Below, piece by piece: positions 1 through 64,000 of a stretch of DNA of 64,000 nucleotides. The stretch is from Entoloma clypeatum (Eukaryota; Basidiomycota; Agaricomycetes; Agaricales; Entolomataceae). A program made the position numbers and the translations under genes. Position 1 is the first letter of the stretch; each line of letters opens with the position of its first letter. The notes beneath the pieces were generated by a model. It made no database searches. It saw only the letters and a program-made list of their open reading frames with translations, and was not told where the DNA came from. The stretch lies in contig OY751493.1 of assembly GCA_963565915.1 (NCBI GenBank), forward strand, positions 4,278,001-4,342,000. Direction: 5' to 3'.

Positions 1-2825
1 CATCTCAGGCGGACAACAGATCACAAAACAGGGTACTGGACAGTCTAACGCGCCTCCAAGCTTCAGGGCGAATCACCGGATTCCATGTAAGTCAAAATCA
101 CATTCATCATTCATTGCTCCTTCTCACCATCCATCCCTCGTCCCAGGGCCGCCTCGGAGCTCTCGGCACCATCCCCGACAAATACGACATCGCCATCTCC
201 ACCGCTGCCCCCTCGCTGCACCACATGGTCGTCGACCAAGTTGAACAAGGCCAAGCCTGCATCGACTACCTGCGCTCCCAAAACGCGGGGCGCGCGTCCT
301 TCATCGTGCTGGACAAGCTCCCGCGCTCCGGGGGGTCGATGAGCAAGATCTCGACGCCGGAGAATGTGCCGCGGCTGTTCGACCTGATCAAGCCCAAGGA
401 CGGCAAGTTCCTGCCGGCGTTCTTCAAGGCGGTGGGGAACACGCTGGTTGCGGAGGACATGGAGCAGGCGAACCGGATCGCGTTTGGGGGCGCGAGTCGG
501 TGGAGGGTGGTCACGCTGGCGGGGCAGGTGATCGATACGGCGGGGACGATGTCGGGCGGGGGGAGCCAGCCGGCGAGGGGAGGCATGAGCTCGAAACTGG
601 CGGCGGAGGGGGTGCGTCCGGAGGTGTTGAGGGTGTATGAGCAGGATAGTGTGGATGCGGTGCAGGTGTTGGAGGAGGCGGTGGGGGCGTTGAGGGGTGC
701 GGAGGAGGAGCTGGAGCGGTTGAGGACGTCGGGGCCGCAGATTGAGATGGCCCATCAGAAGTTGGGGTTGGATATTGAGAATTCGAAGAGGAGGATTGTA
801 GATGCTGAGAAGAGGTGGCAGGAAGTGAGGTGGGTTGTTTTTTTTTGTTTGTCTTTCTTGGGGAGAAGGTGCTGATGTTGCTGTAGAGCGCAGAGCAAAC
901 CCAATGCGTCTGATGCTTCCCGGATCTCCACCTTGGATGCGACAATCGCTTCTTCAACGGAGGAGCTGGAAGGATTGCTGGCAAAGTCTTCCAAGGTAGA
1001 AGACGCCATCAAGGCCCTGGAGCAGAAGATCCTTGAGATCGGCGGCGCCCAACTCCTCACGCAGAAATCCAAAGTCGATGGCATCAAGCTGCACATCAAC
1101 CTCGCCAACGATGAGATGACCAAAGCAGAGGTGGCCAAGGCCAAGGCTGAGAAAGATTCTGTTAAGCTGGAGGCGTCTGTCAAGACGAATTCGGCTTTGC
1201 TGGAGGAGGTCAGCGCGGAATTGGCGGAGCTGGATGAGCAGTTGGAGACGCTGGTTTCGTATGTGTTGGAGCTGCGTGGAAAGGTTGACGCGGCGCAGGC
1301 TGCGGCAGAGAATTCGAAAGAGGATCTGGATTCACTCAAGGTTGAGTTGGATGCGAAGGATCAGGAGATTGAGGCGTTTAGGAAGAAAGAGGTGTGTTTC
1401 AACCTGTTCCTCTGTTTTCTTGTCGATGCTGATGTGATGTCTAATTAGATGGAATTGAAACAAGGATTGGCGGATACGGAGAAAGAAGCGAGGGAGAATG
1501 GGCAGAAGATTGAGCATTGGCAGAAGGAGCATGATACTCTGCAGCTGGAAGAGATCGAGTACGTTTTACTTCTCGTTCCGCTCTTGGGCCCCATTTTTAA
1601 TTGTCTTTTTGAAGTGATGAAGACGATGAGGAGGACGGTGAAGATGAGAGTGGCGAACTCAAAGAAACGACGGAATCATTAGGCGAGCCGGTTGAAGGCG
1701 GCGAAGTCAAGACGGAACCTGGCGAATCACGGCCAGCAAAAGCCAAGCAGCAACAGAAGGAACCGTCGACGGAATTGCACATATACAGTGCGGAAGAGTT
1801 GGCCAAGTTGAAGAAGCGGGAGATGGTGGCCGATGTCGAGTTGCTCGACGGTACGACTCTCTTTCACTACACGACCCCCTCGGCGTCTAAAGCTCTTTTT
1901 CTCCCGTATCACAGAGCAAGTCAAAAACTCGAAACCAGACTTGAGCGTTCTGAAGGAATACCGCAAGCGCGAAGAGGAGTTCTTGAACCGCGCCAAGGAC
2001 CTTGAGAACATCACGAATCAGCGAGATACGCAGAAGGCAAAGTACGATGGGTTGAGGAAGCAGCGGTTGGATGAGTTTATGGCTGGGTTTAGCTTGATCT
2101 CGCTGAAGTTGAAGGGGATGTATCAGGTAAACTCTTGGACGAAACTTTTTCTTTTTTCAACTGATATCTGAAGTCATAGATGATCACGCTTGGCGGAAAT
2201 GCCGAACTGGAGCTGGTGGATAGCATGGATCCGTTCTCGGAAGGGATCATATTCAGTGTCATGCCGCCGAAGAAGAGCTGGAAGAATATCTCGAATCTTT
2301 CTGGTGGAGAAAAGGTGTGTCCAGGTCACGACTTGCAACGCTGTGGGCTGATTTATGACATGTCGTAGACACTGAGTTCTCTTGCGCTCGTGTTTGCTCT
2401 CCACGTTTTCAAGGTGACGAATTTCACGTCTCGTCTTTAAATGACGATCATAATAATGAATGTGTTGGAAAATTAGCCGACACCGTTGTATTTCATGGAT
2501 GAGATAGATGCTGCGCTGGACTTTAGAAATGTCTCCATTGTTGCGAATTATATCAAGGACCGGACGAAGAATGCACAGTTTATCATCATCTCTCTCCGGT
2601 ACGTCTTTCTGCAAGAATCGGGGGTGATGCTTGGCATTTGACAGTTGACCTCTGCAGCAATGACATGTTTGAATTGAGCCATCGTCTTATTGGGATTTAC
2701 AAGACTGCCAATGCCACGAGGAGTACGTTTGTTACCATTGCCCATCGACCGAGACTGATTTAAATATGTGGATAGGCATCTCGATTGACAATCATGCCCT
2801 CGTTGCTCCGCCTATGAAAGCTTGA
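1..2825 (+). CDS. smc4: Condensin subunit SMC4, 3' part (5' end outside window)
   Basis: SMC4 is one of the two ATPase subunits of condensin, which compacts chromosomes in the nucleus. The visible part begins just before the hinge: RLQASGRITGFH, then after an intron GRLGALGTIPDKYDIAIS, with the glycine-rich hinge segment TAGTMSGGGSQ near 540-570. A long coiled coil follows (about 590-2050), including an acidic Asp/Glu run near 1615-1680. The C-terminal ABC head carries the signature LSGGEKTLSSLALVFAL (joined across an intron) and the Walker B/D-loop PLYFMDEIDAALD at 2480-2520. Ten short introns fit: 87-146, 825-886, 1392-1448, 1559-1614, 1851-1914, 2127-2179, 2315-2368, 2414-2476, 2599-2657 and 2723-2775. 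The stop is TGA 2823-2825. The reading frame is clean and looks functional. It converges with the kinase gene downstream, about 195 bp between stops. Confidence 0.95.
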
Positions 2826-3020
2826 GAGGGAGCTGTAATACCATCATCGATACCATCTCCGATTTGCTAACACTATCGTCTCATTTGTATGATTGATTTT
2901 CTTGTCTGTTGTAACCGTAATAATATGATTCCATTGATTAGCCCCTGCACCCAAAACTATTTCTTCCCCCCTACATAGTACATTTCTATGCAAGGTACGT
3001 ACAAAACGAACAAACAGATA

Positions 3021-4608
3021 TCACACTTTCCCATCCTCTGCCCCAGTCAACACGAACTGTATCCACTGGCCCAATGTCTTCCTCTCCCATTCCAACATAG
3101 TAGGGTGAGTACCCGTTCCCGTAGAGGCTCCCTCAGGCAACAAGATGCCATCATCAAACCAAGGATGTGAAAGCGCATCAACTGCTTTGAGGCGCTTTTC
3201 CGGAGGATAGACAAGGAGACGAGATAGCAGATCCAATGGCGTTGGCCGAATAACGGCACCGACACCGGAAGCACCGACTTCTTCCTTTCGCGTCGATGCT
3301 GGGAGATGCGGTAGGAGAGGAGCAAGGGGGACTGTTGGGAAGATGGTAAAGGTGACTCCGCCTGCGTCGGGCAGTTTGTCAAAGTCCTGGGGATTGAGAG
3401 ATGTTCGGTCATAGTCAGGTCACACACAGCCACACAGCTTGCGATGAAGGAAAGAAAGATAGATAGAAAAGAAAAGAACATACTGGCCAGGTTTCTGGGG
3501 TAGGTGTACCCCGAATATTGAATATGCTGCAGGCGAGGCCTAGCTCGCCGCGGCTGCCGTCGAATAGGGTGTCGCGGTACCAACGGCTGCTGGTGATGCT
3601 CAACGGGTTTGAGGGCATGATGAATGGCTCTGGTGGCTTGTGGTTGTGGTTGGCCCCGGTTTCGTGTTCAAAGTCTTCGTCGTCTTCGTCATCTGGACAG
3701 AGCCGGAGGGGAGTGAAGAACTCGGCGAACGTTGCGCCGAGGCTCCAGAGGTCGATTGCGAATGGGTCGTAGGAGCGTGGGCCGAAGAGGAGTTCTGGGG
3801 CACGGTATGGGCTGTGAGGGGGAAGAGCATTGGTTTCAGTCCTTCCTTTTTGCGAAGTGAAAGAAAGAAAGATTTACGCACCCAGTGGAGACTTCAAAGT
3901 ACATCCTCTCGCGGTATTCTGGCCATAGATCGCCACGCTTGACATCGCTGTCTCCTTCCTTTCCTTCCTCCCTCTCCTCGTCCTTCCACACGATCCCGAA
4001 ATCGATCAGCTTGATACACCCCTCTAGAGTCAGGAGGATATTGCTGGGCTTGATGTCACGGTGCGCGATGCGCTCTGCGTGAAGGAAGACGAGGCCAGAG
4101 AGGACTTGGTACATGATGGATTGTGACAACGTTGTGAACCGATTTTGGAGCAGCTTTTCTGCGGCTTCGTCGAGCAGGAGCTTGCCGAATGGGTGGGGGG
4201 AGAACCGGGGGGAGGCCAAGATATCTTGTAGGGAGATGGGGATGTAGGGCATCCAGAAGTGGAGCGTCGACCATTTGGTTTCTTCGGTGTGGTTCAGGAC
4301 ATCGATTATCTGTGAATGCGGTTGTTAGAGGGGATGGATTAGGGCCCTTGGGAGGCCACAGACGTTTGGGTGCGAGATGCTGGACAAGATTCTGAGCTCT
4401 TTCTTGATATCGTGGGGCTCTTGAGAAAACTTGCGGACGAACGTCGCGGATTTGACGGCTAGCCATTGGGGTTCCTTGGTGCCTACGGCAGCAAGGGTGC
4501 GAGATACGGTAGATACTGGGCCTTCCTTGATAATGTCAGTCTGGTCCTGGTGCTGCGAGGGAAATCAGCGATGTTGAGCGCTGATTTATGCGACCAACCG
4601 ACACTCAT
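3021..4608 (-). CDS. Cak1/Csk1-like protein kinase (CDK-activating-kinase type)
   Basis: This is a Ser/Thr kinase of the CDK-like group. Visible landmarks are the Lys strand [13 protein letters not shown], the catalytic loop [12 protein letters not shown] in the DFG position, and after an intron [13 protein letters not shown] in the activation segment. The C-terminal lobe ends with [20 protein letters not shown]. The N-lobe loop reads [12 protein letters not shown], so the usual GxGxxG is nearly absent. Yeast Cak1 is known for lacking that loop, and the activation segment also resembles Cak1/Csk1 more than a true CDK. Introns lie around 4310-4370 (between HPN and IIDVLN), 3838-3890 and 3385-3485. 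An intron near 4555-4602 is inferred, which would put the first codons at 4608-4603. That N-terminal exon is the least certain part. Family assignment is inference from motifs. Confidence 0.82.
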
Positions 4609-4880
4609 AGCCTTCTTCGATGTTAGAGAGACGTCAATCTCTCTTCTGATGAAGAGTTAGAGGATCATTGCCTTCAAGAGTCGTGATGGGGGTCCAGCAA
4701 TCAGTGAGCGATGAACTTGACGGTTCGGGAAGCCAACAGTGCCACTGCCACCTCCCACCAACCATGTATGAAAGCCCTCTCGTCCTCGCGCCGACACTCT
4801 CCGGCACATCCTGCATAGTTGACCTATTTCACCAGTTATGAATCCTCTTTACCTCCGTTGAGAAACGAACCCTTTCAAGA
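4609..4880. other. Intergenic, divergent promoter region
   Basis: This stretch separates the kinase gene (minus) from the tentative gene starting at 4881 (plus). I see no convincing reading frame or repeat in it, so it is probably a shared upstream region. Confidence 0.4.
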
Positions 4881-5569
4881 ATGCGGCTTGCTACTGGTAG
4901 TACATCCTTGCCGCACCCTAGAGTCATGAGGCGGTTCTTTCTCGCGAAATGTGAGTTCATTTCTTGCCGTTTTATCCACCAAGGAATCATCGAGACTCAA
5001 TATCTAGAACTGTTCAATATTGCCATTGGGTTGCCTTTTTTTTTCTCATGGATTAAGATATCGTCCGATCGCCCAGACCAATTATCTCGGAGCTCTTGGA
5101 CACCGACTTGTTCTTCTGCCTTGCTCGGCTGGTGGAGGGGAGGGGGATAGAGGCGAACAAGCAGCTCGAAACGTTCTTCCTACGTCTCTACCAAAAGTGT
5201 GACCCATGTGGGAAGCCTTTGAAGAATCACAGAGGTCTGAGCTTGGGTATGAGGAAAGTCCCTACGTTTGCATGCCAGGGCAAAATACGGGAGTGAGTGA
5301 ATACCTTTTGCGACCACCGCTCTCCTAATATGATCCTTTCCCTAGGACGTATTCAAGCAGATGTGCGATTCTGAGATGCGATGTGTTTATTATCCACTTA
5401 TGGAAGAAATCCTCCAGTTCGGAAGTAAGTAAATACTTTTGCGACCACACCACTTTCTTAGTCTGATCTTGTCCCTAAGGCGTATTCTAAGTCGACGCGA
5501 AATGCGATGAAATTTCCGTTTTTTATTGTCCAATGCAACACCCTTTATCGAGTCAAGCCTGATCATTGA
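4881..5569 (+). CDS. Tentative four-exon gene of unknown function
   Basis: I do not recognise this protein. A gene model is suggested because splice signals and phases agree. Exon 1 begins ATG 4881 and ends ...RRFFLAK before GTGAGT (4947). Exon 2 (from about 5060) encodes IISELLDTDLFFCLARLVEG and later YQKCDPCGKPL, and ends at 5291. Introns follow at 5292-5345 and about 5425-5478. The last exon stops at TGA 5567-5569. The segment with two CxxC-spaced cysteines could bind metal, but that is only a suggestion. The third and fourth introns and the starts of the exons after them are diverged copies of one another, so the 3' half may be a decayed duplication. The alternative is that only the 5060-5291 exon is real and the rest is pseudogene. 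Confidence 0.38.
5289..5510 (+). repeat. Diverged tandem duplication of an intron plus exon start
   Basis: Copy A (5289-5383) and copy B (5420-5510) align over about 90 bp. Both begin with a donor-like GTGAGT/GTAAGT followed by AATAC-TTTTGCGACCAC, and both contain TGATC-TT--CCCTA just before the putative acceptor. Both continue with CGTATTC and end at AATGCGATG or GATGCGATG. The repeat therefore covers a whole short intron and the beginning of the following exon. Confidence 0.65.
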
Positions 5570-6032
5570 ACGAAGACTTGGCTTCGTCTTTCTATCATCG
5601 CAGTCAAGATGGTAGCCCAACTCCAAGCATGCAGCTACCGATATATTCGCCAAGTTGCCGCTCCTTGTTTTCGATCCTTACTGGTGCGGGGCTGTACCTC
5701 TCCACCAGGTTCACCCAAGTATGTCAGTGTTCTAGCCTGAAGAACGATCACAATACACATATGCGCCGTGGCGATCCTCGAGCGTGGTTTGAGGAGATAT
5801 TCTGAAGATACGCACGAGTAAGCATCTTTGTAACAGTCGTGGCCTGATCAGAAGCATAGGTATATAAGTCAGTGTCGATCACCGTTAGTTCTACGCTGCT
5901 CTGTGCTCCAGCAATCCGACTGTTTGTCCTTCCAACCACGTATAGCTCTACGAGTCGAATATTTTTTACGTTTTCAATATCATGTTCATCACTGGCATGT
6001 CGTATTGATCAGATGATCAGCTGGGCGCGCAG
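5570..6032. other. Intergenic upstream region of the ankyrin gene
   Basis: No supported reading frame. The only feature I would point to is the TATA-like element at 5861-5868, listed separately. Confidence 0.4.
5861..5868 (+). promoter_or_regulatory. TATA-like element upstream of the ankyrin gene
   Basis: TATATAAG lies about 165 bp upstream of the candidate start at 6033. Its position and orientation fit a core promoter for the ankyrin gene. This is inference only. Confidence 0.4.
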
Positions 6033-6958
6033 ATGATAACGATCGAACATAACTACGCTTGTCACCACCACCCCCACCATCCTTATGAGTGAGTCCGAAG
6101 GCGCGTCGAACAGTCGGTATATTTGCATTACGTTCCTTTCCAGAGCCCTTACGACGCTGTGGCAGACGAAAGACTCCTGGCCGCAGCACGCACCGACAAC
6201 CAAGAGCTTCTGCTGGAGGTTTTCGCCCAAGGAGGCTTTGATATAAACTGTAAAGACGGGTTGGTGCATATACGATGATCATTCAAGGGAAGAGACCGCC
6301 GGTTAACTTTCTTTTATTCATAATAGGCTGGGAAACACGCGTATGTGTCCACCTTCTCTTTCTTCTGGTCGAGTCCCCCGAGATAATCAAAGCCATCGGC
6401 AGCCCTCCACAACGCGTACGCCCCCCTTCTCCCGCACTGTGCCATAACTTACGATCAAACGCTGTCTTCCATTGATAACAGCGTGGCTCACGGCTCGACG
6501 GACGTCCTGGAAGACATCTTATGCTGTGAAGAGTGCGACGTCGACCCGATAAATCGTCTCGAGGGCGCAACGCCGTTGCATCTTGCGGTGAAGATCGAAC
6601 ATACCGATTTGAGGCAGTACATAGTAGAGAGCTTGCTGGACGCTGGCGCGGATATCAGGTACGCGTCATCACGATGCTACGTATACGGTGTGTGCGGTCT
6701 CGATGCTGAATCTTTTGATACTAGGATCAGGGACAAGAACGGGGAGACGGTTCTTGACATCGTCCCGCTCAGCGATGTGAAGACCCGCCAATTGATTCGC
6801 AGAGCAGAGGCGGACAGGAGCATACCACAGGACGATATTGCCAGTGGTGTGTTTTCTTGTGTCCCGATTCTTTCTCATCACTGCGGAGACTGATTTATGC
6901 GCTTGGCTCAGATGGAGAGGGATCTCCTGGTTTTGGCTTCGGCTCAGATGAAGATTAG
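6033..6958 (+). CDS. Small ankyrin-repeat protein with two micro-exons
   Basis: The product would be a small soluble ankyrin-repeat protein. Visible units are DERLLAAARTDNQELLLEVF, then GNTPLHNAVAHGSTDVLEDI, then GATPLHLAVKIEH, then DKNGETVLDIV. It ends with an acidic Gly-rich tail GFGFGSDED. The repeat GNTPLHNAVAHGS can only be read by splicing two tiny exons, 6327-6340 (14 nt) and 6403-6415 (13 nt). Other exons end or start at 6259, 6482-6658, 6725-6846 and 6912-6958 (stop TAG). All junctions are GT-AG with matching phase. The N-terminus is unsettled. Starting at ATG 6033 gives a His-rich leader but needs a GAG acceptor near 6144. ATG 6085 is an alternative. Architecture resembles small nuclear/cytosolic ankyrin proteins such as Yar1, but I cannot assign a function. 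Confidence 0.8.
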
Positions 6959-7200
6959 ATGGGAGGCCTGGAGGGTAATTTCTTGCGTGACGATAAACCT
7001 TGTATTTTTATCAGTATAAGTTTCAAATGGTCATGGAGTTCACGATACACTTTATGCATCGCATCACGACACAAGAGAGGGAAAGTGTTCATGATAGTCG
7101 TGCTAGAATGGTGATAGTATAGTATAGAATGTCCGAGCACATCATGCAGCTCCTCCCCTTCTATCTCAGCACACATATATACGACCGGTAGATTTTTCAG

Positions 7201-8007
7201 TCACAACCTCCTCTTCTTCCCGCGCACCACGGGAGCCTTCTCCTCCCCTGCTGGAACAGGCAAACACATCGTCGTCCCAGGCATAAGAAGCTTGCAATCC
7301 AGCGCCTTGTTCGCATCTTTCAGTTCATCCAGCGCACATCCATGGGCTCTGGAGATCTCCCAGCACGTATCGCCCGGCTGGACCCAGTACGACTTCATGC
7401 CCTTGACGGAGCATGCACTGCTCCCACCGCCACTGACGGGCTCCGGGCCGAGCATGATGGGGGAGACGACGAGGCGCCAGATGAGGAGGAGGACAACGGC
7501 GATCATTAGGAAGAAGGGAAAGAGCGTTCGGTAGGGGCTGGCGCCTGATCTGGTATCTGAATTGGTGGGGTAGTTTGTGGATGGATCTTGAGTCTGACAA
7601 TGTGTCGACTTGATGTTAGGATTCCGGCATGGTATAGATTGGGGCTTACAAGGGGCTGGTACCCGTCTGGCCGCATCGATGGAGCAGCCTCTATGTCGTC
7701 TTCGTTGGCGTTGGATGAGGCACTAGAGGACACTGCGGCAGAGATGGCAGTCGTTCACACCCACACAGCGAACCAGGCCATAGCAACGCACCTCTTGTCA
7801 TTTCACTGAACTCAGCACCCTCGGCGCCCTGCCAAACAACGCCGTTGCGGTCTCGAAAGAAGTACCGGCCAGAATCCGAGTCGTAACCGATGCGTGTCAT
7901 GCCTTCCGGAAGGCGGTATTCATCCTATCGAGAGACTGGTTCAGTAGGATGTCAGTAAGCCGCTGTGTCGCAGCACATACTTCGTCATATTGGGTCCAGC
8001 GTCCCAT
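7201..8007 (-). CDS. Single-pass membrane protein with C-terminal LysM domain
   Basis: The start MGRWTQYDE (ATG 8007-8005) is followed by an intron. The next exon encodes DEYRLPEGMTRIGYDSDSGR and YFFRDRNGVVWQG, a WW-like beta segment. Two more introns follow. Then comes one membrane segment, about MIAVVLLLIWRLVVSP, near 7505-7455. The C-terminal domain SYWVQPGDTCWEISRAHGC then LLMPGTTMCLPVP is a LysM module (CBM50), the fold that binds chitin-type N-acetylglucosamine polymers. The protein ends in basic GKKRRL at TGA/TCA 7201. A LysM on the far side of a single membrane span, without an N-terminal signal peptide, suggests a type II membrane protein with an extracytoplasmic LysM. The ligand is not shown by the sequence. 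Confidence 0.8.
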
Positions 8008-11000
8008 TTACGTGACTTGTTGTCGGGGGGAAAGGGGGGTTGATTGCCAACTCAGCGTCCCAGAGTGGGGAGCATGATATAATAGCCATGAGGGTCTTTC
8101 GCACGGTGCCGGCGACTCGGCGGCCCCATGCTCCAACGTTAATTCTGACGGTGACGACAGACAAACCCGTGTTGAACTTCAACAGCGCGGACCCCAGAGC
8201 TTGTTCTAAGAGATCGACCAGGCGCTCAACGCAGGTTCTCTGTCATCTTGCGAGATTCTCGCTCCTTCGTCGCTCGACTCCCAATTTCTACATTGACATG
8301 GATCGTCCGGTGGGTTCCATCGCACACAGAGAGGTCAGAAATGGTCCGCTTCAGTTTCTTTGGCAGAGACTCGTCTTTGGTTCTCGGTTCGATTTCTGGC
8401 AACGAGCGCGGTGTGCCCTTCTGATCACACTCTGAAACCTTTGAATATTATTCATGTAACCTTCGCCCGAGGTTTCTCGGCCAGGTGGGGTCGTTCTACC
8501 CCTGGAAGCTCACCCTCTTACCTGAAAAAAGCTGGAAACACAGCTAGTTGGGATCATGTCGGACTTGCAGTCACTCTCCCGACGTGTCGGGATCCATAAT
8601 GCGATGTGGACACATTATGGTGGTGATGTTGCTTGCCCTTTTGCCTACCTCAGAAGCCTCACTGAGCTTCTCTACAAGTTGAACGACCCTCTATCACTTG
8701 TCGAGAATCTTCACACTGCATCCTTATAAATCCCAATTGTATGGTACGAACTTCCTTGGGGATTTGCACCTGATACCGATGCCCTAACCTCTTTCACTGT
8801 GCATAGCTTTGATGACATCGATGTTTACGCAGTATGAACACAGGTTGCACACATGTCACCGATATTTTCTTTCCAGGCAAAAGACCGTCAAGGGCCGTTC
8901 TTATATGCGGCACCCATCCATCGAATGATTCAACATATATATTATGATGCATCTCATACCGCGTCAGCCCGTTCGCCGTTCTCTTCCGTATGCCGCAGCG
9001 TCGCTCACAGGTTGTCACAGACACCCTCCTCTTCACACTGCTATAGGACCACAACAGCGAGTCGATTGAAACACAGGGCGGCTGCTTCACGACGCGAGTC
9101 TCGAACAATTCCCACGTCCATTCTTTGCCATTCCGTAATGGCCCTCTGTTACAAACTACTAAATGCATACCTGAAGCCTTCTCTCGTCATCTGACAACTT
9201 ACCGGCGCCTTTCTCTCCACGCATGTGTTCGCGAAGTGCACGTTCCGTCTACCATTGGTACAGTATCCTGATTTGGAGAAGTTGCGTAAAATTCTACCAG
9301 GTGTTCCTTTTTCTGTTGGGAGAACAAGTTCTCGAACTGACAGATTTTCCAGCCATGCAGCGTGTCAGATTCTCCATGCCATGAAGTCGGATTTACGAGG
9401 ATTTACCACCCACGGCACTGGATAACACCAGTATCTGTCTCGATCACAGGACGGTCAGTTTTACCCCGGAACCTCATGCGAGATGCGCCTCGCCATGCCA
9501 ATACCAAACTGCCCCTGTGGTGACAGCGGGGTCATCATCGTATTGCGATAATTTTGAAAAGGGTTTCCATCTCCCAATCAGTGCCCCGACATCCATCAGT
9601 TCTCCTTATGTACGTGGGATTGATGTATCACTTGTTCACCTCAGTTTCTTTCTGATCAAGATTGGCTATAGCCAGCCAATCGCCTCCAATCTTCTCATCG
9701 GTTGGATATCCACATGGTATTCATCTGTGCCCTTCTTTGTTCTATTTCATGACGATCTTCTTGGGAGATCTCTCGCTCTCGCCAATCAGACGCTGACGGC
9801 CGAAACTTTCGGGAACAAGAAAAGCATTTACTTGTCTTCATCCATACAGCAAGCATGTGGTGACCTGAGAAGCCGCTCGCGTATGTGCTCAGAGGCATGC
9901 TACACATCCCGTCCCGGGAAGCAGTCGTTTTTTCTAGCCGTGTAATCGTCCCAAACCCCCTTGACCGATCATCGTGAAGAACCCACGACGCGGTTACGGC
10001 CCCCATGGCAAGGGAATGTTCAAGTCGCAGTATTTCCGCCAGGGACGTTTTAAGGAGAAGAATTCAAAGTGTTACGCCAGACCTGATGATCATCTCTGCT
10101 TGTCTACAGAATGTCAACTTTCAGAATGAATGCTACATGCATCGTCAAACCGGCAATTCCACCACTCCGATGGGAAAATTATGATGTTGATTGATTTTGC
10201 GAACCTCGCAGAGTTCAGCACTGTTCAAATTACTTATCCGATGCCCAAAGACAGAAAACAAACGGGTGTGTTGTAACCATATCCGCGGATGAAGCTTAAC
10301 ACTTTGCTGCTTACTGCAACTTGGAAAGATAATGGGTGAGTCATGATAGATAAATTGATTCGGGCGGTAACGCCGACAAGACCTAACCTGTGCTCTCGAG
10401 TCTATATCCTGGCTCTAAACCATAATTCCGAGGAGCAGCTTTGAACGATGCAAAGAATCCAACGCTTACATGGTCAACGACGATTACGGCTTGTGACGAA
10501 CCCTGGAGACAAACGAGGCCCGAGATAGGCTCATTAATATCGCGAGTACCCGGCGTACTTACTTACCCTCGGTGTCGTACAGCAGACCAGGACAGAAGAC
10601 TCCTCTGCCCTGTGGAGCGCCGATGCGATGACAAGGGAAACTTCAATGAAGGCAGCACGCAAACGTCATCGCAGTCCGGCAAGATAACGCGAAACCACCC
10701 TGAAGCAAACTTGGGTCCCCTCGATGACAGTCCGCTAGATAGTAGTACGTCAACTAGAAGAGAAATTTGGTGAGCTCCACCTTGGTCGAAGTCGAAGTCG
10801 ATAAGAAAGAAGGTAAGACTCCAACAGACGTCGTCTAAGAAGCAGTGACTCCACACAAGAGACGTTTGAACACTGGAATGGCGAGAGACGTAAGGGTGAT
10901 TCTTCGGCGAATTTCTGCTAGACCGTTTGGCTGCGCATAGTAGCTTAAAGGTGTCCGAGTCGGCATCACGTATGTACTATCACCTATCGCAAAAGCAGCT

Positions 11001-14000
11001 CCTCCATCTCGGGTGAAGAAGCACTATGACAATGGAGAGCTGCGTCATATCTGGGGGCACCCTCATCGATTGGAGCTTTCGAAAGCTTCGCATTGTGCAA
11101 CGACGACGAGTCGATGACGGGCTCCCTGTCGAAGGCGAAGGGTTCGAAGGATTATCACCATGGCAGGAAAAATCAATAGTAAACACGACCGCTGGGCATT
11201 TCCCCTGGGATGCACGCCAGACCTTGGAGTGTGGGGAGCGGGGAGCGGGGAAACCTGTGGAAAGTATTCAGGAGAAAATGATGAACATGTATGGGTTTCA
11301 ACATACTCAACCTTACTTGGAGGAAACCGGTGAAAAAAAAACAACAACCTGTCGTACACCCCTGCACAAATTGCGTGATAATGGCGGATCGCAATGAGAT
11401 CCACTCACTTACTCCACCGAAGATCATCCGAAGCCCACACCGCCAGCCTCCCAAAAAGTGGAAATTTCATATCCATATCTATGTAAGTATATAGTACATA
11501 CGCGGTCCGTCATCGCACGATGTACGTACAGATAAGCGGCCAATCGTCACTCGTGTGTATAGCCACAGCACTCCAGAGAATGTATTATTGTGATTGTGAT
11601 TGTGATATTGTCCGCCAAGCTTGGGCTTTGACCAAACCTGAGATTCGGAAATGAATTTGCAAAAAAAATATATACTCGTAAAGATGTAAATTGTGAGAGA
11701 TCAATCGATCATGAAGTGAGATGAAGTGCATTTTTCAGGGGGGGAGGGTCACGGTTGGCACTGGGTAGTAGCTGGCGGCGACAGTAGGGAGGCTCGAGGG
11801 TGTAGACGAGAGCGACTCATGTGAGGCGCAAGTTTCCCTCCCAGTCTTCTTCCCTCTCCAGATGCAAGGGACAGGACATGAGAAAAGAACTTTGGTCCTG
11901 TATGATTCCGAGTATGAACGTGCCAGGGTCACGCACAGTGCATCATGTTAGATCGTTCCAAACGTGTTTAATTCTGGTCATGTACGTACATACCTAGGCC
12001 CTAGGGTCTTCGCGTTGCCCAGTCACTAGTCATTTGCTACCTTGACCCGGCTTGAAGTAGTATTCGCATATTGTTCGTCATCGACTTTGGCAGATCACGG
12101 CATGTACATACCAGCGTCATTTCCCCTGGTCCCCCGTAAGCAAGTACGCGCTGGCACTGTCGTACCGTGTCATTCATACTTCCAATGTGCGACTCGGACT
12201 CTCGGAGTGCTGCAGTATATATATATCATAGATAAGAACTTACGTATGTGTGTCATTGGTCCCCGATGCCCTGCATTCCGGCGTTTTTAGACTTCCGGTG
12301 GAATCACGCCGATTCGGTTTTGAACAGAGAAAGATAAGTAATATGTATCCAGGAAGTCATTTTGGACCCACGGCGGTGGCGAGCGACGTATGTAGGTAGA
12401 CTGAGTCTTCGGAAAAGACAAGGAACCAGATCAAGAACTTACTTATACAAACAAGGATGCAAGATGTATGTTTCTCCGGTGGACATGGTAGACAGTTCAA
12501 ATATTAGGTATATGTCTTGGTGGATGATTGACGTTCAAGTTCGAAACCATCAATCTCAAACACGAATTTTTTTTTTTTTCTTTGGAAACAAACATCAAAC
12601 CACGATCAGGCACAATGACATCGCATAGCCACAGCCGACGTCAGGCACGATGATCGTGCCCGAGTTTCCTTTTCTGGGGCGTGCGCCCAGATCTTGTCGA
12701 GCGGGTCCGGTTAAGTTGTGATCGAGTTGGATGGAAATGAAGCGAGCAAGGGACCCTGATGGAATGAGGACTCTGCGCCGCCACCGATCATCGTGATGGA
12801 TGTAAGTTACATACATATGTGCAGGTGAGTCCGTGTTGGATGTATTGGGCTCTGTAGCAGCGGAGCAGGTTTAATTCTTTTTTGTTTTTTTGTTTTCAAT
12901 GATAGGAGAAGAACCATTTCCCCCGGAGCGCAGATTGACGGGAAAAAAAAGTCTATCTGCCTCTTCATAGATCTAATGATACAGGTATATGGTTATGCTT
13001 CATCGCTAGTATAGAGCGGTGGAAGACCAGAGTTATCTGCCATTCCCTTCGCATTTTCCCGGATTGTACATAACAAGTCAAGAAAAGAAAAAGAAAAAAA
13101 GTCTATTCAGCTCAGCGCAACGGGTGACTTCGCTAATTTCAACAAAAGCTGGAGCTTCCTTTTCTTCCCGGTTTTTCGGCATTCCTTATCTTCAAGGTTC
13201 ACGTTCAACTTGTCTATCGTAAGTGGATTTAAAATTAAGGTGATCGACTTAATTTAGCATGATGGATAGATAGATGGATAGACAGATCGAAAGCATATGG
13301 CCGCCATACAGTGGTTACGAACGTTCGACGTGCGTGTGCGCGCGTGATGATTGCGGTTCTAGATCTCACAGCCTTGAGTTTCTGTCATTCGATCTGCATA
13401 CGCTGGGGGTCGACTGGGCATCAAGAATTAGCGTCGAAGTATCATGGATGACCTGGAATTTTAATGCGGGAACATAGGATTAATGCGTAGGTTGCGCGAC
13501 AAGCCTGGTTACGAGCCCCTGGCAGGCCTCCTTGGTTAGCAACGGCCATCAGGAATCGCACCGAAACGAAGAGACACACCTGCCGGGCGCGTTACGGTCA
13601 GGAGTACAACACCATCACATGAACAAAAGACTCGGAAACAACGACCTGTCGTCAAAAGATAGATATAAGAAAAAAAGCAACACTCGACCTGCCGTCACTA
13701 CACAGACGAGAACCACCCCCACAACCTACCATAGAAAGAAAGAAAAACAAACTTACCCCAACCTGTTCTGGAACGCATGAGAACCGTGAAACCGATATGC
13801 AGATCATGATCATAGAACACTGATAGAGAAGAAAAACACGGGCACATCGAGATCTCCACAGCCTCCGTGACGGTGTTCTTTATTGGCAATGGAAAATCTG
13901 CGAATTGCTAGCATAGCGTGGCGTACTTTAAGTACATACATACTTCGTAAGTATGTAGTACGGCGGCCCTAGTACTTACTTACTAGTTAAATGTTCCTGG

Positions 14001-16197
14001 GTCGGGACCGCTGCGGGTTGGAGATCGTCTTTACATATTCATCCGTTGACCAGGTGGTCGTTTGAAATTCGGAATTCGAGCCAGAGAGTTTGCTTGGCAG
14101 CGGTCCAGGTGACCGGTGCGCTCGTCCGACCCGGAGGGGCCACCACGAACTTGTAACACCTTTTGCCCTGTACAAAATACCGGGAGATAAAACATCGCTC
14201 TGGCGCGTCTCACCCTACATACGTACTTTGCACGTTGGCGGGGCTCGCGTGCAATACCCCCCCCCCAAAAAAAAAAAAAGGAAAAAAAAAACAACACAAT
14301 CCCCAACATCAAATCTTCGCGCTGTAAATCCGATAAAAGCTCACAGTTACCATAAACTGATTTTCGCAGTGTTTTTCTTTAGATTGCCGGGCGAGCACGA
14401 GGGGCCCCTCCTCTCTAAGTACGTTGGGCATCAGTTCTTTGATCAGAGAGAGAGGGGGCATGCGAGACGATTTCGATTTGGGGCGGGGACGCGGGCCGTG
14501 TATTTGTGTTTGAAAGGGGGACCGCGCTCGTGTTGTATTCTCAGAATGACGCGGTCAAAAAAAAATAAAAATATAGGACACAGAACAGAGAGAGAGAGCA
14601 ATGAAACGCCCCTCCTCCCCGTACTCGCACCACTTATCTCTCACCCCGCAAAATCAAACCGCACAGCACACGCGGTTGTGCAGATGACTTGGCGGACCAC
14701 AGGCACAAGGGCCCTCCCGCTCTATAGATGCACCGACCAATCACAAGGTCTCGGGCGAAGGGCCACCCCTCCACACGGCATCTAAGTATCATGATAATAA
14801 TAATAATGATAATCAGTGTTTTTTTGTCCCCTATGATCGAAGCTAGGAACGACAAAACAAACCACGGGCTCGGAAAAACCCTGTTTTTACCCCACAATGC
14901 AGATGTAAGGGAATGGAGCTGTGATCGAAGACATGAATTTGAAAAAGAGTGCACATCCCATCAGATAGAAGGTTGATTGTTGGACGCGACGGTCTCGGCC
15001 GCTCTTGAGCCTTTCCTGCGTCGCGAAAGGTTCTCATCAGACTCAGGAGCGGGCGGCAGAAGGCTCTGTGAGAGTCGAAACGGCGCCTTTCCTACCACCA
15101 AACTCGGACGCAGTGGGCGGGGTTGAAAGTAAACACCTTCTTTCCAATCGCGTCATCGGTGTTGTTTCTTTTTTCTTTTGGTTGACTTTGCATGGACCCC
15201 ATGATGATGATAACGCGTCTATATAAATTGATGATTAGAGATTCTAATTGGAAGGTGCCAATGGGAGACGGTGATGGGGTGGCGTTGTGGAGCGTTGGGA
15301 TATGGATGATGATGATGACTTACATACAGTGCAGTGCTTACGACCGAGTTATCAAGGGACTTGTCGAATAGGGTAGTTGAAGGGGATCCACGTTCGAAGG
15401 CGGGTTCTTCTTCAATTGGTTGCGATAGCGAGCATATCGCGTTATCTATGGAGTCTTTGGCGGTGGTATGTATATCTAAGCGCAGAGAAGTATGTATGAA
15501 AGCGACGGGGGAAGGAGAAGAGGGATTCGGCTGCAGATACATCCATACGTTATGAATTTGTAAAATGGACGTCGGCGGTATGGCGATATCCTTGACGATA
15601 TCTTTTGGCTGAGCTCCAAATGGTTGGGATCGGGTTACATATGGGTTCCGTGGCGGTGTCGGAGCGATAGGCCGATCGGGGGGGGGGAGGTGGTGTTGGC
15701 CGAGGAGTGAGTAGTTAGGTTGAAAGGACTCGAGGGTTCATGCCAATCGAACGAACGTTTGCGGCGGCATTAGGTATTTTGAAATTGCGTCAGGTTCGGG
15801 TAGAACTCGTGCTTTTTGCTGACTTGATTGAATTACAGTCATCATCATTGTTGGCAAATTGGTAATTTTTTTTTCCATCGCGTTACGCTGCGTGAAGGAC
15901 GGGAAAGGCTAGATGAGTGGCAGCAGGGATTTATGAAAGTGTTAGCCGGGACCGGGTGAAAGGATGGAGATGTATATGACGACCGAAATGGAGCATTTCC
16001 CTGGGTTGAGTGGGAGTAGGAGAATTCCAGGGTGGGGACTCATATGCCCAAACGGAAAGATAAGGGCGAAAAGAAGAAGACCGTGGGAGATCCGCGTCGA
16101 GCCGATCACAGTTTCATAGATCTCGATCGGGACCTAGTAAAGCCGACGAAAAAAAAAAAAAAGAAAACACAGTTATACAGAGAAATAAAAATGAAGA
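8008..16197. other. About 8 kb without a supportable gene
   Basis: I read both strands and found no multi-exon model with recognisable domains. Present are scattered short open frames, simple A/T and C/A runs (for example C10 followed by A13 near 14261-14283), TACATAC-type direct and inverted repeats (a near-perfect hairpin ACATACTT/AAGTATGT near 13936-13957), and a 58-codon frame at 8556-8729. It could be a long regulatory region, long non-coding transcripts or decayed repeats. Unrecognised lineage-specific genes with many introns cannot be excluded. Confidence 0.45.
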
Positions 16198-16317
16198 TTG
16201 CTTATCTACCTTTCCTCTTTCCATGTCTGCCCTCCAGGTCCGTCCTCCCCCCCCCCTCCTCCTCCTTCACCGTCGTTTAAACTGACGTCACAGACGACGA
16301 CGACGACGACGACCGCG

Positions 16318-18894
16318 ATGCCCTACTCCATCCCCGCCCCTCTACCCGCCCCCCTCCCGATTCACTCGGAGGGCAGGCCCCGCCACCGTCGCTCCTACAC
16401 CGACGAAAAAGGGCCAGGCGCATTTGCACCCGTCGGGCTCGCCCTACCCCGGCGGCGGCCCTCCCACACCGCCGTCTTCCACTTCCGTGCCGATCAGGAC
16501 AGCTCGTCCCCGTCCGGCAGCGACAGCGATGACGAGGACGATGACGACGACCACGACGACGCCCATATACCCAATATCCCCCGTCCTCTAAGGCTGAAAA
16601 CCAACAGGAACAGCTCGTTTGACACAGCGCCTGTCCCGTTTCCACGGAAACCCTCCCCCATCAACACCACCCCGGTGGTGCTGCGCCCCCCTCTTCCACG
16701 CACCTCATCTGCGCCACACGGCCGGCCACTCAAGTCCTCCTTAAAATCTTCGTCCCGCGACTCCTCCACGTCCCTCCAGCCCCACCAGCGCGCCCGCTCC
16801 GTCCCCACATCCCCCACCTGCGCTCCAAAGAACGTCCACTTTCCCTCCCAGGAGGAAGGCGGCCTCGCCACCATCTGCTTCTACTCCCGCCGTGCCCGCC
16901 CCGCCTCCATCTCCCTCCCCATCGGCCAGGACGACGACGAAACAGAAACAGACACAGACACCGCCCGCGGACCCACCGCCTACCCCTTCCCCCGGTTCTC
17001 CTCCGCCCGACCCAGCCCACTGACCAAACCTCGCCACACGAAGCTCGTCTACGAGCTCGACACCGCCGCATCGTCCCCCGTCCCCGCACACAATCCTCTC
17101 TCGCACGCCAACGTCCACATCGAGTCCCTCGTCCTCATCTCGTCCCCTTCTCCCTTCTCCCCATCCTCCCCCACCACCGCGCTCCCATCCATCTCCCTCA
17201 AAGGCACCCTTCTCGTCCGCAACCTCGCCTACGAAAAGAACGTCGCCCTCCGCTTCACTCTGGACGAGTGGAACACCACCTCCGAGGTCGTCGCGCACCA
17301 CTCCGCATCGCTCCCCAGTCTCCCTGCAGCGTTCTTCCGCCCCGGTTCCGGTCTCATCTCGCGCGAGTCCGAGTCCGTGTCAGAACCCGTACCAGAGCAG
17401 CAGCAGAACGAAGGCCCCCCCGCATGGGATCGCTTCTCGTTCACGCTCAAGCTTGACGACTACGCCCCCACGCTCGCGCAGCGCACGCTGTGGCTAGTCG
17501 CGCGGTACAGCACCCCGTATGTGCGCCACCAGTTCACCCACACCCGCGCGCACTCTAGCCCTACCCTGAGCTCGCTCGGCGGTATGGACAGGAGCCAGAG
17601 CCCCAGCCCCAGCCCGACGCGCGCGTCGTCAATGGAGGAGATCGTCGTCGGCACGGGTGGGGAGTGGTGGGACAATAATGGGGGAGGCAATTATCGGGTT
17701 GGGTTCAAGACGAGGGAGGTGGAGGAAAGCGTAGGTGGGGAAGACGAGAAAGAGGAAGGCAAGGTATACCTGAAGTTGAAGGAGCCTGTACCAGGACGGA
17801 CTAGGCGAGGTGCTACCATGAGTATGTTTTTTTTTTCTCGCTTTCTCCATCTTTCGAATTCTGATTTGTTCTTGACTTCAGGCTCGCCAGCCGTTCCACT
17901 CTCGATGATGGTCTCTCCACCTTCGCCCTCTCCCCCCTCAGTCTTTCTCTCATCTTCCAAGCCCCGTCCGCACACACACACGCACACAGACCACCCACAC
18001 CACCCAGCCCACCAAACCGCCCGCGCCCAAACGACGCTTGCACATCTCAAGGGCCTTAATCTGAAAAACTACGCGGCACCGTGTCAATCCTCGCCTTCAC
18101 CTCTACCTTCGCCGTCGCTGCCGACCTCCCCTACGCGGTCCAGTCCGAGTTCGCAGCTCGGGTTTGGGATGATGGCGGGGTTCCCTGCGACGATGGCTGC
18201 CCCTCCTCATCCTGGCCCCTCTCCCTCGAGGATGGGACTGGGGATGATGGGCTTTGGAGGCGGCGGAGAGGGGGCGGCGTTTGTGGCGAGCACGTCGCCG
18301 CCTGGGATGTCTACGACGACACCTCCGTTTGCGTCGTTTCGAGGGGGTGTGATAGGGGAGAAGGATGTGAAAGAGAAGGAGAAGGCGTCGTTGTACTGGC
18401 CGTGGGGTGCTGTGCCTTCGCCGCCGCCACCTCAGCCTGTGGTTGCCTCAACGGCGGCGGTGGACGGGGGGAACGTGTCCGAGACGACGTCACGAGAGTC
18501 GAGCTTGGACAGGGTACCCGAAGCCGCTTCGCCTCTCGGTGCAACCTCGCCATTGACTTCTACGTCGACTACGATCACGGCAGAGTTAGACTCACATTCG
18601 TCAGATGAGTTGTCGAGCCGGAGCTCGAGCCCCGTCTCTGTGTCTTCTTCCGAATCCCCCGTCCACGCCACCGCGCCGCCTGGCAGAGCCATCCGCGCGC
18701 CCATCCCGATCCAGCGGCCGAGTGCGCTGGTCCCGAGTCCGTCGTCGTTGTGGGCGCGGCTGTCGCCCCCGCAATCGGTGCCGAGGGATATGGATGGGAC
18801 GACGACGTCTGCGCCGGTGGAGGAGGATTCGGTGTATCAGGCGTTTGTGCGGAAGTGGTGTTTTGCGCATGAGGGGACTGGTGTGAAGGGGTGA
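16318..18894 (+). CDS. CBM21-type regulatory subunit of protein phosphatase 1 (Gac1/Pig2-like)
   Basis: Proteins of this type bind the PP1 catalytic subunit (Glc7) and glycogen, directing phosphatase to glycogen metabolism in the cytoplasm. The 838-residue model starts at ATG 16318 (MPYSIPAPLPAPL). A PP1-docking RVxF-type motif (PKNVHFP) is near residue 170. From about residue 240 a CBM21-like domain follows, with HIESLVLIS, then GTLLVRNLAYEKNVALRFT, WDRFSFTLKLDDYAP, LWLVARYS and EWWDNNGGGNYRVGFK. The last two blocks are the classic carbohydrate-binding strands. One intron, 17822-17881, is 60 nt and keeps the frame open even if unspliced. Flanks are low complexity (Ser/Pro/Thr, an acidic run near 16525-16560). 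It ends ...EGTGVKG, TGA 18892-18894. The assignment to Gac1-like proteins is by domain order. Confidence 0.88.
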   Translation: MPYSIPAPLPAPLPIHSEGRPRHRRSYTDEKGPGAFAPVGLALPRRRPSHTAVFHFRADQDSSSPSGSDSDDEDDDDDHDDAHIPNIPRPLRLKTNRNSSFDTAPVPFPRKPSPINTTPVVLRPPLPRTSSAPHGRPLKSSLKSSSRDSSTSLQPHQRARSVPTSPTCAPKNVHFPSQEEGGLATICFYSRRARPASISLPIGQDDDETETDTDTARGPTAYPFPRFSSARPSPLTKPRHTKLVYELDTAASSPVPAHNPLSHANVHIESLVLISSPSPFSPSSPTTALPSISLKGTLLVRNLAYEKNVALRFTLDEWNTTSEVVAHHSASLPSLPAAFFRPGSGLISRESESVSEPVPEQQQNEGPPAWDRFSFTLKLDDYAPTLAQRTLWLVARYSTPYVRHQFTHTRAHSSPTLSSLGGMDRSQSPSPSPTRASSMEEIVVGTGGEWWDNNGGGNYRVGFKTREVEESVGGEDEKEEGKVYLKLKEPVPGRTRRGATMSMFFFSRFLHLSNSDLFLTSGSPAVPLSMMVSPPSPSPPSVFLSSSKPRPHTHTHTDHPHHPAHQTARAQTTLAHLKGLNLKNYAAPCQSSPSPLPSPSLPTSPTRSSPSSQLGFGMMAGFPATMAAPPHPGPSPSRMGLGMMGFGGGGEGAAFVASTSPPGMSTTTPPFASFRGGVIGEKDVKEKEKASLYWPWGAVPSPPPPQPVVASTAAVDGGNVSETTSRESSLDRVPEAASPLGATSPLTSTSTTITAELDSHSSDELSSRSSSPVSVSSSESPVHATAPPGRAIRAPIPIQRPSALVPSPSSLWARLSPPQSVPRDMDGTTTSAPVEEDSVYQAFVRKWCFAHEGTGVKG

Positions 18895-21800
18895 GGTGTC
18901 TGTCGTGGGCGGTGGTGGGAGGGTGGGGGGAAGGAAGGGTTTGGGGGGGTTGACAGGGTGAATGGAAAATGAAGCTGACAGGCATATTGGAAGGGAAAAA
19001 AAAAGTTTTAAAACGTCAGCGCGGTTGGTTGGACGGTAAGGGCTCGGTCGGGGCTCAGGGCACTTTTCTTTGCAAAAAACAAAAGTCGTGAAGACGATGA
19101 TGACGACGACGACCGACGACCATGGGTCTGAATTTTCTGGGTGCGGGGTTATTATGTGGTTTCGGCATGCATAACGAATGTGCAGGGTTCTTTCTTTCCC
19201 TCTTGCCTTCTCTATTGCTCTTTCCTCTTTCTCTTTCGTCTCGGTTGTGACGTTTTGCTTGATCCCATTTCTCACATATTTATCTCATTGCACCACCCAT
19301 CTCTTCATCCGCCAGTTCATCATCTTCTTGTGTTATGTTTATCGGTATATCTTTCCACATCTCTCTCTCTCTTCCCGATGCGTTTTTCTCTCCATCTCTC
19401 TTGCTTGTACTACCACCACGACAGCCAAATTGATGATGACCCGGCCTCGCTCAGATCTCTCCTCACATTTTCACTCACTCTCACTCACTCACATCACATA
19501 CAATACACGCACAATATACATACACATTGATCACGATGAACACTTTTTTCCCGCTTTTTTTGTCTTCTTTTGTAGTTGGGTCGGTATGTACATAGTGTCG
19601 CACGAACAGTTTTCTTAAGTTATGAAAGTATCTTTCTCGTTCTCAGTGATTGTGTATTGGAAAGAGTCAGTTGCGGGCGTGCCTTCATAGGTGATCGTAC
19701 CCCGATCTACAATACTTTAAAAGCTTAATCTTATGTCCTTGTTGGCGGCCTGTATCTTGATTCGGTTTTTCCTCCTCTCTTTTTTTTTTTTGTAAATTGG
19801 TGGAGTTGCCAAGTCGTTTGTGCAAGTTGCAATCGATGATGAGTTGGAAAGAATCGTACGAGTTGCGCCACGACCGACGACCGACGCGAGTCCTTTGCGT
19901 TGGCTCTCTTTTTTTTTTTTTTTTTTTTTGGGGGGGGGGCTGCCACTGAAGGGCCAGCCTGGCCCTTTCAAACTCCAACATCGAGGGTCGCGAGTGCCTC
20001 CCTAGAAACTAGAATCATTCACTTTTTGCAATTTGGTGTGTTCTTTCTTCTGATCCTCCCATACAGACGTACGTTGATAGGGATCTGCGTATATATTAGT
20101 ACACACTTGGTTCGCCGTAGTTACTTCTTCTGTTGGCGTCTGATGTTTTCCAAATCTGTTTTCGTTCCAATCTGGGTCTCTCGGATGCGGCGAGTCTATC
20201 TCTGGTCTAGCCCAGACCGCGTCGAGAACGTTCAAATTTTTTACTATCGAAAACTTTGGAGAGGGCCTGGGGTTGTCCAGACTAGTATCATAATGATGAC
20301 AAGTAATATGGCGTTCTTCAACGCGGTGCCGACTCAGAGTCGGAGTTCACGACGAACCTTGACCCCTCTCCACAGTGGGGTGGGGACGCGGTATAACTTC
20401 TCAGTCTGGTCCTCCGAAGTCCAAACGTCGAATTTTCCGAAGGATCGATAACCTGAACTCCTGAACTGGAAACAAGGACATTAAATTCATGTGTCGGTCT
20501 CACGGAAAGATTGCCCGACATCTGTACCTGGACGGCGCGATACGGATCTGCAGCTGTATCACACCCGCTTCGATTCTGCTCTGTTTCGACATCCACCTTG
20601 ATCTGCTGTGCTCTGCGGCAGTTATTGATCACCGGACATTCGAGGCGTCGACGGCATGGCACGCGTTGGTTCCGGCACAAGTTCACCGTTCGACAGCTGA
20701 CTGACCCATCATCATCAGAAGAACTTCCATAAATGGGTTTGTTGGCGTGAGTTGAATAGGCTCTTGGGGGCCCGAGTTTGAAGTACGGACTTCACTATAA
20801 GGCGCGCGCCTGTTGTTCGCGATCGATTGCAAGTACGTTTTGAAATGGAGGAAGGCATCTCTCCCACTCGAAGTACATAGATCTAGTGACCCTGGGTTCG
20901 AGATAGGCTATGTAGAATGATAACCACGTTTCGCCTCGAGGGGTCGAAATGCATTGTTTGTCGATCCGACTGTTCGGCGATGAACAGTCAAAAAGTCCCC
21001 ATATCACGATGAACAACCCATGACCAGGCCAGTTAGTTCCCCCATGATTATGACCCCGCGTGGTATGTACGGTCGACGCGTTGCTGGGCTTTGTTCTCTT
21101 ATCTCCTCAGGCTAGGTACTGTGATTATTGAAGACAAAGCAGCGGGAAAAAACAACAAGTTAACACCTGGGCTCACCGGCGTGACATCGCGCTGCCAGGG
21201 GATGGCTCACCCCTGCCCCCCCCCCATTGGATTTTGAAGCGACTTTTGACATGCTTCGGACCCCCAGAATGGAGATTTCATATCATCGTTCGTCCCGAGA
21301 GGGGTCAACATTCAAGTTCCTTGTGAATTCCGACTGCACTGCGGTTTCGGTACCAGTGATCTTTGGAGCTCCGGGGACACATGATCGTTCGAAGACTTGG
21401 ATATTTGAACGCGAGGCATGCTGCATGTTTCGATGCGCCGTCACGTCGGGAACCACGGTTTGATCATGGGGGTTGACTTTCGAGACGTCGGGATGCGCAA
21501 GGAACTATGGCCCCTCCCGCTTCCACCGGCCCACGATCCGGAAACAAAGGTTGGGTTCATCACGGGGTTTTTTTAGAACGCCCGAGTCGGAGAGGACGTC
21601 TGGCCTGTCTATGTCCCCTGTCTCAACGGTCACGAACCTATTTCAACGGACGGGTTACTCTGCTCTGATTACAATGCAACTTTGCCCTTGTCCTAGGGAG
21701 AAGTTCTGTTGAGCCTGCTTTGTCTTATCGCGAACAGCTCAAATCAACTTGGCAACTCGAAAGTGACATGTAGGTTTGGGGGTCGCAGGTTCGAGGGTTT

Positions 21801-23582
21801 TTCGGACTCTGGAAAAACTCTTTTAGACTTTGGAACGATAGGTAAAGATAACAACAATGTAGCTAGGGAACGGAGGATGGGTCATTCCTTGGGAATCTCA
21901 TCGGACGACCGAGGCCGCCCTCTTTTTTTTTTGTGTGTGTCGTTGACGCACCTTATCGTATCCTGCCAGTGGTTCCCCCGTAAACTCCGGATCCCTCCTT
22001 TCAGCTCTTACCGCGGTGATTGTGCTTCAATCGCCTCTTTTCTTAGCGGTGCCGATTTACACTCCAGGGTGATCTGTAATTTACCTCTGCATTGTCATCG
22101 CTGTTTTCTGTAACTGTCGGGCTCATGCCCAGCCCCCAGCGGAATACCTATGAATTCTTGAAGAATTCTTGAAAGCTTGGGGGATCTCACTTGCCTTTCC
22201 CCCTGACTCGACGCCTGCATGAGAAGATACTGGTCATCAGACATCCTGTGCTTTCTTTAGGCGTCGAATCTCCAACCTCCACCGCTTTTCCGGGTCCTTG
22301 TCGGTCTTGATGTCCTATCGGCCCCTGACCTATGAGTGGAATGTGGAATCGAATGGTGCTAACCACGGAGTTGTGATGATTATTTGGCAGCATATTCACC
22401 TGTGTCGAACGGCAAGGATTCCGGGTTCTGTACGATTGAAAGACAATTGAACGCAAAGGCCATATAACCCTGTTCATCAATCACCCCAAAAGAAGTACGA
22501 GATTAGCATTGAGATTTCGAGATTTAATAAGGAGCTCAGGGCCTGATTATCGATCCATATCAATCTCGTGGTCTGCCATGGATGGGAACAAAGATCTGTC
22601 AGGACGTTTAATGAGGATCACTTACTTTGGGGACAGGAGGAGGAGTGGATAACGTACCCACGATCTTCGCCATCGTCAAACGACGACCAACGTGGAAACA
22701 TCGGGAGCGTTCGACATGAGAGGCTGTTGTCTGACAAGAGAGGGACATGTATGTACCTCAGTCCGCAATACGTTACCATAACACTGAGGCATAAACCATT
22801 CAAAAACGGTGAATATTAATGTAGATCCATGCGCCTTAATCTCTGGTGCAGGAGAGCCTTGGGCACTGCAAGCACCTGTGACCTACGAGATAGGGACGAT
22901 CATCGTGCGAGGATCCACTGTGACTGTCGACCTCTAGATTCCGAACAGACGTGAGAAATGACAGCCTGAACAAGAGCAGAATTGGAGGCTGCTTTTTCGG
23001 CCATTGAAATCCTGAGTATTGTTGGATGGAGTACTGCCAGTGTGGTCATGAGCGCTTGAGCATGTCCCGCTATGATTTGCGTCCGTTTCCAGCCACACCA
23101 AATGATTTGCCATACTCAAGAGGTTCCATGGGTTTGTGGCTTTCTTTCATACGGTTTACCCCATTCACTGATCACTGAGTACACCTGTCAGAAGACCATC
23201 CATCAAAAAATGAGTACGGACGGACTGTGATTCAGATGAGACCATCATGAGAATGGGACTAGTAAGCAAAAGGACCAGGTGTGGTGACGAGTCAAATAAC
23301 GTTTATCAGTTGGTCTATAAATAGATTGATGAATTACCCAAGAAGTCGTCAGGTTGGGCGATTCTCTCACTACTGCACGCGGTATCTATATCTTCTATCA
23401 TCGACGTTGGCACTGGCAACTACTGCGATTCCTCTCCGAGATCATGAAAGAGTTCTGACCTTCCATCGGAGGTCCTTTCTGCGGCTTTTCCTTTGACTCC
23501 CACGTCGTTCTTTCAAGTTACTTGACGCTCAGGCTGCAGAGCAGCTTCCTCCTGTCCTTCCCTTTTCCTTCCTTTATTTTCA
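18895..23582. other. Gene-poor stretch downstream of the CBM21 gene
   Basis: No gene supported on either strand. Pyrimidine-rich CTCACT runs lie near 19470-19500 and are probably 3' UTR. A T-tract of about 19 immediately followed by about 10 G occurs near 19911-19939. A TATAAATAG element at about 23316 sits 267 bp upstream of the DUF6533 start. Open frames such as 20318-20686 (minus) have no recognisable domain. Confidence 0.4.
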
Positions 23583-25365
23583 ATGTCGGCTCTGTCGGAC
23601 GTATATATAGATTCGCAGCGCATCATATACTCAGAGTCACTGCAGGGGGCTGAGACTGGGAAGATCTTGACCATTTGTTCGTTCTGTTTGATAGGTATGG
23701 GTGCATTTATTGATTTAAACATGAATACGATCGTATTAATCGCTTACATTCAGTTTATGAATATGTGGTCACCATGGACGATGAGGTGATTTACCAAGAT
23801 CAGGAACGCGAGGAGAGCTAACACGGGACATAGATTAACTACTTCTGGAAAGGACGTTGGACGCCTTCGCGGATCCTGTTCCTTCTGGTACGTGAATTCC
23901 ATCTCATAGTCTGCTCGTCTCATGACTGCTGTGCCGCCAGAATCGCTACATCCCACCTGTCATCGTCACGTCAGTTCTTGCGCTTTTTGAACTATTAATA
24001 TTTGGTTGATCGTATTGGATCAGACTTGCCGTAGCTGGTTGGTTGTGGCAACTCCATCATATGGTTCGTTTCGCTAACAGTCTTTATTCGTAAGGCTATT
24101 CCATAGCTGATCCTTCGCCTACGGTGAGCGCTGGAATCCAGTATCACATCCTGAACTTGCGCTGACCACACCCCACCATATCAAGTTGTGGGCATATTTC
24201 GTCCGGTCGTTAGAAGTTTACCCTAAGGAAAATTTCTAGTTGTAAACGTGCCATTCAAGGCGTCTTCATCCTGAACCTGTCTGCTATCAGCGTCATTCAA
24301 GGTATTATAAAATATACGCCCCTTCCATAACACTCACCCGTCAACACAAGGCATCCTCACGGCCAGAGTCTGGTATTTGTTCCAGGGTGGGAGAGCTGTT
24401 CGAATCGTATCCGTCTTTGGCTTTATCGTATCCGTCGTATCCTCATTCATCATGCTGCATTCGTCGGCCCAAACCGTCGAGATCATCAGAGGAGAGGATT
24501 TGGCTGTTCTGTTCCGTAATTTCCGCAACATAGGATGCAAAGCAGCGCGGCCCAGACTTTATTGGAGAGTCTTTTTACCCTCTTTACTTCTTCACGTAAG
24601 TCCTTTGATTGTGACTCCATATCATTATAGTTCTTCGACACTTGAAACAGACAGCGTTGTATATTCTGACGGCTGTGCAAGCAGTCAGGAATCGACGATT
24701 GTTGAAGAGATCACCCGTGTTGAAGCGTCTCTTACGAGAGTGAGACTCGGTTTTCTCGACGGATATACGCCTCCTAAACTATGTGCTAGTGGCGGGTTCT
24801 TTTATTTCGTTGTGTTCGGTAAGAATTACAGTCCTTTGCCCATACTTCTTGACCTGATGGATGGATCCAGTATCTGTCGGCCTGACCGCTATTGGCTCCT
24901 TTATCTCGCAAAACCCCATGGTCCGGTAAACCTGCATTGACCACCCAAATGATACTCAGTCATCTCCTCAGATCAACATCCCCGCGATTTACTCACCGTA
25001 ACGTCATTCCTTCTACGGATACGTTACGAATGTTGAGGATTGCGCTTAGCTTCTTACTGACAACCACTTCGATCGCCGTGTCACGCATCATGTTCAGCAT
25101 CCACTCGCTGGCCGCAAAGCTAGGATCGGACTCTGCGTGGCTTCTTACGCATGCGCAAATCTGCCGAGTGGGCTGGAGACAGGGCGCGCATGAGGGTGAG
25201 ATCATCATCGAACGGGATACATTCCTTGGCGACGACGACGGGAGGAGCCTGGATGGCACCTTGGCAAGCTACGACTCACCTTCTTTGAAATCCGGGCTTC
25301 CCTTGGTCCGGACGACCCGTGTAGGGGTACACGATCAACCTTGGTACGGACGGCCTCTACAGTAA
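23583..25365 (+). CDS. DUF6533 multi-pass membrane protein
   Basis: This family of fungal membrane proteins of unknown function has an N-terminal block like VYEYVVTMDDE followed by a helix and NRY. Here that block is assembled over exons 23583-23694, 23754-23785, 23834-23887 (INYFWKGRWTPSRILFLL) and 23941-23973 (NRYIPPVIVTS). Next come 24024-24063 (TCRSWLVVATPSY), an inferred 9-nt exon near 24081, then 24351-24595 (ILTARVWYLFQGGRAV, then SVFGFIVSVVSSFIML). The rest are 24651-24739, 24790-24818, 24871-24920, 24972-24997 (INIPAIYS) and 25050-25365, which includes SIAVSRIMFSIHSLAAKLGS. All junctions are GT-AG and phases match. The domain order and the hydrophobic segments fit the family. The membrane topology and role are not known. 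The micro-exon is the weakest part of the model. Confidence 0.82.
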
Positions 25366-26251
25366 CTGGTCCATGGTAACGCTCTCGGGATTTCTTGCCC
25401 AAGAGTTGGAAAAGCTTATAAGAGGGCGAATACGACAGATACACTTGGTAGAATCGGCTCAATGCTTTTCGTTGTACCTGTCCCCTTTGTAAATGGAGAT
25501 TCTTCTTTACCGTGCCTTTTTGTTTTCGAAACATTTAGGTAGGTGTGTAGTCTTCATAACTTTAACGCGAACTGGTCAGATCTCTACTTTTTATCTGCAC
25601 AGATTCAGGCGATTCACCTCCTTCCTTGAGTTCGCAAGTATACTGTATATATAAATACGGCTTGTACTATCCTTAGAACCAGAGATCTTGGTTACATCGG
25701 GTATTACGCATCTGGATTGGGACAACCAAGAACCTAAGAGAGGGTATCCACAAGAAGTTCAGATTCAGGATTTTTATATGTATGCGAATTGCATCTACAT
25801 GGAGGTGGTCCAATTGACTCCGTGAAGGTTGTTGGATTAGCAGAACAAAGCCTGATGTATTCCAGAACCTCAAATAAATTTCACCGTCAGCGCATTTCAG
25901 AAGGGCGTAGGTAAATGCATGGAAGGCCTGATGCCAACAAGGCCACGTAGAAGGAAAGGTTGACTTATGCCCTACCCCAGCGGCGAGAGGTTTCTCTAAA
26001 GAAAGCTGTATACATCCGTGTGGCCGATGCTTTCTATAACAAGTGGTGAACAGAACAAATTGTCTTGACATAGATGAAACGTCTTCGCAAAGCATGCGGT
26101 TTTAATCAGCTGGAAACTCATCTGCGAAAGCTGTACTAATGAACTTCGGAATGAGCGAACGTACAGTGTCACAAGCAATGAATTGGAGGGAATGATTTCC
26201 GACAGAGGTGTAGTGATGATACCAAGAAAATCATCGCCATCCATCCCCGTT
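25366..26251. other. Region between two convergent genes
   Basis: Probably 3' regions of the DUF6533 gene (plus) and the secreted-protein gene (minus). A 140-codon minus frame (25673-26095) has no recognisable domain. An orphan TATATATAAATA run lies at about 25645-25656. I see no gene. Confidence 0.35.
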
Positions 26252-27065
26252 CTACGCCAGCCTACAGACCGAAAGTATAACTATTTATAACTCAGTGACA
26301 AGGCTTGTAAGAGTCAAAGAAGCCTGATACTGACGTTGTTGGGATGCCGGTTTGCTTTAACCCACCAAGCGTGATGGGGATACCGAGGGCACCGAAGATA
26401 GTACCGGCACTAAGCATCGTCAACGGCGAAATTTTGAACAAAGAACATGGAGGTTACCGAACGTATACATCCGAATTGGTATCCAAGACACCGTAGGAGA
26501 TGATGTCAAGAGAGCCGCTGACACCCCTGGTCAGCAAGACGTTGGGGAGATTTCCTGAGTTGTTTTTGCCGAAGATGGGAATGACGAATCCGGCCTTGAA
26601 TCTGTGATCGAAAGTTGCGTAAGTGGTACCATTGAGGCTGGCGGAGTTCACGATGCGATCGATGGTGAGCTCAATGGGCAGAGGGTTCTTGACTGAGTAT
26701 ATTCTCGGATTAGGTTGAGAAGAGCTAGATCACAGGTACGCATTACCGTCGACGTTAACACTGCCCGCACGGGACCACGAGAATTGGGTATACAGATATA
26801 CAAATCAAGGGGAAAGGGACGAACGATACTTCATTGGTGGTGAATGAATCCGACTAGTCCTATCTTGGTTAAGAAGATGGACAGGAAAGAGAAGATGAAG
26901 GAGTGAACGAACAGAGATTAGGACGTTTATCTTCTGCACCAAATTAATCTTCAAGGCATTGATTATGTCTCCGACAGTTAGTCCCCCAAGTGCAGCCGAC
27001 TGAGGAGCAGCTCCAACGGAAAGGCAGAGGAACGAAAAAACGGAAACAAGGAGGACGAAGCGCAT
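26252..27065 (-). CDS. Small secreted protein of unknown function
   Basis: The product starts MRFVLLVSVFSFLCLSVGAA, a typical signal peptide, followed by PQSAALGGLTVGDIINALKI. A small exon near 26760 encodes SVNVD, and the exon at about 26700-26454 encodes NPLPIELTIDRIVNSASLNG and later LPNVLLTRGVSGSLDIISYG. A last recognisable exon at about 26410-26340 encodes AGTIFGALGIPITLGGLKQ. It resembles short secreted proteins I recall from other Agaricomycetes that have a beta-rich body with NPLPIELT and FPNVLLTQG-like motifs. No enzymatic residues stand out. The junction after exon 1 is unresolved (phases do not fit cleanly), so either an exon was missed or the gene is damaged. The stop may be at 26252 or 26292. 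Confidence 0.6.
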
Positions 27066-27669
27066 TGCGAGTGAATGAACGACGAGACGGTGTCCTCACT
27101 AGAAGTCGACCTTGTGATCCAAGGTTTAAATGTATCATGCCTCTGTCCGGCGCGTGAACAGGCAACCTCCATCTCTCGGACTGTCGATGAGGTGTCAGGA
27201 ACGTGTAAAGTGACCGCGTGGGGTTCATGAAGTGCGATCAGATGATGAGGCAAACATTACACATGATAACACAGTGGACTGTGTGGAAGTACGATGTGAC
27301 CAATTGCACATCGACCAAGCACCCATAGGACCAACATTAACAAAGGCATGTCCCGAGCGGCGCGCGATATCCGCCCACATGACAGCGGTTTTTGTACTCT
27401 TATGCGCCATGCGAACGTGTAAGTACGCTGACGGTGATGATCGGGAGTATTCCGGAGGACGAGAAGGAAAACGGGAAATTGAAACCGATTACTGCAAGGG
27501 GAGCAGGCTAGCGAGAAGCTGGCTGAGATCAAGGGCCAGAATGAGCAGGCCACTGGGTATGACAACTTGGGCCGGAGATTGATTGCCAGGCTTGATAGGG
27601 GATTCATAAAAGGGAACATGTCGTCCTAGCCCTTACTCTGCCTGAGTTTTTGTACCTTGAGAAGTAGAA
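27066..27669. other. Upstream region of the secreted-protein gene, left flank of the giant element
   Basis: No gene seen. The giant element begins about 610 bp upstream of the secreted-protein start and so sits in its 5' flank. Confidence 0.45.
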
Positions 27670-27675
27670 CCCTCG
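27670..27675. other. Target-site duplication, left copy
   Basis: CCCTCG directly precedes the left terminal repeat. The same six bases directly follow the right terminal repeat at 60923-60928. Confidence 0.8.
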
Positions 27676-27709
27676 TAGGACCCCCCAAAATGCCGTCAAC
27701 ACCCTGATC
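27676..27709 (+). repeat. Left terminal inverted repeat, 34 bp
   Basis: It starts TAGGACCCCCCAAAATGCCG and ends CACCCTGATC. It is the exact reverse complement of 60889-60922. Beyond these 34 bp the two ends diverge. Confidence 0.95.
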
Positions 27710-27713
27710 TAGG

Positions 27714-27858
27714 TCCGGATAAAAATTGGACAAATTTTTGACCAATGCCTCAGCACGGTCCGGATAAAAATGGTCCAGTTTTGGCCGAAATGCCTGGGTC
27801 ACCCACCCGGATAAGATTCTGGGGGCAAAGGGTACCCTGAGATTTGTCCGGATAAAAA
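27714..27858 (+). repeat. Left subterminal repeats TCCGGATAAAA
   Basis: Exact copies lie at 27714, 27759 and 27847, with a variant CCCGGATAAGA at 27806. The hexamer TCCGGA is itself palindromic. Repeats of this kind next to terminal repeats are commonly transposase-binding sites; that role is inferred here. Confidence 0.75.
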
Positions 27859-27871
27859 ACCCTCGGGGTGG

Positions 27872-27944
27872 TTCGAACACCCGACCACATGTAATTTTAC
27901 TGTATCAGTACAGAGTTTACCACTAAACTAGTTAACCAGTTAAA
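27872..27944 (-). other. tRNA-like sequence (A-box and B-box) just inside the left end
   Basis: Read on the minus strand, it contains TAGTTTAGTGG, a perfect A-box with a closing D-stem GTTT/AAAC, and GGGTG-TTCGAAC-CACCC, a canonical T-arm with B-box. The region between is about nine bases too long for an ordinary anticodon arm, and the ends do not pair as an acceptor stem. It is therefore a tRNA relic or a tRNA-derived Pol III promoter, not a working tRNA as far as I can see. Confidence 0.35.
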
Positions 27945-28085
27945 TTAAGTGTATCGACAACTACCTTCTCAATAGGCTGTATGTATGTATTGACGAAGAA
28001 AATTTCAGTAAGACATTGACAGTTCTACCCTGATCCGGCAAGATCGTCCCCACTTTCTGGCTCAGCATTGCTTATCCTGACAGCA

Positions 28086-30331
28086 ATGGACTTTGCGCCC
28101 AATTTGGATTCTGAGAGTGATACAGATAACTTCAGCCCCGAGGAATGGATAGGGAAGGGGAAAAAAGTACCAGCACCAAAAGACTTTCCAACAGCACTCG
28201 CATTGTATTTCACGTCACTGACCGAAATCCCTCTTGCCTTCAGTGTGTTTTGCATGCCCAAGGCAATGCTCTCTGTCCAAGATTTCATCCAAGTCCCGTT
28301 GCCTGCGAGAACACATGCCATCGTGGGGGTGCATGCTTGAAAGTGTTTTAGCCACTTGCTCCCCAATGATGATGTCTATCGGCTTGCATATCGAACCTTA
28401 CCATCACGCGCTCTTGTCAAGAGTCTAAAAGAAGAGTTTCGTCAGGCCGTTTTGGACGGAATGAAATCAGTTATTGATCCCACATACCCTGATTCGCGCC
28501 TCCCATTATGGTTCCCCATGTTCTGGAGCAAGATGTGGGATGTTTACGACACTCAGGAGGATTGGCGGGCGGGTGTCTCCTGGTTGAAGGATCAGCTCCG
28601 TAATGGTCCCTTGGAATCACGACATGAATTCACACAGGCTTACTATTATACAATGGTCCTTTGCTGGAATGAAGAAACTCTCATCCCCGGTTCGAATCTG
28701 AACACCACTCGCGACTTCACAAGCTTCCTCTCAGAACACACGAAAATGAAGACGACACATATCAATATGATGTTCTCATACCTTTCAGACCGATTGGAAT
28801 TGAATGAGGCTGTTGAACGTTATGTGCGGATAGAAACCCTATGCTTCTGGAACGAACTCAACAAAGCCAAGTCGAGCAAGGATTTCAATGGGTCTCCTCA
28901 ACGGTTCATGCGTCGCCTTGAGGAACGAGTACAGGCAAACGAGTTCGACTATCTTATCTTCCCCATCTTCAACGCATCTGCGGAGCATTGGGTCACATTT
29001 AAGCTAGATTTTGAATCATATGAACTATCTTATGGTAATACACCATTTTATTTGACGGACACAATGACTTACTTGGACCAGGTGATTCTTTAAGCCATCG
29101 TATAGACCCACCGAAAGAGGTAATACGCAAGATCCAGTGGTGGGCAAAGAGCCGCTTTGGGCGCAATTTGAAAGACTGCGGTGATGCTCTGCGACATGGA
29201 AGTCAGGAAGATTACACAGACTGTGGTATTGCCGCCGCCAATGTAGCCGCATGCGACCTGTTCGAAGATGAAGAAATATGGACCCCGCGACGCAAATCAT
29301 TAGAGAGAGTGACCTGGTTCAATAAACTCGTTCAGAAACATATGACAGAAGTGAGGACATAAGTACCTTGTAGAACAACTCTCATGTTGAATTCACAGGT
29401 TAATGGTCATATTGTTCAAGGTCCCAACGCGGCCTACAATCCGAATCCAGATACTATGCCAGTGAGAAAAGATTCCAACATCAATGAAGAGTTTGATGTT
29501 CTGCCAAAATCTCTGGCCCACCTTCTGCACCCAAGCGCTGTGCACTGTCTTCCAAACAATGAGTCGCAGACAACTTCCAAGTTGAACAACACAACATTAC
29601 CTGTACCCCACAACTCGGAGTCTCCTTCTGAGGAAGACAGTCGCCTGGTAGACCCTCTCCCGTTACATCCATTCTTCGTTTCCAGTTGCCAGATGAACAT
29701 CGACGAGCGTGATGTGGAAATCAGCGATAAACGACCTTTAGCGCCCAAGCCAAACAAGGACGAACAACCAAAGAAGGTGGGAAAACTCTCGCAGGCAAGC
29801 GACAGTTCGAGTGCTCGCCGACAAATCGGTCAGTCTAAATCTGCCACTTGGGCGCGCATTCGGAATAAAAAGCATCAAGATGGGAATCTTAGCCTTACCT
29901 CCAATTCATTATCCTCCCTTCGGTTTGAAACGAAGATACGCCAGCTGGATGAGCATGCGATCATTGTCGACCCCAAGTCGGTCTGTCACATGAAATGTGG
30001 AAAAACGTTATTGATGAAGGCACCATTCGAGGTTGGATATTTCAAAAACCACGTTGATCGATGCATGGGGCCACCAAAATCATCCAAACTGAATGGAGCT
30101 GGTATGATACCACTAACAGTCAGGTTTCAGAAGCAGGCAAGCGTTGGTGCGGCCAGTGGGCGCCAATCTGAGCCTTGTCCTGGGCTTGATGAATCTGTTT
30201 ATCCTCAGGTTTCTGCTTATCTTCATCACGGAATTGGAGGAAGCCTGGATTGTCCAGATGTAAATTATCATTGGTCACAATTTTGTTGCTTACATCTACT
30301 CAAATATATTCTCTGGAAACTGAATAGCTGA
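28086..30331 (+). CDS. Ulp1/C48-like SUMO-protease gene of the giant element, with C-terminal Cys/His motif (interrupted by one TGA)
   Basis: The frame opens at ATG 28086 (MDFAPNLDSESDTDNFSPEE) and meets an in-frame TGA at 28338-28340, then continues in the same frame with LLPNDDVYRLAYRTLPS. A C48 catalytic set is present: HW in AEHWVTFKLDF, the Asp in YGDSL (joined across intron 29035-29081), and Cys in DYTDCGIAAAN. A second intron is 29351-29398. After a Ser-rich linker, CHMKCGKTL and HVDRC form a C2HC-like zinc motif near 29985-30065. The last exon ends PCPGLDESVYPQVSAYLHH and a short tail, TGA 30329-30331. Ulp1-like proteases are known passengers of several eukaryotic DNA transposons. I recall basidiomycete proteins in which a PCPGL...RTGA-GGG stretch joins such a zinc motif directly to a transposase. 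If so, this is the 5' half of a gene whose 3' half is at 56.9 kb. Confidence 0.75.
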
Positions 30332-30339
30332 TCGGCACC

Positions 30340-31020
30340 CAATGATATGTGAACATCTGAAGTCATAAGTATGCTTACAGTGTCAAAAGATGTCAAGTAC
30401 ATAGGAAAGCCATCCCTTGAGAGGTCTGGCATTGGCATCACATTGTTACTTGAATATTTTACTTGATGATTGAATGACTAGTTGACATTTGATTATATGT
30501 GATGATTTGGAGTTGTAACTATGCTTTCAATGTTGAAAAATGCAAAGTAAGTCAGAGAGCCAACCTTGGATGAGATTAGCATCAGTATTCTATTGTTACA
30601 TAAAGACCATATCTGACAATTGAATGGCAGATTGGTACTCGAAGATCTAGAGTCATAAGTATGCTTTCAAAGTTGGAAAATATAAAGCAAGTAAGAAACT
30701 CGACTGGGATGGGATTAGCATCAGTACCATGCTGCTAAATGAAGATCATATCTGACAACCAAGTGACAGGTTGGTGTTCAATGATATGTTCAAAGCTGGA
30801 GCCCTAAGTATACTTTCAAATTTTAAAAGAAGCCAGCCCTGGGCAGAACCAGCATCACTACTATGCCAGCACACAATGACCATACCTGACAATTAAACAA
30901 CAGTATGTTTTTAATGTTGAAAGACATAAAGCAAGTAAAAAAGCCAGTCCTGGACAAGATTGGCACTGGCGTGATATGGAAACATGAAGGCCATATCTGA
31001 TATTTGAATGACTAGTTCAT
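30340..31020 (+). repeat. Degenerate tandem repeats, about 140-150 bp period
   Basis: A motif of the form GTCATAAGTATGCTTTCAA recurs at about 30363, 30513, 30651, 30800 and 30905. Each copy is followed by a run like AAAGCAAGTAAG, then GGATTAGCATCAGTA, then CATATCTGACAATTGAATG. Copies are clearly related but diverged and AT-rich. Confidence 0.65.
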
Positions 31021-31495
31021 CATGAATTTATCACCTGGAAACCCACCTTTCATCATCTCCCAAATATCTCGCTCAATTCTCACTCTATAGATACCAAACT
31101 TGAGATACTGCCTAGTACCATCCCTAACATATTACAGATGTCTTTTGGGTGTCAATGTTATAGCAAGGATGAAAAACAGGGACTTGTCACACAAGTTGCA
31201 GACTGCTCTTTCAACAGCCTGTCATCAGTCACCTGATGAACAAGATGATCTTTCTGGTGCAAAGTATGTGTAATGCAACCACGACCTTCCAAACTGCAGA
31301 GCAAGAATATTAAGGCAATCACTACTTCCAGTCTATACCTTATTTGTCTGAATTGTTGGGTATACTTAATAAAGTTTGATGGTCTTTTTATATAATACTG
31401 ATCACAGAACTAGCATGACTTCCCAAATTTGGCATGAAAATACTGATAACCTATGATCTCAGCTGCTTCCTCATATTCCGCCTGTTATTGAGCTG
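31021..31495. other. AT-rich stretch without a recognisable gene
   Basis: No reading frame or repeat could be supported between the degenerate tandem repeats and the duplicated segment starting at 31496. Confidence 0.4.
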
Positions 31496-32137
31496 GGATT
31501 GGTGTTTTAATCATATTTTGGGGCTACTTGTACTTCTGATCAAGCTACAGAAGCGAAGATGTAGCCTGCAGAGCTTGGATAATGCCCAGCACAGCTATTG
31601 GGGTGCGACAACGGCGATGTCCGATGGGTTGGGTCTCCTTTCGGGTTGGCCAAAGGTTCTGCCCTAACACCGAATTGATTCCGCACATCTGATGTCAACA
31701 CAAGAGAATGCCTTGGTGTTCAAGAACATAAGTTGCATTCAACAATTGGAGCTCTGACGGCTGATCGACGATCTTGTAGAGACCCGGCAGAATTAGAGGC
31801 CGTACCAGGATATTGCCTGTGGGTGAAAAGATTTGATTTGGTCAGACAAATCGAAGATAAGGCAACAATGGGACGCACCAAGAATTTCTACCATTCCTGT
31901 CGGAAAGGGACGGGCTTACAAGCCTACTGACATTTGGGGACGATGGAAAATGCATATCATGAAACCTGTACAAATGATCATGCATGTTGGTTTGTTTGCC
32001 AATCGATAAAAGAGAAAAAAGATACATACACCATGGCCAACAAAGTGCAAGAACAGATCCTATACACAGTGCATACCGTCATAATGCCGGCGAGGGAGTG
32101 TGTTTTGCAGGGCTTCATTAAAGTGCGAGGCGGTGCG
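31496..32137 (+). repeat. Left copy of a 640-bp segment duplicated on both sides of the Gypsy element
   Basis: Nearly identical to 38145 onward and related, inverted, to 51720-52630. It carries a remnant of the small gene better preserved at 52343-52798 (frame ending KGTGLQAY at about 31930), with a TGA where that copy has CGA (PN-stop-FRTSD). It ends exactly where the truncated Gypsy LTR begins. Confidence 0.8.
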
Positions 32138-32468
32138 CGAAGAGAAAGTTCTAAGGATTCCCCTGCAAGCTAGCGAGATAAATAGTAAAATGAGATATGA
32201 AATAAAAGATAAAACGAGACATAGGAATGATGAGTAATGGTCGGGAGTAGGGATGGGGGATGAATGGAAACGAGATGAATGATAGTACCTGCGATCCGAC
32301 GTGCGGAGGAGCGGAGGGGCGCGGAGTCGTCGGATGTGGAGAGGTGCAGAGAGGTGAATAAGATATCAGAGGCAACAGATACGATCAGAGGGCGTCGGAG
32401 GGCGTCGGAGGGCGTCGGAGATGGTGGAAATGAACGGAAAGGGAAAGTGCAAAGTGGTTGCCCTTACA
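32138..32468 (-). repeat. Gypsy 3' LTR, truncated
   Basis: It matches 37814-38144 with about one mismatch in 331 bp but lacks the outer 113 bp. A triple GGGCGTCGGA repeat lies near 32390-32420. Confidence 0.9.
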
Positions 32469-32479
32469 TCACCCCCCCT

Positions 32480-34030
32480 TCAAGGCACGGCGTCTCGACG
32501 TGTCAGGCGAAACGAGTCGAATATCGCAGCGGAGATCCGACGCGGAGCTCCCGGATGACGTCGGTAGAAGTCGCGGACTAGGCGCGGAGCGTGGACATTG
32601 TCTTCTGCTTCCCAGGAATTCTCTTCGTAGCCATATCCCTTCCATTTGACCAAGAATTGAAGCTTGCCTCGATGCAGTCGGCTGTCCAAGAGGTTTTCAA
32701 CATCATACTCCAATTCTTCTCCCACTACCGTCGGAGGCGGAGGAGAGCGGACTTGGCGTCGGAAAGGGTCGTCGGGAACTAGTGAAAGTTTGACGACGTG
32801 GAATACTGGGTGAATGCGGGACATGGAAGGGGGAAGGCGAAGTTCGTAGGCATGTGTTCCGACAGGTCGGACCACTGGGAAAGGGCCTACGTACCGATGT
32901 GCAAGTTTTTTTGTGGGTCGGGTGGTTTTGAGGTCCGATGAGTCTAAAAAGACCTTGTCCCCCGGGCGGAATGTCGGAGTGGTGCTCCGATGCTGGTTGT
33001 AGTATCGCGCCATGTCGTCTTTTGCCTTTGTTAGTGCTGCGCGAGCCTCTTCCAGAGCGGACTTCATCTGCTCGCTGAAATCCGCTACCGCCTCGATTTC
33101 CGTCTGCTTCTCGCGAGGTTCGAATCCCATGCGCGGATGGCGGCCGGTGTCAATGTAGAACGGAGTTTGACGTGTCGATGCGTGAACATGGTTGTTGTAT
33201 GCAAATTCAGCCATCGGAAGCCATTCGTCCCAATCGTCTTGACGTTCATTGACGAATAGGCGAAGATATTGTTCCAATCCTTGATTGACCCGCTCCGTCT
33301 GTCCGTCCGACTGCGGATGGTAGGCTGTCGAGGCAGCAATCTTAATGCCAAGTAGCCTATATAGTTCGCGCGTGAACTTGGCGACAAACTGTGGTCCGCG
33401 GTCGGAGACAATGGCCTCCGGTAGTCCGTGGAGTTTCCAGACGTTTTGAATATAGGAGCGTGCAGTCCCGAGTGCGGAGATGTCGGAGTGCGTCGGGATG
33501 AAGTGTCCCCGCTTCCCTACTGAGTCCACTACCACCATGATAGCGTCGTAGCCGTGGGCTTCTGGTAGTTCAGTAATGAAGTCAACACTGGTTACTTGCC
33601 ACCGCTCCGTGGGGACCGGTAGTGGATTGAGCTCTCCGGAGGGCGGAGTGCATCGGACCTTGGTGCGGAGGCATGAGTCGCATGTCTTGCAATATTGACC
33701 TATTAAACGAGACATGTGTGGCCACCAGTAATTGCGCGACACCAGTTCCAAGGTTTTCCACCGTCCCGGATGTCCGGCCACCGGAGTGTCGTGGTGTTGT
33801 GTGAGGATCCGATGACGCAGTTGGGGATTATTAGGAACATAGATACGATCCCTGAAGTAGAGCAAACCTTCCGCTTGCCTCCACTCCGCACTTCGGACGG
33901 ACCCCGCTCCGACGGTCGGAAGGGATCTGACGACCTCCGCCACACTATCCTCCAGTAGCCCCTCTCGGATTCCCTGTCGGACCTGGCAGAGGACGTCGCG
34001 TTCTTCCCCTTGAACAGTTACCCCACGCAT
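32480..34030 (-). CDS. Gypsy pol, C-terminal part: integrase and chromodomain
   Basis: This is a 516-residue frame. In order it shows the H-H-C-C zinc region (HHDTPVAGHPGRWKTLELV and CKTCDSC) and the DDE integrase core with VDFITELPEAHGYDAIMVVV, VSDRGPQFVAKF and HPQSDGQTERVNQ. The C-terminal chromodomain carries EYDVENLLDSRLHRG and FLVKWKGYGYEENSWE. Integrase inserts the cDNA, and the chromodomain is expected to bind marked histones and steer insertion. It is in the same frame as the reverse-transcriptase part; only one TGA at 34034-34036 separates them, followed by GCA and ATG. It was probably one polyprotein before that change. Confidence 0.93.
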   Translation of the reverse strand: MRGVTVQGEERDVLCQVRQGIREGLLEDSVAEVVRSLPTVGAGSVRSAEWRQAEGLLYFRDRIYVPNNPQLRHRILTQHHDTPVAGHPGRWKTLELVSRNYWWPHMSRLIGQYCKTCDSCLRTKVRCTPPSGELNPLPVPTERWQVTSVDFITELPEAHGYDAIMVVVDSVGKRGHFIPTHSDISALGTARSYIQNVWKLHGLPEAIVSDRGPQFVAKFTRELYRLLGIKIAASTAYHPQSDGQTERVNQGLEQYLRLFVNERQDDWDEWLPMAEFAYNNHVHASTRQTPFYIDTGRHPRMGFEPREKQTEIEAVADFSEQMKSALEEARAALTKAKDDMARYYNQHRSTTPTFRPGDKVFLDSSDLKTTRPTKKLAHRYVGPFPVVRPVGTHAYELRLPPSMSRIHPVFHVVKLSLVPDDPFRRQVRSPPPPTVVGEELEYDVENLLDSRLHRGKLQFLVKWKGYGYEENSWEAEDNVHAPRLVRDFYRRHPGAPRRISAAIFDSFRLTRRDAVP

Positions 34031-34033
34031 TGC

Positions 34034-36550
34034 TCACACTGCAAACAATTCTGGTCGAAGAAGGATGATGTTTTCGTTGTCCCGCGATCCGTCTCCGTGG
34101 TCCGCTCGTCGGGACAAAGCGTCGGACTTGCCCATTGACTTTCCAGGTCGATGGTGCATTTTAAAATCGAAACGAGCGAGGTATAAGGACCATCTAGCTT
34201 GTCGTCGATTTAGTTTTTGAGCTGTCATGAAGTACTCAAGATTTTTGTGGTCCGTCCAAATCTCCACTGTCTTCTCCGCTCCTTCAAGGAAGTGCCTCCA
34301 CTCCTCTAATGCGCGGACCACTGCCAACATCTCCTTGTCATAGATCTCGTAGTTGCGTTCCACCGGACTGAGGCTTTTGGAATAGAATGCGACAGGGTGC
34401 CACTTACCGTCCTCTGTTGGTTGGGACAGTACTGCTCCGGTTGCAAAGTCCGAGCTATCCGCTTCTACCCGCCACTCCTTTCGATGATCAGCTAAGACCA
34501 GGATTGGAGCGGATGTAATCCTCCGCTTCAACTCCGCAAATGCGGACACTTCTCCTTCCTTCCAAGACCAGAGGTGCCCCTTCTTCGTGAGCTCGAAAAG
34601 AGGGCGCGCGATGTCCGAAAACCCTTCAATAAAACGGCGATAGAAGTTAGTGAACCCCAGAAAGGACTGTACTTCTCGGACGTTTGTCGGAGCAGGCCAC
34701 TCCGCGACCCCCGCTACTTTCACCGGATCCATCTCTACGCGTCCTTGTTCAATAATAAGGCCTAAGTATTCAATGCGCGTTTGCTCAAACTCGCATTTCT
34801 CTGGTTTTAGATAGAGTTTGTGTTCGCGAAGTCGTTCCAGTACAATCCGTGTGACCCTCTGATGTTCCGCAAGGGTCTCCGTGAAGATGAGTATATCGTC
34901 AAGGTAAACACAAACTACACCTTCAGTGATAAGGTCCTGAAAGATCTCGTTCATCATAGTCTGGAATGTGGATGGACTATTAGTGAGGCCGAAGAACATC
35001 ACCAATGGTTCATAGAGTCCGCGATTGGTCCGAAAAGCGGCCTTCCACTCGTCTCCGGGCTTTATCCGTACATTGTTGTAACCCCAGCGGATGTCGAGTT
35101 TGGTGAAGTATTGAGCGCGTTGAAGTTTATTGATCAGTTCGGATATGAGCGGAAGCAGATACTTGTTTTTGATAGTTTTGGAATTGAGTGACCGGTAGTC
35201 TTGTACAAGACGAAGGGAGCCATCCTTTTTCTTGATATAGAACACCGGAGATGCCATCGGAGACTTGGAAGGGCGGATCCGACCAGTTGCAAGGTTTTCC
35301 TCCAAAAACGCGTCGAGTTCTTTCTGTTCGTTCGGGGCGAGCGGATATACCTTACAACCCGCCGGAGAGGCGTCCGGAACAAGTTCAATGGCGTGGTCCC
35401 ACGTCCGCTCTTCCGGTAAGGTGTCGAAAGAGGTCTTTGAGAATACGTCTTCGAAATCAAACAAGTGGTCTGGTACGGAATCGCGGAAAGATTTGGGTTT
35501 CTGGTTACTGAGGAAGGCCTCCGATAGACGTTGCGAGATATTGGATGAAGCGCGGATGAACTCCGCCTCCACAGGTACTGTTCCGACAAAAAGGCGGTCT
35601 CCCTCCTCAAACTCATCCTCTTCCTCATTGTCTTCCGCTAACTCCTCCGTTTCTTCTCCTTCTGTGACATCCTCCACCCATGGGCCGCGTGGAGCCTCCT
35701 CCTCTAGACCGGACGTCGGAGTGGAACCCATCCGACAGGCTCGGATGCGGACTTGTTCGAACTTCCGCTCCTTCCGCTCTTGGGCTGCCTCCTGTTGGCA
35801 TGTCCGACATCGTGCAGGACACCGGCTCATCTTCACTTCCCCTGAAGTCCAATCTACCTCGGGGTTGTGTTCTTTGAGCCAAGTGAAGCCTAACACGATT
35901 TCTTGTTTTCCCAAACTTGTGACTGCAAGCTGGGTCCGTTCCGAGTGATCCCGATAGCGGAGCACTACGTCCAACACCTCCGTTATTGCTCTGGCCTCAT
36001 TCGGAGTTCCGTCGATGTTGTATACCGGAATTGCGCGTTGTAGTTTTCGAGTAGAGAGTCGGTGTTTCTCGACCAGAGTACGTTCAATAAACGATCCTGT
36101 TGCCCCACTGTCGAGTAAGGCCTTTTGTGATAGTATGTCTTTAGTGTCGGTAGTTTCGAGAACTATGTCTAGTTTGAGGGAATTGTCGGAGCGAGCGGCT
36201 GCGGCGAGAACATATTGTTTTGGAAGCCGCCGCTCCCACTTAGAGAAGCGGATGCGGATAGGGTTTGCGGAGTTGGGTGCGACTATAGGATCGTTTGCAT
36301 GCTTAGAGATGGAGGGTATAGGATCATATTGTTCCATAAATAAGGCAGCATAACGATTTTTAGTAGACAACGAGGGCGCACTGTTCACTCGTTGTGAGGA
36401 GGAAAATCCTCCTGTCCTCCCTCCGACTCTGCAGACTCCGTGGGCGGAACGGAGTTGCCTTCCGCCGCGTCCTTGACCATGAGTTGTTCCATGATAAACT
36501 CGTCTTGTTCCTCCATCGTCATGAATCGGACGTCGAAGCGAAGGGGGCAT
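34034..36550 (-). CDS. Gypsy pol, N-terminal part: protease, reverse transcriptase, RNase H
   Basis: Visible in order are the aspartic protease motif ALLDSGATGSFI, the reverse transcriptase with LDIRWGYNNVRI and catalytic VYLDDILIF, and RNase H with VEADSSDFATGAVLSQP and WTDHKNLEYFMTAQ. The frame lies -1 relative to gag and overlaps its 3' end by about 165 bp, consistent with a programmed -1 shift at an unidentified slippery site. The N-terminal Met shown by the open frame is not necessarily used. The frame ends at an in-frame TGA directly before the integrase part. Confidence 0.93.
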   Translation of the reverse strand: MPPSLRRPIHDDGGTRRVYHGTTHGQGRGGRQLRSAHGVCRVGGRTGGFSSSQRVNSAPSLSTKNRYAALFMEQYDPIPSISKHANDPIVAPNSANPIRIRFSKWERRLPKQYVLAAAARSDNSLKLDIVLETTDTKDILSQKALLDSGATGSFIERTLVEKHRLSTRKLQRAIPVYNIDGTPNEARAITEVLDVVLRYRDHSERTQLAVTSLGKQEIVLGFTWLKEHNPEVDWTSGEVKMSRCPARCRTCQQEAAQERKERKFEQVRIRACRMGSTPTSGLEEEAPRGPWVEDVTEGEETEELAEDNEEEDEFEEGDRLFVGTVPVEAEFIRASSNISQRLSEAFLSNQKPKSFRDSVPDHLFDFEDVFSKTSFDTLPEERTWDHAIELVPDASPAGCKVYPLAPNEQKELDAFLEENLATGRIRPSKSPMASPVFYIKKKDGSLRLVQDYRSLNSKTIKNKYLLPLISELINKLQRAQYFTKLDIRWGYNNVRIKPGDEWKAAFRTNRGLYEPLVMFFGLTNSPSTFQTMMNEIFQDLITEGVVCVYLDDILIFTETLAEHQRVTRIVLERLREHKLYLKPEKCEFEQTRIEYLGLIIEQGRVEMDPVKVAGVAEWPAPTNVREVQSFLGFTNFYRRFIEGFSDIARPLFELTKKGHLWSWKEGEVSAFAELKRRITSAPILVLADHRKEWRVEADSSDFATGAVLSQPTEDGKWHPVAFYSKSLSPVERNYEIYDKEMLAVVRALEEWRHFLEGAEKTVEIWTDHKNLEYFMTAQKLNRRQARWSLYLARFDFKMHHRPGKSMGKSDALSRRADHGDGSRDNENIILLRPELFAV

Positions 36551-37539
36551 TCACGACTGAAGTGACCCGTTTTGTTACATCTGAAGCATGCATTGGCATT
36601 CTTGCCTTTGACGCGTGAAGTATCAATGTCCATTGCATTAGGGTCCCTTGTCGGCGGAGCGGTTGCGGATGCGAGCGGAGCTGGACGCGGAGTGAATGGA
36701 ATGTAGGGGCGAGGGAATACTGAGGTGCCAGGTACTCTTGGTCCGACGACGTTGCGGAAGGCGGATGTGCGGGTCGGAGCAGTGGCTTTGAAGGCTTTGT
36801 TGGCAATTCTATTGTCGTCGTTGACTCGTGCTGCAGAGTACCACTCATCGGGGTTGTCGTCCGCAGGCCGTCCGTGGGTCAGGGTGGCGATCTCGTTCTG
36901 AATGTCGGAACGGAGACCATGGCGGAATTTGAGTACTATATTGGTATCCTCCTGATAGCCTGCTTTGTCAATGTAGTCTTTGAACTTGTCAATATAGGTC
37001 TCGACATCCCGTTGACCTTGATAATAGGATTCTCCTTCGAGGATCAGTCTCGCGTCCTGTTCCTCATTCTTCGGAGTGAACTCCGTTGTAAAGACGGCGC
37101 GGAAGTCCACCCAAGTCCGATAAGGCGGAGCACCGGTCCTCCGCTCTTGTCGGATAATGCGATCCGCAAAGCGTGCTGCGCGTCCACTCTTCATGAAAGA
37201 TAAGGCCCAATAAATTTTAGCGTGGTCGTCTGCGAACTGTTCCGGAGCCAGCCCCATAAACAATTCACAGGAGTTTAGAAAGGTCCAGCCATTTGCGCGT
37301 GATCCGTCGAAGTCTGACGGATTGGCGGGTTTTGCTCGACGCACGCCCGGATTGGCCGGAGCGAGCGGAGCAGGTGGAGGTGCGGGTGCGGGAGCAGGTG
37401 GGATAGGTGGCGGAGCTGGGGCAGGAATTGCGTTGAAGGCGAGGAGGAGTTGGTCAAGTTGAGTAGAGATATCAGCGAGAGTTTGACGTTGTTCCTGGAA
37501 CTCGTGCTCGAGCTGTTCAAGGCGATTGGGGTCGTCCAT
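36385..37539 (-). CDS. Gypsy gag with CCHC zinc knuckle
   Basis: This 384-residue capsid-type protein starts MDDPNRLEQLEHEFQEQ. It has a Pro/Ala-rich linker, the gag core (FLNSCELFMGLAPEQFADD, YKDYIDKAGYQ-like region) and a CCHC knuckle CFRCNKTGHFSRECP near 36560-36605. It packages the RNA of its own element. The frame looks intact. Confidence 0.92.
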   Translation of the reverse strand: MDDPNRLEQLEHEFQEQRQTLADISTQLDQLLLAFNAIPAPAPPPIPPAPAPAPPPAPLAPANPGVRRAKPANPSDFDGSRANGWTFLNSCELFMGLAPEQFADDHAKIYWALSFMKSGRAARFADRIIRQERRTGAPPYRTWVDFRAVFTTEFTPKNEEQDARLILEGESYYQGQRDVETYIDKFKDYIDKAGYQEDTNIVLKFRHGLRSDIQNEIATLTHGRPADDNPDEWYSAARVNDDNRIANKAFKATAPTRTSAFRNVVGPRVPGTSVFPRPYIPFTPRPAPLASATAPPTRDPNAMDIDTSRVKGKNANACFRCNKTGHFSRECPLRFDVRFMTMEEQDEFIMEQLMVKDAAEGNSVPPTESAESEGGQEDFPPHNE

Positions 37540-37700
37540 TACTATGCGCGGAGCAGAATCACCGGTTACGGAGAGGTAATTAGAAGAACTGGAAGGGGTG
37601 TGAGATGTATCGGAGTCGGACGCGGACGAAGCTACTCCGAAGCGCGGAATCGTGACAACGATGCAATCGGACCCGGTCCAATTAGATGAGAACTTTCTAC

Positions 37701-38144
37701 TGTAAGGGCGACCTTACGATCCAAGACTCAAACCCAGATACTTGCAAGGGAGATCCGAAGATTAGATTGAGCAGTCTGATAAGTAATACAACACACACCT
37801 TGCAAGGGAGATCCGAAGAGAAAGTTCTAAGGATTCCCCTGCAAGCTAGCGAGATAAATAGTAAAATGAGATATGAAATAAAAGATAAAACGAGACATAG
37901 GAATGATGAGTAATGGTCGGGAGTAGGGATGGGGGATGAATGGAAACGAGATGAATGATAGTACCTGCGATCCGACGTGCGGAGGAGCGGAGGGGCGCGG
38001 AGTCGTCGGATGTGGAGAGGTGCAGAGAGGTGAATAAGATATCAGAGGCAACAGATACGATCGGAGGGCGTCGGAGGGCGTCGGAGGGCGTCGGAGATGG
38101 TGGAAATGAACGGAAAGGGAAAGTGCAAAGTGGTTGCCCTTACA
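37701..38144 (-). repeat. Gypsy 5' LTR, full length (444 bp)
   Basis: On the plus strand it is bounded by TGTAAGGGCGACC and GGTTGCCCTTACA. It contains two internal TTGCAAGGGAGATCCGAAGA-type direct repeats near 37742 and 37802. Confidence 0.88.
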
Positions 38145-38951
38145 GGATTGGTGTTTTAATCATGTTTTGGGGCTACTTGTACTTCTGATCAAGCTACAGA
38201 AGCGAAGATGTAGCCTGCAGAGCTTGGATAATGCCCAGCACAGCTATTGGGGTGCGACAACGGCAATGTCCGATGGGTTGGGTCTCCTTTCGGGTTGGCC
38301 AAAGGTTCTGCCCTAACACCGAATTGATTCCGCACATCCGACGTCAACACAAGAGAATGCCTTGGTGTTCAAGAACATAAGTTGCATTCAACAATTGGAG
38401 CTCTGACGGCTGATCGACGATCTTGTAGAGACCCGGCAGAATTAGAGGCCGTACCAGGATATTGCCTGTGGGTGAAAAGATTTGATTTGGTCAGACAAAT
38501 CGAAGATAAGGCAACAATGGGACGCACCAAGAATTTCTACCATTCCTGTCGGAAAGGGACGGGCTTACAAGCCTACTGACATTTGGGGACGATGGAAAAT
38601 GCATATCATGAAACCTGTACAAATGATCATGCATGTTGGTTTGTTTGCCAATCGATAAAAGAGAAAAAAGATACATACACCATGGCCAACAAAGTGCAAG
38701 AACAGATCCTATACACAGTGCATACCGTCATAATGCCGGCGAGGGAGTGTGTTTTGCAGGGCTTCATTAAAGTTCGCGGTGCGGATGAGAGATATCCGTG
38801 GTCGTCGATGGTCGTTCAAAGTTGTGTTCATATTTCAAACTCCACTGACACGAACGTAGGCATTTCATTGACAATACTTACTTAGTACGTACTATAAGAA
38901 GGGTGCTGGCACCACCTCCCACAACAAACCAAATCAACATCAGTCGTCGTC
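38145..38951 (+). repeat. Right copy of the duplicated segment, running into the Plavaka 3' end
   Basis: It begins at the Gypsy border with GGATTGGTGTTTTAATCAT, as does the left copy at 31496. It continues beyond the left copy to about 38951, where its last bases coincide with the final Asp codons of the Plavaka gene. Inverted relative: 51530-52630. A degraded copy of the small gene seen at 52343-52798 lies at 38340-38579. Confidence 0.8.
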
Positions 38952-41900
38952 GCAGTAATAGTCGTCCATCTCTTCCTCAGACTCCACCATAGAATCTTGA
39001 TCAGATTCATCTGGCTCAGGCTCTCCATCATCTGATCCCTCTCCATCTTCATCATCAACTTCGTGTCCAAGAATATCATCTTCCACAAGTAGGCCTTCCA
39101 TGGGGAAATCATCAGCCTCTACACTTTCTGTGTCGTCCCCATCCTCGGGCTCCTCGTTGCTAGCAGCAGCACTAGACGTTCCCGGACTGTCCAAAACCCC
39201 GGATGTGATCTTGTTCATCCCAGGTGTGAGCATACACATGCCCGACTCCCTCACCCCAATGATACCTCATGCCCATATCGCGGTCTGCAAATCTTTTTCC
39301 TAACAGTGAATATCTTAGCGATATAACAAGATCAGAGACTCACCGATTCACATAGTAGACTTTCCAGTCCTGCTTCGATCGGGCTTTCTCCGAAAATTTG
39401 GTTTCAGGTTCTTCCTCGGAAGCTAAGCGTCCTGTCTTGAAACATGGAATAATGTGACAACCCCTCAATATCTGTGCTGGGTCAAGAAAACCCAAAGAAT
39501 CTTTGCCTGAAATAATTGGAAAATACACCTCATCGAGCCTTTGAGGTACCCAGCTTCCAGCCTTCCTCAACTCGTACCATCGTACCCATAAGAACTCCAT
39601 TCGACGGGGATGTAAGTCACGATTGCCTTGCCCAGCATAGACAACGTTGGTGTGAAAAATGCCGAGGACCCTTGCATAACAAAAAGGATGACCTTCAGAT
39701 AGAGAAGCAATCTTCGGATTGAGCATCATTATGTCCGATCGTTGATGTCCAGGGTTGATGACATCGTCCGCTCGTCGCACGTCGTACGTCGTAAAATTAA
39801 CGCGCATGGTCTTATGCGTAAATATGCGATTATGTCTAAATTGAACTCTTGCCCAGTCATCAGGGGTGGAAGGATCCAAAGATATCCCCTCTTGCACCAG
39901 GGTGACTTGGATGCGGGACCAAAGGTGTTTCTTGAGTTCTGGAATAAAATTCTGCGTAGACTTGTCAGCAATGAGAGCAGGATGGATTTGCACTCTTCTA
40001 CCTTGAATGCAGCGTCCCCTTCATGTTGTTTGACAAATAGACCGACATCTTCGGGGAAATTCTCTGTCTTTCCGATGATATGATGAACTTCTGGGTCTTG
40101 GGATGTTGCTGTATCGTCCTTCAACGCTTGTAGCGGATTAAGAGAGTTTTGGGCTCGGATTCTTCGGATTCTAGCCTGCCGTCGTTCAATTTCTGCCAAT
40201 TGTTTGGTATATGCCTTACGATCTGTTCTTGCATAGTTTGACTTTGGTGTCCTGTGTTCGAGTTCGCCCTATGCCGCCATTGAACATTCTGGTCAGCTGG
40301 TTGAATATTATTTTATCTTGCCTGGAAGACTTACGCGCTCGGTACTATATGAATCACAAGTTCCAAATGCTCTGATATGATTCGCGTAATCGCCCAGTGT
40401 ATGGAATTTATATGTCGTTGTTGTGAAGGGTATCTCCCTTCTGCTCTTTGTGAATGTTTCCGCAGGTGCTGTTTGTTTCCCTTTTTTCGATTTACTCGCT
40501 TGCTTCGCCTTTGCCCGCTGGCATTTTTCCGCCTCTTTAGGCAATTCGTAGGTTCGATAGGCAGAGCATACTTTAGTTTGAAATTCCCTGACTTTCTTCC
40601 CCAGGAGTGTTGTGGTTTCTTCGAGTTTCTTCAATGTGATGTCGGTGTGCAGTCGAAGTTTAGCCAGAAAGTGCCAAGAGGCATATATGAAAAGGAGATT
40701 CAGCACAATTTGGTTGTGCAAATCTGGGAAAAGCCCATCGAAAACCGGTATTGCGCACTTAGCATTATTCATGAACCCTCGAATATAAGGGGAGGAATAA
40801 GTAGTTTCTTACTTGTAGAAGATTTTCGTAATCACGCGCAGCCAATTTCTTCATTTCTGAGGCATTGGTACCAAATCTGCGTATCACACCGCGCCCAAAC
40901 GGATGAATTTGACGATATCTTTGATTTTTCAAGAAATGATTGTTTGATAAGTAGAAATGACGTACCGGGAGTCCATTTCGTAAATTTTTGAGGGATCAAT
41001 TGCATGGAGCAGGCGAAGAAGGTGAACGAAAAGGGATTTCCATACGCCGAGCTCGAATTTGTGGAGAAGATCAACAGCAAGCATTTCAAAGGAATTGAAT
41101 CCAAATTTTCCAAGTCGCTTTGAAGATGCGCTCTGAAATTGAAGGTTAGTTCATCTCCTCATTGAATTCAAAAATTACGCACACTTGTCGGAACCAGAGA
41201 CTTCACAGCAAGAACTCTTTCCACAGCAGCACTGTTGACAGCAAAATTTTTCGGACCATAAACATGATGTCATGCCGTTTTGATAGAGTAGTTGTCATCA
41301 ATGCGTTTTTTAGTGTTACGAATGTCCATATCTCGTTTTCCTCCCATCATAGGTATCTTCAACTTAGGTATGAGACAGCGTGGGCAAGGATAACTTCCAT
41401 TTTGCCGAATTAAACCAATAAGGACTCTAAAATAAAAGGAATCGGAAGAGTGAATAACCTGAAAAAAACATGTCTCACTTTTTGATATAGTCGGCAGAGT
41501 ATGTGACCACTCTGGGATAAAACCGCCAGATTGTCTTGTCAAAGGCCATGAGTATTCCGGTTTCCCACGCATCGATGAATTCATCATCAAGAATTATTTC
41601 CCATTGGGCGTGGAATATTTCCCGATTGCAGTGTGCAAGCAGCGGGCGGCGCTTTCCCCTTTGTCCACCATGTTGTGACAAAATCGTTGAAAGCATCTGG
41701 TAGCTGTTAAATCCATGGTCAGGCCAATTTCAAGGAAGATTGAGTCGAAAGCTCACTTTCTGAAAATACGCTACGTGGCTGCAGAGTTTTGCGCTGGGTT
41801 TACATCGCTGATATTTGGAGTCACTCCCAAAGAACATGTAAAGTGGCCAAAGTTTTGCTTGGCCAAAAGAAGTCAGATGCGTCGAGTCTGACCAGAACAT

Positions 41901-43468
41901 TAAAGGCAAGATCGCTCGTGGGGCATTACAGCCAGGCACCGGGACGGAATCCTGGAGTTCGTGGTGCAACTTGAGGAGCTTATCCGAAGTATACATTTCT
42001 CCATACACTCGGATGGCTTCCAACCCGCTACCTCTTTTCCATAGAAGTTCATGCGGCTCGAAGTGGGGGTGCATTCCAGCATCCGCAGCGGCCTTCAACT
42101 GTTCCTTGATGACTGAAACCAATGATCGGTGATAGAAATGACCAGAAAAGTAAGGACACGACCCAGGATGGCCAGTTAGCCAGTGGAACGGAACCTGTAT
42201 AGTGATCGGACTGCATTTCCAACCGTCATCCATCCATTCCGGTTGAGAATTTCCTTCGAAGGCATCTCCAGATGATGCTAATATTGCATTAATGTTCGAC
42301 CATTTCATTTTCTTTACATCTTCAACATTGAACTTGGGATGACTAATAATGCCAATGAGATCCTTGAAATTTCTCTGCGACTTTTGAACACTGTTGTCCC
42401 AGTACCATTCGCCAAGGAGAAAAGAACTTATATTTTCGTAGGGAGCAAAGGATGTTCTTGTTTGAGAGCGGAGGGTGCGGAGCGATTGTTCATCTTTGTC
42501 GTCTGAAGGTGCGTTGACAAAGTCTCACAGAATAAGACAGTCATCTGCACTTCGTGCGGGGAACTGGGAACCAGAGTATCTTTTAAAGAGTCCGAACGCG
42601 TTGGTTGATGTCGTGAAGTACAATAAACTCGTAGGCCTTGGAGATGCTCCAGGCTCTGAGACAGGCGACGGTTGAGTAACTTCTGGGATATCTGGGCCCT
42701 GAATGAGTTCTAGAAGGCAGAGAAGATGTCATCTGAGTTAAATGAATTTTCGAAAAAAGTGGGTAAAACGCTGACCGTGAGGTATGACTTGAGGGAGTAC
42801 ATCACGAAAACGCAGCGGCGGGTTCCGGTTTCTCTTTGTTTTGCGCAAGGCAATCGGTACTTCCAGGTCTGCTCTTTCATCCCGAGGAGCCTTAAAGAAG
42901 ACCATTGCTTTAGCCGGGTAATTGAAACAGAACTTCGTCCAATACATACCGAGTTGCTAGTCACTGCCGTGGTGTCAAAACCCCTGTCGTGGACGACTAG
43001 TGGGACTATGGATTCGTTGGACTGTGAGTTGACATTGGGGCCTAGCACAAGTGACGGATTTACCTGAAATTTCGTCAATGTCAAAACCCTGGCCTTGAGT
43101 CGGCAAGTACGTACGTCTGCCGCTGCTTGGAAAGCCACTGAAAGCTGCGGCGAAGGAAGTCTGGGTGGAGAAATGTCAAGTTGCGACGTGGATGCAATCG
43201 TTTGTAAAACTACGCCCTACGTGAAAATTAATGAGCAATGCTCGGAATGAGCTATAAAAGGAAATCCTACATCTTCGACACCTCCCGCGGTAACACCAGA
43301 TGGTTTATGTCTCTTGCGACTCAACCATCCTTTCCTTGCGCCAGTGAGGGCCCGTTTCAACGTCTTCTTCTTGTGCAGGCAAGATCGCTCATGTAGAGAA
43401 AGCGCTGACGGAATCGGAAAGGGACCACGCCCACAACCTGAATAAGTGCAGAAAATTCCAGTGGTCAT
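38940..43468 (-). CDS. Plavaka-type (CACTA/CMC) transposase
   Basis: This multi-exon transposase gene begins at ATG 43468 with MTTGIFCTYSGCG and LHERSC, a C2H2-like finger. Next is the basic segment RNRNPPLRFRDVLP (near 42800), then a body with SPITIQVPFHWL, LYTSDKLL-like blocks and the catalytic-region motif LMFWSDSTHLTSFGQAKLWP. After it come SKYQRCKPS, YPCPRCLIPK, LAVDLLHKFELGVW, QCAIPVFDGLFP, HTDITLKKLEETT and YHTLGDY-like FHTLGDYANHIRAFGT. The acidic tail ends DDYYCDDD. Motif order matches Plavaka proteins known from basidiomycetes. I found no internal stop that an intron could not remove, so it may be intact. I could not identify its terminal repeats. It lies within the giant element. 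Confidence 0.87.
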
Positions 43469-43770
43469 GGTGTAGTCAAGAATACCTGCTGGGAGGAGCA
43501 ATGGTATGCCGCATACTTACCTTGACATTCGTGAATTGTTCAAACTGCCGGCACGCATCACATCAAAGTCCACAATCAAAGACCCTTTATTGGCAGTAAG
43601 GTTCGTTTGTAGCAACGGTTGCAAACCCTATAATGCATTGATGGATCTGCCCGTTATAACTTATAAGAGTCATGAACTATGAACAGTAACATACCTCTCA
43701 GCTTTGTCGCTTCGGCAGTCCAGGTATCCTTATTTTCACCCGCCGCACCGTCCCATTGATTGTTTGAAGG

Positions 43771-44097
43771 ATGTTCTTCTCAGTTTACCGGACTCGATCG
43801 ACTCACAATGCCCATCGACAACTCTCCCACTTTAGGGTACGATGGCTGAAGAAGCGAAAACGACTTCAACAGCGAATCAAGCACCTTGCCAATGCCCTTC
43901 AAATTGCTGTCCATGCTAGCAGATTAGGGTACGAGGAGCATATGAGGCTATCCGAGAGTTGTCGATACTACCGAGGAAGATGGCTTACCGCAGAAAGAGA
44001 GGTGGAGCTGCTTGGGCGCCAGTTACCTGAAGACTCAGAATTTGGCCTCGATTTGTCTCAAGCACGAGACCATACCCGGTCTTCACCCTACCGATAA
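43771..44097 (+). CDS. Short basic protein or last exon, unknown
   Basis: This is a 108-codon frame from ATG 43771, rich in Arg/Lys and predicted helical (RWLKKRKRLQQRIKHLANAL). It ends HTRSSPYR at TAA 44097. A CAG acceptor sits just after the first codons, so it may instead be the final exon of a longer gene. No family recognised. It converges with the small minus-strand gene at 44328. Confidence 0.35.
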   Translation: MFFSVYRTRSTHNAHRQLSHFRVRWLKKRKRLQQRIKHLANALQIAVHASRLGYEEHMRLSESCRYYRGRWLTAEREVELLGRQLPEDSEFGLDLSQARDHTRSSPYR

Positions 44098-44327
44098 GCT
44101 GTGATTTGTGAGTTGAACTATCATATCATGCCAGAAAGATGAATTGATATGTACAATGCTACTTGAACAGGATGGCAAGCGAGACGCGAATGACGGCTGG
44201 TCGGATTTATACATGAAAACGAATGGATAAATAAATTCAATCCCAAATTAGGTCGCTCGAGAGAATGAAAGTCTATGCACGATGAATATCAGTATGTGAT
44301 GATAAAAGGTGCGGAAAAAGAGAATCC

Positions 44328-44696
44328 TTACCACAATGGGATCAAGCAGCTAGCAGTCCGCACGGTAGCTTCATCAATCAACAAGCCCAATGCGTGGATT
44401 TCAAAGCCAGGACGAGATTGCTGGATGAAGCCATGGAGCTTCTGAATATTTGACCGAGCCTCGTCAAGGTACTGCTTCAAGGCGGCTCCAAGGTGAACGT
44501 TGGCCGCCCAAGCTTCCTCAATCTCCCTACGGTACAGTATGAAGTCCTTAGGTTCCTATATCAATAAGTGAAAAATTGGTTAGTCAGGCGAATAACCAAA
44601 ATCGGTATGCTTGCCATCTTCTCGTAAGTGGGGAGATGGGTTATTGGGCGTGGTCTTGGAAGAAGCCAATTCCGTCTTCATATTCGTGGGATTCAT
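44328..44696 (-). CDS. Small conserved-looking gene, unknown (start damaged or uncertain)
   Basis: The last exon 44328-44555 encodes EPKDFILYRREIEEAW, then LGAALKQYLDEARSNIQKLH, and ends LLIDEATVRTASCLIPLW, TAA 44328-44330. It follows a good acceptor (TTGATATAG). An upstream exon may start at ATG 44696. Further upstream (44770-44850) lies a diverged copy of an exon also present twice in the palindrome at 48.8-49.0 kb. There it reads MSANSAALSHAFPLASVPPP, but here the ATG has become ATA. So this copy may have lost its original start. No function can be assigned; the C-terminal helix is probably structural. Confidence 0.45.
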
Positions 44697-44710
44697 GTCT
44701 CGCCAGATTT

Positions 44711-44862
44711 CGATGAACTTGAACGACTACTTCATAAATACTGAAGAAAACAAGGGACTTACAGGTGGATGGGGAGATGGTGGGGGTATGGAAGCAAGAG
44801 GGAAAGCGTGCAAAAGTGCTGCTGAGTTGGCTGATATACAGGAATGATCGTTGTCGCCGGCT
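44711..44862 (+). repeat. Third, diverged copy of the palindrome core sequence
   Basis: It matches 48705-48852 (plus) and the mirror image in the right palindrome arm. Shared are the runs GAAAACAAGGGACTTAC, GGATGGGGAGATGGTGGGGG and GTTGTCGCCGGCTAT. Confidence 0.75.
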
Positions 44863-44889
44863 ATGAGTGACCGGGTGTTGCAAAATCAC

Positions 44890-45436
44890 CTACATAGTTA
44901 TGTAAAATTTCCTCGATCGGCGCCTTCCCGCATTCTGAGCGGCTGATGTCTCATAGATCGGGAATCTTTGGGCACTTTAGGAGACCACTCTAACTTCGAT
45001 CCATGAAATTTCTGTCCCTCAATAAAATCAGAGCTCACAATCTATCCCGCCGCCGGGAGCCGGAGCCTGACTGAACAACTCCCACCGCCAAATTACTGAG
45101 GCGGAGACAGAAAATGTGGCGTGACTTCGACGAACGTGACGGATTTTGCATAACCTCGTGAAAATGGTGTGCCAACTTCCTCGCTCTGCTATTATTTTCA
45201 TCACCACAAATTCTCAAGATTAAGTGGAGAGTATTGAAGCCAGGAAGCCAGGCTGTACAACGGTAAAAGAATCAAGTCATTTGAGGCAGTGGATGTAGCA
45301 CGATAAGCCAAAAATAATGATTTTTCTGAAGTACACATGCATGGTATCAAGTAATAAGTAGATCATCAAGTGTGCCTGTAATAATGATAGGACGAGGAGT
45401 GTTTCTCGTGAAAATGACTCCCAGAGCCTTGGGGGG
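44890..45436. other. No gene seen
   Basis: This stretch lies between the small minus-strand gene and the 3' end of the Spt5-like gene. No frame or repeat stands out. Confidence 0.4.
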
Positions 45437-48425
45437 TTACTTGATAAGCAAGATTGAAAATGTTCGAAGACAATGTGAATACCTACCCCAGCAACGTTTT
45501 CTTACAGCTGCACGCTCATCCTTCAATATATCTTGATTCAATTTTTTTTGCTCTGCCGTCTCCACAACCAGAGCAAGATCCTCGGGCCGCAGTCTTAACG
45601 TCGTCGAAGTGACCGTGTCCTTGGAGCCCTCTTCCTGGGTCACAACTCTGCAAACGGCAAGGCTGGTAGGACCATGTCCTTCATGGGTAACCCGACATAC
45701 AAAAGTCCCAATGTTCTGTCCACTAATAATAACGAGAAGGGAATCAGTACGCGTAGGACTGGGGTTTTCGAGTACCACTTGTGCCATCGTTATATCCTGC
45801 AGCGCTTTTTTTGACGAGTAAACAATCCTTTGGACGCTACCCAGGACTGTGCCCCACACGGTCATGGACTTCTCAGTGTGGCTTGCACTTGTCACCTTTG
45901 CTGTGACCTTGACGTTCTCGAGCCGTGGGTCAAGGAGAATGTGGCTTGGAGGTAGAGGTGGAGGTGGGTTGACGGCGTTGTTTGTGGGTTGACGGGTCGT
46001 GTTATACGAGACGGAGGCAGTCCGACCTTCGCCTCCCCAACTGGGTTCCTTGGCGTAGGGATTCCAAGTTGGGCTGATGGCGCCATCATAGTCGTTCGTG
46101 GGGGGACGGGCTGTGTTATACGAGGTGGAGGCAATCCGACCTTCGCCTCCCCAACTGGGTTCCTTGGCGTAGGGATTCCAAGTTGGGCTAATGGCGCCGT
46201 CATAGTCTTTCGCGGGGGGGCGGGTCATATCATATGAGGCAGAGGCAATCTGACCTTCGCCCTCGGGTTGCCCAGCGTAGGGATTCCCGGGCGTGCGCGA
46301 CGAAGGGTCCCAAGCTGGCGAAAGCGAGATCTGATCCGGAGCAGGCATCAGTGTTCTGCCACTGGATGAATCTATGCTTCCTATGTTCCCTGAATGCATG
46401 ACCCTGCGAGGGCGGGGGAGAGGTTGGAAACGTTCGTCATTGGGGCGCCGGTAATTGAATAGCTGAATTTTGCTCCTATAATTAAATTAAATGAATGAAG
46501 AAAATAAAAGCAAGGCAAGGCAAACCTCCGTTCAATGACATGGTCATAATCTATCCGCCTTCGGTTGAATGAATGGCTCCCGCTGTAGGTATCGAGCTGA
46601 ACATCGACCTCGAGGCCGCTTGCAGTGTTTCTGTTGATGTAGACATCACGTACGGTGCCTGTCCTGCCCTTCAGCTCCCCATTTCCAACAATTACCACCT
46701 CGAGCTTCCTCCAAGGAACTCGTAACGGGACTTTGTCCTCCAATGCCAACTCCAGCTGAGGAAGGTCTGGGCAAAGTTTATTGAAGATGCTGGATCACTT
46801 GGCAGAGTGGTAATAGGGCACATCGGTCTTCTTGGCACTGTTGACGTGAACGGTGAATTTCTGTTGAATAGGATAAGTATGTAGATGAGTTTGGGGAATG
46901 GTGGATCTTACCTCAATCCGTGGAACAAATTGTGAGTCTTCAATGCCAGGAGGTGGTGGACGCTCCTCGGCGCACTCGAGTTCGCCGTCCCAAATGCTGA
47001 CAACCCATCCAAAACGCCCTTGCTGAGGACCGTGGCTGACCTGAACGTACTCGCCAACTTTATGTCGCTTACGCGCAGCATCCCAAGGAACGCAGACGCG
47101 ACCTTCTCCGGTGGCGAGTTCCACTTCGAGATGTCGAACATCGAGCCCCTTGATTATGCCATTCTTCCCGACATGTACCTTTTCTGCAAGATCGTCTGAG
47201 GAAGTGACAATATCTACCTCTTCCCCTTCGAAGAATTCCCACTCGCGCGGGGGAGGAAATATAGCGGCTATTATCTTAGGATGGCCGCACTGATGCAGGA
47301 GGGAGGCGAGGAAGAATGGCATGAAGACTACGTTCGACGAGACGGCACCACAATCGAAGTCCTTGAGTAGAAGTCCATGTTCGAAATAAAATGTTCGGTA
47401 TTGGTACGAATCTTCTCCAGTTTGCGTCAGCTCTACCCCACGAGACTCTGCGAACTGAATGGGGTCGAAAAGCATAGGGGTGGCCGGAGGAGTGGGTCCA
47501 GGATGCTTGCGCTTGCCCTTGAACAAATCCCGGGAGAAAAAAGGCGGCCGTAGGCGAGGCACGACAAGGAGCTTTATCCACCCCCCCACCGCTGTTACGA
47601 GACCAACGTCGCCTTGATAAGGTCCCTGCGTTATGCGTGCCCAATCTCCAACCTTCAGGTTATCCGCAGGGCGAGTGGCCATGGTGAGTGTGGCCGGGCG
47701 ATCGTCGGGAGGAATGAAGAGTTTGATGGGACGACCGGGGGGGCGAAGGATGACGCCAGGGGTATATCTCAGGAGGCGTTGAAGCTCCGGATTCATGATC
47801 GCTTCGACGTAGATGCATCTGCGCTCAGAACACATGAAGGCTGCACGGATTTTGTGCTGGGGTCTTGCTAATTGTAGGAGTACAAAGACAGCCTCTTCCT
47901 CGACACCGTGCTGATAAAATCCGTAAAAACTAGAAGAGAAATACGCTGATGGACTAAAACTTACCCGACACTTGATGCGCCATAGCCCCCAATCCTGAGG
48001 AGAGGGCCAGCGGAGTTGACACTGGGCCGGCGTAGCGAGAGGCTGGTCTTCGCCTCTTTTCTCGCTTTCCTCCCCCCCCTCCGTAGCAGGGGTTACCGGC
48101 CGTACCGCCCTGGAATAGCGCCTCGCCAGTTCATCCAGATAATCGTCGTCGTCATGGTCGTTGCATTCGTTCATTCGTCGCCATGAGAGGGTTTTATTGG
48201 GTTGAACATGGTCGTCAATAAAGTCTACAGATTGGCCAAAGAATTAGAGAAGTGAAAGGGAATATCTGGATGGACTGACCTTCCTCCTCTTCCTCCTCTT
48301 CCTCCTCCTCCCCATCCACCCCAGCCTCGAGATCAAGGAACCGACAAACACGGTTATAAACCTACCAAATCAAAGTGAATTAAAATACACAAGGTGATCC
48401 GCGGATAGCTTACGGGACGGCTCAT
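45437..48425 (-). CDS. Spt5-like KOW-domain protein
   Basis: The start MSRPV (ATG 48425) is followed by an intron. The next exon is acidic (a run of Glu from GAG/GAA triplets near 48285-48325), then DYLDELARRYSRA. An NGN-like segment follows (GLWRIKCRV, EAVFVLLQLARPQHKIRAAF, CIYVEAIMNPELQRLL). Then come at least three KOW-type modules: VGDWARITQGPYQGDVGLV, VGEYVQVSHGPQQGRFGWVV and VVIVGNGELKGRTGTVRDVY. The C-terminal part has imperfect repeats ISPTWNPYAKEPSWGGEGR (twice, plus a degenerate LSPAWDPSSRTP), comparable with the C-terminal repeats of Spt5. True Spt5 travels with RNA polymerase II; this shorter version resembles the expanded Spt5-like families of Agaricomycetes, and its role is unknown. 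Start and introns near 48360 and 48270 lie in the left palindrome arm. The last exon boundary is uncertain. Confidence 0.8.
46006..46230 (-). repeat. In-frame 111-bp tandem repeat in the Spt5-like gene
   Basis: Two near-identical 37-codon units encode YDGAISPTWNPYAKEPSWGG and the following EGRxASxSYNTxRxPTN. The DNA copies are almost identical, so the duplication is recent. Confidence 0.85.
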
Positions 48426-49563
48426 GTTCTTGAAGCTAAATTAGTTAACGAATCTAGGAGGCATATAATTAACATGGTTCAGTATCTTTCAAGGAATTGA
48501 AAACGTGGTATAATCACTCCGTTAGAGTGCGTGAATATTATATGGACCTAGCGCGACATACGCCGGAGACGCCGATGCGTGAAGACGCGCCCTAAACGCG
48601 CCTCGACTTCGGCGGCAGAGTGTGTCGCCTCTTGGCCGCCTCGGGCTTTCTTTCGTATTATAGTCGCCCATTCAAGGGCTTATTGACTTATTATTTAGAT
48701 GATGCACTACACTACTTCATAACTACTAAAGAAAACAAGGGACTTACGGGTGGATGGGGAGATGGTGGGGGTACGGAAGCAAGAGGGAAGGCGTGCGAAA
48801 GCGCTGCTGAGTTGGCTGACATACAGGCGTGACCGTTGTCGCCGGCTATTAACTTCAGTAATCTTAGTAATCTTAGTAATCGGATTACTTAAGTTAATAG
48901 CCGGCGACAACGGTCACGCCTGTATGTCAGCCAACTCAGCAGCGCTTTCGCATGCCTTCCCTCTTGCTTCCGTACCCCCACCATCTCCCCATCCTCCCGT
49001 AAGTCCCTTGTTTTCTTTAGTAGTTATGAAGTAGTGTAGTGCATCATCTAAATAATAAGTCAATAAGCCCTTGAATGGGCGACTATAATACGAAAGAAAG
49101 CCCGAGGCGGCCAAGAGGCGACACACTCTGCTGCCGAAGTCGAGGCGCGTTTAGGGCGCGTCTTCACGCATCGGCATCTCCGGCGTATGTTGCGCTAGGT
49201 CCATATAATATTCATGCACTCTAACAGAGTGATTATACTTTATTTTACGTCGTTTCCAATTCCCCAAACAATATCGAACTATGCTAACTATATGCCCCCT
49301 AGATTCGTCAACTAACTCAGCCTCAAGAACACAAGCCGTCCCGTAAGCTATCCGCGGATCGCCTTGTGTATTTTAATTCACTTTGATTTGGTAGGTTTAT
49401 ATAAACCGTGTTCGTCGGTTCCTTGATCTCGAGGCTGGGGGTGGATGGGGAGGAGGGGGAGGAGGGGGAAGAGGAGGAAGGTCAGTCCATCCAGATATTT
49501 CCTTCCACTTCTCTAATTCTTTGGCCAATCTGTAGACTTTATTGACGACCGCGTTCAACCCAA
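48197..49563. repeat. Imperfect palindrome of 1.37 kb (foldback)
   Basis: The left arm 48197-48855 is mirrored by 48891-49563 around a 35-bp centre with AGTAATCTT repeats. The left arm holds the first exons of the Spt5-like gene. The right arm holds the mirror copy with an extra G after GAGGCTGGG, which destroys the acidic reading frame. Both arms also carry, pointing outward, the small exon MSANSAALSHAFPLASVPPP followed by GTAAGT. Divergence between arms is moderate, so the structure is not new. Confidence 0.88.
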
Positions 49564-50134
49564 CCGCCTACGGCGGTCTACATCGCTAGTACTGATAACC
49601 GACTACCAGGCGGCCATTCCCTGTCTCGTCGCGATCTCGCTTCGGCCGTACACAGCTCCTGAGTGGGACCCTTCAGACGAGGAGGATGAGGATGAGGAAT
49701 ACGATGGTGGGGAGTTCATGTATTAGCCACTCGACTCAGACATCGCAGCTGTCGAAATATCGCGAAGTCGAACGTGACAAAGCGTGACTCATCAGATTGG
49801 GAACGGACAATCATCATTCGTGCAACACACCATCATGGAGCACAAATATCATGACAACAGGGCAGGAGGTCCGTGTTATTGTCATTGTCAATGATTTTCG
49901 CTGAATCACATCTGATTTTTAGACCATGGTGATGGAGACAGCAAGTCTCCCTTCTGCCGATCTGACCGATCTCGATGATCACTGACATCTTTAGCCTCTC
50001 GCTGCCTGTTTCCAGATGACTGCGGCGATGATCAGGGTGCCACTGGAATATGGCCAGGGCAAGGTCACGGCTATGATGTAGGTGGTGTTGGATGAGCCAA
50101 TTGCGTCCGAATCTCAGTGTCAAAATACAGGCCC
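49564..50134. other. No firm gene
   Basis: A short acidic frame ending EWDPSDEEDEDEEYDGGEFM (about 49665-49723) may be a relic of another Spt5-like or acidic protein. Otherwise nothing is supported. Confidence 0.35.
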
Positions 50135-51449
50135 ATGTTCGAACTGGTCGTTGGATATCAACCAACCCTTCCACTTCCCAGGTAAGATCCTTCCCCGGCC
50201 TACTTCGATTCTGTAATTTGAGGTGTGCCTGACAAGAAGGCCCACTATTATTCGATGACTTTGTTCCCGCCGCGGCAGACCCGACCTCTACCGCCTTGCC
50301 CCTCTTAGAGGACCGTCATGGCGAGGATGATTTAACGGCGCTACCGCAGAACCTCGCAGCAGCAGACCCGACCCCCACCGCCTTGCCCCTCCGAGAGGAC
50401 AGCGATCTGGAATATGTAGATGATCCTATGCTACACCACAACTGGCAGACTTGGGCATCGTCCGAGCTCACATCCCATCTCGCCTCCGGAGGGCCATTTG
50501 GTGCCAATACACTGTCTCGACAAGGTTACGGCGACATGAACAACTACCCTAGTCCGAGTCCACTGACTTCTTCAATGCTCCAGGCCCCCCCGTCCCCCCG
50601 CCATCCCGGTGAGTCCAGCCTGATTTGTCAGATTTTCCGAGTCAATATTGATGATCGCGTTTCACCGTAGTGTTTTACGCACCTGTTGTTCCGCAAGAAT
50701 TTGTCTACTATACACGTGGAAGGAGGCTGCTGAGTTTCGATGCCGGGACGCAACAACAGCCTGAGAGCGGGTGGAACAGTGGAGCAAACCGCACGCAACG
50801 TGCAAACCATCGTCATCCGAAGCCATTCGAAATTACTCCTGGCAACGCTACGACCAGCTCCTTGGCCACGGTAAGCCTGATTTTTCTTGAACATCAGACA
50901 TCTGAGAGCACCTCATTCTCGCAGATCGAAGCTCCTGCTGCCACTGAAAGCATGGAGAGCGCCACAACCTCAAAACCTCAAGCATGGCAGATGGGATGGC
51001 CGAAGGGCAGCACCAGCAACAAACAGCCTAAGCTCATAACCTATGCGCAATTTGCCCGTGAGTGCAAACCGTCTGTCACTAAAACTTGTTTTGAATCGCT
51101 GCCTGCCGTCGCGGTGGTTCAGGTAGGTTTGTTCAACAGTACAGACAATTCTTGGCTCCGCCCTCAGGTAAGTGGTCATCTTCCGTGAAAAAATCCAGAC
51201 TTAAAGTTGCCCTGGGCAGTGGTGGACGATTATTTCATAACCACTGCCTACATTACGAATGCACAGGCTGGGATCTTTAGCATCAAAGATTGGGAGCACA
51301 CAATGGGGTGCACATTGGACCTTCACCATTTGCACGGTCATGTGCTGATTCAAGAGTTGCAAGCACTGTTCAGACAGTCAGAAATTTGGCCCATGACCCC
51401 CATGTTCAAGATGTCAATCCGCGCTGCCGTTTTGCAATCTGTATTGTGA
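50135..51449 (+). CDS. Multi-exon gene of unknown function
   Basis: Phased splice junctions support a gene. One exon ends in PPSPRHP before GTGAGT (about 50610). The next begins VFYAPVVPQEFVYYTRGRR. After an intron near 50872-50924 comes QMGWPKGSTSNKQPKLITYA, then QFARECKPSVTKTCFESLPA. After one more intron comes VVDDYFITTAYITNAQAGIF, then IKDWEHTMGCTLDLHHLHGH, ending MFKMSIRAAVLQSVL. The N-terminal half is low complexity with a repeated ADPTxTALPL unit; the C-terminal half looks globular and conserved. No family recognised. The start is uncertain: ATG 50135 does not join in phase. Confidence 0.55.
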
Positions 51450-51529
51450 GTGGGACCATATCTCAAGGCTATTTCCATCCCTGATACTTATTCAGAATAG
51501 CGATTCTGGAAATACTTCGAGCAGAGTGA

Positions 51530-52630
51530 ATGTCGCTTGTTAGTGACGACGACTGATGTTGATTTGGTTTGTTGTGGGAGGCGGTGCCAGCACCCTTCTT
51601 ATAGTACGTACTAAGTATTGTCAATGAAACGCCTATGTTCGTGTCAGTGGAGTTTGAAATATGAACGCAACTTTGAACGACCATCAACGACCACGGATAT
51701 CTCTCATCCGCACCGCGAACGCACCGCCTCGCACTTTAATGAAGCCCTGCAAAACACACTCCCTCGCCGGCATTATGACGGTATGCACTGTGTATACACT
51801 CCTGACACTGGTAAGTTTTTCTGGAGGAAAAATCTATTGTGAAAGAGGAATCCTCTTTCCTTTGGGTGTATTTTTGAGAAAAATACAAAGTATTTCATAT
51901 AGAAAATTTTAGAAAACATATAATGTGTTTCCAAAGTATTTCTTCTGGCAAAACTTTTCATTTTCCCAAGAGTTTTTCTGAAAGATAAACTTATTCCATT
52001 GTTCAAACAATGGATCTAGTTTTTCCTCAAGAAAAACTGTAGGATAAACAAAAAGTTTTTTGGCCAAAAATATTTGGAAAAAACATTACATGTTTCTTGA
52101 AAATTTCCATATAAAATACTTTGTATCTTTCTTAAAGATATACTCAAAGGAAAGAGGATTCCTCTTTCATAATGAATTTTTCCTCCAGAAAAACTTTTCA
52201 GTGTCAGGAGTGATAGGATCTGTTCTTGCACTTTGTTGGCCATGGTGTATGTATCTTTTTTCTCTTTTATCGATTGGCAAACGAACCAACATGCTCGTTT
52301 GTACAGGTTTCATGATATGCATTTTCCCATTGTCCCCAAATGTCAGTAGGCTTGGAAGCCCGTTCCTTTCCCACAGGAATCGTAGAAATTCTTGGTGCGT
52401 CCCATCGTTGCCTTATCTTCGATTTGTCTGACCAAATCAAATCTTTTCACCCACAGGCAATATCCTGGTACGGCCTCTAATTCTGCCGGGTCTCTACAAG
52501 ATCGTCGATTAGCCGTCAGAGCTCCAATTGTCGAATGCAACTTATGTTCTTGAACGCCAAGGCATTCCCTTGTGTTGGCGTCGGATGTGCGGAATCGATT
52601 CGGTGTCGGGGCGGAACCTTCGGCGAAAGT
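51530..52630 (-). repeat. Inverted relative of the segment duplicated around the Gypsy element
   Basis: Its 51530-51720 part is the reverse complement of 38770-38950. After the MITE, 52213-52630 matches the reverse complement of 31600-32070 and 38250-38720. It is the best-preserved copy of the small gene carried by the segment. Confidence 0.8.
51797..52212. mobile_element. CACTA-like foldback MITE, 416 bp
   Basis: The ends are CACTCCTGACACTG and its inverse. The two halves are inverted copies for roughly 140 bp (for example GAAAGAGGAATCCTCTTTCC in both arms). The element splits a sequence that is intact in the 31.9/38.7 kb copies and is flanked by a 3-bp duplication ATA (51794-51796, 52213-52215). 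CACT-type ends with a 3-bp duplication fit the CACTA/CMC group, the same group as the Plavaka gene in this window. Confidence 0.85.
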
Positions 52631-52798
52631 GAAAGGAGACCCAACCCATAGAACGTCACCATCGTTGCACCCGCATGGCGTTTCCACCTCCTCAATGACA
52701 ATATACCAAACAAGCGCCTCCTCCCTCTCTCCTCCCCCACAATCCATACCCCCCATCTCCTCCCTGACCACCGCCGCCATCGAGCCCCCACCGCACAT
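52343..52798 (-). CDS. Small gene present in three copies, unknown function
   Basis: This is a 151-residue frame from ATG 52798 (MCGGGSMAAVV) to TGA/TCA 52343. The C-terminal half is also encoded, with a premature TGA, by the copies at 31.7-31.9 and 38.3-38.6 kb. It includes GALTANRRSCRDPAELEAVP, then GYCLWVKRFDLVRQIEDKAT. The three copies differ by only a few residues there. The N-terminal half is unique to this copy. Conservation between copies suggests a real protein belonging to a mobile segment; function unknown. Confidence 0.5.
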   Translation of the reverse strand: MCGGGSMAAVVREEMGGMDCGGGEREEALVWYIVIEEVETPCGCNDGDVLWVGSPFTFAEGSAPTPNRFRTSDANTRECLGVQEHKLHSTIGALTANRRSCRDPAELEAVPGYCLWVKRFDLVRQIEDKATMGRTKNFYDSCGKGTGFQAY

Positions 52799-53224
52799 CT
52801 TATTCTCCCCATATACCTTCTACATCCCGGGAACGAGCACTGGATCGGCTCACCACGTCGTGGATTTTTTTCTGTACGGACGCTAGCGTGTCAGAAGTGG
52901 ATGATCTGAGCGAGGGGCGAGGGGAGGTGCTGTGCCGGCTCCGCTCAGACCAGCTGTCTACGACCAAATCCGCCTCGTTGGATTGAGATCAGCTAAGTAG
53001 ACATCAATGGGCTTGATCGTCGAGAGGCGCGCATTTGGACCAAGACTTGTTTTGGTAAGTTTTAGTCCGCCGAGAACGCACTTTTAAGCTAATATTTCTT
53101 CCCAATAGGCTTGTCATGTGCTTTGCAATAACAAGTCTTCTCAGCCAACTACACGAGATTGCCACAATAAATATCTAAATGTCACGCCAAATGCTGTACT
53201 TTGCCTAACTCAATTTCATTGCCC
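52799..53224. other. No gene seen
   Basis: Upstream of the small gene and downstream of the Cys-rich gene. Nothing supportable. Confidence 0.35.
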
Positions 53225-54091
53225 TCACCTATAATCGTCCTCTTGTGGAGCCACCATGCAGTAGTGCGCGTCAAACCGCCTGGCCGTCGTAACCCAAAGA
53301 CACTTTCTGCACTGCATAAACATATTCCAGAAGAATGCTCCAGGAACCCCTGGGTTTTCCTCGAGGTCCATTTGCTTCATGACCAGCTCGTACGGCGCTG
53401 GTCCATCTTTCGGCTCTGTAGTTTGCTGGCCTGAGTTAAGCTGTGAGTAAGCAATCTTGTTGGTTTGGCATTGTCGACTGACCGTAAGTTGAAAGTCGTC
53501 CACCTCCCACCATATCAATCCGGCGCATCTGGAAGGTACCCTCAAGGTTGGGATTGATGAATAGTTTATCAATACAAACTTCAGGCATTTGTATCAGCTC
53601 GTCTTCCGAGACTGTCATCAAGCCTAGAATTACTCACGTTCGTATCCGCACCGGCGCAAGCGACAACCCACAAAAAGCTTCCTTTCCCTATCGGAGTACA
53701 GCAAGCATTCAACGTAGCGCCGAGGCCTATCCTCCAGCAAACCGCACAGGCAGCAAGGCAAGCGGAAATGACGAGTCACTCGGTATGCCGCCCATTCTTC
53801 GTACCCCAGATTGCGCCTCCCCTCCCCCTGGGGCCTACGTTAGCAACGTAAGTAACCCTCCGTGTTTCAATCCGCACAAACTCACCAGAACCAGACACGG
53901 ATTTCTTGATATTCAGGATCCCAATGGGAGACTGCTGGGTACCAGTCTTCATGAGCTGCCCTCTCCTTCAGCAACTCCAGGCATTTCGTTACAGAAACAA
54001 ATGCGGCCTTTGTGGGAAGGATGCTAGACATTGAGCAGTGGAAGAGCTTGGGAAACAGGCTGGTTTGGTCGACGTTATCTGCGAGTGCCAT
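53225..54091 (-). CDS. Cys-rich (zinc-finger-like) protein, unknown
   Basis: The start MALADNVDQTSLFPKLFHCS (ATG 54091) runs to HWDPEYQEIRVWFW before GTGAGT. The next exon (about 53828-53642) reads YEEWAAYRVTRHFRLPCCLC, then GLLEDRPRRYVECLLYSDR and a further cluster GCRLRRCGYER. Several Cys suggest a metal-binding domain, perhaps GRF-like, with CxxC and two later Cys. Later exons carry GTFQMRRIDMVGGGRLSTYG, then PYELVMKQMDLEENPGVPGA, FFWNMFMQCRKCLW and the end DAHYCMVAPQEDDYR. I do not recognise the family with certainty. It lies divergent from the DUF6698-like gene. Confidence 0.6.
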
Positions 54092-54139
54092 CCTTTTAGC
54101 CCCAGCCCACCCATCTCCAACGCGACGTAAGTGATACTG

Positions 54140-54225
54140 AATAAAGGGTCCGAGTCCCTTAACCTTGTTTAAGGGTTTCAGTCCTTAATGTTTGGTCCCT
54201 TTAACTTCGTTAAAGGTCCATGACT
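54140..54225. other. Two adjacent short hairpins between divergent genes
   Basis: CCCTTAA-CCTTG-TTTAAGGG and CCTTTAAC-TTC-GTTAAAGG lie about 40 bp apart in the shared upstream region of the 54091 (minus) and 54329 (plus) genes. They may be binding sites or transcript hairpins. Confidence 0.4.
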
Positions 54226-54328
54226 GATTTTGTACGTTCCCAGGTAGCCCTGCGCATCGCAGTGTTACTTAAGGCTTTTTTAATTCTACTGTACCTTCAT
54301 ACGTCTCCCCCTCGCTTGGGCCTTCGAT

Positions 54329-55741
54329 ATGAGTGCAAGCGGAACCGCGAAACGTCCCTTGGAAGACGATGCCCTTACGTTGGGCCCAAGAAAAAGGCCG
54401 TGCGGTTCTCAACTTGATTTTTTCACCTTAAAACTCATTTTCTCTCTTAGATCGAAGACTGACCCGTTCATTCACCATGGTCGACATTTTGGCCGTACGA
54501 TTCACGCCTTCTGTCACATTCAAACACTTTTGGAGAAGGGGCTTATACGCGAGGATGCTCTATACGAGAACCCCAGCATGGTCCTATCTCCTGAGTAAGT
54601 TTGTTTCGCCGCGTCTGCTTTCACGATTTCTCATCCCGTCTCTCAACTCAGAGAAGCACGAGAACATAAGGTGTATCGACAGCTTCTCGACATGATACCT
54701 CGTCTTGAAGCGCGGCTCATGGCCGAAGAAAGGTCGGACGAGGACCTCGCACACATCGCCGAGCTAGTGAGTGCTTTCCGTGCACTGTAGAAAGACGCAG
54801 CATCTCATGGGATCTATAGCTCCAGAAAGGGGCTTCTGGTGCCAGAGCTGATGACACAAAGGGATTAAAAGGTCCCATTTTGGACTGGATAACTCCGCAA
54901 GGAGAGGCCTTGAGGCCCGCTTTGGCGCGCAACAACAAATCCGACTGGGGGTTCCAGCACCCATTGACTGGGTCTCTGCTGTGCCCTACAGACTATCAGT
55001 GGAAGGATGCCGAGTGAGTTCATCTGATCTGAACTGCTGCTCTACGGTTATGACACCCTTCAACGACAGTATACAACGACAATTAAAGTCGTTGGAGCTG
55101 ACTGTCTCTGGCGACCAATGGCCCATTTTTATCTATGAAGGGTATGAGTTCAATCCCGAAAGCCCATGGAAAGGACTCCTTCGCAGTGATCTGATGGTTA
55201 TGGTGTGTTTATTCTCATCCTAAAGTCCTTATTGTTTTCTTCATCTCCTGCTGCCAGGCTTTTAAGCACATCTTTACCTCTCCCAGTTCTGTTGACAAAG
55301 AACCCAAAGCAACGCGATCTGGAAATGCTCGCATACATGGAATGACTGAAGTAACACCTGCATCTCTTGCATACGTTGCTACCCAAGTTTGTCTTTCCGG
55401 CGCATACTTCCTTTCATGAGGCTCATATTCTTTTTTGAGGTTCGCTTTGCCTTGAGCAGCTCTTCGGTCTTCTCCAAGTCTGATTTGGCCACTGATTCAG
55501 AACGCTTTTACCTGTCTATTCTTGAGGTCTTGGAAGATGAGGCAGAGCAAGAAGATTGGAAAGCATTGAACCAGTGGTGGAACAAGTAAATCAGTTCTTT
55601 AACCTTGAAACTAGTCTAATAATTATTCATTCCAGTCTAGTCTTCCCCTCCTCATCTCGTCAACCTCAAAACCTTCAGAACAGTGCTCGTGCCCATATAG
55701 CAGCAATGAGAGTGAAGCGTGCTTCTGCGAACAATGGGTAG
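54329..55741 (+). CDS. DUF6698-like protein
   Basis: Starts MSASGTAKRPLEDDALTLGP. Further exons give DPFIHHGRHFGRTIHAFCHI, then LLEKGLIREDALYENPSMVL, VYRQLLDMIPRLEARLM, VSGDQWPIFIYEGYEFNP, AFKHIFTSPSSVDKEPKATR and GNARIHGMTEVTPASLAYVA. Next come VRFALSSSSVFSKSDLATDS and ERFYLSILEVLED, then the basic end MRVKRASANNG, TAG 55739-55741. Six introns are needed and all have good GT-AG signals. The sequence strongly recalls a large Agaricomycete family of unknown function that I believe is catalogued as DUF6698. The motif SPSSVDKEPKATRSGNARIH is very typical of it. No catalytic role is known to me. The gene looks intact and is part of the presumed cargo. Confidence 0.75.
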
Positions 55742-55979
55742 ACCTTGCTATCTCGTTATCATCTCGTTATCATTAGATATTACCACATACTACTACTGCA
55801 TCAGTTCCATGAAATAAATTGCCATTTGTCATCCCATCTATTTGTTATCATGGCTGAGTCACTGTTGCATGGGTTTACAGCCTGCTGGAACATTAGATTG
55901 ACCATTGTAAGACCAATACTTGTGTTAACTTATCAATTTGAACTAGGACTACATGAGCAGCAAGCATTACTGCTGCCTG

Positions 55980-56680
55980 GATGTGTTTGTAAGTCTGGGG
56001 TGGCTGGTACATGTCATCAATCATGACAAAAATTACATTACCAGACAGGATTTATAGACTATCCAAATCCTGCACACATTTGTAAGTGCTGAGGTGCTTG
56101 ATGTTTGATACCAACACCAACATTGATTATCCCTAATGGTATGTATGGTGGAATTCTCAAATGATGGATGTGTTTGTAAGTCTTGGGGTGGCTGGTGCAT
56201 GTCATCAATCACGACAAAGGTTACATTACCAGACAGGATTTATAGACTACCCAAATCCTGTGCACATTTGTAAGTGCTGAGGTGCTTCATGTTTGGTATC
56301 AACACCAACATTGATTATACCTGCCAGTATGCATGGCGGAATTCTCAAATGATGGATGTGTTTGTAAGTCTTTGGATGGTTGACATGTGCCACCAATCCT
56401 GACAAAAGTTATATTACCAGACAGGATTTATAGACTACCCAAGTCCTGTGCACATTTGTAAGTGCTGAGGTGCTTGATGTTTGATACCAACACCAACATT
56501 GATTATCCCTAATGGTATGTATGGTGCGATTCTCAAATGATGGATGTGTTTGTAAGTCTTGGGGTGACTGGTGCATGTCATCAATCACGACAAAGGTTAC
56601 ATTACCAGACAGGATTTATAGACTACCCAAATCCTGTGCACAATTGTAAGTGCTGGAGTGCTTGATGCTTGATGCCAAGG
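55980..56680 (+). repeat. Tandem repeat, about 188 bp x 3.7
   Basis: Units start at about 55980, 56167, 56355 and 56543 with GATGTGTTTGTAAGTC. Each contains CAGACAGGATTTATAGACTA and CACATTTGTAAGTGCTGAGG. Units differ at a few per cent of positions. Every full unit holds two TTTGTAAGT sequences that look like splice donors. Confidence 0.92.
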
Positions 56681-56810
56681 TTACATGTAGTTATTTTCTC
56701 CTCTACAGATGCCACATGCTGAGACAACAGAATGCTCATAGCAGTCTTTTCAATGTGTTGAAATTAGCTTTGATCCATTCACTCACAAACCCTGAGGACT
56801 CTAATCTAAC

Positions 56811-56819
56811 TATATAAAG
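56811..56819 (+). promoter_or_regulatory. TATA box upstream of the transposase half
   Basis: TATATAAAG lies 87 bp before the first ATG (56898) of the transposase frame. It would allow the transposase to be transcribed independently of the Ulp1-like gene 26 kb away. Confidence 0.5.
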
Positions 56820-56882
56820 GGGTTCATCATAATTACAGGTATTTTCCTTATTTTATTTCTTTCATGACATTCTAATTCTAGG

Positions 56883-59800
56883 TCTGCTGCTCACCAAATG
56901 TGTGATGTTAACCGAACTGGCGCCTGTGGAGGCGGAGCTTCCTCAGTTACCGTCATTGCTGATGAGATGTATAAAAAGCAGTACATATACCTTTCCAAGG
57001 CGCGTAAGAAGATGGTGAAGACAGCTCAGCAACAGGAATGGCAATGGACAAATAGCCATGAAACCGGTAAAGTTTTCGCAACGAAGTGTCTAAAGAAGGC
57101 ATCTCCTCCACCTCCTCGACTTCAAGCTGACAATGTTCTCATGGCGCCGTGTCAATCATGTCAGCAAATTCTAACTGTGAAAAAATTCAAGAATGCTTGT
57201 CATGTTCCGCGACCTCCAGACAATCATTATAGGTTTCTCAATTCTGTTTATCGTGGCCAGCAAATTGCTTCTATCTTTGGGCGACATATCGGACTGCGAC
57301 CTCTCTTTGAGGACAAGGTTAGCACCGATTCCAGCTGGCTGATGATCCAGACACTTAAATTGTATTAGGGTGCTCTTGAATCACCTCTAGTCCAATATCT
57401 CTGCAATGTTATTTTGGATGATCCAGATTCCCAGAAAATGAAACTTGGAGGCGACAATGTTTTCATGTCCATGATACAAGTTTTGGTACTAAAGCGTGAC
57501 AAGAAAGCACATGGAGTAGGGTTACAGAACCTGAAATATGGTCCTAACCTTATCGAATTCGCGCACATCATCTTCTCCCACAGTCCAGCGATGTACAAGA
57601 GATTGAAGGAATCACTTCCCTTACCTGAGCCTCAAACACTACAGTAAGTTCACGTAGCATATTTGACTTGATATGTCTCTAACCTGTTACAGATTACATC
57701 ATTCTCACCAGCCTCGTTTTCCTGTTGGTATTCAGGCCCACACATGTCACCTTGTGGAGGACACTCTAAAAAAGTTGGAGTATCACGGACCTGTTGCATT
57801 AAGTTGCGATGATACGAAACTTTTGGCATCGTTTCAGGTTTATTATGACAAGGAACGCCAGGCGTACTTTCTCATAGGACATGTTGGTGAAGAGTATCAA
57901 CTCATTGATCCTGATGCATTCAAGAAGGTGATTGAGGACAACCGTTTCAAAAAGGCTACGAAGGTGAGTCATTCTTATTGCTGTTGTCAATGATGCTCAT
58001 CATAGTCTAGCTACGATTGTTCGGCTTGCAGATCCCAGTGCCCAAAGTACCTACCATCTTATTAGCTGCCATTCCTATTCCAGAGGACTTCGATGCTGAC
58101 CAACTTTTTGAATACTCCTGGCAAGTTATTACGGGACTCCTTGGGCTCGGTATACAGGTGGTTTCATACGCCACAGATGGGGGCACAGTTGAACGCTCGG
58201 TTCAACGAAGAATTGAAGCCCATGCAACTCGCACGGAGAAAATTTCCTTTAGGCATCCCGCCCATGATCTCGGTCTTCCTGATATCATCATTCCTATTTG
58301 ATTCTATGGAGAAGATGGAAAGCACCCCCTGGCTGTTTTCCAAGATGCTAAGCACTGTTCCAAGACATTTCGCAACAACTCTTTCTCCGGAGCTCGAGTT
58401 TTGACTCTCCCCAATCACATTGTCCACTACGCCCAGATACGTGACATGAGCTTTGGAGAAGATGCTCCACTCTACCGACGCGATGTGGAGAAGTCTGATC
58501 GTCAGGATGACAATGCCGCGACTCGTTTGTTTTCAGCGCGTTCTGTTGAATTTTCGACAGAAAAATACCCCGAACGAAAAGGATTACTCATGTTTCTTTT
58601 TATCTGTGGTGAACTCGTCGATGCCTATGAAAACCAGTCAATCACCATAACTCTACGCGTCCAGATGGTTTACCGGGCATATTTTTTCTTTGAACTATGG
58701 GAGAAGTTTCTCAACACCGGAGGATATCCAAGGTCAAAGCATTATGTCTCGCCGCAGTGTCGAGACATTGTGCAAATTCTCATTCAGGGCTTTCTCCAAC
58801 TGGTCATCATTCATCGCGACTACTGCAATTGCCGACCTTTCCTGCCCTGGTTATTTTCAACAGAAGTCCTGGAGCATGTCTTTGGGATGTGCCGTCAGAT
58901 GGTCAAGGACTTTACCATGCTCGACTTTATTTACATGGTCCCTAAGTTGTCCATCCGCCTACGTGAAGCATTTTTCTCATCACGCACTACGAACGGCAAG
59001 GCTCGGGCAAGTGGTTATGCGCACACTCACACAGACACCCGCGGCATTGATTTAGCCGCTTTATCATCCTATCCCACAAATGACAAGATCAAAGAGGCTG
59101 CCAACAGAGCGTATCAAGAGGCGCATTCTCTCTTTGCATATCTTGGCACCACAGCTATGCAAATCTGTCGGCCAGGGACTCTCGGGATACCTAGTATCAA
59201 TACTTGGTTTGCTGATAGTGAGGATGATGATATTCCTGATAAAGATGAACTCGATACAGAGCCTGACTTGGATGACATGGACGATTACCAACAATTATTG
59301 GATGACCTCGAAGACGTACTTCCAGATACCTTGCAAGGGGAGACGTTGTTGAACAACTTTCGCTATGCATCCATTGCACTATCTGTCGACGAGCAGATGA
59401 AGATGTAGGCCCTGATGAATTGTAGAATATCCATAGAACTAACTATACCTTCTATAGATGTGCTTTACCTGAATTAGATGAAGATGCTTTGACAGAAGCT
59501 CATTCGGACGATGCCCTGCATATTGCAACAACACTCTCTGGAATAGCAGACCTTCCCGCAGTTCATGTTGACGAACCCAGCAACCCATTTGATATCGAGG
59601 ATCCTTCAGCTCTTGACCTGGGGGAACTTGTCAATCTCCGATATGCACATCAAACGAAACAGGCTGCGACGGGAGTCAAGAATCACTCACGCCGCCGTAC
59701 GACTGACATTGATTCATCAAGCCCCAGTAGCTCTAGGGACACGGACACAGGGAGGAATAGTGCGGAGCCAACAGAACGCCAACAGCTCCTCCGTCGATTT

Positions 59801-60617
59801 ACAGAAATAATCAAAAACCAAGGTGACCGAGGTATTGGGACGGGTTTAGAACGATCGGCCCGCTGGCAAAAGGTGATGACAGAGGAGACCGAAACAGACC
59901 CTGTACTGTCGGGGAACGCTAAAAATGCTGCGAATACAGCAAAAGCCACAGCAACGAAGGTATGTACTTTCGGGTGTCTAGTACCAGTCTGGGCTGAGAC
60001 AGGCTTGTAACACTAGTTGCTAAAGCATCGCATGGAGATGTTCAAGAAGTACAAATTGCCCGACATATTTGGCGATGCACGTATCAGCGCGACATGTCCA
60101 TTGCGAGTTGGGGATTGCAATGTTGGGGGATATGGATTCGTTCTTCCCTCACACGATAACCTTGATCTTGTTGTCTGTAAAGGTGAAGTATATTTCGACC
60201 ACGGATGCCTTCATGGTATTGATGTTCAAGGACGTAGTTCTCACCATATATTCCAAAACTGGGGGCGCGAACGGGAAGCACAGTTGGGTGCCTGATGTCG
60301 CTATCATCACTGCGGCATCCAACATCGTGGTCCAGGTTTTTGAACATCATTTCGGGAGCATGTTCTATGCCAAGCCTCCCTCATATGCACTCCCGCAACT
60401 TAAACGCTTTGACATTATACCTCCAACATTCTTCCTCTGCGCGCTAAAACACTCCCCTGCTGAAACAGCCGATGGTCTTAAAATATCGACCGAAGATGCC
60501 AATCTACTCAAGGACTTGAAAACTCGAATTTCCGATATCAGGATGGCCGTTAAAGAGCTGGGTAAAAAGAAGAAGAAGTCTGCTATCGAGAATGACGAGG
60601 AGGACTTCAATGTTTGA
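56883..60617 (+). CDS. RNase H-fold DDE transposase of the giant element (interrupted by one TGA)
   Basis: The first readable exon follows TTCTAG at 56882 and contains NRTGACGGGASSVTVIADEM and a CQSC zinc pair. Further exons start at 57369, 57693, 58011, 59458 and about 60016, with a last exon from about 60229. Catalytic-type acidic motifs are ALSCDDTKLLASFQVYYD, then VSYATDGGTVERSVQ, then FSTEVLEHVFGMCRQMVKDF near 58855. The D-D-E arrangement with LEH.FG is reminiscent of P-element/THAP9-like transposases, but I would not fix the superfamily. An acidic linker follows (59215-59330), then TIYSKTGGANGKHSWV and a Lys-rich end, TGA 60615. One in-frame TGA at 58299-58301 (IIIPI-stop-FYGED) breaks an otherwise open exon. 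Unless the codon is read through, this copy makes no full protein. Confidence 0.8.
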
Positions 60618-60779
60618 CACAGACTATATGGTAGACATACTCATTCCTGAGCCGTAAACTATGTTCCAACAGTCCCAAATTGACGTTGATTATTGTAAAT
60701 TACCGTCCGTATACGCTTCTGGTCTCCTCTGGCTCCAAAGGCGAAATTTTCCGGGTCCCCGAAAATGCCTGATCCATAA

Positions 60780-60865
60780 TCCGGATAAAATTCGCCCCGC
60801 AGGGAAGTCTCAGGTAAATCCGGATAAAAAACTCCCAAAATTGCCCAAAAAACGTCCGGACAAAA
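60780..60865 (+). repeat. Right subterminal repeats TCCGGATAAAA
   Basis: Exact copies lie at 60780 and 60819 and a variant TCCGGACAAAA at 60855. They are on the same strand as the left set, so relative to each end they point in opposite directions. Confidence 0.75.
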
Positions 60866-60888
60866 TCGCGGATTTTTGGCCCTTCAAG

Positions 60889-60922
60889 GATCAGGGTGTT
60901 GACGGCATTTTGGGGGGTCCTA
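60889..60922 (-). repeat. Right terminal inverted repeat, 34 bp
   Basis: It ends TTTTGGGGGGTCCTA and is the exact inverse of 27676-27709. Confidence 0.95.
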
Positions 60923-60928
60923 CCCTCG
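60923..60928. other. Target-site duplication, right copy
   Basis: CCCTCG, identical to 27670-27675, directly follows the right terminal repeat. Confidence 0.8.
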
Positions 60929-63784
60929 TACAAATATCGCGGGCGGTGGGCCCGAAGGCACCAACATCAGTATCACATGCGAGTCGGGCCACAGTGACGC
61001 AGAATTCTGAGCACTCGAGTTTGCAAGCTCAAAGACGGACCCTGTGCCTGGGGGGCATACGAGTGACATACGGGACGTTGGAGACACTTAAGTATGATTG
61101 TACGATGCTTCTTCATAGGTTCCAAGATCCGGAAAAAAGATAGTCGTCTAGTGTTGAATCCAGAAGCAGTCCCCAAGGGAACATAATGGACTTCGGCTGA
61201 GTATAGGCAGATATTGTCATGGAGGACAGGCGCCTGGATTGTGATTCAGTGAATCCGAAGTTGACATCTCAAGAGTACAAGAGGTAACGCACGCGGATGA
61301 GAGGATCGCTCCAGAACATCCCATCCCGTGGCTCTGTTGTCAGTGCTGTCCCCCTTCAAGCATAAGAAGGTTCTTCGTAAAGTTCCGGATTGTGATCATT
61401 CCCTTCTTCTATCTATGGTGTCGAGGAAGTGGACAGAAATAATGACTTCTGTAGGGCATGAGGCATGAACGTTTGAACCTCGAGGCAGTGGACGGAGTGC
61501 GGACGATGATATCATGGCCGATTTCAAGTTCCGGGGTCTTTCTTTACAACAAGCATAAACACCCGCCGAAACAAGGAACGGTTTCGTGGAGGCGGCTGTG
61601 CCTGTCATGGTTGGTGTCGTTCGACAGAACAGGGGTCAGTGACGAGGCCTGTTCTCGGCAGGAGTTTGGAGCATTATGCAAGACATCGAACGGCACCCGT
61701 CGAAACATCGATCCAATGCCGAGGCGCAGGGTAGGCCGAGACTGGAGACATGCCTGCCCCCGAAGTGGTGTGATGTCGAATGCGTTCAAGACGGATTCCT
61801 GCGGTCATAATTTCTGCTAATGGCTGAAATGAATTATGGATGAGGGAAGAAGATGCGGCAAGGAGGAAATCACGGATCCAGAATATTGGTTTTCAAAATG
61901 GTGAAGACATTCGGGCAAAGGGGGAGCGCGTGGAATTTTGCTCGGAGGTGGATATAATTCATGTTGCGCGGGACTCGCTCATGTCAAGCGAGGAAACATC
62001 ATTTTACCCAAATTACAGGAAAGTCAAGTCTCCTTGATTCTGAAATAATGCTATGCTTCCCCGTCTATCTGATTGCAAAGTGATCATCAGCATGTGGAAA
62101 GGCAAAACAATGATTGACTGACTGATATTTAAGTAATATAAACGTTCTTTCAAGACGGGCCATAGGGGTACAAGACTTCTTGGTGTCAATGCCTGAGAGT
62201 AGCACTTTAGCCAATGTCAAGACCTGCTGGAAACACAGATACGCACCAAGCTTTTACTGTACCTCAAGGTACGCTTAGTATTGCTGCTTGTTTTCCACCG
62301 TGTCCCTGATACCCTCAAGCAAACAGCTGTCGCATAGTCGTTGCTACATTGTGACGCTCTCATAGCAGCTTCTACGACGGAGGTAGAACGAGGTCGTGTG
62401 CGAAGCAGTCGTGAGTCACGTTGAACCTCGAACGTTTTGGAAAAAATGAACCTAACACTCAGGATTGTACGAAGGTCTCTTGAGGGTGTCCGCTGGCAGG
62501 GGCGGACAAGGAGATGGGCCATCCATTCGGCGAGGGTCGGTCCTGCGGCGGCGGCGCGAAGGACGATAAACGGTGCGCATTGTGTGTCGAAGAAACGTTG
62601 TCGGGATCTCCCGGAATTTATGTCGTGAAATCATCACTTACACGTTCACACCCTCTAGCAACCCTCTAGGTTCTCCAACAGATTATTCTGTCTACACCAG
62701 GTACTCCTCTACTTGGGGCCAATGACTCTTATGTTTTTATTGGATCTAGAACAGTCGGGGTCATTACCGAGCTTATTGGGATGCAATCTGGACGGGCGAT
62801 GTTCGTGGTTCTCTCGGAAAGTAAATGGCTCTGAAGCAGGTGCACTTGTGGCACAGTCCATACCTTTCGTCAGCAAGAGCAATAGATTTACGCGAAGCGA
62901 TGTCTTTCGGAACATTTGAGGCTGTCCTGGACGAGAACCGGATCACATCAACGCAACGCATCTTTACAAGTATTCGTATATCCTGCGCAAGCTATGACTA
63001 TCCCAGGAGATGTCGAGTAGCTACTATCAAGTGTAACATGGAGAACTGGCCCATGCCACTGGCTTGACCATGCCTTTTGAATGCCCACTGCCACGGAACT
63101 CCCACAAGCGCATCTCTCATTCATGGACATCCCACGCCCAGAAGCAGCTACCACCTTACCATCACCTCAGAGGAACTGATTAGGCGGCCATTGCGAGCAT
63201 CTCGTACGATACACTGCTCTGTTTGTAGGTGAGTGCGTCCGAAAGACATGGCGAGCTGATGAAAACCATTTTGACTTTGGTCCGCAGTCCTTTTGGTACT
63301 TGATATAATCGCCAAGGCAGTTACATGAACTTATATCAGGGTGCCTCGAACTTCCCCTTTTTTCGTACCGTGAGTCATACTCAATCTTTCTCACCCTTCC
63401 AAGTAGCGTTGCATTTGACAGCTCGGGAGCGTGGACACCTGGGACTTCCTGTCTATCTGCGGCTCCACATGCCTATGCTGCTTGTTCTTCTCACTTCGCT
63501 TTTTGGAGCAATTGCCCGATCAGCGGATAGAGACGACTGGTCACATAGGGCAAAAAATGCGGCTAGACTACAGCCTTTCTTCAGATCATATTTTCCGCCG
63601 AACAATAATGATCAATCTTACCCTAACAGGTTATCTGCTGCCGCAGTATACATTGCATAAACAACCCTTTACCTAGATTACACTAAGAATCTTCTCCGAC
63701 TTGTCAACAAGAAACCTCATGAAGAAGTCAAGTATCCAACAAGTATCCAATCATTTTCATCAACTGCGCCCTGCAAAACACTCG
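60929..63784. other. Right flank without a supportable gene
   Basis: Several open frames of 60-160 codons occur on both strands, but none carries a motif I recognise or joins convincingly by splicing. It may be intergenic, or hold an unrecognised gene. Confidence 0.35.
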
Positions 63785-64000
63785 ATGGTACAACAAATGG
63801 TCCTGTATGCTCGGGACCTGCTACGTACGACTTCACCCGACATATCCTTTCCTGGAGCACAAGAACCAACGAACTCTTGGTTCGTCCCACTACCTGCCCC
63901 TGTTCCAAGGTGGTCGGTCGACCTTGAACGGATCCTCTCGTTTCAGAAGATTAAAAGCACTGCTTTCAACCTCGATAACGAGGCGTCATCGCAGGACAGT
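63785..64000 (+). CDS. Start of an unknown gene running off the window
   Basis: From ATG 63785 a 72-codon frame stays open to the last base: MVQQMVLYARDLLRTTSPDI, then PTNSWFVPLPAPVPRWSVDL. Composition is protein-like, with a Pro-rich segment and DLERILSFQKIKSTAFNL. No family recognised; the remainder lies outside the window. Confidence 0.4.
   Translation, partial: MVQQMVLYARDLLRTTSPDISFPGAQEPTNSWFVPLPAPVPRWSVDLERILSFQKIKSTAFNLDNEASSQDS

Follow-up and report, generated by a model that had tools for sequence, protein, structure and literature searches.

Several groups of DNA transposons resemble what is found at this locus. The P superfamily, which includes the P element of Drosophila and the THAP9 element of zebrafish, is described in a passage of PMC7776569 as duplicating 8 bp of its target and as having short subterminal repeats besides terminal ones of about 31 bp. 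An extract of PMC12730594 gives CATCA..TGATG ends as the mark of the terminal class PlavakaB (CACTA/CMCT group), and according to part of PMC2528002 an Ulp1 domain is carried by cut-and-paste transposons of plants, CACTA-ULP and MULE.

The locus studied here lies in a window of 64,000 nucleotides of the mushroom Entoloma clypeatum (contig OY751493.1) and had been described in an earlier note as one 33-kb DDE transposon laden with cargo. We conclude, at a probability of about 95%, that this unit consists of two unrelated transposons: an outer cut-and-paste element of the P superfamily type (6,559 bp; 27677-30223 plus 56910-60921) and a PlavakaB-type element of about 27 kb, here called N, which splits it and carries nearly all of the supposed cargo. 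The boundaries and duplications of both (Table 1), like the independent copies of N, are direct observations.

The outer element resembles the P superfamily in its 8-bp duplication, in its terminal and subterminal repeats, in the P-element fold of the catalytic core, in the P-type helix-turn-helix found in two of three full-length relatives and in the short internally deleted copies of its family. Unlike the P element, it is fungal, measures 6.6 kb against 2.9 kb, has subterminal 11-bp repeats that are direct rather than inverted, and encodes an N-terminal Ulp1 protease and a Cys-rich segment, with no THAP domain reported. The core and the duplication therefore place it in the P superfamily, and since no THAP domain was reported it is not a canonical THAP-bearing P element. 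With CACTA-ULP and MULE it shares an Ulp1 domain on a cut-and-paste transposon, whereas their transposases belong to the CACTA/Tnp2 and Mutator superfamilies. The Starships of ascomycetes are likewise large insertions in fungi whose ends are intact, but the likeness is superficial: the outer element uses a DDE enzyme, its end-proximal gene is of the Ulp1/DDE kind and not a captain, and its large size comes from nesting. No captain-type tyrosine recombinase was found by the Pfam scan, which covered 19 window ORFs and two spliced pieces, the gypsy ORFs and others being left out. The earlier description of an intact-ended DDE element that bears Ulp1 and differs from the tyrosine-recombinase Starships is supported; the size class and the cargo proposed with it are not supported.

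Table 1. Coordinates of the outer element, of N and of their parts in the window
Feature	Position	Strand	Remarks
Outer target site duplication ACCCTCGT, 8 bp, left	27669..27676	.	
Outer terminal inverted repeat, 33 bp, left	27677..27709	+	edge set by other copies
Three direct TCCGGATAAAA repeats	27714..27857 (27714, 27759, 27847)	+	candidate transposase binding sites
Ulp1-like (Peptidase C48) domain	28341..29350	+	exons 28341-29034, 29082-29350
First half of N-cut exon	29399..30223	+	linker and Cys/His-rich segment
N target duplication TT, 2 bp	30222..30223 left, 56908-56909 right	.	
N, nested PlavakaB-type transposon	30224..56907	+	26,684 bp, ends CATCAC...GTGATG
Ty3/gypsy-type LTR retrotransposon in N	32138..38144	-	recognised by eye from ORFs
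Plavaka transposase exon of N	41730..42524	-	PF18759, 46.3 bits, cut-off 26.3
Spt5/KOW-like gene of N	45437..48243	-	ORFs 46795-48243 (tested), 45437-46486
Near-perfect palindrome in N	48508..49238	.	356-bp arms, 98% complementary
Fold-back insertion in N, 413 bp	51797..52209	.	absent from C5 copy
DUF6698 (PF20414) coding ORF of N	54855..55223	+	41.2 bits, cut-off 23.7
Second half of N-cut exon	56910..57317	+	in frame with 30223
Exon with P-type helix-turn-helix region	57369..57643	+	PF12017, 21.3 bits, cut-off 23
Exon with first acidic motif	57693..57963	+	DDTKL
Exon with remaining RNase H-like core	58011..59404	+	QDxKH and EHxFG motifs
C-terminal exons	59458..60617	+	59458-59959, 60017-60187, 60231-60617
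Three direct TCCGGATAAAA-type repeats	60780..60865 (60780, 60819, 60855)	+	60855 with one mismatch
Outer terminal inverted repeat, 33 bp, right	60889..60921	-	
Outer target site duplication ACCCTCGT, 8 bp, right	60922..60929	.	

Ends and copies of the outer element

The outer ends had been taken for a perfect 34-bp inverted repeat pair, abutted by CCCTCG as a 6-bp target duplication. The repeats are indeed perfect, but their length is 33 bp, because other copies of the family place the edge at AGGACC; the matching bases beyond it are a chance likeness of the flanks. The duplication is the 8-bp ACCCTCGT and not CCCTCG, a motif frequent in the window (38 occurrences against 31.7 expected). Exact 8-bp duplications border three of the four complete copies found, including C2:5441025-5448643 (ATCAGAAC) and C2:3255881-3270370 (AGAATAGG), and the flanks of the remaining one, C13:529625-542884, agree at 7 of 8 positions. 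The internally deleted copies keep the same ends, and the outer flanks occur once in the source genome, the single genome examined.

With up to one mismatch allowed, the window holds seven TCCGGATAAAA sites where 1.2 would be expected; six of them are no more than 185 bp from an outer end, all on the + strand. Judging from P elements, these repeats may be transposase binding sites; the outer protein would bind them together with the 33-bp ends, excise the element and reinsert it with an 8-bp stagger.

Ulp1 and transposase coding sequence

The Ulp1-like coding sequence on the left and the DDE-type coding sequence on the right reported earlier are both present and in those positions, although together they form a single gene, which N has cut in two. 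The outer element encodes one large protein with an Ulp1-type protease, a linker and Cys-rich segment, a P-type helix-turn-helix and a P-type RNase H core, and the reading frame continues across N. A further exon upstream of 28341 is likely. Exon 59458-59959 is supported by the alignment of P0034, and the last two exons were placed via splice sites, frame and visible likeness to P0121. Three predicted proteins from other species (P0121, P0122 and P0123; gene predictions, not sequenced transcripts) contain Ulp1 and transposase in the same order, fused genes being predicted in Lyophyllum shimeji (P0121), Bondarzewia mesenterica and Schizophyllum commune (P0123); in the alignment, parts of the transposase core are missing from P0122 and from P0123.

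Judged by family profile and catalytic residues, the N-terminal domain is predicted to be an Ulp1 (Peptidase C48) domain. Against a Pfam cut-off of 20.7 bits, Peptidase C48 reached 21.1 bits in the spliced and 19.6 bits in the unspliced window sequence, and 20.6 bits, just below the cut-off, in P0123; in P0121 and P0122 Pfam listed no such domain up to an E of 1, and the assignment in these two rests on the alignment and on a joint profile of the four proteins, which matched an ULP1 structure with an E of 3.6e-7. His, Gln and Cys are invariant in all four proteins and the Asp position is kept in two, residues which we take to be the catalytic ones of Ulp1, with Asp in the triad. The helix-turn-helix profile PF12017 (cut-off 23 bits) scored 24.8 bits in P0121 and 28.5 bits in P0122, stayed below the cut-off in the window piece (E 3.6e-4) and was not listed by Pfam for P0123; no THAP domain was reported by Pfam in P0121-P0123 or in the window pieces. 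The P-type RNase H catalytic core is present, and the core of a relative has the P-element fold. As to the GTP-binding insertion in the RNase H domain of the P superfamily, the alignment to 6p5a covers chain residues 204-565. Of 336 homologues of the transposase, the best 120 were considered, and 36 of them, hand-picked for length and spread, went into the model.

Two things interrupt the copy at 27677-60921: the insertion of N and a single stop codon, the in-frame TGA (58299-58301) inside exon 58011..59404. At least seven matches to the transposase core occur elsewhere in the genome, at 28-37% identity and with stop codons in all seven, and a fragment at C8:754176-755520 matches window positions 59577-60921 only, with 82% DNA identity.

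The nested element N

N shares with PlavakaB the CATCA..TGATG termini, a duplication of 2 or 3 bp (here 2 bp) and a Plavaka transposase. Possible points of difference are its length, 18.8 kb in the most compact of the complete copies, and its Spt5/KOW-like and DUF6698 genes. Its three complete copies all have target duplications (TT, TC and GC). Ends within three mismatches number at least five on the left and at least eight on the right, and the tip of each of these 13 reads CATCA or TGATG; genome match counts are lower bounds, 23 of 183 candidates having been scored in one search behind the N copies. The interior was compared with the genome as DNA in two pieces (38440-58300 and 27830-31500). 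The Plavaka transposase, the Spt5/KOW-like gene and DUF6698 stand at other loci, such as the complete N copy at C5:4563474-4582241, and two genome searches with the outer repeat listed no match on contig C5. The proposal that the cargo moves with the outer element is contradicted in the same genome, where these genes sit at loci without the outer repeats.

No Pfam match was obtained for ORF 45437-46486 of the Spt5/KOW-like gene, and the KOW comparison took in 7 non-window loci out of 75 matches. The LTR copies of the gypsy-type element are identical at 330 of 333 compared positions, and where the fold-back insertion sits, the alignment with the C5 copy shows an overlap of 7 bp. No TET/JBP gene was found by Pfam in the 19 window ORFs scanned.

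Order of insertion and implications

From the duplications, the relatives and the reading frame, the empty sites of both the outer element and N can be reconstructed. The outer element would have landed first, with an 8-bp stagger; N would then have entered its coding sequence, making the 2-bp duplication and bringing in its own transposase, Spt5/KOW-like gene and DUF6698 gene, and the gypsy-type and fold-back elements would later have landed in N.

The outer ends and duplication are intact around the whole 33 kb, as they would be if this were one DDE transposon moving interior genes as its own cargo; this we regard as extremely improbable, given that the interior has its own ends, duplication and transposase, occurs complete at other loci that lack the outer ends and interrupts the outer gene, and that genome searches found no second outer-plus-inner composite. 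The roughly 25 kb of interior is thus another transposon inserted in the outer element's own gene, and the giant size is due to it. Because the outer ends and the 8-bp duplication are intact, the sequence is also compatible with a single jump of the composite as a 33-kb unit, N having first entered the outer element at another site and the two having then moved here with the transposase of another copy. The absence of a second composite weighs against such a jump as well, as does that of a second good transposase core in the genome beyond the seven interrupted matches and the C8 fragment, and with insertion of N in place being simpler we hold it to be very unlikely. Somewhat less remote, though still improbable, is an outer element with adjoining but separate Ulp1 and transposase genes: an in-frame TAA (29360-29362) would be read if the short intron 29351-29398 were left unspliced, but this intron has GT...AG ends and preserves the frame, and the three predicted proteins hold both parts in the same order.

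Read as one transposon inside another, the locus no longer counts as a giant DDE cargo element, a label for which size and intact ends are insufficient, because short elements can gather other transposons. It is a tentative proposal, on balance doubtful, that the locus represents a mushroom lineage of the P superfamily in which Ulp1 replaces THAP, together with an 18.8-kb PlavakaB bearing a selectively constrained Spt5/KOW-derived gene. A literature search (titles and abstract openings of the open-licence papers listed, for Plavaka 25 of 676) found neither an Ulp1-P transposase nor an Spt5 gene in Plavaka, which is weak evidence of novelty.

Ulp1 acts on SUMO, and its domain may have a function in transposition: if the proposal were true, mobility of the outer element would be coupled to the de-conjugation of SUMO-like modifiers from its own protein or from host silencing factors, and the Spt5/KOW-derived protein of N could act as an elongation factor, aiding transcription from silent chromatin. 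The passenger gene of N would join the published TET/JBP genes on fungal DNA transposons, adding a transcription factor. A fungal P-type transposase fused to Ulp1 adds a further transposase group to the cut-and-paste transposons associated with Ulp1, known from CACTA and MULE of plants, and the fused genes predicted in L. shimeji, B. mesenterica and S. commune offer a way to test what Ulp1 does in transposition.

Ends and copies of the outer element

The genome searched comprises 60 Mb in 20 contigs (C-numbers; the window is C12:4278001-4342000), and match counts are lower bounds. With up to 3 mismatches, the 33-bp terminal repeat of the outer element has 10 matches, and the reversed repeat, taken as control, has none. 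Paired repeat matches, together with a more diverged pair reached by querying with a short copy of 450 bp, define four complete copies, namely that of the window and those at C2:5441025-5448643, C13:529625-542884 and C2:3255881-3270370. Each starts with AGGACC, and an 8-bp duplication is exact in three and retained at 7 of 8 positions in the C13 copy. The 34-bp repeat and 6-bp duplication of an earlier note are real as features; their lengths are set by the edges and duplications of the other copies, and its values are therefore the same facts slightly misread. Near-matches to TCCGGATAAAA number seven in the window (1.2 expected by chance), six of them just inside the outer ends and all in one direction, and these repeats are candidate binding sites. 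Uninterrupted, the element measures 2,547 + 4,012 = 6,559 bp.

Outside the window, this genome has 7 matches to the transposase core (28-37% identity, all with stops) and a single one to the Ulp1 part (35%, with stops). A C8 fragment, 754176-755520, shares 82% DNA identity with window 59577-60921, and short relatives with the same ends exist, such as the 450-bp C8:5020921-5021370, which is without the right repeat. Inserted repeats are also present in the other three complete copies. The C13 copy holds, at 529778-542533 (loci L019 and L020), a second CATCAGCAA...TTGCTGATG (CATCA..TGATG) element flanked by a duplicated dinucleotide, AA, and the uninterrupted counterpart of this insertion site is seen in the C8 copy and in the window. 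Plavaka-type insertions thus occur in 2 of 4 complete copies, the second being typed by ends and duplication; this might be a coincidence in DNA rich in repeats or reflect a Plavaka preference for such sites. The diverged family copy at C2:3255881-3270370 (loci L063, L064, L066 and L067) has an exact 8-bp duplication, AGAATAGG, and by eye its interior resembles a non-LTR retrotransposon cut by a gypsy-type element.

The nested element

When two DNA pieces of the interior (38440-58300 and 27830-31500) were compared with the genome, many contigs showed long matches of 78-99% identity, and several of these break off near common positions, 30224 at the left and 56907 at the right. The aligned junctions (4 left and 5 right ends) read CATCAC or CATCAT on the left and GTGATG or ATGATG on the right, and a genome pattern search, the window's own included, returned 5 left and 8 right ends. 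Three copies are complete, having both ends in the correct order on one contig, and all three are flanked by matching 2-bp duplications. The nested element of the window encodes a Plavaka transposase (PF18759). PlavakaB elements are described as ending in CATCA..TGATG and duplicating 2-3 bp of target (Kojima 2025, PMC12730594), so the nested element fits the PlavakaB type by its termini, its duplications and its enzyme. The 33-kb DDE cargo transposon proposed in the earlier note thereby dissolves, since its interior is another transposon with its own ends, duplications, enzyme and copies elsewhere; that the whole 33 kb made a single trip in trans is unlikely and finds no support.

Coordinates of features (window positions unless a contig is named)
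Feature	Position	Strand	Remarks
Outer inverted repeats	27677-27709 / 60889-60921		perfect, 33 bp
Nested element, window copy	30224-56907		26,684 bp; duplication TT
Nested element, C5 copy	C5:4563474-4582241		18,768 bp; duplication TC
Nested element, C6 copy	C6:1382321-1422839		40,519 bp; duplication GC
Gypsy-type element in nested element	32138-38144	-	recognised by eye
Spt5/KOW-like gene of nested element	45437-48243	-	KOW profile above cut-off
Fold-back element in nested element	51797-52209		413 bp, 207-bp arms; missing from C5 copy
DUF6698 ORF of nested element	54855-55223	+	Pfam
Exon of outer-element gene	58011-59404	+	holds the in-frame stop

The two best relatives of the Spt5/KOW-like gene carry PF00467 and PF23290 (KOW5_SPT5). 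Its protein has 75 genome matches; the 10 loci at ≥80%, window included, all lie within or beside other sequence of the nested element, the remaining loci being at 24-64%. Set against the window gene, seven partner copies gave dN/dS values of 0.31-0.49, and 6 of the 7 contain stop codons: the gene was formerly constrained and many copies are now dead. The family is large, many members having 24-64% identity to the gene of the nested element, and by eye some lie near Plavaka matches (for example C6:848485 and C6:838296; C8:1827426 and C8:1834482); further mobile elements may carry such genes too. The DUF6698 part is shared with the C5 copy (window 53602-56295, 96%).

The LTR copies of the gypsy-type element are identical at 330 of 333 compared positions. 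It is bracketed by a 642-bp direct duplication of the nested element's sequence (31496-32137 and 38145-38786; 631/642 identical) where a short target duplication is usual, with recombination or assembly as options. At the fold-back site the alignment to the C5 copy has a 7-bp overlap, and a second fold-back copy (C10:159250-159667) breaks the sequence close to the C10 copy's left end. A near-perfect palindrome within the nested element, at 48508-49238, has 356-bp arms, 98% complementary, a 19-bp gap and more inverted arms outside. Close to the right end of the nested element, a tandem repeat (55998-56673, 188-bp spacing) has, the alignment suggests, two units fewer in the C5 copy.

The interrupted gene and the proposed mechanism

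The reading frame is kept when 30223 is joined to 56910. The plus-strand gene model (28341-60617; 1,731 codons) has nine exons, one of them split by the nested element, and eight short GT...AG introns of ~43-68 bp; its only in-frame stop is 58299-58301, and a further first exon upstream of 28341 is likely. Ulp1 on the left and a DDE transposase on the right, which the earlier note placed near the two ends, are both present and belong to this single gene model. Protein homologue searches place the named relatives of the window's proteins in mushroom-forming fungi, which makes the source very probably an agaricomycete. A 1,372-residue query, with X at the stop and 7 codons short at one acceptor, yielded three fused relatives among 8,000 candidates scored: P0121 of Lyophyllum shimeji (1,802 aa; 48% identity, 100% coverage), P0122 of Bondarzewia mesenterica (1,640 aa; 30%, 100%) and P0123 of Schizophyllum commune (1,793 aa; 31%, 62%). 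The latter two miss pieces of the catalytic core when aligned, and these predictions are therefore incomplete or degenerate. An invariant Tyr-Leu marks the place of the insertion in the alignment, and all three relatives continue on both sides of it, which is evidence, at the level of predicted proteins, for a site empty of the nested element.

Anatomy, boundaries, duplications, the disrupted frame and the relative's fold are matters of observation. P elements insert with 8-bp duplications, and besides their 31-bp ends they have binding sites further inside (PMC7776569); by analogy, the outer element would perform the P-element reaction. Its Ulp1 would act on SUMO-like modifiers, and the nested element probably inserted after the outer one. 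Ulp1 within CACTA and MULE elements has already been published (PMC2528002), and no description of an Ulp1-P transposase was found in the open-access literature searched. What stays of the giant cargo transposon is an Ulp1-bearing P-type variant.
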